Shown here piece after piece: positions 1 to 64,000 of a stretch of DNA of 64,000 nucleotides. Source of the stretch: Niebla homalea (taxonomy: Eukaryota; Ascomycota; Lecanoromycetes; Lecanorales; Ramalinaceae). Under the pieces are notes generated by a model that saw only the letters and a list, made by a program, of their open reading frames with translations, was not told where the DNA came from and ran no database searches. Location of the stretch: contig JAHGAU010000013.1 of assembly GCA_019925105.1 (NCBI GenBank), positions 1,302,001 to 1,366,000 on the forward strand, given 5' to 3'. Each line of letters begins with the position of its first letter. The first letter of the stretch is position 1. Made by a program: the position numbers and the translations under genes.

Positions 1-1362
1 ACCGCTTTCGGGGGGTGGCCCTGGTGGTGCGGGGACGCGATCTGGCCTTGCACCAGGGAGAGCACTTCGGCGACGACCGGGTCGAAGATGGATTTCAGGT
101 CGCTGCCTTTGAGCTTGTACTTGCCGCGGCGGACGCCTTGAGAGGGGTCGTCGGCGAGGCCAGGGACTGTTGTGTTTTTTGAGGTCAGAGATGATGAGGA
201 ATGACGCGGAAAGCGGAGTTGGGCACGCAGAGTAAAGTGTGGAGAGCAAGGTGAGGTGGTTGGGGAAGTGAGCATTACCTGGAATGATGAACTCTTCGTT
301 GACGTCGCCTTTGAAGGCTTTCTTGGTGACCAGGTCGAACCGCTTCATGGCGTCTTCCACCACCTCTTCATCCCACTCCTCATTCAGTGACAGTTTCTCC
401 GTCAGGAATTTCTGGAAGATCCGATTCAGGAATGTGCTCCCGCACAGCCTACCAGAGCCAGGGCTCGCCTCCTCAACTTTCAGGATCGGTTTCAGAGCGG
501 TGACTCTGTAGCTGATCAGATCGACCGTGCCGCCGCCGGCATCACACAGGACAAAGGTGTCGCCAACCTCAATGCTGTGTGGGTCCATGGCGTGCAGGGC
601 ATAGATGGCTGCTGCTTTGGGCTCGGAGATGATCTGCAGATCCTTCCCCATCCCGGCGTTGAACGCGCAGGCGCGCGTAAGTGCCTGCGCCTGATCGGTC
701 CAGACGGCCGGGACGGTGATGATGTACTCGATCGGGGTGGACTTGATGATCGAGGCCGGGAGCTTGTGCTGCAACACTTTTTCCGTGTGCGTCCGCAGCG
801 CGGAGAGGTAGTCGGTGCAGAGCTTCTCGGCCGAGGCGTTGTATCCGGGGGGCAAGGCATGCTGGTCGGGGTATTGGCGGGACAGGTCGGAGATGTCGCG
901 CGATTGGGAGGGGTCGAGGTCGAGCTTGAACCACTGGTGGCGGAGGCCGAAGTCGTCGACCTGGAAACCCCAGCGGCACTCGTTGTCTTCGTAGCGGAGT
1001 TCGCTGAAACGGGTAGTTAGTGATCAATCTGAGCGACTGGAGCTGGGAGATGAAGTTGAGGTGAGGTAGGGTGAGGTGAGGTGAAACTCACGTCGGGACT
1101 TTGTCGCTACTGACGCCTTCGAGACCACCGCTTGATGCATCGGGCCATTGGATGATGATTGTTTGAACGTCAGGCTACATCAGGTCATCAGTGATTGACT
1201 GACTGAGGATAGACGACCATGGTTACGTACTCTTCTTGTCTGAGCCCAAGCGACACCTGAGAATGTGGTACCGAAATCGACAGCGATGAGGATCTTTCGA
1301 TCGACGTCTTCTGATACCATGAGCCCGCTGAGCCCTGCCGTTGTCTTCTCCATGTCTGCCAT
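1..1362 (-). CDS. HSP70-family (HSPA12-like) ATPase, 5' part, runs off the window
   Basis: N-terminal part of an HSP70/actin-fold ATPase. Exons on the minus strand: 1362-1231, 1174-1092, 1003-279, 166-1 (gene continues beyond base 1). Introns are 1230-1175, 1091-1004 and 278-167, all GT..AG, and the phases join cleanly (about 368 residues visible). The start at 1362 gives a short leader and then the phosphate-1 loop DFGTTFSGVAWA (residues 29-40). Exon 3 holds the connecting segment with VPAVWT, then SEPKAAAIYAL, and the phosphate-2 loop CDAGGGTVDLISY. These motifs, with no KDEL or canonical DnaK spacing, fit the divergent HSPA12-like group common in fungi. Members bind ATP; their client role is largely unknown. 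The promoter lies between it and the plus-strand gene at 2295. Confidence 0.88.
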
Positions 1363-2294
1363 TGTGTTGTTCGCGATCTGAATGAACAGTTGATGAGATG
1401 AATTGTCACTTCAACGTGAGAGACGGTGCTCTGTAGAGCTTGAAGAGAGAGGTGAGAGGTGAGAGGTGAGATGTGACTGGTGGAAGGAAGAAGTGAAGGT
1501 GAGCTCAGAATGAATGTTGTTGACAAGTGGAGGAGGAGTTGGGCAGCAATAAGAATGTCTGTGCCTCAGTAATCGTAGCCTCGTTCTGGTTGTTTTGCAC
1601 AGTCCTCTTGTGAGACAGGCAGAAGGTGTCAGGTCGTACGTGCTTAATGTGCCTTGAGATAACACCAGATGTCCCGAACCGTAGCCAAAGTCATACTATG
1701 ACACAAAGCACAAAAAGCCGTTCGTCCTGGAGGCACCAGATCAAAGGGGGAAGTCCGATGGATCTTGGTGTGAGGGGTGTCTGGGTGTATGGTGGGGCAG
1801 AAAATAGATTTGGCGGGGTAGGCTGCATCAGGCTGAAAATCAGAAACTACCTTAATCGTTCCCAGTGGTTACCTACCTAGTGATGCCTGGAATACGGACC
1901 CGTAAGGAAAGATCCAACGCCAAAGCCCCCTAAACGCTAAAGCTCCAGGCAGACACCGCGGCTGTGTGGGAAGGTTGAGGCCTGTTCGTCAGCCTTGAAT
2001 AGATAGCCAGGACAAAGGCGCAGTCACCCGTCCAGAGCATCACCCCACCTTCCAAATTCTGAAGTGTGGTGGGGCATGGTACGAGAAATGCCCTTTATCA
2101 CCCAATCGATGTGGCTTGACCTGGAAGTGTTCGGGGCAGTGTCGGTCTCTACCAATTGGCGACTGTCCGATGATAAGATAAGCTGTCTCTTCTGGTACAG
2201 AGCTGGCGTGGCTTCTCATCATTGACCCTGTCGTAGAACTAGCCTCATCTGCTCCTTTCTTTTTGCCGAGACATTTGATAGACTACATGGATCA
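1363..2294. other. divergent intergenic region with GAGGTGA-type microsatellite
   Basis: About 930 bp between two divergently transcribed genes, so it should hold both promoters. A short purine-rich repeat of GAGGTGAGAGGTGAG type lies near 1445-1475; a related GGTGAGGTGAGG run occurs inside intron 2 of the HSP70 gene near 1060-1083. No convincing gene, tRNA or other RNA was seen; the small ORFs here have no recognisable features. Confidence 0.5.
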
Positions 2295-4169
2295 ATGGAT
2301 CCTGTAACGGCAGAAGACGACTACGAGGTTGAAGATTTTGAATTCATCTCTTTTGACAACTCCGCGCTTTGCGTTGAGAACGATAAGATGCCACCACCAA
2401 TTACGCACGATGCTGCCGACAGCAAGCGTGATGGAGACCCCAAGAAGGAAATGTCAGAACCCTCTCAGAAAATTCCAGCCAAAGTCATTGTCAGATCTGG
2501 CAAAGCAGACCCTGAAGACAGCCACAGAATACTACCAAAGCTCCCCAGAAGAACCATAGAAAAGAAGGCATCATCCTCCTCTCTCCCCGCCGACAAAGAC
2601 CTCGACCTCCTCGAGGAACACCAAGACCTCAGATCCGCCTATCACGATGTGCGCAAAGCATTGAAAATCGAAAGACACGACAGTCGCGAGCAATCTCTCG
2701 AGCTCCGCGATCTCAAACGCCAAAATGTTGCCATCAAAGAAGCCTACGTGGCTGTCCAACGCGAGCTCCAGTCAATGTCCGAAAGCGCCGGTAAAAATGG
2801 TAAACTCACCAAGACCGAGAAAAGCAAGTACTTTGAGCATTTCGAGATCTTGGAGGACAAGGCCGCATACTTTGAGAACGAGTTTCGCAAGCGGGATTCG
2901 CATCTGAGCTATCTGACCAAGCAGACCAGGGATGCCAATGCCGACAAGGAGAATCTGGAAGATGAGACGAGGCGGTTGAATCGGAAGATAAAGGAGCTGT
3001 CGACAAGTCTGACTGAAGCGCGCGATGATCTCTTACGTCTACAGCCAGCAGCACAGATCTCCGACAGTGAGATTGCGGAACAATATTCCAATCTGTGCCA
3101 GCAGATCGCCGGATGGGTCGACGACGCAACAGAGGACACCGAGGCTTTGGAGACGTATTTTGACAGAATCAACAACCTCAACGAGCTCCACACCAGCATC
3201 CGGGACGATGTAACGAACCGGATGCTCGGATTCGCTAAGAAGCAACAGGAGTGCCTCCCCTTACTACTGCAGCACCTGATCCACTGCAAAATCCGCGAAG
3301 AGATTCTAGGCTCACGAATCTACGTGTACGGCCTCGACGAAACCCACACCAACCTCCTCCGGGGCATCGAAGAAGGCATGGCCGACCTGACCCCCAAACG
3401 CGATGCCCTCACCATTCGCCGCTGGCGCTCCGAGACCCTATCAGCATTGCTCAAGATGCCCGATTTCACAGCAGAGCAGGAACGGCTTTCCCTCGCATTC
3501 TCGCAGTCCCTGATCGGTACGCTCGCGAGCTTGCTTCACCCTTCGAGCCCGCTGGATGATTTGCACACGCGAATCACATTACCCGCGATTCGTCTGTCCA
3601 ATACGCTCCGCACTGCTGCTACCGCAAGCGTATCGACCTATGAATTCTTCAATCACCAGTTCGCCCGCTCCAACACCCAGCCGCTCGCCGTCTTCACGAA
3701 TGAGGTGGCGCATTACCAGATGATGGACGTTGTCACGCAGAAATTCATCAAGGGGGATAGTAATGTTAGATTTCGCGAGAGCGATGGGAAGATGGGCGAG
3801 GAGATGTTTGTAGTTAGTCCGGGGATGGTGCGGAGTGTGGAGGCCAATGCGGATGAGGAGCGGAGGGAAGGGCGGGGAAGGTTGGAGAGGACGGTGTTGG
3901 TCAAGCCGGTCCTGCTTGTAAAGTTGGATGAGCCGATGGGGAAGAGAGGGAAGGGCCCGGGGGTGGGATTGAACCGCGCGTTGGGGGCGTGGACAGGTGG
4001 ATGGTTTGGCAGCGGTGGCGGCGGCGGCGGCGGGAGTGTGAATTCAAGTTCTCATGCAGGCGCTGTTGGTAGTAGTAGTGGTGATATGGGTGGTGACGGA
4101 GCAGGAGATCTTGCAAAGGAAGAAACTGTTCAGAAAAAGGTGACCCGGCAGGATGGAGTTGCTGAGTAG
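2295..4169 (+). CDS. coiled-coil protein of unknown function (624 aa)
   Basis: Intronless 624-residue ORF. The ATG at 2287 is out of frame and quickly hits a stop, so 2295 is the likely start. Residues 1-100 are acidic then Ser/Pro/Lys-rich and probably disordered. Residues 101-250 are highly charged with heptad-like leucines, a long coiled coil. Residues about 255-500 look globular and helical (the motif QQIAGWVDD is at about 269-277). The tail has a poly-Gly/Ser stretch near residues 575-605. No signal peptide or membrane segment is seen. I do not recognise a named family; the architecture suggests a cytoplasmic or nuclear scaffold, but that is only inference. Its 3' end converges on RAD4, 121 bp away. 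Confidence 0.8.
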   Translation: MDPVTAEDDYEVEDFEFISFDNSALCVENDKMPPPITHDAADSKRDGDPKKEMSEPSQKIPAKVIVRSGKADPEDSHRILPKLPRRTIEKKASSSSLPADKDLDLLEEHQDLRSAYHDVRKALKIERHDSREQSLELRDLKRQNVAIKEAYVAVQRELQSMSESAGKNGKLTKTEKSKYFEHFEILEDKAAYFENEFRKRDSHLSYLTKQTRDANADKENLEDETRRLNRKIKELSTSLTEARDDLLRLQPAAQISDSEIAEQYSNLCQQIAGWVDDATEDTEALETYFDRINNLNELHTSIRDDVTNRMLGFAKKQQECLPLLLQHLIHCKIREEILGSRIYVYGLDETHTNLLRGIEEGMADLTPKRDALTIRRWRSETLSALLKMPDFTAEQERLSLAFSQSLIGTLASLLHPSSPLDDLHTRITLPAIRLSNTLRTAATASVSTYEFFNHQFARSNTQPLAVFTNEVAHYQMMDVVTQKFIKGDSNVRFRESDGKMGEEMFVVSPGMVRSVEANADEERREGRGRLERTVLVKPVLLVKLDEPMGKRGKGPGVGLNRALGAWTGGWFGSGGGGGGGSVNSSSHAGAVGSSSGDMGGDGAGDLAKEETVQKKVTRQDGVAE

Positions 4170-4290
4170 ATGGACAACCCTCGCTTTCCCTTGCCATTGA
4201 CCAGCCCATAGAAACGAAGCCTAATGATGCATCAACGTGACGTACCCTCTTGGGTCTTTCTCAACATTGAAAGCCATCACTTAGCCCTCT

Positions 4291-7200
4291 TCACAGCTCC
4301 ATCACTTCCTCCTCCTCGTCATCTGGATCATGCGACATCAAAGATCCGATATCACTCCCTTCCTCCCCCGCCATCTCCTCCTTATTGTCACCGTCTCCCT
4401 CATGGACTCCACGCGAACCTCCTCCTTCCTCAATCTCCATCTTGATGTCCGTGACGCCCGTAACCTCCCCTGCTCCTCTCACAGCGGTGGTGTTCCTAGT
4501 GCCAGAGGGACCCTCACCGAAATCATCACGCGGCACGGCGTGGGACTCAAGCACGCTGCGAGCGATCGCGGCTTGCAACGCTTCCTCTTCGGCTTTCTCG
4601 TCATCCATGGTTGCGTCATCGTCATCGCCCTCCTCGTCGTTATTGGGCAGGACACCGCCACCGGTGTTGTTATCGTGGTCAGCGGTGCTCGATTCTACTA
4701 CCGTGAAGCCACCGGCATTGTCATGATCGGCCTCGGTGGAGTCCTCGATGAGGAAACCGCCGCCGCCGCCGCCGGCGTCGTCGGAGGTGGTGTCGTGGAA
4801 GAGGTCGCGTTGGTGGTGTGGTATAGTGGTTGTTTGAGGTGAGGGAGGGGGAGGTGAGGTCGATGGTAATGGTGGGCCGTAGGTGATTCTGATGGGAGTA
4901 GGTGGAGATTGGAGGGATGGGAGATGCGATAGGCTGTCACCAGGTGGGACTGATGGCCTTTCGATCGTTGGAGCAGATGGTGCAGTGGGTTCAGCACTCC
5001 CACGGATTTCATTACGATCAGGCAGAAATCCACCACCCTCATCATCGTCATCATCGTGGTCATCTTCCTCCAGTCCATCTTCTTGGGCTATAATTCCTTC
5101 TCCATCACCACCGGCATATCCCTCAATCCTCTCTCGGACCCTCAGTCCTCTCATCAGCCTTCCCCACAATGCGACCGCTCGCTGACTCCTCGCCTCCAAC
5201 TCCAGATCAGCTTTCTCCTCTTCCACGCCTTCGATGACGCTCCTCACGGCATCGACATGTGCGGCACAGACCACGGCGCCGTTGACCACAGCGGTGCCAT
5301 GCCGGCCTTTGAAGCTGAACCCCGTGACCGCGTCGGCGTAGTCGATCCCCAACAGCCGTGCAACGCGTGCGGTGTCGGGGTGCTGAACATGGGCAGCGCC
5401 GGGTGGGATCATGTGCGCGTGGTAGATGTCGAGGTTGCCGTATGCGTTCTTAGGGATGCGATCGTCCTCGGTGACGGGTTGTGGTTCGTAGAGTTGAGTC
5501 TGCGTGATGGCGTAGAGTGGTGTGCCCAGTCTTTGCTCGTCATCATCGTCATCGTCCTCAGAGCTGCCACGCCTCGTTTTCTTCCTCGCAGTGACACGTT
5601 TGAGCGGCTGTTCTTTCGGTTTGATGACACGCCCGTGCGCGCGATACCATTTGTCGGCGCTCAGCACCATCACAACATCTCGTCGCCGATACACCACCTC
5701 CAGACTCTGCTTATCATGCCCTTTGCCCGCCCCGCCTACTTTACCTACTTCGCGTCTCGGATGAATGACTTCGTGGCGTTTCAGATGTCGTTCCAAAGCG
5801 TAGTAAGGGTGGTCCTTGAAGTCCTGCACACCCCTCGGCATCGGTTCCTGGGCTTCCTTTTGGGATAGCTCCGCTTGCTCGAGTTGGTCGCGATCGAGCT
5901 TTTCGCCATGAGGGCGTCGGAACATCCGCATTAGGCGCTTGAACCAGGCACGTCCATTGGTGGTTGATTCCACGCGATCCTTGATGGTCTTGGCGTTGTA
6001 GACGCGGGAGTAGCGGCGGGTGACATCGTGGGCGGAGAGATCCTCTTCAAAGGCGACGGCGTAGGTTAGTGGGGTGGTGCTTGAGGACGAGGGGCATAGT
6101 TTTGAAGGTTTGGCGATGGTGTTAGTGGTGAGAGGGTCGACAGGGAGCCATTTTTGGATGGATGGGGAGAACGCTTCGGTCCAGTAGACGGGGTTGGGGG
6201 ATTCGCGGATGCGACGTTTTGGGGGGGCTGGAGGAAGATATTAGATCGTGACATTGCAAGGGGTAAAGGGTCACGAAAAGGAGCAGGAGCGTTAACTGAC
6301 CATTTGACTGGGAGGATGTTTGATTGGTAGCGAAGCGGCTTTGACCTCCACGAGAGCCTATTAGTGCTGGGGAGGGATGTCTAATTTTGGAGTTCTCAGA
6401 ATCCGACTCGGGGGTAGTTCTACGGCTTGCAGGCTCATCGACGACCATTGCGTATTTCTGCTGCGGTGTACTGGATTTCTCTACTGCTCCGAATGGTAAG
6501 GCTTGTAGTGAGCAGACCAGGCGAGCGTCGACACCAGCACTCCTGAGTAGCGCACAGAAGAGCTGGGCACCGACATCGCGTGATGCGGTGAGACTCTTCG
6601 CGGCTTGGATGAAGTCCTCCTTTTGCATTGGCAGGTCAATGTCATCTGGTATATGCATCTATATGAAATATTGGCATCAATTTGGCAATTGACTTGAGGT
6701 GGGAACTCACATGTTGAACCAGCTTAGGGTGTGCCCAATTCGGCTTTGACATTCCCCTTGCTGAGATTTTGAAATGAGTATGGAAAACATCACTTGCTTG
6801 TTGCAAACCATCCATGAAGGATCTCGATTGCTGGAATTGCGTTGCGTTTACGTCGTGTGTAAGATAGGAGACCATCTTCTTGGTTAACAGTTTCCGTAGA
6901 ATAGCCTTGATTCGTCAGCAGCAGTGGATAATCCGATTAGACCTACTTACTTACATGTACATTGGTATCATTACACCAGTGATTTCGGATATGTACATGA
7001 GCAAGCAGAGCCGAAACATTGACCTTATGTACCACCAATCGCAACTTCTTCTCGGCAGCTGTAATGGGCTTCCTCCGATCAACCGTTGGGCGCGATGCTC
7101 GTTGCTTCTCATTTTGGAGAACAAGGTCAAGCCCTTTTGGCTCATCACTGACCTCAGACCCAGCGACATCGTCGCCATCGTCGCTCTGTTTCAGATCTAC

Positions 7201-7527
7201 TTGCTCCCAATTAACGTCGCTGTCTGCCGAGTCTTCAGACTCGGTCTGTTCAGCTTCTTGTAGCGGACGTTGGGTGTCAGGTACATCCTCGAAGAGATGG
7301 TCGAGATTCTGATCTTTGATAGGCTGCACAGAGGTCGAATATTGCTGGGATGGTCGTTCCTGTGGCGTTTGGGTGACGATACGACCGGCGACACGGCGTT
7401 TCTTTATTAGTCGTCCATGCTCATCACTTTGTGCTGGGGATGACGCGACTTCGGCAAGCATATCTCGATAGGCATTGTGGACGAGATTCTGCCCAATCGT
7501 AGCCTTTCCACCAGCTTTACGGGCCAT
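4291..7527 (-). CDS. RAD4: Rad4/XPC nucleotide-excision repair DNA-damage recognition protein
   Basis: Four minus-strand exons: 7527-6955, 6905-6711, 6658-6301, 6227-4291. Introns are 49, 52 and 73 bp (the third has donor GTCAGT). Spliced product is 1020 residues, in frame throughout. Rad4 with Rad23 recognises helix-distorting lesions and recruits TFIIH. Exons 1-3 carry the transglutaminase-like fold, including HVHIRNHWCND, the AGVDARLVCSLQALPF motif and, early in exon 4, PVYWTEAF..WLPVDPL and DVTRRYSRVYNAKT. The BHD1 domain begins near residue 510 (DHPYYALERHLKRHEVIHP). BHD2/BHD3 follow near 611-690 (TPLYAITQTQLYEP, IPKNAYGNLDIYH, LGIDYADAVTGFSF). The C-terminal 300 residues are very acidic and low-complexity. 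They include a ubiquitin-interacting-motif-like helix at about residues 924-936. Only about 260 bp separate the start from a RIP-degraded transposon. Confidence 0.95.
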
Positions 7528-7786
7528 CCCATGATCATTACCCTGGCGCAGCTAGTTTGAATCGGATCTGAACTCAGAATTGATCTTATTCACATGCTGC
7601 TATCGTTTCTATCAGAGCCGTAAGAAAGTAGGCAAATCCATACTCTAAGGATTATCATCTAGGATGACCAAATTGATCGATGAACAAGGGGAACACGAGA
7701 ATATATGTAACCATGACAGGGAAAATGAAGGCAAATCATATTCGGCTGTTTCCAGAATCCAAGCGCATAAAGGGAAGGTATGCCGA

Positions 7787-7905
7787 TTTGGGGTGTCCGA
7801 GAAGCTTGCAAATGCTTGGCAAAAAAAAAAAACGCACCTCTCCCGAGATTTTGTTAGCCATTACCATATACATTTACTAAAGCCTTACGCAACGTCCACT
7901 ACTAT
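7787..7905 (+). repeat. left terminal inverted repeat of element F
   Basis: Pairs with 9400-9520 in inverted orientation. The first about 60 bp are nearly identical, including a GAAGCTTGCAAATGCTTGGC segment and a 12-A run; the inner half is diverged by RIP. Confidence 0.85.
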
Positions 7906-9080
7906 ATATATTACTTAATTACCGCATTAATAAGTAAATTTATAATATTATAAAATTAAAGGTTATTTATTAATAAGTTTTAAAGTAATTTATTATAAAA
8001 TTAATTCCTTTACTAAGTATAATATTTATTTTTTACTTTATAATTATTAAAAGCCGTCTGTTTTTATTAATAAAGCGTATATTTATTAAATTATAATATA
8101 TAAATAAGAAAAACGTATATAAAAATATAAGTAAATAGAATTACCTTAATAATCTTAAAAAAGATCCCTTTTAAAACTTTATTTTACGGCCTTACGGATA
8201 TTGCTTAAATATTAACGTTATTACCCTTTAGCTTTTTAAAATAAACTTTATTAATAACTTTAAGAAAAATAAGATATTAAGTTATCCCGTAATAAGTTAT
8301 TAATCATCTTAAAAGAATAAAAGATAAACCGTAAAAAAGGTTAATAAGTCGGCCCTTAAAGCCCCCTTTTACGGACTATATAATAAGCGGATATAAATAA
8401 TTATTTTATTTATTAATTAATTTTTATTAATAAATTACTTTTTAAAGCTTAAAATTATTAATAAGTTAACCTTATCGGTATCTTTACGATAATATCCTTA
8501 CGATATTAACTTAATATATAAGTAATTAATAACTTATAGCCTTATTAATGAGTTAATTTATTATTACGTAAATATTAATTGAAAGGAAACGTAATTAATT
8601 TTACCGATATATATAATAAACGGATACCTATTATATATATTTATTAAAAAAGGTTTTTATAACGGTAATAAGCTTTATTAATAATTTATTAATAAACTTT
8701 TACCTTAATATAGTATTTACCCCGCCGTTGATAATATAATTTATATAAGTAATATTAATATTTATATTTCTTTTTAAATTAAAGAAGCTATTAAAGTTAA
8801 AAATTATATTATTAAATATTTATTATTGTATTCGCCGGAAATTAATTTAATTAAGTTTACTTTTAATATTATAAAAGTTTAAATAAAACGTTATTTTTAA
8901 AAGTTACGGTTATACTTTAAGTGAAACTTCGGAGGTTTCTTTAAGTTTATAGTAAAGAATAATAAATATAATCGGTTTAAAGTTGAATATTTCCGCTATA
9001 ATATAATAAAATATTACTTTAAAAATAATTACGAAGCTTTAAAGTAGGAGCTATAACGTTATAAGGATGGCGAGAATAGG

Positions 9081-9266
9081 TATAAATATAATAAGTATAA
9101 ATATAATAAGTATAAATATAATAAGTATAAATATAATAAGTATAAATATAATAAGTATAAATATAATAAGTATAAATATAATAAGTATAAATATAATAAG
9201 TATAAATATAATAAGTATAAATATAATAAGTATAAATATAATAAGTATAAATATAATAAGTATAAG
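9081..9266. repeat. 15-bp tandem repeat (minisatellite), about 12 copies
   Basis: The unit TATAAATATAATAAG is repeated about 12 times almost without variation. In the degenerate plus-strand frame each unit encodes KYKYN. Undoing likely RIP changes would give a His/Lys-rich pentapeptide repeat, so it is probably a coding repeat of the transposon rather than a separate satellite. Confidence 0.9.
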
Positions 9267-9399
9267 CATAATAGATATAAATATAAAATAAATAAGGATA
9301 ACGTAATTTAATATTTATAACTTTTATATTGTATATAACTTAAAAGGGAAACCAATAAAGCCTTAAATTTGAACGTATTAAGTAATTCAAGGGTAATAC

Positions 9400-9520
9400 G
9401 TTGAGAAATGGGCGTTACGTAAGGCCTCAATAAATTTATATGGTGGTAATTACCAAAATCTTGGGGCAGGTGCGTTTTTTTTTTTTGCCAAGCATTTGCA
9501 AGCTTCTCGGACACCCCAAA
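9400..9520 (-). repeat. right terminal inverted repeat of element F
   Basis: Reverse complement of the left repeat at 7787-7905; the outermost 60 bp are nearly identical and not RIP-mutated. Confidence 0.85.
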
Positions 9521-9691
9521 TAAGGCTGATTCCCTGAGCTGCAAAAGCGACGAATGAGCTTTGTTTGGGCTGGCTGACTACAGTATGATAAGCGGGGCTC
9601 AAGTGATTCGGCTGCTGTTATGGCCATCAGGCTGAGCTCGAGTTGTGTTCGACATCATCAACATCATTCATCCACTATTCATCCTTCCGCA

Positions 9692-10165
9692 ATGTCGAGT
9701 GCTTTCCAGTCTTCAGAGCCTCGAAAACGGGATCTATCTACAAAGTTTGCCCAGACGACCTTGACTGCCAATCTCCCTCAAGAAGGTCTCACTCCCGGTC
9801 CCTCGCGGACATCAGTATCATCACATGATGCTACTCTGGATCATGCAACAGCTGAATCTAGAGATCTTTGGGCAACTGCCCTGCAACGCTTGCCGGAGAA
9901 GGATCGGGAGGAGTTGCTCGGCGCAGATCAGATATCACAGAAAAATATTCTAGAGCAAATCTCAATCAAGGTACGGCAGCAGCAGCAGAGCTTCGAAGCA
10001 GCTACCTTTCGGATCAACTTCAGAGGACGGCAGATCGTGCCTCGTGAAATCGCTGACCGTGCTCTCACATTCGTCGACAAATGCAAGGAAATTGTCGATG
10101 TAGCTGTTAGCTTTGACCCCGTGCATGCTGCTCTGCCCTGGGCTGGCATCAGATTTCTCCTCGAG
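9692..10165 (+). CDS. NLR exon 1: N-terminal NWD-type domain, first half
   Basis: 158 codons to the donor GTAATT at 10166, ending in phase 0 with ..FLLE. Contains the family pattern LW..AL..L..KDREELL and the DPVHAALPWAG signature typical of the N-terminal domain found ahead of NACHT in ascomycete NLRs. An in-frame ATG at 9620 would add 24 Ser/His-rich residues; 9692 looks more like the real start. Confidence 0.85.
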
Positions 10166-10205
10166 GTAATTTGACTCCTCTTCTTTTGAGTTCCCGTCCC
10201 ATACT

Positions 10206-10481
10206 TGATGCACGGGGGTATTCCGCGGTTGTCTTGGCAGCCCCTGCATTGGAGACCCTATCGCATAAAGGCCTACCAGACGGCCTTTTGTTAACGGTAT
10301 TACAGGTGTACCGGTGCATAAGGTGCGGTGAATATACGGTTATTAAACGGTCCTTAAGATGGACATAAATACGGTCGTTATTACAATATAATTAAATAAG
10401 CATAATAATAAACTTAATATAAATAATTCAACTTACTTATCTTTCCTTTATACCTTATACTTATTTATATATATTATATTA
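10206..10481 (+). repeat. 5' LTR of Copia A
   Basis: 276 bp, same length as the other three LTRs of this family in the window. The outer about 160 bp next to the NLR exon are unmutated; the inner 110 bp are heavily RIP-changed. Confidence 0.93.
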
Positions 10482-11454
10482 AATTTTAAGCTTAATTAAT
10501 AAAATAATTAATTATAATATATTATTTAAATAATAGTTTTATTTAAGTAATATCTATAATATCTATATAATTACTTAAGATTATAAGATAACTATAGCTT
10601 TAACCTCCGATACCTTAATAAATAATTATAATTATAAAGATATTAGAAAAAATAACTTAATATAATAATATTTACTTTATTAAGCGTAATATATATTTTA
10701 TATTTCCGGTAATAATAATGCTTAAAATAAAAAAACAATATCGTTATTACTTAAAGTATTTACTATAAAAATTATTAAATTACCCTTAAATATTTTCAGG
10801 GAATCCTTTATAAAATTAACTTTATATAAGCTTTTTAAACTTAATAATAATAACTTCCGTAAGTAAAGTTAAGCTATAAAATAATTTTTAAGAAGTTATT
10901 TATTATAGGATATTATAGATAATTTAATTTTATACTTTTAAGTCCCGTTTTAAGTTAAGATTTAAATTATATACATTAACTTTATTACCGGTATACTTAT
11001 AAATAACGTAATAACGACGTAAAGATTATATATCTTAATAAATAAAAACGTTATACCGTTTTAGATTTATTTAACTTAAAATAAGATTTATTTCGTAAAA
11101 AGTAAGGGAAGGCTAATCCTTTTATTAACGAAGATCCTTATTATAAAAGCTTAAAAAAATAACGGAAAAAATAAAGTCGCTATATCTATAAAAAAGGCAA
11201 ATAAGTAAATAAGCTAAATCAATAAAGCCGTTATATTAAACGATATTTACTTAAGCCTTACGATTATAAACTTATTTTAAAAAGTATATAAGTTTAATCT
11301 CGTTATATATCGGCTTAAAAACGATAAGGACGTCTTTAATAATAAGAAGGTTATTTAAAGACTTAAGATAATTAAGATTAATAGAATTAAAAGACAGACT
11401 ATTAATACCGTAGTAATAAAGGTAAATAAAAAGGATATTATTAAATCCCGCCGC

Positions 11455-12915
11455 CTAATAAAATACTATAATTACCAGAAAATAGGCTATATAGTTAAGG
11501 ATTATAATAAAGAAAGCGTAAAAATAAACAGTAAAACCGGTAAAGAAATTAATAAGGATAAAATTAAAAAAACAGAGAAATTTAAAAAATAAATAGTTCG
11601 ATTTAAGTTTAAATAAATTAAAAAGGTTATAGCTAAAGATAATAAGGAATTTAAAAATCAAACTTTATTATTATTAATAAAAAAGAAAGTAATATTAAAA
11701 AGTTAACGTTTATATTTATTAATGACAACGACGATTTTATTATCCTCTTAATAAAAAACGGAATAATTTTAATAAACTTTTAGAAAACTATTAAAATAAT
11801 AAAGATTTATATAATTTAATTCTATATAAGCTTAATAATAATATTATTACGGTAGATTTAAGTAATCCCGGTCTTTATAATAACGATAACGAAATAAAAA
11901 ATATTATTATAATAAATAATATAAATAATAAAGAGAATTATTTATTTAAGAATAATTTATATAATTAAATTATAAAATAAATACGGAAAAAATATGACTT
12001 TTTCTAAAATAATAAAAACCCAGACCCTATAAAATCCGTGAATATTAATAATAATAATTACGTTTTAATAATAATAAGGGGTAACTCCTTTAATAAGATA
12101 AGTTAAAATATACCGTTTAAGGATAAAAAAACCCTTTAAACGATAGACTCCGGCGTTATAAAATATATATATACTTAGAAAAATATATTTCGGAATTTTA
12201 AAGAAAAGACTATAAGGATAATAATAAAAAATAAAGGCTCCTTAAATTTATTTAAATATAATAAAGTAATAATCGAGATAAACGGTTAAAACCATATTAT
12301 TTAAGACGTATTATAGATTCCTTATTTAGGATTTAACCTTTTATTTATTTTAACTTTAGAGGATAAAAATATAAATATTACCTTTAACGGATATAAAATA
12401 AAAATTACGTAAAAAGATTAACTTATTACGGTAAGGTATTAATATAAAAAGCTTTATTTACTTATATATATCCGGAAAAACGCTACGTTAATAATTAATA
12501 AAAAAAACTTAAATCCCGTACCCTATAAATTATAAAGTAAAAAAAATAAGAAAAACGGTAAAGTTAAACGTAATAATAATAAAATTACTTAGGGATATAA
12601 AAAAGGTAATAACGAACTCTTTATGACTTTTTATAACCGTTTAAGTTATCCAGGTATAATTAAGCTATATATTATATATAAAACGGTATTAAGAATACCG
12701 AAAATATCGGCCTTAAAAAATTTTTTCTATAATATATATAAGAATAATAAATTTATAAGAAGTATACGTAAATATTATTATATAAAAGAAATAAAACTTA
12801 AGTTTTATTTCTTCTATAACGTTTAAAACCTTTATAATATTAAGGTATTAATCCCCGGAATAATACCCTTTAAGTATTACTTATCCGTTATTAACGAGGT
12901 TATAGGGTAATTAAG
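11455..12915 (+). pseudogene. Copia A gag/protease/integrase remnant
   Basis: A CCHC zinc knuckle at about 11464-11508 reads YYNYQKIGYIVKDYNK: the three Cys and the His have become Tyr, the expected RIP outcome. The protease motif DSG is at about 12147-12155. A short intact frame at 12623-12826 has the GAG-pre-integrase features RLSYPGI..L and FFYNIYKNN. It is interrupted at 12915 by the Gypsy element C and resumes at 32319. Confidence 0.8.
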
Positions 12916-13248
12916 TGTTAGACTGACTCCGCTGGCGGCACGCCGGCGGGACTAGTAAAGGTAGGTATAAAAAACGTGACGTTACGGTCTGGATACTTGG
13001 GTACCACTTTAATAAGTAAATTAATAATAAGATTAATTCTTAAGGAACTCAGAAAGAATTAGGGTATAACCTTTATTTAAGGTAAAGGTAATAATTACCC
13101 CGCTTTACGTTTATTAAGTTACGGCTTATAAATAACGTATAGTAAGGCCGTTATTAAGGCCCTTTATTAAGGTTTAACGGCTTATCTTAATGCAGTAATA
13201 TAGCGTATTACTATAACGCCAGCGTAAAGGTAATATTAATTATTAATA
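12916..13248 (-). repeat. Gypsy C LTR, left copy (3' LTR)
   Basis: 333 bp. The outer about 100 bp are G+C-rich and not RIP-mutated (TGTTAGACTGACTCCGCTGG...); the inner part is degraded. Confidence 0.9.
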
Positions 13249-13763
13249 ATTATTTCCCTTTTTATACGCTGGTCTTTAGGGCATAAAAAGATATATCCAA
13301 AACGTTAACGTAAAGCCGGTTAAATATAAAACTTATTAAAAACCTATTATTAAACCTAATGGGAAAAGGGTAAAAAGAAAAGAGTCTTTAGGTATATACG
13401 TAAATATAATAGTATTTATTTAATGATAATATGATAAAGATATTTTACATTAATAAAAAGTTAACGTAACTTAAAGACCTCAACAAAAACCTTTTTATAA
13501 AACCCAGTAAGAAAAGGTAAATAAGAAAAAAGTCTCTATAATATTAATTAATAATTACTTAAGGCTTTCTTATTAATTTACCACATTATAATAAAAATAA
13601 ATGCTATTATAAAAACGGCGCGCGATTATAATAAGGCCTTTATTCTGTTTTAAATTTCTTTTTTTTTCTTTTTAATAATTTTAATTACTTTTATAAATAT
13701 AATATATTAAAAGTTTATATAAGTATTTATAAGTTAATACGTATATAACTATATATCCTCGTT

Positions 13764-16700
13764 GAATTAATAGAAAATGATGGCGACGAACAACGGGACC
13801 CCAGAGGTCAGAAACGATGTACACGTGTATAACTTAAGTAATAATAAAGATAATACCTTAAATACGATAAGCGGAAGCGGAATAATAATAAGGGTAAAAG
13901 GGGAGGAAGGGCAAACGGCCCAGGTTAATAAGAACAATAATAAGTTATATAAATAACGTAATAAATACGAGATAAAAAGGCCTTAAATTAAATAAGGAGT
14001 TTATAATTAATAAAATACGTATAAAGGGATACGTATAACGCGTAAAGGTATTATTATAAAAAGTAATAAATAAAGGGCGGAGGGGATAAGGATAATACGC
14101 GGGGACGGATAAGGGGTAAACGGAGGCATAAAAAACCTTATTAAGTATATATAAATTAAGAAAAAATTAAGTAAAAATAAAGAGATATTAAGTAAATAGG
14201 AATAAGCTATAAAAAAAAATAACTATTAAATATATAAAAGAAAAATAAAAAAGGAAAAAGCAATAAGGATATTAAAAGGCTTCCTTATAACTATATAAAA
14301 GGATATTACGTTAAAGACTTAATTAATATTATAAATTAAGTTACGGAGGATAAAAGACTTTTATATAAAAGCGGAAAAAAATTAAAAAAAATTAAAAAAA
14401 TTATATAAAGCTTAAAAAGCGGTAATAAAAGCGCCGGCGGACGGAGGCGAAAAAAAATAAAAAAAATATATATAAAGTAAGGGAACGACGGGGGAAACTT
14501 TAAGGAAAAGAGTAAGGATAAGTTAAATAGTAAGGGCCATAAGGACGGCGCCGGTATTAATAATAAAAAAGGTAAAAGCAAAGGAGAAAACGGCGGTATT
14601 AAGGAAGGTAAAAATAATAACTATATAATTATTAAGTGAAAAAAAAAGGAATATAATAATAAAAATAAACTTATTATAATTAATAAAGGCATTTAAAGTA
14701 ATAAAAAAGTTATTAATAAAATAGATTATTATAGTACGTAAGTTATAAAGTAAGAATATCCTCCTTAATATAATCTTATTAAAGGTAAAGGAAGGGCTAA
14801 AAAAATTAAAGGGATAAACCAATAAAAAAAGATATAAGACGGTAAAGGTATTAAGGTAATCCTTCACTATTACGGTAAACGGGATATATTTAATAAAATT
14901 TACGGGGGAGGAAGGGGAAGTTACTTTAAGGTAAATAAAGAAAGAGAATATGGTCCTTTACTTTGGATTAAAGATTATTAATTATAACCTCCCTATTATA
15001 ATAAAAAGGCTAAACGTTTTTAATTATATAAAGAAATACTTTACGGTTATCTTAAACGTAACGTTAATAAAGATATATAACGATATCCTTAATAAAAAGG
15101 TAATAAAAAGTAAGTTCTTTAAGTTAATAAGACCTTAAAATTAAACAGCGGATATTTATTAATACTTTAAATATTAAGGATATAAATATATTATTATAAA
15201 GTACCTTAATAATATAAAGTATACAATATATATTAAAGGATATAATATATATAAATACGTTAACTTAATAATAAAAAGCTTAATAAAAAACGCGTTAAAA
15301 TATATAGCGTATAATAATAATAATTATTCAATATAAGACTTATAATATATAATAAAAGTAAAGGAAACTTAATATAAAGAGATTAAGATAATAATTAAGG
15401 TTTAACGTTATAACTTATATAAACTTAAATTAATAAAGTAATTCAAAATAATTTTAAAACGTAAACGGAACTTATTAAACGGGGAAAAATAAAACGCGGT
15501 AATTAATAACGTAAAAAAAAGGAAGCTTATAATAATATTAACCCTTAAAGCCGGCCGCTTAACCGGGATTATTATTATAATAAAAAGATTAAAATAAATA
15601 ACATTTAACCTTAAAAAAAGACTATTTATATAAATAAAAGTTAATAAAAAAAACCCAACGAACGTTAATATTTAATATATTTATGCTTTTAAGGGTAATA
15701 TAATATAACGTATATAAGGAAGTAATTAAAGTTATAATACCGATATTTAAATTTAAGGAAATAAAGGATATTAATATTATAATAATATAAAAGCCGTTAT
15801 ATAATCCGTATATTTATTTTTTAATTAACCCGGGAGATGGTTTTTATTTAGCCTTTAAGGGTAATAAGACGATACGGATATATTTCTTTATTAATAAAAG
15901 GTTAAATATAAATAGTTAAAATATTATTTATTACGGAAAAAACCTATATATATTCCGGATTATATAAAAGGGGGATATTAAGGGTATTTTAAATATTTAT
16001 AATATATATAATCCGCTATCGGTTAATAAAAAGGAACCCTTTATAATTCCGCTACTTAAAGATATTATAGCCGTACCCGGTAAATACCTTTTAATAAAGG
16101 ACTTTAATCTTTATTACGTTTAATGGAATAAAAACGGTTATACGATTAATTATATTAAATCTAAAGAATTATTAATAGTTATTATACGATTTAACCTTAC
16201 GTTATTAACGCTAAAAGGGGCTATTATATAAAAAAGCCGTAAACTTAAAATTACAATTAACTTAATATTTAATTTAGAAGGTATTATTAACTTAATTATA
16301 ATATATAAACTTTAAGAGGATTTAAAATACGGTTTAAATTACGTCTTAATATAAATAACCTTAAATTAATTTATTAACGTAATTCCGCCCTTACCGTTTA
16401 AATGAACATAAAAGATAATTAAAGAAGTTAAAATATTAATAAAAGCGGTAAAGGTAATATCTTAATTAACGGAGCGTCCCCGGCTTAATAATAAAGAATA
16501 AATTAACCGTTTTATAAAGCGGGTAATAAAGGCTTTAAATAAAGTAATTAATATTATAATTTTAATAATAAAGCTGTTTTAAAGAGTTAAAACTTATTAA
16601 AATAAAAAGTATATAAAGGCGATTATAAAAATAAAAGCGTTTATAAAATAAGCTATTAAATATAAAAACCGGGAAATACTTTAACGGTTAAAAGAAGCTT

Positions 16701-19543
16701 AAGAAAAAAAGGAAAAAATTATCCGGAAGATTAAATAAATATACTTCCGGGCTATAATATATAATTTAACGGTTTCTTTTTATAATATTTAAAAATTAAT
16801 AAAATACGGTAAGGAATAAAGTAAAAAACTTAAATTTATCCTTAAGTTTTTACCCTTAAAAAGACTAAACGGTATAATAATAAATACCTTTAACGGCAAA
16901 ATTAAGGCTCTTAAAAAAACGTTCTTTCCTTTATTACCGGAAGTTAACTTAATAAATATTAACGGTATAATATATTTTAAATTAATAATAATAAGTAAAA
17001 TAATAACTTAAAAGATAATAATTAAAGCGATTAATAAATTAAAGAAAAATAAGGCCCCCGGATTTAATAATATATTAAATAAATTCTTATTTATAGTAAC
17101 GTTATTATTTAAAGAAGTTTTTATTTATTTATTTTAAGTTTATTTTAATATAAAATATTATTTTTATAAATTTAAGGAGGTTAAAACGATTATCCTTAAG
17201 AAGCCGGTTAAATTAAATTACTTAAAAATAAAATTATATAAACCTATAATATTCTTTTATATATTAAGGAAGACTTTAAAAACGGTAATTATAAAAATCT
17301 TAAGTAACTACGTAAAAAAGTATAAGTTATTCCTTAATTAATAAATAAAAATAAGAAGAAAACGGTTAACGGAAACGGTTCTTAAAGGCTTAATCGATAA
17401 TATATATACGGTATAAAATTATAAAAAGAAATACGTTATAAGTCTTCTTTCCTTAAATATTATAAAGGTATTCGATAAAATAAATTATTAAAGGTTATTA
17501 TATAATTTACGGAAAAAAGGGGTTTTATTTTTCTTTATAAATTAAATAGAAAGTTTTTTAAGTAATTAAGTAACGTTAATTAATTTAAGATAAAAGATAA
17601 ATATAATAAAGCCCGTAATAATAGGGATTCCCCAGAAATTATTTATTTCTTTAATTTTATTCTTATTTTTTAACGGCCTATTTATTAAAAACTTAACGAA
17701 ATTAAAATAGAAGGTTTAAGTAAAAGGCTTTATTAATGATATTTAACTCTTAACTTATAATACGTCTATTTATATAAATTATTTAAAGTTAAAATAGGCT
17801 TATAAAATTTACTTATAATAAATAAAGATATATAAAACTTAGTTCGCCCCGTATAAATATAAACTTATTTATATAATAAAAAGCTTAAAGCTATATAATA
17901 TAATAATTATAATAAACTTAAATAATATAACGGTAAAACCGGAAGCCAGTATTAAGGTATTTAGTTTATAAGTTAATAAGAAACTAGACTAAAAAGATTA
18001 TATAAAAAAGGTTTAGAAGAAAATAATTTTATAAGAAAAAGGTTTTACTTACTTTATAGCATTAACGTAAAGAGTTACCTTATAGAAAATTAAAACCGTT
18101 TATTAAACGGTTATAAAGCTTATAATAACGTACGTAATAATTATTTAATACGTATCCAAAAATATACTTAAATATAAGAAAGAGCCCATCCGGTAATTAA
18201 AAAAGGTTTAAAATTAATACTTAAGAATAATAAATAAAGTATATAAAGTAACTCTTATCCCGGTATTGGAATCCGAGGTCTTTATATTATTAATAGAATT
18301 AACCTTGGATTAAATAATCGCTTAAGTAAGGTTTAAAAGGGGTATAAACTTAATTATATTAATAGGAAATAAACGTATTTATTAAAACTATAAAAAGCCT
18401 TAAATAAAAAAACGTAGAAAAACGGTATTTACCCCTTTTATAGAAGTTAAATTAAAATAAATTAAAAAAGAAATTAACTTAACTTATATTTAAGAAGTTA
18501 ACGTAAAAGTATATAAATTCTTATTTAAAGTGAAAATAACGGAGGAAAAGAAGGCCGTAAGAATAAAGTTAACGGCAATTATTTTATAAATTATAAAGAA
18601 ATAAATAAAGCATTAATATAAATATAAAGAATTAATCCCTTAAGGGTAATATTATTTAACGTTAAATAACGATAAGGTTATTAATAAGTATTTTTAACGT
18701 TACGGGATTATAAGGAAAAGCAATAACGTATTAATAATTTAACTCTGGATAAGTAAGAATAACTTAATTTATTTCCTTTTTATCGTATACGCCGGTAGCC
18801 GAATTAATATTAATTATAAGTATAAATAATAAAAGTAAGATACCGTATATATATTAATTTCTTATTTATTATTTAAGGAGCTTAAACCGGGATTAATTAG
18901 AAGGGTAAAAATTAATAATTATCGTTAAATACTTATTAATAAAAAAAGTATTAAGGCGGCCGTTAAATTCATAATAACTATAGGCTTATTATTATAGTTT
19001 AGTTTAACCAAGGAAATAGAGGAAGTAATTAAAAACCTAATTAAGAAACTTTATTATTAACCCGGGGGTAAAAAGTAGCGGCGGGAAAATTATACTTAAT
19101 AAAGGGTTAAAGGGGCTATAAATACCAGGGCGGTATAAGAAACGATATTATATTGGTTAATAAAGTTATATAAATAAAGTAATAATAATATACGTATCGG
19201 TAAAGATATTTAATAATATAATCGGAATTCTGAAATTTTAATATTAAATAGACCCGTAAAGTAATGGAAAAGCAATAAATTTAAAAGTAACCCTTAAGTA
19301 AATTTAGTTATAATATTATAGGTTTTCTTAAAAAAGGCGTATAAATAAATTCTTACTTTTTAAACAGCCGTAAATACTCTTAGCCCTTAAAACGTAAATA
19401 AAGGCTGGGTAAATACCGGTTTTTATTCTTAACGTTATAGATATCGGGTTTTTTGCGGTTATTAATAAGGCTAAATGGCCGAGTATTAAAGAACGCCGGA
19501 ATTAGCTCAGTTAGATCCGTAATATAAATCAATCAATCAATCA
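13764..19543 (+). mobile_element. LINE i, full-length Tad1-like, RIP-degraded
   Basis: 5,780 bp in Gypsy C with a 13-bp target duplication ATATATCCTCGTT (13751-13763, 19544-19556). The 5' end carries an ORF1 start reading MATNNGTPEVR. The 3' end is a run of AATC repeats rather than poly-A. ORF2 remnants at 17040-17780 show the RT blocks: LKKNKAPGF, TIILKKPVK, SLLSLNIIKVFDK, GIPQK and the active-site region GFINDI (Asp to Asn). These suit the Tad1-like LINEs of ascomycetes. Confidence 0.88.
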
Positions 19544-22500
19544 ATATATCCTCGTTATTTATATTATTATTATAGTAAATAACGTTAGCGTTACGTAAAC
19601 GTTTTATTTACGTTAATAGTCCGTTTATTTCGTTTATTAATATTATATATAAGTTAATTAATCTTAAGTAACGTAATTTACGCCGACGTGTTATTAACGT
19701 CAACGTAAATATAATATTAATAATAAATATAATAATACTTTATTTTATTTACTTTTTATAGGGTAAGTTACGTTATATATATAACCCGTTATTTTACTTA
19801 CGGTGTCGCTGTAAATGATATTTTTTTTATTGCTTTCCCGTAAATATTTTAATACCGTTATACCGCCGTTATTTTAATATATATATAGTTCCCGGATTAA
19901 TTATAATCCCGGGTAATTTAATAAATACGTAAGTATCCTTCGATTAATACGTAGTCTATTAGGGCGTAAGCCCGGTACGTACGGAAACGTAATAAAATCC
20001 TTTAGGATTTTAAAGCCTTCCGGTTAAATATTAGTTAAACGTTAATTATTACTAATTAATCGGAATATACGCTCCGTTAAGTTACCTTAAAAGTTAAAAA
20101 AGAGGTATTAGTCCTTTAAAATAAGAAAAAAACGTTTACCGCCCGTATTAAAACGGCGGAAAAAGAGGTTATTTAACTTAAAAAATAAATAAATAAATTA
20201 TAATATAATAATAAGACGATAATATTAATATTTAATAGCTGGATCGGCTTAATACGGGGGGTCTAGGCCCTTTATAAAAGTCAACTTTATCGGGAAGTTA
20301 CTCCTTATTTTCCGACCTTATATTTAAAATAGGGAAATAGGATTTTAAGCTTATAATATCCGGTAACTTAAGAAATAAAAAAAAGGAAAGAAATATAAAC
20401 TTCGGCTTATTTAAAGAAAAGGAAAAGGAGGTTATACCCTCCTTAATAGCGCCGTTAAAGGGGTCGGCCTTAACTTTTAAAAGTAATACCTTAAAATTAA
20501 GTTAAAGAGTTTTTCCGGCGAATAATACTAAGGAAAGGCCTTTAATTAAGGCGGAGAAAAAAGCGGAAAAGAAAAGGAGAAAAAAAATAAGGAGGGTATA
20601 ATGCTTTTATATTTATTTTTAATTTTATTAATTTATTCATAAAAAAAAAGCCTATATTAACGCGGAACTATAAATTATTCTTTTATTTTTATATATTAAT
20701 ATTATTGAAATTTAACGTTAAACGTTAAAATTAATAACGTTAAACGTTAAACGCTTATAATTTATATATTATTAAAAAGCAATAAGGCAAACGATATTAT
20801 TAAAGTTACCGGTACGTTAACGTAAACCCAGTAAATATATTTATTAACCTTTTATTACCCTTAATAACTTTATTTCTTTAACTTTATTTACTTAATAACG
20901 CGTTAAGCGTTTATAATTTAACGCTTATACTTCTTCGTTTTTTCCGGTATTATTACGGTTATTATTAAAGCCATTTTTATTAATTATAATATTATAATAA
21001 AAATAATCGTTTCCGCAACGTTAACTTATTTATACGCGTAATACCCGCAGTAAATAAAGTTATTAATTAAAGCTTAAACTTTAATAATCTTACGGAAGGA
21101 TAACGTATAAGGGTTAAATAGTTATAATATTAATTACATATATAGTTATTAACCATATATATAACCTCCGTTATCGCGGCGTTATAATTTTATTTACGTT
21201 TTTTCTTATTTTATATTATTTCGTTATATTATTCTTATAGTTCTTAAGAATATTTTAAGTCCGTTTCCGGTACTTATTAATTATATTTAAGGTTTTAATT
21301 AACTTAATATTAAACGCCTTTTTTACTTTTAACTTTATTAATAATTTCTTTAATTATTTATTCCTTTTTATTATTAATTAATTTAAGTACTTATATTATA
21401 ACCTCCGCCATTTAATCGTTAACGTAAATATAATAAGACTTTAAAAGAGAAATATAAATAATAAGGTAAATTTAATAAATAATAAAAAGGAATAAGCGGT
21501 ACGCTTACATTTTAATTTTATTATTAATTCTAAAAAGTTTTATAAATCGGGGCGTAAGTTTTTTATTTAATTATTTTAATTTAAGGTTTTTAATATTTAA
21601 TATTATTAAATTACCGACGTTATATAACTTTAACTTATATTTCTTATTATATGTTTTTTAAGTCAATTTAATAATACGGCGTTATCGGTTTATTAATATT
21701 AATCGTATTTTATATAATATTTTAACTTTATCTTTTACTATAGGTATCTCTTTTTTTATAAGCTTATTTTTAAGTTTAAAATAAATATCTGGATTATAGC
21801 TATATATCGTTATAAAAAAGTTATAGCTTAAAGTTAAATATTCCGAGTTTATATAAATAAATTCGGTTAAGGGAAGTAACCCTATTTAATTTATTTATTC
21901 GGAGCTGGTAAAAGTCCTTAAATATTATTTAAGGCCTTAATTTTAACGTTTTATTTAATTATCCATTTATAAATAAAAAGCGGTATTTAATTTACGCTTT
22001 ATCTTTACGTAATAATATACTGAACCTTAAAATTTATTAATAAATAAAGACCCTTAATTAATTACGATTTTAACCAATATATTATAACGTAATATAATTT
22101 CTTTAAAGAAAAGATCCATTAATATAACGGTATCGATTTATTTTATAACGGGGAGGTATTTATATATCTTTATATACTTATTTACGATTATTGAAATTGA
22201 ATTATAAACGTTACTTTTAACCTTATTTACGGGTAAACCAATAATAAAATCTATATTAAGTTTTTTCCAAGATATAGTTAATTAAGGGAGTAAAGTAAAT
22301 TTACCGTAAAGGCGGTAACGCGGTACCTTAATCCTTTAATAAGTATTATACGTTTTAATATAATTATTAATTTAAGCTTTTAAACCGTTCTAGTGATATT
22401 TACGGGTTAAAAGCTTATACGTTTTTTCGGCTTTAAAGTAGCCCGTTAATAAGTTATTATAATACTTATTAATCAGCTTTTCTTTAACTGCTTTATCGCG

Positions 22501-24516
22501 AGGGATATATATATAGCCCTTATAAATAATAAAATTATTTAAATTAAGTCTTTAAATATTATTACGACCTTAATAAGAATACGTTGACGTTACGTTATCG
22601 TTTTTAATCTTATATATAAACGTATCGTTAACCTATAGATCCTTAATAAGTAATTTAATTAACTTAAATTCTTTATAAGGCTTTTTAAGTAATTATCGAA
22701 TCTCTCTTTACGGGATAATAACCTAAATACCTCTTAAAGTAAATAATAGTTAATAATTAATAATTACCGTCTGCCGGTATTCCGCTGATTTATTAAATTA
22801 AAATACAAGCTTATTTTATAAAGTAAATAATAAAATAATATTAAAAAGTAAAACTCCTTTATAATTTAAACGTTTTAATAAAGGATTAATAGGGTTTATT
22901 TTATTTTAATAATAAAATACTTTAAAATTATAATTAATAAGTTTTAAGGCTTATTTAACTTAATATAAGCTTAACGCCGGTTATTTTATAAATTTTTAAA
23001 GGTTATTATAATTTATTTATACTTAAATAACTTTAAGGCTCCCTTTTAAGTAATATTATTATTACTTAAACGCTATAACGATAACGAAAAACTCTTAATT
23101 ATACGTTTTATAATTTTATTCGGTAAAAACTATTTTTTTAAATTAATATATAATTAAACGTTAATAACCCTTTTCGAACTATTAAAATAAAATGCTTACG
23201 ATAGTAAAATTAAATATATTAATCTTTATTTATACTTCCCGTTTTAAGTTAAAATAACGGAATAATAATACGTTAATAAATATCTTACGGAGCCGGTAGA
23301 ACGCCGTATTTATTGTATTATTTTATTTTAATAGATTAACCTTTTTCCCTTCTTTATTATTTTTAGGTAGATTAATTAAAGGCTTAACTATCCTTAAATA
23401 TTTATAAATAAAATAATAATAAAAATTTATAAAGCTTAAAAAGATTTATATTTCCCAGTAAGTTTTCAAGGTAAATTAATCCTTAATAATTTAAATACGT
23501 TCCTAATCCATTTAAATCCCTTTAATAAAAACAATAAACCTTAAGAACTTTATTTAAATAATATTAAATTAATATTTCTTAAGGTTAACGTAAAGTTAAA
23601 ATTAATAAAGTTATTTAAAGACTTATTAAATATAACGTTAATAATCCGCCGGATTTTTATTAAATATTAAAATATCGTTTAAGTAAATTATATAAGTTAT
23701 ATTAATAAAGTTAATAAAAATATAATTAATATAAACTTCAAAAATCGCCGGGATATTAATTAATTTAAATAATATAATAAGATACTTAAAGTAATTATAA
23801 CGTATATAGAACGCTATCTTTTACTTATAGCCGGACTTAATCCGTAATTAATAATAAGTATCCTTAAGGTTTAACTTAATAAATTATTTAAAGTTATTTA
23901 ACCGGTTAAAAATCTTAATAATTAAAGGTAATAAGTATCGATTTTTAATTATAACCGTATTTAATTTACGGTAATTAATATAAAGATAAAGGCCGCCGTC
24001 CTTCTTAAATATAAAAAGGATTAAAACGTTTACGGGCGACGTTAAATAATAAATTTAACCCCGGGCTATAATATCCTTAAGATACCGCCGGAGCTCCGTT
24101 AACTTTATCCGAAATAGGTTATATAAGGGATTATATAATAACTTTTTACCGTTTAAATTAATAACGTAATCCCTTTATTTTAATTTAAGTAGGATATTAA
24201 TTATATTATTAAAAAAAATATTTATATATTCACTTAACTCCTTCGGAACGCTCCGGTTAATAAAGTCTTTTATAATATTTATATATACTAAATTACTTTA
24301 AGGGATTTACGGTATTTTTAAACGCTCCGTTATTACGTTAACGTAAATAATTATAAAGATTTTATTAATCTCCGTTAAACTTTAATTAAAGTTATAAACG
24401 TTATTAATTTATAACTTATAAGAATTAACCTTAAAACGTTATTTATCCGCCGCTAGATCGATCGTTATTTATAAGGTATATAAGGTTAATAAATTAAAGA
24501 TTATATTTGGACCTTC

Positions 24517-24662
24517 TGTTATGTGCAGCATGCATGCATGGGAGCATTGATAGGTGTAGGACACCCTTTGTACGTAGAGGACAGACATCCTTATGATGCT
24601 CCCATCCTTCAGGTAGAATCATCATTCATACATTATCACACTTTTTGGTCCATACACCAACA
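24517..24662. mobile_element. 146-bp solo LTR, not RIP-mutated
   Basis: A G+C-richer island in the middle of the Gypsy C pol region. It begins TGTTATGTGC and ends CACCAACA, and is flanked by the 5-bp duplication CCTTC (24512-24516, 24663-24667). It contains a perfect 10-bp inverted repeat, ATGGGAGCAT and ATGCTCCCAT. The TG..CA ends and 5-bp duplication indicate a solo LTR of an element otherwise absent here; a small non-autonomous DNA element is less likely. Confidence 0.75.
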
Positions 24663-25411
24663 CCTTCTTAATTAAAAGCGTAAAAGAGTATTTTATATTA
24701 TTTCTTTTACCCTTAATTATTAACTAAATAATACTATAATTAATAAACGTTATAATAAAAGATCTACTTATTATTAAGAAAAACTATTTACGGTAAAACG
24801 GCGGGGGTTAATTATAAGTTTTATTGGACCGTATATATTTATAAAATTAAATTTATTCAAGCTTTAATATTAATTAATATACTTAATAATTAAGGATTAT
24901 CCTAAAAATTTATTTAGCCCTTAATAATAAAAACCGGATATACCTTTAATTATCTCTGTATTAATTCCGACTTTAAGGCGCTACCGGAGCTTTATTGTTT
25001 TTTAATACGTTATTTTTTTTTATAGGATTTAATGCTTATTATTAAGATTTTATTTTATAAAACGGTAAAGTAATTAAATATATAATAACCCTTTCCGTAA
25101 TATATATAATACTTAACGTTTTTATTTATTTTAAGGGCGGCGTTAAAATTTTTAAGTATAATTTTACGCTTTGAACCGTAAAAATTAATTTTAATAAAAA
25201 TATATATTAACTTTAAGTTATCGGAATCAGGTTTAAATACTTTATTTTTAAAAGATTTATTCCTATTGGCTTTTTAATTACTATTAATAATATACTTTAA
25301 ATAATTTTTTTATATAATTATTATTATTATGATATCGTTCCGGGTTCTTAATATTTTATTAATTATAAGGATTTTAATTTTAAACTCCGGTAAAAGCTTT
25401 ATAAAAAATAT

Positions 25412-28400
25412 TGATTGATTAATTGATTTATACTACGGGTCTAGTTAAACTAATTCCGGCGTTCCTTAATACGCGGCCTTTTGGCCTTACTGGTAACCGT
25501 AGAAACCTGATACTTATAACGTTAGGGTAAAAACCGGCGTCTACCAGGCCTCCACCCTTTATCCTTTAAGGTAAAGGATATTAATAACCGTTTAAAGAGT
25601 GGTAATTTATTTATATATTTTTTATGTTTTAATTCCCCCAAGAAAATCCGTAATATTATAACCGTATCCTTATAGGGGCTGTTTTTAAGCTTATTATTCT
25701 TCCGTACCTTTATATATTTATATTACCTTAATCTTATATAATACCTTTAAATATCCTTATTAATATTTACGTATTTAATATATACCCCTTTTATATTATT
25801 ATTACTGTTAATTCCTTTAAAGATTTTTAATAAGCGTTTATTATTATATTTTTATAACTATAAAAGATGTTTTCCGGTTCATATAATTAACATAACCGGT
25901 TTCCGCTCCTTTTTTTCTTCTTTAACTAATAACGGGCCTTTTCCGTAAAGTCTTTAATAACCTCGTTTATCTTTATAGTAAGGTTAAACTATAGTAATAA
26001 TCCGGTAGATATTATAAACCTAGCGGCTACCCGGATACCTCGCTTTATAAATAATATTTAACGGTAATTATAAGTATTAGCTTTTATAATAAGTTTTAAC
26101 TTAACTTTTATAAATAAAAGATAAAAAATAAAAACGTATATAACGTCCTACTTTTTTTATTTATACTTATATCCGGCGTTTATTTAACCCTTAATATATA
26201 TAATAAATAAGAAGTAAATTAAACCGTTTTTATCCGTCCGGAGTTAAATTATTAATACGTTATTATCTTTTTTTATAATTTTATAACGGCGGAAATACTT
26301 ATTAATAATCTTTTTATTATTAAAAGCTAGGTAATAATAACCTTAAAATATAAAGTCCTTATATTTTCATTAATACTTAATTTATTTTATTATAATTTAT
26401 AAAATAATTATTATAGTTTTCGCTCTTTAAATCCTTTTAATCTCGGTCTTTTTTACGTTTAACGGGAATTTATACCCGCTTAAATTAACCTTTAGGATAC
26501 CGGTAAGGTTAACTTCCTTTTTAACTTATTTTTACTTTATTTTAATAAGAAGGGAGATAAATATCTTTAATTTTTTTTTTAACTTTAAGCTTATTAAGAT
26601 TCTGGCGGATCCACCCGTTTCCTATTATTATAATTAAATATATATATTTCTTTAACTTTATTTAAGCGATTATTTAATTTAATAAAACCTTAATTAACGG
26701 TATAAAGATTTTAAACTTTAATATTGGGATAAAGGTTATTTTATAAGTACCGTTAATTATTTTTAAATACCGATTCTAGACTTTCTATAATATTTAAATA
26801 AACTTTTTCTTATATCCCGGAGTATCCTTAAGTATATATTAAATAATTATAGTATATATTATAATTAACTTTATTATAGCCTAGTAAATAATCCGGGCCT
26901 TTTATAACGTAACTTTTTATATCGATACAGCGAGATAAATAAGGTTTCTTTCTTATAAAGTTATTTTCTTTTAAACCTTTTTTATATAGTCCTTTTAATT
27001 AAGCTTTTTATTTATTTAAAGGTTAAGGATTTTAATACTAGTATCCGGCTTTATTATAACTTTATTTAAGTTTATTATAATTATTATATTATATAACCTT
27101 AGGCTCTTAATTATATAAATAAGTTTATACTTATATAATATAAATTAAACTTTATAAGTTTTTATTTATTAAAAATAAATTTTATAAGTTTATTTTAATT
27201 TTAAATAATTTATATATATAAAGGTATTATAAGTTAAAAAATAAATATTATTAATAAAGCTTTTAATTTGGATTTTCTATTTTAATTTAATAAGCTTTTT
27301 AATTAATAAACCGTTAAAGAATAAAAATAATATAAAAGAAATAAGCAATCCTTAAAGAATCCCCGTTATAGTGGGCTTTATTAAGTTTATCTTTTATCCT
27401 AAGTTAATTAATATAACTTAATTACTTAAAAAATTCTTTATTTATTCAATTAAGAAAAATAATATCCTTTTCTTCCTTAAGTTATATAATAACCTTTAAT
27501 AATTCACTTTATTAAAAGTACCTATAATATTAAGAAAAAGAAGATTTATAATATATTTCTTCCCGTAACCTTATACTATATATATACCGTTAATTAATCT
27601 TTTAAGGGTTATTTTTATTAATTAATTTTTCCTTATTTTTATTTATTGGTCGGGAAAAAGTCCGTAATTTTCTATATAATCATTAAGGATCCTTATTATT
27701 ATTATTTTTAAGGTTTTCCTTAACGTATATAAAAATATAATAAGTTTATAAGACTTTATTTTAAAGTAATCCGGCTTAATAAGCTTCTTAAGGATAATTA
27801 TCTTTATTTCCTTAAACTTATATAAGTAATAATTAACGTTAAAATATGCTTAAAAAAATAAATAAAGACCTTTTTAAACGGTAAAGTTATTATTATTAAG
27901 AATCTATTAAGAATCCTATTTAATCCCAAGACTTTATCCTTCTTCAGTTTATTAATCGCCTTAATTATTATATTTTATATTATTATTTTATTTATTAATA
28001 TAGGGTTAAAATATATAACGTTATTAATATTATTTAAATTAAATTTTAATAAAGGGGGAAAAATGCTTTTTAAGGGCCTCGATTTTACCGTTAAAGGTAT
28101 TAATTAATATATTATTAAGTCTTTTAAAAACGGGAATTTAAGAATAAACTTTAGTTTCTTATTCTGTTTTCTATTATATTTTATTAGCTTTTAAATACTA
28201 CGAGGTGAAACCGCTAAATTATATATCGTAGACTAAAAGTATATTTATTTAACTTTCTTAATAATTTTTTTTTTTTCTTTTTAAGTAATTTTTAATTAAT
28301 TAAGTATATCCTAGTTTTTATACTTAAAAGCCTATTTAATTAGCCTTTTCGCCTTTATAATTACGGTTATATACCCTTTATTTTAATAGGTTTTAACTCT

Positions 28401-31210
28401 TTAAAAAGGTTTCGTTATTAAAATAATATTATTAATTATTTCGTTTAATATTTTTATTATTTATTTTATAAAGAGGTTAATCCGGTCTTTATTATTTAAT
28501 TAAAGGAAGTCCGTAAACTATATTATTATCTCCTCCGTTTTTATATAAACCTTTATTTTTTTAACCGTTTTTTACGTTTTCCTTACCGGTAATAATATAA
28601 TTATATTAACGGTCTAGTTTAAGGTTATTTATATCGGTATATAATTTAAGTTATATTTTAAGTCCTTTTATAATTTATATATTATAATTACGTTAATAAC
28701 TTTTTCCGTATTAAATATTAAATTAATTATTATTTTAAATTTATAATTCTTTTATATAATAATCCCTTATAATATTAATAATAAAAAGTTAGCTTAAGCA
28801 ATAACTATTAATAGGTTATCCGATTTAATGTAATTTATTATACGTTTTTCTTTATTCTATATATAGTAATATAAATTAAAGTCTTTAAATAATATATATT
28901 TTCTTAAAATAATTAAGACTTCTTTAAGTAACGGTATTATAAAAAGTCCTTCTTTATTAGCCGGTAATAAATTATATATATTATAGATATTAAAATTACC
29001 TTTTAAGTCCTTTTCTTTTATAATATAGAATATATAAAGGTTTTTATTATAATAAATAATATCTTAATTATTTATATTAAGTTACTTATTTATAAAGAAA
29101 TATATTCTAATTATCTTATCCCCCTTAAAGGTTAAATAAAACCCCTCTTTTAAATTAATAAATAAATATATATATAAATTATACGGTAATTCCTATATTA
29201 TTATAACGTTAACGTTCTTAATTTTTTTAAATTTAAATATTAATATTACGGTTTTAATTCCCTTATTACGGATATTATATTATATTATTCTTAAAAACGT
29301 TAATATATTATATATTAACCTTTATAAAGGCTTTTTCTTTTATATCCGTTTAAGTTACGGACTTTTTATTAAAGTTAAATGTTTTTTAATTTAATACCTT
29401 CCCGGTTATTATTAAAAACGTAAAACAGCCGGCTTTTAAGGTTAAGATTATAAAGAATTTTCTTTTTTTATTGCTATTTACCTTTTATTATTTAATTAAT
29501 TAAGCTTACGTTTTAAAACTACTTTTAATTAATTTATTAAACCAATTTTATACGTATTATACCGTTGGATTTTTACGGTTATCCGGGTTTCTTTACGTTT
29601 AATCTCCTTAACTTTTATTATATATTTAGAATCCTATATTAAGTATCCCTTTTTATTATATATAACGTATTTAAGTATACCCTTTATAAGCTTTTTAATT
29701 ATTAACTTTATATATTTCTAAGTATTATAATCCTTAACGTAAACTATATACTTTATAATATTAAAGCATTTTATAATAATATATTTATAACCTTAATACT
29801 TAAAATATTAAAAAATATTAACCGCTTTATTTTATAATTAAGTTATCTTAAAAAATCCTTTTTTAATAATCTTTTTATTTAAAACGTTATTATATATTTT
29901 TATTAACGTTACGCTTAATATAACGGTAAAATACCTCTTTATATATTTTAAGGAATTAAGTCTTTTTATTACCGGTAAAAGTTTATAATTAATAATCTTA
30001 AACCTTAAATAAAAAACCGTATTCTTTTTTTTTTATACTTTTTAATATAGTTTTTTTCTCGGCTTCCTTAAATTATAATAAGTATATTTTATTTATTATA
30101 ATAATAAATAATTACCTTAAAACTTTAACCAATTTATATTCTTTTTTATTAACTTAAGTCTTAAACCTTTTTAAGTTTTCTTTCGTTTTTAAAGACGTTA
30201 TATTAAAGAAAATATCCTTACTTTATAGTTTATATATTATAATAATTTATTCTATTAATAATTCCGTTATTACCTTAAAAGCTTTTATTAACTATAATAA
30301 ATTTATTTTTATCGCCGTATTTTTTTCCTTATTATTAAATAAGTAGATTATTATTATTTTCGCCTTCCTTAATACGGCCGTTTTCTCTTCCGTTATCCCC
30401 TTATTCTTTATTACGGGTACCCCCTTTATTATTTTTATTGCTTAACTCTTTTTTATTTAGGGGGCCGCCGTTTTTATACTTTTACCTTATATATTTAATT
30501 TTAAACCGTTGTCTTTACTTTTTATTAACGCCCTTATTATTACCCTTAAAGAGCTTTATAACCGCTCCGCCTCTTTTAGCTTTACTTTTATCTTTATATA
30601 AAAGTCTTTTATACCTTTTAGCTTAATCTATAATATTAATTAGGTTTTTAATATAATATCCTTTTACTTTATTATAAAAAGTCCTTTTAAGGTTTTTACC
30701 GCCTCCTTTACCGCTTTTTCGCCCTTATTTACCGGGCAATATACCGTCTCCGCCTTTTACCTTTAATCCTTTAAGGTTTTATCCTCCTTATTAATTTTAT
30801 TTCCCTTTTAAATACCCTTAATGGTACTTTTACCGTAATCTTTTTACCTTTTCTTTCCGCTTATATCCCTTATCGTTAATACCGTATTAACCTTTTTACC
30901 CTTTTATTTACTTATTACCTCTATATTATTATTACGTATTTTATACGTTTTAATATACGTATTTTATTAACCTTAATTCCTTTACTTATTTTAAGCGTTA
31001 TCCAATTTATTATTATTATATTGCCCGTACGTATTATCGCCGTTTCTATTAATATAGGTTACTTACTTATTTACCATTTTATTCTCAACCATTACGTTAT
31101 TTCCACTTATCGTATTTAATATACTTCTCTTACCGTTATTAAAGCTATACGTATACGTATCGTTTTGGACCTCTGGGGTCCCTTCGTTCGTCGCCATTTT
31201 TCCTTTTTCC
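25412..31210 (-). mobile_element. LINE ii, full-length Tad1-like, RIP-degraded
   Basis: 5,799 bp on the minus strand in Gypsy C. Target duplication TTATAAAAAATAT (25399-25411, 31211-31223). The TTGA-repeat tail is at the left, and the conserved ORF1 start (reverse of GGCGACGAACGAAGGGACCC) is at the right end near 31170-31197. Same family as LINE i, in opposite orientation. Confidence 0.87.
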
Positions 31211-31980
31211 TTATAAAAAATATATAAATATAAAATTTATTTAATAATAATAATAAGTCCTTTTTTATAGTTTTTAAAATATTACGGAATTACGTTATTT
31301 TTTAATTAAAACGTTACTTTATATCTTTAAACCGCTTATAAAAAATAAACCAGTGGTTTTTTAGATTAATTATTAAGTTTAAAAACTTATCCTTAAGCTT
31401 TTAATAGTTTATTTTATTGATTTCTTTATCCAGTAAATTAAAGATTTTATAAGAAATAGACCTTAAATAAAAAATTACCTTTTTTCTTTTAATAAGGAAG
31501 TACTTAAGATAAAGTATAAATTATTTTTTTAAGTTAATAAATTACGTTTAATACTTATCCTTAAACTTATTTTAATATAATTTAAGTTTTTCCGGATGAA
31601 AAAACTTATTTTTATAAGGTAAAATAAAAGCCATCGGCGGTACGCCGTCAATATAAAGCTTAATAATAAAGTTAACGTAAGGAAGAATCCCGGAGCGTAA
31701 ACCTTTATATTATACGTTAATACGGCTAAATATATACTCTTAATAAATATAATTTTTAACTTTAAGCCGGTTAACTTTAAACTATAATTTTAAAAATTAA
31801 GTTTATTAAGCCGTAATATTATAACGGTACTTTACCGCTTTAATTTACTTAATTATAATAAAGGGATTCTTAATTAAAAAGTGAATATCGTTTTCTTATT
31901 TTAAGGTTTATTAAGTTAATTAAGTATTTATTATAATAATAACGTTAAACCTTCTCCTTAATAAAGAAAAAGAATTAAAA

Positions 31981-32313
31981 TATTAAATTAACTCCGTTAA
32001 CGGTACGCCGGCGGGATTAATAAAAATAAATATAAAAAACGTAACGTTACGGTTTAAATACTTAAGTATTATTTTAATAAGTAAATTAATAATAAAATTA
32101 ATTCTTAAAGAACTTAAAAAGAATTAAGGCATAGCTTTTACTTAAAATAAAAATAATAATTACCCCGCTTTACGCTTATTAAGTTACGGCTTATAAATAA
32201 CGTATACCAAAACCGTTATTAAAGCCCTTTATTAAGGCCTAACGGCCTACCTTAGCGCAGCAATATAGCGTACCACTATGGCGCCGGCGCAGAGGTGGCG
32301 CTAGCTGCTAATA
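31981..32313 (-). repeat. Gypsy C LTR, right copy (5' LTR)
   Basis: 333 bp, collinear with the left copy. Here the unmutated part is the right-hand end (about 32200-32313), the mirror image of the left copy. Confidence 0.9.
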
Positions 32314-33370
32314 TTAAGTCTTACTTTATTAATAATAAAAATTAAAATAATTAATTAAATTTTATTTATTATTAATATACTCGATCGTAAGGAAGGTAAT
32401 ATTATTATTAAATATATCCGTATTAATAATAGAAAAGAATTTTAAACTTTTAAAGCGGTTATTAAAAAACGTAATATTATTATAAAATATATTATATATT
32501 ATATACTTAAATAAAACGGCGTAACCGAACGGTTTAACTAAATAATTACGATAATAATCCGGTATATAACATATTATATAGGATTATTAAATAATTTTTA
32601 AGTTTTTACGATTATATATATTAATTAATTAAGATAAAAGCTTTTATTTATAAAAAAAATAAGCCCTTTTAAAAAATAAATAAAGGTAAAACTTTTTATT
32701 AAAAACGAAAAAACGTTTAAAATATTATATAAAGTAAATATATTTAAAAAGACGAAATAATTAAAATTAAATAAAATTATTATTAATAATATTTATTTAA
32801 GAATTATATTAAGCTTATAATTATATATTTATATATTTTATAAGAGGATGGCGACGAACAAAGGGACCCCAGAGTTCTAAAACGATACGTATATGTATAG
32901 CTTTAATAATAGTAAAGGGAGTATATTAAGTGCGATAAGTGGAAGTAACGTGGTGGTTAAGAATAAGGTGGTAAACGGGTAAATAGCTTATATTAATAGA
33001 AACGGTAACGACGTATACGGGTAATATAATAATAATAAGTTAAATAATACTTAAAGTAAATAAGGGAATTAAGGTTAATAAAATATATATATTAAAGCGC
33101 GTAAAACATCTGCAAATTTGTGAACCAGCATATAAGCACTCCGAGTGCAAACGAGCAGATTAAGCAGGTTGAGCTTATATCCCCCCTCGCTAGGTCTCTG
33201 AGCGCTCGCGAATATCCGGCTTGCTCGTGAGTTTCTTGGATTCTCGTAAGTTTTACTTTTTTTTTTAACTTAACGTTTTTTTAATTAAATTACCCCCTTT
33301 AACTACCCCCCCCTTAAGGATAAATTACTAGCTACCAGGGTAACTTTTAGCTAAAAAACTTAAATCTATA

Positions 33371-33532
33371 TGTCAGGTACTGAGAGTACTGAGGTAAAAT
33401 GTGGGTGTAATATGTATGATCCTCGTTTACCTAATTATGAAAATGCGCATTATAAGTGTACGCGCCAAGTTATTATACCCTTTTGGTGCTAGTGCTTAAT
33501 AAGCTCTTAATATACGTATATTATATATAATA
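33371..33532 (-). repeat. element E LTR, left copy
   Basis: 162 bp. The outer about 110 bp are unmutated (TGTCAGGTACTGAGAGTACT...); the inner end is RIP-changed. Confidence 0.88.
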
Positions 33533-35248
33533 AATATACCATAAAAAGGAAGATCGTAACGTCCTTATTATAACGGTAAGGTTGAAGTCTTTATTATTAA
33601 AAGCGGCTCCGGGGTTAAAGAATAAGTATATCTAGCGTTAAGGAAGTTAAAGGAGTAAAAAAGGTAATAATAATTAAATATTAAGGCTGGTTATTAAAGG
33701 AATATTAAAAAACCGAAAAGGTATAAGCCGAGTAATTATCGTTCTATACCCGGGAAATAATTATAAATTTAAGTATTTTATAAATAAGCTGAATCGCTTA
33801 AATCCGTAATATCCGTGGTTTAACCGGGTAAGTATCTTAAGCTCTTAATGGCCGTACTAACGGTATTATTCCAGTATAAGTTACGAAAAGATTATATATT
33901 ACCCTTTTTATTATAAAGGTAGGCCTAATTATTTACCCAGTATATACTGACGTGCTTGTCTTATAGTAAGGGTTTAGTTTCGTTATTAGACTCGAAGGTA
34001 GGGTTATTATCGTTATTATCGTGGCGGAAGTAATAAACCTTTAAAGGGTCCGGTACGGGGAGTACTTTATAAGTAGGGCCGCTTATTAAACGGTATTTAT
34101 TATTATTCTTAAAGCGAGGTTTATTATATATAAACGTTACTTATAATAAGGGGTTTATTAACGATAAATTAAAAAACGTGGATAAAATCAATAATACCTA
34201 TTTACTTATATAACGATACTGCTTATATTATACTGATTATTAAAGCTATATATAAATTATAAAGGTTTCTTAATTATAAGGGAATTAAAGGGTACTTTAT
34301 AGGGCCGCTTTAAAGTAAGTAAATATGAGTTTAAAAGCTTATTGCTGGGTATTACTTAGTCGTTTGGCTATAGTTATTACCCGGCCCACAAACGCAGTTA
34401 CGGACTTTTAATCTACGGCGTCTTTACGTATATATTTTAGGTAATTAAATTACTTAAGGAGCTGGTACTCCGGGGTTCCGAACCGAGTTATAAGTATAAA
34501 AATTAAAGGATTTATTAATTTTATATTTATAAGATAATTATAAGTTTTATTTATAATTTTAAATATTTATTAATTATAAACCTTTTTTAAGCCGTTAAAT
34601 TTTATAAAGCTTAAAGCAATATACTCTTAAATAACCTTATTACCTTTAATATTACTTATAGTTTAAAGCCGATCAATAAAGGCATAAACGTTATTAATGC
34701 CGTTAAAGTAGCCGACTTCTTTAATACGGTATCGTTTAATATTATCCTTTTCCTTTTATTTATTTTTTGGTGGTTAAGGCTTATTAAAGGGTTCTAAGAT
34801 AAAGTCCTTACGGCGGTATTTAAGTGATTTTAAATAAGCTTTAAGGGCGGTAAATTTACTTTTAAGGCTATTAAACTTCTTATTAAACTTTATATTTATA
34901 GTTACGATAATTATACTTAGTTTATTAATAGTTGCAATAAGGGTTAAAATAAAGGGTTTATTAACCATTTTTAATAAAGGTTTTTACTTTAATAACTGGG
35001 GTTACGGTATCTTTCTTAAACGAGTAATATAGCCTTATTCGTTTTCTAATATAAAATGATAGTTAAAATAATAAGATAATAAGTTATCGAAATACCTTTT
35101 AAAGGGATTAATAAATTAAAAGTTAAAAAGGTCCGTTTAACGCAATTATTATAAAAGCTATAACGTGGTTACTCCTAATAATAGGTATATTAAAGGCTAT
35201 ATTTAAATTATAAATAAACGTAGATGACCGTAAGCTATTATTATTATT

Positions 35249-35410
35249 TATTAAGTACTAAGAGTATTAAGGTAAAATATGGGTATAATATATATAATCC
35301 TCGTCTACCTAGCTATAAAGGTGCGTATTATAAGTATACGCGCCAAGCCACTCTACCCTTTTGGTGCTAGTGCCCAATAAGCTCTTGGCATGCGCATATT
35401 GCATATAACA
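35249..35410 (-). repeat. element E LTR, right copy
   Basis: 162 bp, collinear with the left copy. Here the right part (GCGCCAAGCCACTC...GCATATAACA) is the unmutated end. Confidence 0.88.
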
Positions 35411-36562
35411 CTATAACTAATTTTAAAAAACGTTGAATATTACGGCTTATAAGGGGGGTAACGGTAATACCCGCTATTAAGAAAGCTTAAATAAAAAATT
35501 TTATAAAAAATAAAAATTATTATTTTACCGTTTTAAACGTTTTTATTTTTAACTTTTTTTTACCCGCTTAAGACCGCTCAGAGCGCTTATGAGTTTCCCT
35601 GGATGCTCGTAAGTAACTCATAAGCGGTCTGAGTGAATAAATCCATTTTTTTTATTCACTCGCTCCGAGCAGGTCGCAGATTTGCTGATGAATATATAAT
35701 AATAATACGGAGGTAATAAGTAAATAAAAGGGTAAGAAGGCCGGTACGGTACTAATAATAAAGGATATAAACGGGAAGAAAAAACGGGAAGACCGCGGTA
35801 AAAATATTATTAAGGATATATAAAAGGGAAATAAAGCTGGTAAGGAAGACGGGACCTTAAGGGACCAAAAATAAAAGGCAGAGATAATACGTCGCCCGGT
35901 AAAAGAGGGCGAAAAGGCGGTAAGGGAGGCAATAAAAACTTTAAAAGGATTCTTTACGGTAAAGTAAAAGGATATTACGTTAAAAACTTAATTAATATTA
36001 TAAATTAAATTAAAAAGCATAAAGGATTTTTATATAAAAATAAAAGTAAAATTAAAAGAAACGGAGCGTTTACGGGGCCTTTAAAAGGCGGGAATAAAAA
36101 CGTTAATAAAAGGTAAAAACGGCGGTTTAAAGTTAAAGGTATAAAATGAGGGTATAAAGGCGGTAACCTTTTAAGTAAAAAAGAGTTAAACGATAAAGGT
36201 AATAAAAAAGGTATTTATAATAAAGAATAAAAAAATAACGGAGGAAAAGATAATTATATTAAAGAAGGTAAGGATAATAACGGTCCGTTTATTTAATAAT
36301 AAGGGAAAAAACGCGGTTACGGAAATAAACTTATTATAATTAATAAAAACTTTTAAAATAACAACGGAATTATTAATAAAATAAATTATTATAATATGTA
36401 AAATATAAAATAAGGATATCTTCTTTAATATAACGTTATTAAAAACGAAAGAAAGCTTAAAAAGGTTTAAAACTTAAGTCAATAAAGGAAAGTATAAGTT
36501 ATTTAAGGTTTTAAGGTAATCGTTTATCGTTATAATAAATAAAATATATTTATTACGTTTTA

Positions 36563-38176
36563 TTGATTGATTGATTAATTGATTTATACTACGGATCTAG
36601 CTAAGCTAATTCCGGCGTTCCTTAATACTCGGTTATTTAGCCTTATTAATAACCGTAAAAAACCCGATATTTATAACGTTAAGAATAAAAACCGGTATCC
36701 ACTTAGTTTCCACTTATGTCTTAAGGGTTAAAAGTATTTACGGCCGTTTAAAGAATAAGAATTTATTTATACGCTTTTTCTAAGAAAACTTATAATATTA
36801 CGATTAAATCTACTTAAGGGTTACTTTTAAACCTATTGCTTTTCCGTTACTTTACGGGTTTATTTAATATTAAAATTTCAGAATTTTAATTATATTATTA
36901 AATATCCTTATTAATATATATATTATTATTATTTTATTTATATAACTTTACCGACCGATATAATGTCGCTTCTTATGCCGCTCCGGTATTTATAGCCCCT
37001 TTAACCCCTTATTAAGTATAGTTTTCCCGCCGTTACTTTTTACCCCCGGGTTAATAACGAGGTTTCTTAATTAGGTCTTCGACCACTTCCTTTATTTCCT
37101 TAATTAGGCTGAGCTATAATAATAAGCCCGTAATTATTATAAATCTAGCGGCCGTTTTAATACCCTTTTTATTAATAAGTATTTAACGATAATTATTAAT
37201 CCCTACTTTTTTAATTAATCCCGGTTTAAGCTCCTTAAATAATAAATAAGAGATTAATATATATACGGCGTTTTACTTTTATTACCTATACTCGTAATTA
37301 ACGTTAATCCGGTTACCGGTATATATAATAAAGAGAAAATAGGTTAAGTTATTCTTATTTATCCGGAGTTAAATTATTAACGTATTATTATCTTTCCTTA
37401 TAATCCCGTAACGCCGGAAATACTTATTAATAACCTTATTATTATTTAACGCCGGGTATTATCGTTTTTAAGGGATTAATTCTTTATATTTATATTAACG
37501 TTTTATTTACCTTTTTATAATTTATAGGGTAATCGTTATTAATTTCGCCCTCGTAGCCTTTTTTTCTTCCGCCGTTTTTACTTTAAGTGAGAGTTTATAT
37601 ATTTCTATGTTAATTTCTTAAACGTAAATTAGGTTAATCTCTTTTTTAATTTACTCTAATTTAACTTCCGTAAAGGAAATAAGTACCGCCTTTTTACGCT
37701 TTCTTATTTAAGGCCTTTTATAATTTTGGTAAATACGTTTATTTCCTGCTAATATAATTGAGTTCGTACCTTTTTTAAGTTTTGCTTAAGTAACTATTTA
37801 GTTTAAGGTTAGCTTTATTAATGGTATAAAAACCTCGGATTCTAATACCGGGACGGGAGTCGCTTTATATACTTTACTTATTATTCTTAAGTATCGGTTT
37901 TGGATTTTTTATAGTTACCGGACGGGCTCTTTCCTATATTTAAGCGTACCTTTAGGTACGTACTAGATAGCTATTACGTACGTTATTACAGGTTTTACAA
38001 CCGCCTGGTAAACGGTTTTAGTTTTCTGTAAGGTAGCTCCCTACGTTGACGCCGTAAGGTAGGTAAGGCCTTTCTCCTGCGAAACCATCTTCTTCTGGAC
38101 CTTTTTCATGTGGTCCTTCCAGTCCAGTTTCCCATCGACCTGTAGGCCGAGTACCCTAATGCTGGCTTCCGGTTTC
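36563..38176 (-). mobile_element. LINE v, 5'-truncated, weakly RIP-mutated at its 5' end
   Basis: 1,614 bp on the minus strand inside LINE iii, with a perfect 12-bp duplication TATTACGTTTTA (36551-36562, 38177-38188). The TTGA tail is on the left; the truncation point is at 38176 within the RT region. About 38000-38176 is G+C-rich with an almost stop-free minus-strand frame carrying the RT thumb motif IRVLGLQVDGKLDWKDH. Mutation load increases towards the 3' end. 5' truncation with a long duplication is typical of target-primed reverse transcription. Confidence 0.88.
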
Positions 38177-41100
38177 TATTACGTTTTATAAAAACCGAAA
38201 AATAGGTTATATTAAAAAATATAAAAAAGGAAAATACGGTTTTTTACTTAAGGCTTAAAATCATTAATTATAGGTTTCCTCCAGTAATAAAGAAATTTAA
38301 TTCCTTAAAACGTATAAAGAAATATTCTATTATTATATTAAGTATAACGTTAATAAAGATATATAATAATATTTTAAATAAAAAGATTATTAAAGGGAAA
38401 TCGTTTAAGATAACCCGGTTATAAAATAAAACGGCGGATATTTATTAATATTTTAAATATTAAAATTATAAATATATTATTATAAAATATTTTAATATTA
38501 TAAAATATATGGTTTACGTTAAGGGCTATAATACTTATAAATATATAAAGTTAATAATTAAGGGGCTTATAAAAGGCGTATTTAAATATATTACGTATAA
38601 TAAGGAGGAATACTTAATATAGGATTCTAAGTATATAATAAAAATTAAGGAAATTAAACGTAAAAAGACCCGGATAACCGTGAAAATCTAATAGTATAAT
38701 ATATACGGAATTAATTTAACGGGTTAATTAAAGGTAATTTTAAGACGTAAACTTAATTAATTAAATAATAAAGAATAAATAACGGTAATAAATAAAGTAA
38801 AAAAGAGGAAATTCCTTACGATCCTAACCTTAAGGGTTAACCGTCTTATGTCTTTAATAATAATTAGGAAAATATTAAGTTAAAAAACGTTTAACTTTAA
38901 TAAGAAATCCGTAACTTAAATAAATATAAATAAAAAAGCCTTTATAAAGATTAATATATAATATATTAACGCTTTTAAGAGTAATATAATATAACGTTTA
39001 TAATAAGGGAATTAAAGTAATAATACCGATATTTAAGTCTAAAGAAGTTAAGGACGTCGATATTATAGTAATATAGGAATTATTATATAACCTGTATATA
39101 TATTTATTTATTAACTTAAAAAAGGGGTTTTATTTAGCCTTTAAAGGGGATAAAATAATTAAAATATACTTCTTTATAAATAAGCGGCTTAATATAAATA
39201 ATTAAGATATTATTTATTATAATAAAAACCTTTATATACTTTATATTATAAGGGAAAAAGACTTAAAAAACGACCTTAATATTTATAATATATATAATCC
39301 GTTACCGGTTAATAAAGAAAAATTATTTATAATACCGTTATTTAAAAAGGTTTTAATTACTTTAAATAAGTATATATTATTTAAAAACTTTAACTTATAT
39401 TATTATATATAAAATAAAAAAAGGCGTATAATAAATTACGTTAAATCGGATAACCTATTAATAGTTATTATTTAAGTTAATTTTTTATTATTAATATTAT
39501 AAAAGATTATTATATAAAAGAATTATAAGTTTAAAATAACGATTAATTTAATTTTTAATACGGAAGAAATTGCCGGCGCGGTTATAATATATAAGCCGTA
39601 AAAGGACTTAAAATATAGCTTAAACTATATACCGATATAAATAACCTTAAATTAAACCGTTAATATAACCTTATTATTACCAGTAAGGAAGGCGTGGAAA
39701 ACGGTTAAAATAATAAAGATTTATATAAAAGCGGAAAAGATAATAATATAATTTACGGACCTCCCTTAATTAAATAATAGAAACTGGATCGATTTTTTTA
39801 TAGAGTAAGTAATAAAAATATTAAATAAAATAATTAATAAAATAATTTTAATAATAAAACCTTCTTAAAAAGTTAAAACTTATTAAAATAAAAAGTATAT
39901 AACCGCAATTATAAAGGTAAAAAGGCTAATAAAGTAAACTTTTAAATATAAAAATTAAAAGATACTTAATTAATTAAAAATTACTTAAAAGGAAAAAAAG
40001 AAAATTATTAAGAAAATTAAATAAATATACTTTCGGTTTACGATATATAACTTAACGGTTTTACTTTATAATATCTAGAAGTTAATAAAATATAATAAAG
40101 AATAAAGTAAGAAATTAAAGTTTATCCTTAAATTCCCGCCTTTTAAGAAACTTAATAATATATTAATTAATATCTTTAATAGTAAGATTAAGGCCCTTAA
40201 AGGAGTATTTTTCCCCCTTCCGTTAAAGGTTAATTTAAACGATATTAATAACGTTATATACCCCGATCTTATATTAATAAATAAGGTAATAATATAAAAT
40301 ATAATAATTAAAGCGATTAATAAATTAAAAAAGGATAAAGCCCCGGGACCGAATAAGATCCTTAATAGATTCTTATTAATAATAATATTACCGTTTAAAA
40401 GGATTTTTATTTACTTTTTTTAAGTATATTTTAACGTCGGTTATTATTTACATAAGTTTAAGGAAATAAAAATAATTATCCTTAAGAAGCTTATTAAGCC
40501 GGATTACTTTAAGGTAAAATCTTATAGACTTATTATATTTTTTTATACGTTAAGGAAAACCTTAAAGACGGTAATAATAAAGATCCTTAATAACTATATA
40601 AAAAATTATAGACTTCTCCTTAATTAATAAATAGGAATAAAAAGAAGTTAATTAATAAAAATAGCCCTTAAAGGATTAATTAACGGCGTATATACGGTAT
40701 AAGGTTACGGGAAGACATATATTATAAATCTTTTTTCTTTTAATATTATAAATATTTTTAATAAAGTAAATTATTAAAGGTTATTATATAATTCAAGGAA
40801 AAAAAGGATATTACCCTTTTTAATTAAATAAATAAAGAGTTTCTTAAGTAATTAAGTTACGTTAATTAACCTAGGATAAAAGATAAGCCCGATAAAGCCC
40901 GTTATAACGGGGATTCCTTAAAGATTGCTTATTTCTTTTACATTATTTTTATTTTTAAATAGTTTATTAATTAAGGAGTTCGTTAAATTAAAATAAAAAG
41001 TTTAAGTTAGAAACTTTATTAATAACGTTTACTTTTTAGCCTATAATACCTTTATACGTATAAATTATTTAGAATTAAAATAAACTTATAAAGTTTATCT

Positions 41101-42000
41101 TTAATAAGTAAGAACTTATAAAGTTTAATTTATACCGTATAAATATAAGCTTATTTATATAATTAAAAACTTAAAATTATATGATATAATAATTATAGTA
41201 AACTTAAATAAAATTATAATAAAGCCGGATATTAATATTAAAGTCCTTAACCTTTAAGTAAATAAAAAGCTTAATTAAAAAGATTATATAAGAAAAATTT
41301 AAAAAAAGATAACTTTATAAAAAAAAGGCCTTATTTATCTCGCTATATCGGTATAGGGAGTTACGTTATAGAAAACTCGGACCGTTTATTAAGCCGTAAT
41401 AAAACCAGTTATAATATACGTTATAATTATTTAATATATATTTAAAAGTACTCCGGGATATAAAAAGGAGCCTATTTAAATATTATAGAAAGTCTAGAAC
41501 CGGTATTTAAGAGTAATTAACGGTACTTATAAAGTAATTTTTATCCCGGTATTAAAGTCTAAGGTTTTTATACCATTAATTAAAGTTTTATTAAATTAAA
41601 TAATCGCTTAAATAAAGTTAAAGAAATATATATATTTAATTATAATAATAAGAAACGGGCGGATCCGTTAAAATCTTAATAAGCTTTAAGTTAAAAAAAG
41701 TAAAATAAAGATATTTATCCTTTTTTTTATTAAGATAAAGTAAGAATAAGCTAAAAAGGAAATTAACCTTACCGGTATCTTAAAGGTTAATTTAAACGCG
41801 TATAAACTTCCGTTAAGCGTAAAAAAAAATTAAAATTAAGGAGATTTAAAGAGTAAAAACTATAGTAATTATTTTATAAGTTACGATAAAATAAATTAAG
41901 CGTTAACGGAAATATAAGGACTTTATGTTTTAAGGTTATTATTACTTAGCTTTTAATAATAAAAGAATTATTAATAAGTATTTCCGTTATTATAATATTA

Positions 42001-45000
42001 TTGATTGATTAATTAATTTATACTACGGATCTAGCTAAGCTAATTCCGGCGTTCTTTAATACTCGGTTATTTGGCCTTATTAATAACCGTAAAAAACCCG
42101 ATATCCATAACGTTAGGAATAAAAACCGGTATTTACCCAACCTTTACTTACGTTTTAAGGGCTAAGAATATTTACGGCCATTTAAAGAATAAGAATTTAT
42201 TTATATATTTTTTTTAAGAAAACTTATAATATTACGATAAAATCTACTTAAAAGTTACCCTTAAACTTATTGTTTCTCCGTTACTTTACGGGTCTATTTA
42301 ATATTAAAATTTTAAAATTCCGATTATATTATTAAATATTTTTACCGATATATATATTATTATTATCTTATTTATACGACTTTACCGACCGATATAATAT
42401 CGCCTTTTATATTACCCCGGTATTTATAGCCTTTTTAACCCCTTATTAAGTATAGTTTTTCCGCCGTTGCTTTTTACCCCCGGGTTAACGGCGAGATTTC
42501 TTAATTAAGTCCTTAATTACTTTTTTTATTTCCTTAATTAAGTTAAACTATAATAATAAGCCTATAATTATTATGAATTTAACGGTTACCTTAATACCCT
42601 TTTTATTAATAAGTAATTAATGATAATCGTTAATCCTTGTTTTTTTAATTAATCCCGGTTTAAGTTCCTTAAATAATAAATAAAAGATTAATATATATAC
42701 GGTATCTTACTTTTATTATTTATATTTATAACTAACGTTAATCCGGTTATTAACGTATACGATAAAAAGGAAGTAAATTAAACCGTTTTTATTTATCCGG
42801 AGTTAAATTATTAGTATATTATTACCTTTCCTTATAATTTTATAATACCGGAGATACTTATTAATAACCTTATTATTATCCAGTATTAAGTATTATCGTT
42901 TTTAAGGGATTAATTTTTTATATTTGCGTTAACGTTTTATTTACTTTTTTATAATCTATAAAGTAATTGTTATTAACTTTATTTTTACGGCTTTTTTTTC
43001 CTCCGTTATTTTTACTTTAAATAAAAGTTTATATACTCTTATATTAACTTCTTAAACGTAAGTTAAATTAATTTCTTTTTTAATTTACTTTAATTTAACT
43101 TCCGTAAAAAAAATAAATATTTTTTTTCTATGCTTTTTTATTTAAGGCCTTTTATAATTTTAATGAATACGTTTATTTCCTATTAATATAATTAAGTTCG
43201 TATCTTTTTTAAGTTTTATTTAAACGATTATTTAATTTAAGGTTAACTTTATTAATAATATAAAGATTTTAGATTCCAGTATTAAAACAGGAATCGCTTT
43301 ATATACTTTACTTATTACTCTTAAGTATCGGTTTTAAACCTTTTATAATTATCGGACGGGCTTTTTCTTATATTTAAGCGTACCTTTAAAAGCGTACCAG
43401 ATAATTATTATATACGTTATTACAGGCTTTTTAACCGTTTAATAAACGGTTTTAACCTTTATAAAATAGCTTTTTACGTTAATACTATAAGGTAAATAAA
43501 GTTTTTCTTTTATAAAATTATTTTCTTTTAGATTTTTCTTATATAATCTTTTTAATTTAATTTCTTATTAATATATAGGTTAAGTATTTTAATATTAACT
43601 TCCGGTTTTATCGTTATATTATTTAAGTTTATTATAATTATTATATTATATAGCTTTAAGCTTTTTATTATATAAATAAGTTTATACTTATATAAAATAA
43701 ATTAAACTTTATATATCTTTATTTATTATAAGTAAACTTTATAACCTTATTTTAGCTTTAAATAATTTATATAAGTGGACGTATTATAAGCTAAAAAATA
43801 AATATTATTAATAAAACTTTTTATTTAAACCTTTTATTTTAACTTTATTAAGTTTTTAATAAGTAAGCCGTTAAAGAATAAAAATAAAACTAAGGAAATA
43901 AATAATTTTTAAAAAATCCTTATTATTATAAACTTTATCGTACTTATTTTTTATTTTAGGTTAATTAATATTATTTAATTATTTAAGAAACTTTTTATTT
44001 AATTCATAAAGAAAAATAAAACCCTTTTCTTCCGTAAATTATATAATAACCTTTAATAATTTACTTTATTAAATGCCTTTATAATATTTAAGGAAAGAAG
44101 ACTTATAACGTACTTTTTTTTATAGTTTTATATTATATATACGTTATTAATTAAGTTTTTAAGAGTTATTTCCGTTAACCGTCTTTTTTTTACTTTTATT
44201 TATTAATTAAAGAATAACTTATATTTTTCTATATAATTACTTAAGATCTTCGTAATTACCGTTTTTAAAGCCTTTTTTAACGTATAAAGGAGTATTATAG
44301 GTTTATACGATTTTACCTTTAAGTAATTTAACTTAACCGGCTTTTTAAAAATAATCGTTTTAATTTCTTTAAATTTATAAGGGTAATATCTTATATTAAA
44401 GTAAGCTTAAAATAAATAAATAAAGACTTTTCCGAATAATAACGTTATTATAAATAAGAACTTATTTAATATACCGTTGGGTCCGGGGGCCTTATTTTTC
44501 TTTAATTTATTAATCGTTTTAATTATTATCTTTTAAGTTATTATTTTATTTATTATTATTAATTTAAGATATACCGTACCGTTAATTTTTATTAAGTTAA
44601 TTTCCGGTAACGGAGGAAAAAACGTCCCTTTAAGAGCCTTAATTTTACCGTCAAAAGTATTCATTATTATACCGTTTAATCTTTTTAAAGGTAAAAACTT
44701 AAGAATAAATTTAAGTTTTTTACTTTATTCTTTATAATATTTTATTAACTTTTAAATATTATAAAGGGAAACCGTTAAGTTATATATTACAGCCCGGAAA
44801 TACGTTTATTTAACCTTCTAGATAATTCTTTCCTTTTTTTCTTAAGCTTTTTTTAATTATTAAAACGTCTCCCGGTTTTTATATTTAATAATTTATTTTA
44901 TAAACGCTTTTATTTTTATAATTATTTTTATATATTCTTTCTTTTAATAAGTTTTAACTCTTTAAAACGGCTTTATTATTAAAATTATAGCGTTAATTAT

Positions 45001-47768
45001 TTTATTTAAAGCCTTTATTATCCGCTTTATAAAACGGTTAATTTATTCTTTACTATTAAGCCGGGGGAGCTCCGTTAATCAGGATATTACCTTTACCGCC
45101 TTTATAAATACTTTAATTTCTTTAACCGTCTTTTATATTTATTTAAACGGTAAAAACGGAGTTATATTAACGGATTAATTTAAGGTCGTTTATATCGGGA
45201 TATAATCTGAACCGTATTTTAAGTCCTTTCGGGGTTTATATATTATAATTAAGTTAATAATACCTTTTAAGTTAAATATTAAATTAATTATAATTTTAAA
45301 TTTACGGCTTTTTTATATAATAGCTTCTTTTAGTATTAATAATATAAAATTAAACCGTATAATAATTATTAATAACTCCTTAAATTCAGTATAATTAATT
45401 ATATAACCGTTTTTATTTTATTAAATATAATAAAGATTAAAGTCCCTTATTAAGAAATATTTATTAAATACGGTTATAATATCCTTAAATAATAAGATCA
45501 TAAAAAATTTTTTCTTATTAACCGGTAGCGGATTATATATATTATAAATATTTAAGTTACCCTTAATATCCCCTTTTTATATAATCCGGAGTATATATAG
45601 GTTCCCTTTATAATAAATAACGTTTTAATTATCTATATTTAGCCTTATATTAATAAAAAAATATATCCGCGTTATTTTATTACCCTTAAAAACTAAATAG
45701 AAACTATCTCCTAGGTTAATTAAAAAATAAGTATATAAATTATATAATAACTTTTATATCGCTATAATATCAATATCTTTTATTTCCTTAAATTTAAATA
45801 TTAATATTACGGCTTTAATTACTTCCTTACGTATATTATATTATATTACCCTTAAAAGCGTAAATATATTAAATATTGACGTCCGTTAAATTCTTTTTAT
45901 TAACTTTTATTTATATAAATAGTCTTTTTTTAAGGTTAAACGTTATCTATTTTAATCTTTTTATTATAATAATAATCCCGGTTAAATAACCGGCTTTAAA
46001 GGTTAATATTATTATAAGTTTCTTTTTTTTTATATTATTAATTATTATGCTTTATTTTTCCCCGTTTAATAAGTTCCGTTTATATTTTAAAATTATTTTT
46101 AATTATTTTACCGGTTTAAGTTTATATAAGTTATAACGTTAAATTTTAATTATTATTTTAATTTCTTTACGTTAAGTTTCCTTTGTTTTTATTATATATT
46201 ATAAGTCTTATATTAAATAATTATTATTATTAGATATTACGTATTTTAACGTATTCTTTATTAAGCTTTTTATTATTAAGTTAACGTATTTATACGTATT
46301 ATACCCTTCGGTATATACCGTATACTTTATATTATTAAAGTACTTTATAATAATATACCCGTACTTTTAATATTTAAAGTATTAATAAATATCCGTTATT
46401 TAATTTTAAGGTTTCATTAATTTAAAGGATTTACCCTTTATTACCCCTTTATTAAGGATATTGTTATATATCCTTATTAACGTTATACTTAGGATAATTA
46501 TAAAGTATCTTTTTATATAATTAAAAACGTTTAGCCTTTTTATTATAAAAAAGAAATTATAATTAATAATCTTAAGTTTAAAATAAAGGATTATATTCTT
46601 TTTTTTATCCGTTTTAAAATAGTTTCTTTTTCCTCCCCCGTAAACTTTATTAAATATATCTTATTTACCGCGATAATAAAGGATTACCTTAATATTTTTA
46701 CTATTTTATATCTTTTTTTATCGGTTTATCCCTTTAATTTTTTTAATCCCTTTTTCGCCTTTAATAAGGTTATATTAAAAAGGATATTTTTACTTTATAA
46801 TTTATATATTATAATAATTTATTTTATTAATAATTCTCCCGTAATTTTAAACGTTTTTATTTATTATAACGGGTTTATTTTTACCGTTATATGTTTCTTT
46901 TCTTCGCCCGATAATTATATAATTATTATTTTCACTTTTCTTTATGTTATTATTTTTTCCCCCGCCTTTATTTCCTTTACCGTTAACGCTAATATTATTT
47001 TTACGGTTTTTATTATTTAATTTATTCCCGCTTTTTTCTTTAAAGCCTCCTTTATTATTTTTTTATTTTATACGTATTTTTTTTATCTTTTTTTATTTCC
47101 GTCCGCCAACGCTTTTATTACCGCCTTTTAAGTTCCGCGTAGCCTCTTTAACTCCCTTAAACCTCTCCCCGTATTTACGTAAAAATCTTTTATTCTCCGT
47201 AGCCCGATTTATAGTATTAACCAGGTCTTTAACGTAATATCCTTCTATATAGTTATAAAAAGGCCTTTTAATATCCTTATTATTTCCTTTTTTTTTACTT
47301 TTTTTCTGCGTATTTAATAATTACCTTTTTTTATAACCTATTCTTATTTACTTAATATTTCTTTATCTTTATTTAATTCTTTCTTAATTCATATATACTT
47401 AATAAAACCTTTTACGCCTCCGTTTACCCCTTATCCGTCCTTACGTACCGTCTTCGTCCCCTCCGCCCTTTATTTATTACCCTTTATAATAATACCTTTA
47501 CGCGTTATACGCGTCCCTTTACGCGTATCTTATTAATTATAAGCTTTTTATTTAATTTAAGGCCTTATTATCTCGTATTTATCGCGTTATTTATATAACT
47601 TATTACCGTTCCTATTAACTTAAGCCGTTTACCCTTTTTCCCCTTTTACTTTTATTATTATTCCGCTTCCGCTTATCGTATTTAAGGTATTATCCTTATT
47701 ATTACTTAAGCTATATACGCGTATATCGTTTCTAACCTCTGGGGTCCCGTTGTTCGTCGCCATCATTC
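42001..47768 (-). mobile_element. LINE iv, full-length Tad1-like, RIP-degraded
   Basis: About 5.77 kb on the minus strand. The TTGA tail is at 42001; the 5' end with the conserved ORF1 start (reverse of GGCGACGAACAACGGGACCC) is near 47735-47763. The flanks share TTCCGTYATTAYRA (41982-41995 and 47774-47787), an RIP-altered target duplication matching LINE iii. A short frame at 46944-47237 is antisense-type noise within it. Confidence 0.82.
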
Positions 47769-47790
47769 CTTACTTCCGTCATTACGAGAA

Positions 47791-49387
47791 ATATTATTAT
47801 AGTTTATATTAATCTATTTATTTATTAATAAGTTATAAATTCTTTAAACCGATTTAGATAAATTAAGGTTATTAATAAAAAAATTATAAATTTATTATTA
47901 AATAATATTTAAGAGTTTATAAATAAACCGAAGGACCGTAAGCTTATTAACTTTAAATAGGTATTTAAGAAAAAATTCCTTACTTTAAGTTTTATTAATA
48001 AATATAAAATAAAACTTATTATAAAAAGTTTTATTTAAAAGTAAAATATTAACTATAAAAAAACCTTTTTACTTATTTTAAAATATAAATTATTCCGCTT
48101 ACTTTTAATACTTATAATTATCTATAGACTTTAACTATAATTCTTAAACGTTATTACCGTATATTTAAATAATAATTTAAATAAAAAAATCTATATAAAT
48201 ATTTTTAAAGGTATTCCGATAACTTAATAAAATATTAGTAAATATTTCCGTTTACTTAAAGATTTTTATAAGCTTAAATAATTAAAAAAGATTTAAATTA
48301 AAAAATTTTAATTATAACTTTATAAATTTAATTTTATTTTTATTTAAGCTGATTTATACGTTTTTATTAAGAAGTTTAATTAAAAAACGTATTTAATAAT
48401 CCTTTATATTAATAACATTATTATTATTATTAAAAGCTTAAAGGTTTATAAATAAATAAAAAATTATTTAATTTTAATATTTAAGTTTATTAAAAAAGAT
48501 CTATTAAAAATAATCCTTAAAATATAAGTCTTTTAAAATAACGATATTATAGCTATAAATTAAATAAATTACATTATAAATATCTTTAAAAAGTATTATA
48601 TAATAAGTTATAATAATATTAATATTTTAATAAACGGATATAAAAATATATAAATAATTTAACTTAATAAATAATAAATAAATTAATATATTTATTAATA
48701 ATTTTTTAATAAATTTATATTCCTTTAAGTTATTATTTATTTAAATTTAACTTTTTTAATCTTAAAATTAAATTAATTTTATAATAACCCCGTTATTTAA
48801 TATTAGAATTATTTAATATAAATACTTAAATATTTACAGAATATATTAAATTTAAATTTATACTTCTGACGTAACGGCGGATTACTTAAATATTTCGTAA
48901 ATACTACGTTTATTAACGATAAAAATAAAGCTTTATAATATTAAATACCGGTATAATATACGTATAATATATTCAGAAATAACGTACTGTCGTTACCTTT
49001 ACCGTAAAAGTTAAATATATAACTTTTTCTGAAGGGTATAAAGTAAATATTTAATTTATAAAATAAATTAATAAAACCGGATTCTTTAAAGGTTACGGAT
49101 TTATTGTTTTATTTAATAATAATAATAATAATATCTCCTTTATTAAGAATCCGGAGAATTATTTACGGATTAAATATATTAACGTTTAATATTACTTTAT
49201 TTAAAGAAAAATATAAAAAAATTTTATCTTAATAAAGTATATTAATATTAAGGATTAACTTATAAATATTATAATAAAGCTTTTATTAAAATAATCCTTT
49301 AAAATAAATTAATTAAAACTCGGATTATATTTAATAAATTAATAGCGGTATTATTATTATAGATTTATCGTAACTTTAAAGAGGGAG
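47791..49387 (+). pseudogene. Copia A reverse transcriptase/RNase H remnant
   Basis: Collinear with 53630-55243 of element B. The RT catalytic box reads LYINNI near 48405-48422, where Copia elements have YxDD; both Asp codons have become Asn through G-to-A change. Many stops are present. Confidence 0.8.
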
Positions 49388-49663
49388 TAATATATGGGGG
49401 TATTCCGCGGTTATCTTAATAACCCTTATATTAAAGACCCTATCGCATAAAGGCCTATTAAACGGCCTTTTATTAACGGTATTATAGGTACACCGGTATA
49501 TAAGGTACGGTAAGTATACGGTTATCAAACGGTCCTTGGGATGGATACAAATACGGTCGTTATCACAGTGTAATTAGACAAGCATAGTGGTAGACTCAAT
49601 ACAAGTGATTCGGCTTACTCACCCTTCCCCTGCACCCTGCACCCATTTGCGCATATTGCATCA
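49388..49663 (+). repeat. 3' LTR of Copia A
   Basis: 276 bp. It is preceded by a polypurine tract AAAGAGGGAG (49378-49387). The inner half is RIP-mutated (starts TAATATAT instead of TGATGCAC), the outer half is intact, and it ends TGCATCA followed by ATACT. Confidence 0.93.
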
Positions 49664-49711
49664 ATACTTCCTCAAGTCACATGACCAGCTTTCACCCTAA
49701 TGCGTCTCCCT
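49664..49711 (+). other. remnant of NLR intron 1 between the two Copia elements
   Basis: 48 bp of unique DNA: second ATACT copy, 38 bp of original intron, first TCCCT copy. It includes CCCTAATGCG, a plausible branch-point sequence (CTAAT). The outer halves of the facing LTRs are likewise unmutated, giving a G+C-richer island from about 49520 to 49860. Confidence 0.85.
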
Positions 49712-49987
49712 TGATGCACGGGGGTATTCCGCGGTTGTCTTGGCAGCCCCTGCATTGGAGACCCTGTCGCATAAAGGCCTACCAGACGGCCTTTTGTTAA
49801 CGGTATTACAGGTACACCGGTGTATAAGGTACGGTAAATATACGGTTATTAAACGGCCCTTAAGATGGACATAAATACGGTCGTTATTATGGTATAATTA
49901 AATAAGTATAATGGTAGATTTAATATAAATATTTTAACTTATTTACCCTTCCCTTATATCCTATACTTATTTACGTATATTATATTA
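49712..49987 (+). repeat. 5' LTR of Copia B
   Basis: 276 bp; outer (left) part unmutated, inner part ending TATTATATTA is RIP-changed from TATTGCATCA-type sequence. Confidence 0.93.
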
Positions 49988-52900
49988 AATTATAAACCCG
50001 GTTAATAAGATAATTAATTATAATATATTATTTAAATAATAATCTTATTTAAGTAATATCTATAATATTTATATAATTATTTAAGACCGTAAGATAATTA
50101 TAACTTTAACCTCCGATATCCTAATAAGTAATTATAATTATAAGGATATTAAAGAAAATAACTTAACGTAATAAAACTTATTTTATTAAGCGTAATATAT
50201 ACTTTATATTTCCGGTAATAATAATATTTAAGATGAAAGGATAACGTTATTATCGTTTAAGGTATTTACCATAAAAATTATTGGATTACCCCTAAATATT
50301 TTTAAGGAATCCTTTTTAAAGCCGGCTTTATATAAACTTCTTAAACTCGATAATAATAACTTCCGTAAGTAAAGTCAGGTTATAAAACGTTTTTTAAGAA
50401 GTTATTTATTTCAGGGTATCGTAAATAACTTAACCTTATACCTTTAAGTCTTTTCTTAAGTTAAGATTTAAATTATATACGCTAACTTTACTGCTGGTAT
50501 ACTTATAAATAACGTAATAACAACGTAAAGATCATATATTTTAATAAATAAGGACGTAACTCCGTTTTAGATTTACTTCACGTAAAGTAAAATCTATTTC
50601 GTGAAAAGTAAAAGAAAGTTAATCCTTTTATTAATAAAAATCCTTATTATAAAAGCTTAAAAGAATAACAACGTAAATAAGCTCGCCGTATCCATAAAAA
50701 AAGTAAATAAATAAGTAAATTAAATTAATAAGGTTATTATATTAAACGATATTTATCTAGGCTTCATAATTATAAACTTATTTTAAGAAGTATATAAATT
50801 CAGTTTTATTATATACCGGCTTAAGAACAATAAAGATATATTTAGCAATAAGAAAGTTATTTAAAGACTTAAAGTAATTAAGATTAATACGGCTGAAAGA
50901 CAGATTATTAATACCGTAATAGTAAAAGTAAATAAAGAAGATAATATTAAACCCCGCCGCGTAATAAAATACTATAATTGCCAGAAAATAGGTTATATAA
51001 TTAAGGACTATAATAAAGAAAACATAAAAGTAAGCGGTAAAGATAGTAAAAAAATTAATAAGAATAAAATTAAGAAAGTAAAAAAACCCGAAAAATAAGT
51101 AGCTCGATTTAAACTTAAACGAATTAAAAAGGCTATAATTAAAGATAACGAGGAATCTAAAGAATTGAGTTTTATCGCCGTTAATAAGAAAGAATATAAT
51201 ATTAAGGAGTTAACGTTTATATTTATTAATAATAACGATAACCTCGTTATTTTTTTAATAAAAAACGGACTGACCTTAATAAGCCTTTAAAAAACTATTA
51301 AAGTAATAAGGATTTATATAATTTAATTCTATATAAGCTTAATAATAATACCGCCACGATAAATTTAAGTAATCCCGGTCTTTATAATAATAATAATGAA
51401 ATGAAAGATATTACTATAATAAACAATATAAGTAATAAAGAAACCTATTTATTTAAGAGTAATTTATATAATTAAATAATAAAATAAATACGGAAAAAAT
51501 ACGACTTTTTCCAAAATAATAAAAGCTTAAACCCTATAAAATCCGTAAATACCGGCAATAATAACTATACTTTAATAATAATAAAGGGTGGCTCCCCTAA
51601 TAAAATAAGTTAAAATATACCGTCCAAGGATAAAAAAACCCCCTAGACGATAAACTCCGGTATTACGAAATATATATATACTCGGAGAGGTATATTTTAG
51701 AATTTTAAAGAAAAGACTATAAGGGTAACGGTAGGGGGTAAGGGCTCCTTAGACTTACCTAAACGTAGTAACGTAATAATCGAGATGAACGGTTAAAACC
51801 GTATTATTTAAAATATATTATAGGTTCCTTATTTAGGATTTAACCTTTTATCCATTTCAGCCTTAGAGGATAAAGGTATAAGTATTACCTTCGGCGGACG
51901 TAAAATAAGGATTATATAAGGAGATCGATTTATTATAATAGGGTATTAATATAAAAAGCTTTATTTACTCGTATATATCCGGAAAAACGCTACGTTAATA
52001 ATTAATAAAAAAGACTTAAATCCTATATCCTATAAATTATAAAGTAAAAAAAATAAAAAAAACGGTAAAGTTAAACGTAATAGTAATAAAATTACTTAAA
52101 GACGTAAAAAAAATAACGACGAACTTTTTATAATTCTTTATAATTATTTAGGTTATTTAAGTATAGCCAGGCTATATATTATATATAAAATAATATTAAA
52201 AATACCAAAGATATTGGCCTTAAAGGACTTTTTTTATAATATATATAAGAATAATAAACTTATAAAAAGTATACGTAAATATTATTATATAAAAAAAATA
52301 AAGCTTAAGTCTTATTTCTTTTACGACGTTTAAAGCCCTTATAGTATTAAGGTACTAATCCCCGGAATAATATTTTTTAAGTATTACCTATCCGTTATTA
52401 ATAAGGTTACGGGGTGGTCAAGCCTTACCCTATTAATAACGAAAGTTAAAATAATTAATCGAGTTTTATTTATTATTAATATACTCGATTATAAGGAAGG
52501 TAATATTACCGTTAAGTATATTTATACCGATAATATAAAGGAATTTTAAGCTTTTAAAGCGGTTATTAAAGAACGTAATATTACTATAAAATATATTATA
52601 TATTATATACCTAAATAAAACGGCGTGGTTAAACGGTTTAACCGAATAATAAAGACGATAATCCGGTATATAATATATTATACTAAGTTATTAAATAGCT
52701 TTTAAGCCTTTATAATTATATATATTAATTAATTAAAATAAAAGCTTCTATTTATAAAGGGAGTAAGCCCTTTTAAGAAATAAATAAAGGTAAAATTTCT
52801 TATTAAAAACGAAAAAACGTTTAAGATATTATATAAAGTAAATATACTTAAAGAAACGAGACGATTAAAATTGGATAAAATTATTATTAATAATATTTAT

Positions 52901-55243
52901 TTAAAAATTATATTAAGCTTATAATTATATATTTATATACCCTATAAAAAGAATATAGAAATCGTTATAAATTTAAAGGTCTTTAATAAAAAAATAATAA
53001 CGTATTTATTATTATAGTTCGTTATTAAAGATATATTATTGGCTCTAGAGTTAATAACCCTTACCGATAATAACGTAACTTATTATAAGGGCGAATATAT
53101 ATTAAATAAGTTTAAAGGACCTAATGAAAATAAGCTTATACTGGCTTATACTTACCCGGTTCCTTAAAATAAAGAAGAAAATCGTAATATAAATCCTATG
53201 GATCTTAACCTTCCTTAGGTTGGCGATAAGGTTTTTAACTAAATAAAGTAAAATAGGAGGGAAATATTATTAAAAATCTATAAGGTAATAAACGGAACGT
53301 TTACTTAGAAAAAGAATTTAGGAAAGTTTATTAAAGACCTTAAAAACGTTAAAAATCCTATAAATCGTAAAAATTATAATAATAACGGGACTCCTAACTT
53401 ATTTCTATTAAAGGGAGTTAATATCTTTTCCCATTTAAAGATACTTATGATTTTATCCCGGTTTATTAATAAACGGGTAAGATTTTACTAATACCGGGAT
53501 ATATTCCGGAAGATAGAATAAATATAAATAATAATATTAACGATAAGCTTAAGATTAATTGCTTTTATTAAGGTTATTATTATTACGATCCTTATATATT
53601 TAATATTAATTTTAATAATATTATTCTTATTATTATAGCTTATATTAATTTATTTATTTATTAATAAACTATAAATTCTTTAAACCGATTTAAATAAATT
53701 AAGGCTATTAATACAGAAATTATAAATTTATTATTAAATAAAACCTAAAAGTTTATAAATAAACTAAAGGATTATAAGTTTATTAACTTTAAATAAATAT
53801 TTAAGAAAAAGTTCTTTACTTTAAGCTTTATTAATAAATATAAGGTAAGGCTTATTATAAGGAACTTTACTTAAAAATAAAATATTAACTATAAAGAAAC
53901 CTTCTTACTTACTTTAAGGTATAAGTTATTCCGTTTACTTCTGGTACTTACGGTTATCTATAGATTTTAATTATGGCTTTTAAACGTTATTATTATATAC
54001 TTAAACGGTAATTTAGATAAAGAGATCTATATAAGTATTCTTAAGGGTATTCCGATAACTTAGTAAAATACCGGTAAATACCTCCGCTTACTTAAAAACC
54101 TTTATAAGCTTAAATAATTAAAAAAGATTTAAGTTAAGAAATTTCGATTATAACTTTATAAATTTAATTTTATTTTTATTTAAGTTAATCCATACGTATT
54201 TATTAAGAGGTTTAATAAAGAGATATATTTAATAACCCTTTATATTAATAATATTATTATTATTATTAAAAGCTCGAAAATCTATAAATAAATAAAAAAT
54301 TATTTAACTTCAGTATTTAAGCTTATTAAAAAAAGCTTATTAAAGACAATCCTCGGGATATAAATATCTTAAAATAATAATATTATTATTATAAATTAAA
54401 TAAGTTACGTTATTAACGTCCTTAAAAAGTACCGTATAATAAACTATAATAATATTAATACCCCGATAAACGGATATAAAAGTATATAAATAACCCGACT
54501 TAATAAATAATGAATAAATTAATACGCTTATTAATAGTTTCTTAATAAACTTATATTCCTTTAAGTTATTATTTATTTAAATTTAGCTTTTTTTTTTAAT
54601 CTTAAAATTAAGTTAATTTTATAATAACCTTATTATTCAATATTAAAACTATTTAATACGGATACTTAAATACTTAAAAAGCATATTAGATTTAAGCTTA
54701 TACTTCTAATATAATAATAGATTATTTAAATACTTTATAAATATTACGTTTATTAACAATAAAAATAATAGGAAATCGTTATATAACTTTATAATATTAA
54801 ATACCGGTATAATATATATATAGTATACTCGGAAATAACGTATCGTTATTATTTTTACCGTAAAAGCCGAATATATAGTTCTTTTTAAAGGGTATAAGGT
54901 AAGTATTTAATCTATAAGGTAAATTAATAAAACCGGATTCTCTGAAGATTACGGGCTTATCGTTCTATTTAATAATAATAACGGTAATATCTTTCTTATT
55001 AAGAACCTGGAGAATTATTCGCGGATTAAATATATTAACGTTTAATACCATTTTATTCGGAAAAAGGTATAAGAAGGCCTTATTTTAATAAAGTATATTA
55101 ACATTAAAAATTAACTTATAAATATTATAATAAAGTCTTTATTAAAATAATCTTTTAAAATAAATCGATTAAAGTTCGGATTATATTTAATAAATTAATA
55201 ACGGTATTACCGTCGTGGATTTATCGCAGCTTTAAAAAGGGAG

Positions 55244-55519
55244 TAATATATAGGGGTATTCCGCGGTTATCTTAATAGCCCCTGCATTAAAGACTTTATC
55301 GCATAAAGGCCTACCAGACGGCCTTTTATTAACGGTATTACAGGTGTACCGGTGCATAAGGTGCGGTGAGTATACGGTTATCAAACGGCCCTTGGGATGG
55401 ACACAAATACGGTCGTTGTCACGGTGTAATTAGACAAGCATAGTGGTAGACTCAATATAAGTGTTTCGGCTTACTCACCCTTCCCCTGCACCCTGCACCC
55501 ATTTGCGCATATTGCATCA
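55244..55519 (+). repeat. 3' LTR of Copia B
   Basis: 276 bp; starts TAATATATAGGGG (mutated from TGATGCACGGGGG) and becomes mutation-free towards the NLR exon, ending TGCATCA. It ends 11 bp before exon 2. Confidence 0.93.
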
Positions 55520-55530
55520 TCCCTCTCTAG

Positions 55531-56170
55531 GTTGCAGTATCAGAGAAGAAGCAAAGATGCCAGTTGTTACTTGGGATCGAGAAGGTGCTTTGCATGGCTG
55601 GCCGACATAAGCTTTTGGAGATGCTCTATCTACGCCAAACGGACCTCAATCAAGGCCCATTGAATCTGCAAACCGAGTTGGTAGCTACCTACACCGTGGT
55701 GCTTAATTTCCTCTTGACAGTAAAGCGCATACAGAGAAAACGACTCGTCAAGCGGAGTTTGGCGGCCTTGTTTAACGGTGGTGAGATTTCTGATTTCCTT
55801 GAAGACGCCGAGCAGCACGAAACGAGGATTGACCAAGCCGCGAATGTTTGTGAAAGTCTTGCGGCTCACCAGGATCGAGGGAGAACTTTGGAGACCCAGA
55901 AGGGTGTGGAGTATCTGCAGAATCTCTTGAAGGCTTTCGAAACCCCTTTGAAACGCATAGACTTGGGAGTGTCTTTCGTCTACGCGGAAATCGGGCAGTC
56001 AAAGCAGTCAAAAGTCCTTCGTTGGATCTCGCCAATTGCATTCGAGGACGATCATAACACCGCTCGTAAAGGTCGGACATTCGATTCAGGCAAATGGCTC
56101 CTCCAGGACGAGCGATTTCGAAGCTGGTGGCAGTCAGAGTCAGCTTCTATCATGTGGCTGCACGGTCTAC
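55531..56170 (+). CDS. NLR exon 2: rest of N-domain and start of NACHT
   Basis: Begins right after acceptor CTCTCTAG and continues the frame of exon 1 as VAVSEKKQRCQLLLGIEKV. 213 codons plus one base. It ends ..SIMWLHGL and the first base of a Pro codon, so the P-loop glycine lies at its very end. Donor GTACGT at 56171. Confidence 0.9.
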
Positions 56171-56220
56171 GTACGTTGCCTTCCCCTCATGGGAGTCTGT
56201 CCATCACTAAAACTCGAAAG

Positions 56221-56872
56221 CTGGCGCTGGTAAAACCATGCTAGTGTCCTCAGTCATTGATACCATTCGGGATGAACATTCATCCATACGTTCCGGCGTA
56301 GAGTTCACGTCGGACCAAACCGATGCAGCTGTCGCGTACTTTTATTGCGACCGTAATCGAGAAGACCGCCGGGATCCGCGATCAGTCCTTTGCAGCTTCG
56401 TGCGTCAGCTCTCTATGTCAAACGATGGCAAGCACTTGCACTCGCGTATCCTCGATTCATACGAACGGAAGAGGGCATTTGGCTTTGCCACGAGTCAATT
56501 CAGCTACGAAGAAGCACTAAAGCATCTGCAAGATCTTGCGCAAGCCCGTTCGCAGACCTTTCTCATCCTAGATGCTCTAGATGAATGTGACCTATCAACG
56601 CGGATGAAACTTGTCCAAGACTTGCAAGACCTAATCTCGGGATGTAGCTATCCCATTAGGATCTTCATTGCGAGTCGGCCCAACCCAGACCTCAAGGCTC
56701 AACTTTATGAGGGGCTCAACCGAGCGATTGAAGCCACTGACAACCGTCAAGACATATGTAGATACGTGAAGGACAAGATTACTGATCCAAAGGGCCCAAG
56801 ATTCTGGCACACTATGCGTTCTGATCTACGAGAACACGTCTTCGAAAAGTTAACCCAAAATGCAGAAGGAAA
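56221..56872 (+). CDS. NLR exon 3: NACHT ATPase core
   Basis: Acceptor AAAG; the first two bases complete Pro and are followed by GAGKTMLVSS, the Walker A motif. Walker B is TFLILDALDECD and a sensor-like FIASRPNPD follows. It ends in ..NAEG plus two bases at a GTAGGT donor (intron 56873-56944, with an AACTGAC branch-like site). Confidence 0.9.
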
Positions 56873-56944
56873 GTAGGTTCTGGAAGACTCCATTCCGAGC
56901 ACGGAAAAGTATTATTGTAGACACGGATAACTGACAATGCATAG

Positions 56945-57002
56945 CTTCCAATGGGTTTACCTGCAAATCCAGCAGTTACTTGGGCTTTCTTACGCAAAAG
57001 AT
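56945..57002 (+). CDS. NLR exon 4, part before the inserted element
   Basis: One base completes the codon from exon 3, then FQWVYLQIQQLLGLSYAKD. This is the standard end of the NACHT module (FxWVxLQI). It is cut after GAT by the 417-bp insertion; read-through stops at TAG near 57060. Confidence 0.85.
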
Positions 57003-57419
57003 TTAGCGCGAGCAAGTTGCTTGAGAATCCTTGGCATTATTTTTTGCGCGCACCCCCTCTAGTAGCTTATACCAACTCCACGATTAATACGTTAAACATG
57101 GAGTTATTAACTTGTGATAAGTATATACATTCCAAGGAATCAATCTATGTAAATTTTATATATTAAAACTCAGCAATATTGAATAAAAAAGGGGTAAATA
57201 AAATTTATTAATAGATAGATTCCGCTTTCAATTCTTGGACCCAAAATGGCCTTTTTTTCCAACACCCTTTATTACTACGTTATAGCTAAAGATATAGGGA
57301 AAACTTAGCAGAATATACATAGTAACGTGAAGGAATTATTTGCGACCGAGAACACAGAATATTGAAGGTCTACAAAGGATATCGGTGCCAAGGATTCTCA
57401 AGCAACTTGCTCGCGCTAA
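57003..57419. mobile_element. element G: 417-bp inverted-repeat element inside NLR exon 4
   Basis: Perfect 34-bp terminal inverted repeats (TTAGCGCGAGCAAGTTGCTT... and its reverse complement). AT lies on each side (57001-57002, 57420-57421), as a 2-bp target duplication. The interior is A+T-rich, about 350 bp, without a plausible ORF. Removing 57003-57421 joins ..LLGLSYAKD to VESRLGKLP.. in the frame and spacing expected of the family, which is the main evidence that this is a clean insertion. A MITE is the simplest reading; TA rather than AT would be usual for Tc1/mariner, so the superfamily is open. Confidence 0.8.
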
Positions 57420-57421
57420 AT

Positions 57422-60088
57422 GTAGAGTCGCGGCTCGGAAAATTGCCGAACACACTAAAAGAACTCTATGACGAGATGTATGGGCAGATCCAAGAAACTG
57501 GAGGATACGCCTCTGAAATTGCTCTGAGAGCATTCAAATGGGTCATGTGCTCCTACCAGCCTATCTCACCAGCGACTCTTGTTGATGCGGTCTGTCAAGA
57601 TCCGTTTACGGATGTAATGGACGATGTGGATGATGTTAATGTCGATGTCATCCTCCAGGCTTGCCAAAACTTGATAAGCCTAGACTCATCTGGTAAGGTC
57701 TGTAAGTTCTCTCATCTGTCTGTCCAGGAATACCTCGAAAATAACCATTTCGGACACGGCGAAGCCCATGAGCTTCTCGCGACCGTATGCTTCAAGCGTT
57801 TGAATTGTCTAGAGGTGTCTGGTCCACGAAGCTTACCAAAGCTGTACGAATATGCCGCTACGCACTGGAATTTCCATTTACAGAGAACCTACGAAACTCG
57901 TCCGGGAGATCCGAGACTCTTATCTCTCCTTCAGCGTTTTCTCGGGTCAAGGGACGGAACTTCAAACAACTATAAGTTGTGGCTGCAAAGTCGACGTCTA
58001 CGCAGCAAACGTCTAGTTCCAGATGAAGTTGCCAATCAATTCGCGATAGCTTCGTTTGATGGTTTCCGCCGGATGTCGGATTTCCTTAGTCCCACCAACC
58101 ACGTGTCACTAGCTCTAGCTCTTTTTGGTCTTGATCACATCCTACCAGATCTGTGGCGATCAATTGATCCTTTTGACTGCAGTACATTCGGAGAGAGTCT
58201 GGTAGTGCTTGCTGCTATGGGAGGTCATGCTTCAACTGTGGAGGCACTGATCCAAGCGGGATCGGATGTAAACAGCTTTGGCTCCTGGAAAGGTGCGCTG
58301 TCTGCGCTCTACGCCGCTGTTGATTCTGGCAGTATCCCAACCACCAAAGCATTGCTTGCAGCTGGCGCTAATGTCAATTTTTGTGCTCCCTATAGACGTC
58401 AAGGTCAATCCTCAGATAGTGGCCAATTCTACGGCAATGCCTTACACCTTGCCATTCACCGTGGCAACCTCCCAATGGTCGACCTGCTACTTGAAGAGGG
58501 CGCCCAACCAAATGCCTCGGGCATAGCTTATGACAATGCGCTTCAAGCAGCTTGTCAACATGGTAGCCAAAATCTAGATTTCATAATTCCCAAGTTGCTG
58601 AACGCTGGAGCAGATGTAAATCTGGGAAGCGGTCGCTGGGGAACTGCACTTCAGGCAGCTTCACTGAACAACCTTAACGATCATATTGTTCGCCTACTGC
58701 TTGACGCAGGCGCGGACGTGAACAAGAAGGGCAGTGATTACGGCTGTGCTTTGCGAGCGGCTTGTGCGTCAGGTGGGAATGAGCCGATTATCAAACTCTT
58801 GTTGGACGCAGGCGCGGATGTGAACATGAAGGGCGGTAAATACGACTGTGCTTTGTGCGCGGTTTGTCAGTCAGGTGGGAATGAGCCGATCATCAAACTC
58901 TTGTTGGACGCAGGCGCGGACGTGAACATCAAGTGCGGTGAATACGGCTGTGGATACGGCTACGCTTTGCAAGCGGCTTCGATAGTACCGGAAAATGAAG
59001 CTACTATCAAGATGCTACTGAGCGCAGGTGCAAATGTAAATGCGGAGGGTGGTTGGTACGGCTACGCTCTGCAAGCGGCTTCAAGAACGGGAGGAGAAGC
59101 TTGTGTCAAGATACTACTGAGCGCAGATGCTGATGTGAATGCGACAGGCGGTCGATACGGCTGCGCTCTACAAGCGGCTTCAAGAATCGGAGGAGAAGCT
59201 TGTGTCAAGGTACTATTGAGCGCAGGTGCAGACGTGAATGCGGCGGGTGGTTATTACGGCCGCGCTTTGCAAGCGGCTTCAAGAAAACCAGGAAATAAAG
59301 CTATTGTCAAGGTATTACTAAGCGCAGGCGCAGACGTCAATGCGCAGGGTGGTAAGTATGGAAATGCCCTACAAGCAGCCTTAGAATGGGGTGGAAATGA
59401 AGCTGTTGTCAAGTTACTGCTGAGCGCAGGCGCGGACGTGAATGCCCAAAATGGTAAGTATGGAAATGCTCTGCAGGCTACTATCGTTCGGAGAGACATA
59501 AACCTTGTCAAGATTGTCTTAAAAGAAGGAGCAGACGTCAACAAGCAAGGGAGCCCTGTTGGCAACGCTCTATTTTCAGCTGTTCTCCAAGGCAATAGAG
59601 AACTAGTAAGTTTGCTGCTCGACGTGGAGGCGAACTCAGAACAGAGCGAAATGTGGTGCCAACCAGTAACAGCGGCATTCATGACAGGTGCATTCGACAT
59701 AGTTCTGTCACTTTTAACGGTCGGTTGTGGCACAAATACTCTGGAAGCCGACATAGAGCGCTTCCTGGAGTGGAGATCATATGGCCTTTCACATGAAGGC
59801 TTCCCTCTAGAAGTACGAAAGATATTCGACAACCCTCCCAGAGGAGGAGAAGAGATACTTAAAAGCACCCACCGGTGGCTGGAAGACGAGGCCAATGGAC
59901 GGTTGTCCCAAGATATTTCGGGGCCTGAAGATACAAGGTTGCGAATGCAAGCTTACATGGAAAGGGGCCGCGTACACCTCAAGGGCCTGATGGAGGCTGG
60001 CGAATGGCAGGAAGAGGATTTCGACGAATCAGAATTTTTTGACAGGGTATCATATAGCGACTGTAGCAGCGATTCAGACTGGGAGTAA
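57422..60088 (+). CDS. NLR exon 4, part after the insertion: WH-like region and ankyrin repeats
   Basis: 888 codons. Starts VESRLGKLPNTLKELYDEMY, the usual sequence directly after the NACHT module. Then a winged-helix-like ALRAFKWVMCSYQPISPATL, FSHLSVQEYLE, and from about 58180 to 59640 a run of ankyrin repeats with consensus ..KLLLSAGADVNA.GG.YG.ALQAAS. An acidic Ser/Asp-rich tail ends in DSDWE. If read alone it could start at the ATG at 57362, but those first 20 codons come from the inserted element. No RIP-type stops are present. Confidence 0.9.
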   Translation, partial: VESRLGKLPNTLKELYDEMYGQIQETGGYASEIALRAFKWVMCSYQPISPATLVDAVCQDPFTDVMDDVDDVNVDVILQACQNLISLDSSGKVCKFSHLSVQEYLENNHFGHGEAHELLATVCFKRLNCLEVSGPRSLPKLYEYAATHWNFHLQRTYETRPGDPRLLSLLQRFLGSRDGTSNNYKLWLQSRRLRSKRLVPDEVANQFAIASFDGFRRMSDFLSPTNHVSLALALFGLDHILPDLWRSIDPFDCSTFGESLVVLAAMGGHASTVEALIQAGSDVNSFGSWKGALSALYAAVDSGSIPTTKALLAAGANVNFCAPYRRQGQSSDSGQFYGNALHLAIHRGNLPMVDLLLEEGAQPNASGIAYDNALQAACQHGSQNLDFIIPKLLNAGADVNLGSGRWGTALQAASLNNLNDHIVRLLLDAGADVNKKGSDYGCALRAACASGGNEPIIKLLLDAGADVNMKGGKYDCALCAVCQSGGNEPIIKLLLDAGADVNIKCGEYGCGYGYALQAASIVPENEATIKMLLSAGANVNAEGGWYGYALQAASRTGGEACVKILLSADADVNATGGRYGCALQAASRIGGEACVKVLLSAGADVNAAGGYYGRALQAASRKPGNKAIVKVLLSAGADVNAQGGKYGNALQAALEWGGNEAVVKLLLSAGADVNAQNGKYGNALQATIVRRDINLVKIVLKEGADVNKQGSPVGNALFSAVLQGNRELVSLLLDVEANSEQSEMWCQPVTAAFMTGAFDIVLSLLTVGCGTNTLEADIERFLEWRSYGLSHEGFPLEVRKIFDNPPRGGEEILKSTHRWLEDEANGRLSQDISGPEDTRLRMQAYMERGRVHLKGLMEAGEWQEEDFDESEFFDRVSYSDCSSDSDWE
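58660..59580 (+). repeat. near-identical ankyrin repeat units in the NLR
   Basis: Tandem coding repeats of about 99-102 bp with very similar DNA, for example the units starting at 58771 and 58873 (GGTGGGAATGAGCCGAT..CAAACTCTTGTTGGACGCAGG, 102 bp apart). Later units share GAGCGCAGG.GCAGACGTGAATGC and CTACAAGCGGCTTC. The protein consensus is IIKLLLDAGADVN..GG.YG.AL.AA. Such uniformity implies recent duplication or gene conversion. Confidence 0.9.
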
Positions 60089-62992
60089 GCCAGCCAAGCA
60101 GATAGCGAATCAGATAGCTATACATAGTGCAAGGTGTTAGACCAAGGGTGGGATGCCCCAAACAGCCGCGATTCTGGCAAAGAGTCTCCCTAAGCTGCGC
60201 CGTGGCTGACTGGCTCTGTGAAGTGAGTTTATGGAGCCTCTGAATTCGACCAGCTTGAATCGATCAAGTATAACCTCATTGGGCCCTTGGGCAGCAAATT
60301 GTCCAGCCTGGAATTACTAGCCTGCATTTAAAAGGCGGAGCCTCACAGGGCGATCTAGGATGCCGGTCCCTCTACGAGTGACCGATATGTCAACTGCGAA
60401 GTGGTAAGATAATAAGCCTGCTCATCCTCTCTCTAAACAAGGAGTGCTAAATGGACGTCTACGCCGTGCTGCGGCCACTTGATGGAAATGACCGCTGCTT
60501 CTTTGCTTCTCCCCTCACTTTCATCATCTCCCCCCCAAGAGTCTCCCAGCAGAGCCTCTTGCACGATCCTCAGCTCACGTATTTCCTTCCACTTTCCCAC
60601 CCAACACCGCCACATCCTAGGTTCCTCCCCAGTGGTTCATGCTCATCCTCCATCGGCCCAATTGCAGAGCCGCACCCCCAGCCGTAGCCGTAGCGTCATT
60701 GATGAGATTATAATCGTCGCCAGCGGCCTGCTGGCCAGCTTCCCTAGGCTCACCGGATAGTTGCCGAGCTTTGGCAGCTGCAGGGGCTTGGGTGACGATA
60801 GTGTCCATTGTACCGTCGAAAGGGCTGGCTTATGGCATTGGCGCTGCAGGAACGAAGGACAAGGATGAAGAGATGAGGGCTAGGGGGTGGAGAGTAAAGG
60901 CGGTGGACAAGAGCATGGTTCATTTATCTTCCAGGGCTCGAACGTTGGCTTTGTCAGGGGACGAGTGACTTAGGAGAATTCGGAAGGTGCTCATAGCTTA
61001 GTAGTGCCGTTTTTTGGTCTTGTGGATGTTCGGAGACGGATAAGGAAAAAGCTGTAGGAAGGGAATATTCAAGCTGCAGGGCAAGGCGTCCTTACCCCGT
61101 GTCACAAGCAATGTCAATGCCGCACAGTAGTTGGAACAAGCAGCAGCAATCGAGTAAATCAATGTCAATATACCATGAATCTTGACTATGACGTGCAGAA
61201 CTGGACTGGCTTGCTCATTTCCTTAAAAGATTTGCATACCACCACCTCCATCCTTCTATTGATTCATTGATCCTGGTTGGATATTTGAGTTTTCAGAGAG
61301 ACAGTTAGGTGTCTGTTCGCCTTGAGTAGTGGTCTCTATGAGTCTGTTTCTTATCGATCTGTAGAGTAGCTATCCCCGCGCCTGCTAAATTATTTCAACA
61401 CTTTTGGGGGACGAATGCTGGGTCTCCAATAATATTGCCAAAGCGTTTCTTATCGACCTCACTGAATTTAGCGTGGATATAGTATTTGAAATCAGAATGC
61501 TCTGGATATCGTTCTTGTATTGTCTTGCTGTTGTAGTAGAGTCTGGTCAACATGATGTTGAGCTTTGATGTATTCAGATTCTTCCACCCACCGGCACATA
61601 TACTAGTGGCCCAGGACGATGCTTCAAATTCGATGATCATCATCTTGCAGAAGTTATGACATTTTCCACGTTGTGCCTTGACTCATCCCCTGCCAGTGGT
61701 TCCCCAGAGTAACTTCCCGTTTGTGTCGCCCTCGGATAGCTACGAGACTCAGCATTACGACGGTTCTGGAGCTTGTTTAGCTGAGCGAAGGAACCATTCC
61801 AATAATGTGTCAACTCAGTCATTGGCGTCTACGCTTCAAGAAGAAGGCGAGTTCATGGTTGTCCTCCAAGTTACTTCAAGGCTCTTCGCTGGATTGTTGA
61901 AATTTTTGAGTATCTCAGGTGGCTCCTCGTGATCGATAAAGAGAGTGGTATCGGCGCCGAGACAAGTCCGCTACCAGCATCTTGTAGATTTAGCAGCTCA
62001 CCACGAAGCTTAGCCCCTCTGACAATGCGAGTCAAAGATGCTCTCAGGTTGTGCGGCACGAAAATTCGGTGGAGAGCAAGATTGAGTTCTTGAAATGGGG
62101 CTGCGATGCATTTCTAGCATTCCTTGCCATATAGTGGTGTCTTCACATACTGCCCAAAGCTGTTGCAGCTGCTTAACATGCAGCTGAATTGGAGCCCATG
62201 AAATCCTAGTCATAGGTACTCTCGACCAGATATCTCAACATACCAGTGGCAAGGCCGTGTCCGCGGCAATCGCGATGGACGACCGCCTGCGTAACCCAGC
62301 AGAGCGTTCTGCTTACGATACCCAGCGACAAGCGAAAGCAGTGCCCACCAAGAATGCATGGATAACGGCTTTAATGTAAAAGAAGTCGGCTGCAGCAGGG
62401 AGATACAGTTCGCAATCTGTCTAAGCTAAGTCGAACGTGGCGACCTGGGCAGCTCTTTGCGGAATTACGATTCTAGCTTCAGCAGACTTGAACATTGTGA
62501 CCTACCTGCTATGTTATTTGATTCGTGCCAATCAGAAGCTAAAGCTTTAATAAGGACACCACTGCCATTTGGGCGATGTCATCCGTAATTTCGCTTTCAC
62601 CATACGTCCAGTGATTCGTGCTTCATCGCTGCCGATTTTCGAGTGGAGTGGCATGTAATTTCCAGCGACCTGTTTCACATTCATATTACCTCACCTAAAT
62701 GCTATCATGAGTGGTGGGAAAGTTTGACTTCAGTAGCGGAGGCTCAAGCCATGCTATGGTGCCTTACGTAAGCTCTTCTTGATTGGTGCATCGTTGAAGC
62801 CGGAACCGAAGTTCGGAACCGACACGCATTTGGGAGGCTCGTTCAGAGCATCGTTGGCGGCCGAAAAGCAAATGGGTGACACTCCAATGTATATATATCG
62901 CGCACTTATGTACATATGAGGTATTGTATATAGAGTCACAGCCTTCAATCTAGAGCCCCATCCTTCTCAAATCTCTAGGAATCCATCTCACA
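60089..62992. other. mostly non-coding spacer between NLR and SDR genes
   Basis: 2.9 kb of normal base composition, not RIP-degraded. No tRNA, rRNA or recognisable domain was found. Short ORFs near 60451-60968 exist on both strands and are unconvincing. The stretch 61395-62213 has several open minus-strand segments that might be exons of a degenerate gene (see the next entry). A TATATATAT run near 62888-62896, about 100 bp before the SDR start, may act as its TATA-like element. Confidence 0.5.
61395..61673 (-). pseudogene. unrecognised minus-strand ORF fragment
   Basis: An open frame of about 92 codons, from just after a TGA near 61674 to the stop at 61395. It contains KCHNFCKMMIIEFEASSWAT and later YYIHAKFSEVDKKRFGNIIG, with protein-like composition. 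A possible acceptor AG lies just upstream, and other open minus-strand stretches occur to 62213, but no consistent exon chain could be built. I do not recognise the family. It could be a decayed gene or chance. Confidence 0.25.
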
Positions 62993-63989
62993 ATGGCAAC
63001 TTCTACCAACAATGCCCGCGACTCCCTTGCATCACGTATCCTGCCCCAAATGACCTTCTCAGATGGCTCTGAAGCTTCAATGACCGGACCGCCTCCACCG
63101 ATGCCTCACTATCTCACTGGCGAAGGGAGAGCAGTGAAGCGCTTCGCTATTGAGGGTAATGCAATGTGTACGTCGAGCAAGTGAAGGCTAGTAACTTTCT
63201 TACCCTTCGTCATATATTGCTTCGAGTATCTCATCCTAAAAGAACGTAGTGACTGGCGGAGGCGGCACTCTCGCCCTCACCACCGCGCGCGCCCTCCTCG
63301 AGCACGGCTTATCCGGCCTCCTCCTCGCCGACATCTCATTCTCCGAGTCCGCCAAAAACGAGATCCGGCAGCTCATCGCCGACTTTCCCGCCGCCCGACT
63401 CCACCACACCATCCTCGACGTCACCTCCGCTCCCAAGATCCAAGAAGCGGTCGACGACGCCACGCAACTCAACGGTCCCATCGACATCCTCATCTGCTTC
63501 GCCGGCGTCGTCTCCTGCACGCACGCCGTCGACACCACCCCCGAAGAGTGGCGCCGTACCCTTGACATCAACACCACCGGCGCTTTCCTCTCCGCCCAGG
63601 CCGTCGCCCGGAGCCTCATCGCCGCTAACACCCCAGGCAGCATCATCTTCATCGCCTCCATCTCGGCGCACAAGGTCAATTTCCCTCAACCGCAGGCCGT
63701 GTACAACGCCTCCAAAGCTGCGCTCCTGAGTCTGAAGTCCAGTCTGGCGGCCGAGTGGGCGGTACATGGAATTCGGGTGAATAGTATTAGTCCCGGGTAT
63801 ATGGATACCGTACTGAATGAAGGGGAAGGCTTGGCCGAGGCGAGGAGGGTGTGGAACGAGAGGAATCCGATGGGGAGGATGGGGCAACCGGAGGAGGTGA
63901 CCGGAGCGGTGGTATTGTTGTGTAGCGGTGCGGGGAGTTATATGACCGGCATGGACTTGCGAGTGGATGGAGGGCAGTGTTGTATTTAG
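62993..63989 (+). CDS. short-chain dehydrogenase/reductase (classical SDR, sorbose reductase/mannitol dehydrogenase-like)
   Basis: Exons 62993-63167 and 63250-63989 (82-bp intron, GTACGT..GTAG), 304 residues. NAD(P)-dependent oxidoreductase with a Rossmann fold. The cofactor loop TGGGGTLA is at residues 60-67, and the usual last glycine of TGxxxGxG is Ala here. CFAGV takes the place of the NAG motif. Asn near 166, Ser near 195-197, and Tyr210-x3-Lys214 (YNASK) form the catalytic set. PGYMDT and a C-terminal GMDLRVDGGQC are typical. The closest group by pattern is the fungal polyol/sugar SDRs (mannitol 2-dehydrogenase, L-sorbose or L-xylulose reductase); the substrate cannot be decided. The 60-residue N-terminal extension has RFAIEGNA before the cofactor loop, usual in this group. 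No targeting signal is evident. Confidence 0.88.
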
Positions 63990-64000
63990 GTAATGGCTAT

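Follow-up and report, generated by a model that had tools for sequence, protein, structure and literature searches.

The NLR gene in the analysed window (the whole stretch of 64,000 nucleotides, contig C13:1302001-1366000, from a genome of 50.6 Mb in 52 contigs) has very probably been inactivated in recent times by nested, Copia-led insertions in its intron 1 and by a MITE in its coding sequence. The features on which this interpretation is based are listed in Table 1. According to the proposed course of events, a single-copy NLR of the NACHT_N-NACHT-ankyrin type would have received two independent Copia insertions in a first intron of 89 bp, with one of these (element A) settling between the donor and the branch site and the other (element B) between the branch site and the acceptor. 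Element A would then have become the target of the LTR element C and of further stacked repeats, and these account for three quarters of the present 45.4 kb. RIP would have mutated the inserted DNA but stopped about 90 bp short of the Copia edges, with the splice signals and exons staying intact, and the insertion of a MITE would have cut the coding sequence. The nesting, the way in which the elements were inserted with their duplications, the stop codon and the pattern of RIP are directly shown by the sequence. It is inferred from them that the gene would yield no full-length product, owing to the MITE, the displacement of the branch site and 45 kb of AT-rich DNA that is probably silenced.

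Table 1. Positions of the NLR gene parts and of the inserted elements in the window
Feature	Position	Strand	Details
NLR exon 1	9692..10165	+	ATG at 9692; 474 nt, 158 aa, phase 0; first part of NACHT_N
Original intron, 5' part	10166..10205	+	40 bp; donor GTAATT; last bases ATACT
Copia element A with nested DNA	10206..49663	+	39,458 bp; TSD ATACT 10201-10205 / 49664-49668
A's own sequence	roughly 10206-12910, 32314-32843, 47792-49663	+	about 5.1 kb in three pieces; aligned to B
LTR element C	12916..32313	+	19.4 kb; LTRs 12916-13238 / 31980-32313; TSD TTAAG 12911-12915 / 32314-32318
Repeat stack in A	32844..47791		14.9 kb; E-type, 5.3-5.8 kb, unclassified
Original intron, middle part	49664..49711	+	ATACT duplicate and 43 bp; contains the CTAAT branch site at 49697
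Copia element B	49712..55519	+	5,808 bp; LTRs 49712-49987 / 55244-55519; TSD TCCCT
Original intron, 3' part	55520..55530	+	duplicated TCCCT, then CTCTAG
NLR exon 2	55531..56170	+	region between NACHT_N and nucleotide-binding domain, and start of the latter
NLR exon 3	56221..56872	+	NACHT / NPHP3_N
NLR exon 4, part before MITE	56945..57005	+	preceded by 72-bp intron 3
MITE	57006..57416		411 bp; 31-bp terminal inverted repeats; TA duplication; in coding sequence
Remaining NLR frame	57417..60088	+	winged helix, ankyrin repeats; open, separated from exons 1-3

Judged from the homologous proteins, exons 1 and 2 are the two halves of one gene. In Pfam searches, the similarity of exon 1 to NACHT_N (PF17100, profile positions 25-113 of 220) had an E of 1.1e-4 and a score of 22.7 bits, which falls short of the cut-off (30), and NACHT_N was not matched by exon 2 when this piece was searched alone; due to this, the link between the two exons rests on the homologues. 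The exon 1/exon 2 join is spanned by all 120 of the listed homologues (186 were found in total), 101 of which are gap-free within 12 residues of it, and a protein from Peltula shows 37% identity across 99% of the searched NLR region. The initial annotation had placed both exons in the same gene, and this alignment of the joined exons bears it out, as the halves do not derive from different genes. Further, exon 2 matches the start of NPHP3_N below the cut-off (E 4.7e-4), exon 3 matches NPHP3_N above it (E 8.7e-28), the P-loop GLPGAGKT is encoded across intron 2, and the frame behind the MITE matches Ank_2 (E 1.3e-63) and, below the cut-off, GPIID_WHD. The order of domains carried by this one gene, viz. 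NACHT_N, NPHP3_N/NACHT with the P-loop, a WHD-like region and ankyrin repeats (NACHT_N and the WHD-like region being sub-cut-off), is the same as in fungal NWD/NACHT NLRs with ankyrin repeats; however, this gene differs from them by its 45-kb intron and the stop codon in the MITE. No second close copy of exon 1 was found in the genome search, and close copies of exons 2-3 are present only here and in the mirror arm of a palindrome with which the contig ends; all remaining genomic matches show at most 36% identity.

If the elements are removed from intron 1 together with one of the two copies of each duplication, then the remaining 40 + 43 + 6 = 89 bp form a GT..AG intron, in which the branch A of CTAAT lies 17 nt before the end. 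The end of exon 1, the in-phase start of exon 2 and this 89-bp intron with its CTAAT site, all of which had been proposed from the first reading of the sequence, are exact to the base. The insertion of A is between the donor and the branch site and that of B between the branch site and the acceptor, and 5,830 nt now separate the original branch site from its acceptor. Intron 1 today measures 45.4 kb with its donor and acceptor intact.

Element B shows Pfam matches to RVT_2 (E 9.8e-28, 97.8 bits versus a cut-off of 31.6) and, located before it, to Pol_BBD (E 3e-9), and due to these matches the assignment to Copia is right; no integrase match in B was seen in this search. RVT_2, Pol_BBD, TG..CA LTRs and 5-bp duplications are shared with the Ty1/Copia LTR retrotransposons, whereas the elements described here differ from them in that their coding frames are broken by RIP, gene-type DNA flanks 16 of the 16 checked copies on both sides, and the first bases of the 5' LTR are repeated in 6 of these 16. 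Over 276 bp, 65 transitions separate the two LTRs of A and 55 those of B, with 0 transversions in either pair, and one diagnostic column in their alignment has the base A in both LTRs of A and T in both LTRs of B. As this column separates the LTRs of A from those of B, each LTR fits its own partner. Based on the exact duplications, the pairing of the LTRs and the restored intron, the inference that two members of one Copia family inserted independently in a single 89-bp intron holds.

The contig on which this locus is found ends in a near-perfect palindrome of 45.9 kb, with its last 46 kb mirroring the window from 49413 to 64000 and beyond (99.3% alike). Between the arms there are 75 mismatches and 201 gap openings, and 159 of these gaps are one base long. 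By region, the gap openings number 63 in the terminal 4 kb of the contig, 84 in the 12 kb adjoining the AT-rich centre and 54 in the intervening 30 kb; the terminal 2 kb hold 33 of the mismatches and 45 of the gap openings. The centre is a 6.4-kb tract of 15% GC, the mirror arm ends inside the 3' LTR of A, and the matches to the mirror exons are split into several pieces. The palindrome is probably an assembly fold-back, while a recent true inverted duplication is possible; a genuine duplicate of the locus at the end of the contig was rejected, as the arms are 99.3% alike with mostly one-base gaps and the mirror exons are broken. Since 159 of the 201 gap openings are of one base, an assembly fault in the vicinity is probable, and a near-perfect palindrome of this kind on the same contig could be taken to indicate that the NLR halves were joined over repeats by misassembly. 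However, such an explanation for the intron is very improbable, as matching 5-bp duplications are present beside both A and B, removal of the elements restores a canonical intron of 89 bp, the diagnostic column pairs A5 with A3 and B5 with B3, neither exon 1 nor exons 2-3 have another close partner except in the mirror arm, and the homologues are continuous over the exon join. Only the right part of the window is involved in the palindrome, which does not explain the intron. A misjoin of two NLR genes was likewise rejected on account of the duplications, the 89-bp empty intron, the single exon 1 and the continuous homologues.

When A is aligned to B, the alignment breaks at 12908/32316, where element C is located, and at 32843/47792, where the repeat stack is located. 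Element C itself carries E-type repeats, and its LTR pair shows 60 transitions, 1 transversion and 11 gap columns. At the repeat stack, 680 bp of A (corresponding to 52948-53627 in B) are missing. No Pfam match was obtained for 41999-47767 on the reverse strand or for 32847-38190 on the forward strand, and attempts to classify the E repeats and the stretch 19547-25398 gave only one sub-threshold endonuclease match (E 0.042). Copia DNA thus accounts for about 10.9 kb (5.1 + 5.8) of the 45.4-kb intron, and 34.3 kb belong to other elements nested in A. In view of this, the earlier description, which attributed the growth of the intron to 45.4 kb to a pair of Copia insertions, is correct as to the presence of the two elements, but most of the added length is not theirs. 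TE-expanded introns and TE-killed genes occur in plants and animals, and growth by nested insertions is common to those cases and the one described here; however, the present case differs in that it concerns a fungus, that RIP is involved, and that the other introns of the gene are of 50 bp (intron 2) and 72 bp (intron 3). In a literature search, none of the papers listed pointed to a TE-grown fungal intron of this size.

The composite RIP index is +1.17 for A and +1.07 for B, in comparison to -1.43 for exon 1, -0.71 for exon 2, -0.61 for exon 3, -0.57 for exon 4 behind the MITE and -0.07 for the 55-bp piece of exon 4 before it (the exon borders used for these indices differ by at most 9 bp from the final ones). 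Judged by the criteria for RIP, viz. C-to-T transitions, raised TA/AT and lowered CA+TG in repeats, the inserted elements are RIP-mutated, with only transitions between the LTRs of A and of B and 1 transversion between those of C, and RIP explains their decay. However, RIP seems to spare the outermost ~90 bp of this Copia family. In the outermost 92 bp of the outward-facing LTRs of A and B there are no RIP-type differences from the partner LTR, changes shared by both partners being invisible in such a comparison; the GC of the outermost 46 bp is 0.54-0.59 in 18 further 3' LTRs, and the same LTR positions, where they face inward, have a GC of 0.15 in A5 and 0.24 in B5. A RIP-free margin of this kind would explain the survival of the donor, the branch site, the acceptor and the exons; our literature search found no paper on RIP at repeat edges. 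Further, the LTR pairs of A and B contain transversions at 0 of the 552 compared sites, and due to this the two insertions look young. It will thus be incorrect to interpret the open exons as demonstrating selection, as the lack of stop codons in them can mean youth, with selection being also compatible. Because the insertions look young and the open exons provide no proof of selection, the locus is read as a recently inactivated NLR.

The MITE contains an in-frame stop codon at 57060, which is codon 628 of roughly 1,500, and a full-length open NLR frame is therefore absent. Apart from the MITE, there are no stop codons in the NLR exons. The first reading of the sequence had passed over this MITE, as well as the displacement of the branch site. 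The MITE is multicopy, with at least 104 genomic matches (from 40 scored candidates), many of which cover a single end only, and in 119 of the 120 listed homologues the alignment continues across its position. Counted from the first base of exon 4, there are 3 GT dinucleotides ahead of the stop codon, none of which makes a convincing consensus donor. The initial annotation had also considered the intron as a tolerated safe site for insertions; since the MITE truncates the gene and the branch site is now 5.8 kb from its acceptor, the word tolerated is unsupported.

A different outcome will be expected if the giant intron is still a working one, with exons 1 and 2 being spliced over 45 kb, either in steps or by means of a branch site in the 3' LTR of B. 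The product would then be a NACHT_N-NACHT protein of 627 aa ending in the MITE. This interpretation is improbable, although it agrees with the intact donor and acceptor, with the lack of a RIP signature in exons 1-3 and with a candidate branch motif, CTTAC, at 55470 in this LTR, at a distance of 57 nt from the acceptor. Heterochromatin is the usual state of RIP-mutated DNA in fungi, the original branch site is at a distance of 5.8 kb from the acceptor, and a five-base motif within 60 bp can easily be due to chance, all of which argue against a working intron. In a study on Fusarium, CTTAC is among the minor branch motifs, which favours the use of this LTR motif; however, according to the same study, introns in 226 core genes span 42-529 nt only (PMC5677156). 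In twin introns of Hypoxylaceae, a short distance between branch site and acceptor tends to persist (PMC9024468). Even less probable is the more elaborate proposal that a gene-seeking Copia family, with RIP-free edges of ~90 bp and a branch site in its LTR, keeps the NLR spliced over 45 kb. If this were true, then a spliced intron of 45 kb would be extraordinarily long for a fungal nucleus.

The preferred reading, that of a recently inactivated NLR, includes the suggestion that the Copia family lands in open, gene-near chromatin, and the flanks of its other copies are of relevance in this regard. There are 154-159 candidate LTRs of this family, the best-scoring 40 of which were scored in each search; 23 pairs of 5' and 3' LTRs were matched by eye and the flanks were examined for 16 of these 23. 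Exact 5-bp duplications are present in all 16 copies if the LTR is taken to start at the first copy of its repeated end, and in 10 of 16 if it starts at the second. On both sides of all 16 copies the flank GC is 0.39-0.54, and over 300 bp it is 0.41-0.53 in 18 of 18 3' flanks, which are the 20 flanks minus those of A itself and its mirror copy, and 12 of which belong to the same 16 elements. Among 22 ORFs listed for the flanks, 10 were searched and 4 gave a Pfam match, viz. ATG14, UvrD-helicase and HCO3_cotransp above the cut-off and Isochorismatase below it. Based on these best-scoring copies, a preference of the family for GC-balanced, gene-type DNA is likely. To this extent the target preference suggested from the sequence alone is upheld, but not as a preference for introns or NLRs. 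The placement result is only a lead, because best-scoring copies favour unmutated ends beside unique DNA.

It can tentatively be proposed that the Copia integrase targets sites of this kind (intron, promoter-near or NLR DNA), in which case the double hit was not due to chance. Besides the GC-balanced flanks of the 16 complete copies, this agrees with the four Pfam-matched ORFs, all of which point away from the element with the first Met 58-282 bp off (as read from the positions), and with a chance estimate of ~0.01 pairs within 89 bp for ~80 copies (a number assumed from the 154-159 LTRs) placed evenly in 50.6 Mb. Two other LTR copies also have NLR matches in their vicinity, at start-to-start distances of 1.2 and 2.6 kb. 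However, both of these are on the single contig C43, 6 of the 10 searched ORFs are without a Pfam match, 5 of the 11 long ORFs in 3' flanks are oriented towards the element, and the sampling of the best-scoring 40 candidates is biased towards unmutated ends and unique flanks. Further, the chance estimate is not a genome-wide null, and the double hit was chosen as striking. Gene-near sites recall Tf1 of fission yeast, which integrates near promoters; however, Tf1 is a Gypsy-type element whereas the family described here is Copia, and the preference is here only suggested. Targeting of tRNA genes was rejected, as there is no tRNA in the 20 3' flanks, and so was an insertion into another NLR at 31 kb on C43, where another LTR piece, in inverted orientation, occupies the far side and no empty site is readable.

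Based on the above interpretation, the locus provides a clean record of the loss of an NLR by insertions while its exons remain readable, and it serves as a warning to annotators that a fungal gene may be split over 45 kb. Together with the location of the Copia family in GC-balanced DNA, its RIP-free edges also raise general points that can be tested, viz. how far RIP reaches towards unique DNA and whether such margins keep genes adjacent to insertions alive. As a separate observation, the host is probably a lichen-forming Lecanoromycete: apart from the very best match (64% identical), which is outside the named ones, the best-scoring relatives of the Rad4 protein encoded in the window are from the lichen-forming genera Alectoria, Letharia, Psora, Stereocaulon and Xylographa.

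The end of the contig that carries the NLR gene (C13) is occupied by a 45.9-kb palindrome, whose arms are 99.3% identical to each other and meet at a fold point consisting of a low-complexity AT tract; this palindrome is probably an assembly fold-back.

Features located in the window and elsewhere in the genome
Feature	Location	Remark
Palindrome arms	C13:1351413-1397213 vs 1443298-1397608	window 49413-64000 and beyond; at contig end
RIP-mutated element with inverted ends	window 7786-9521	ends 84% alike over 129 bp
Copia copies with tandem-repeated 5' LTR start	L004, L010, L011, L018, C38:158k, C1:2600k

The start codon of the NLR gene is located 170 bp beyond the RIP-mutated element, within which about 14 tandem units of 15 bp are present (window 9075-9286). 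Two further copies of the intronic Copia family, C43:31210 and C43:64035, have NLR matches 1.2 and 2.6 kb away (start to start). For another copy, L008 (C33:88158), an open frame in the 3' flank, presumably resembling a polyketide synthase, extends up to the junction, and this copy may interrupt a gene.

In 6 of the 16 Copia copies checked, the 5' LTR opens with its initial bases repeated in tandem; these six possibly constitute a subfamily. RIP appears to halt about 90 bp before Copia edges facing unique DNA, these margins being apparently free of it (window 10206-10297 and 55428-55519, and 18 other 3' LTRs).
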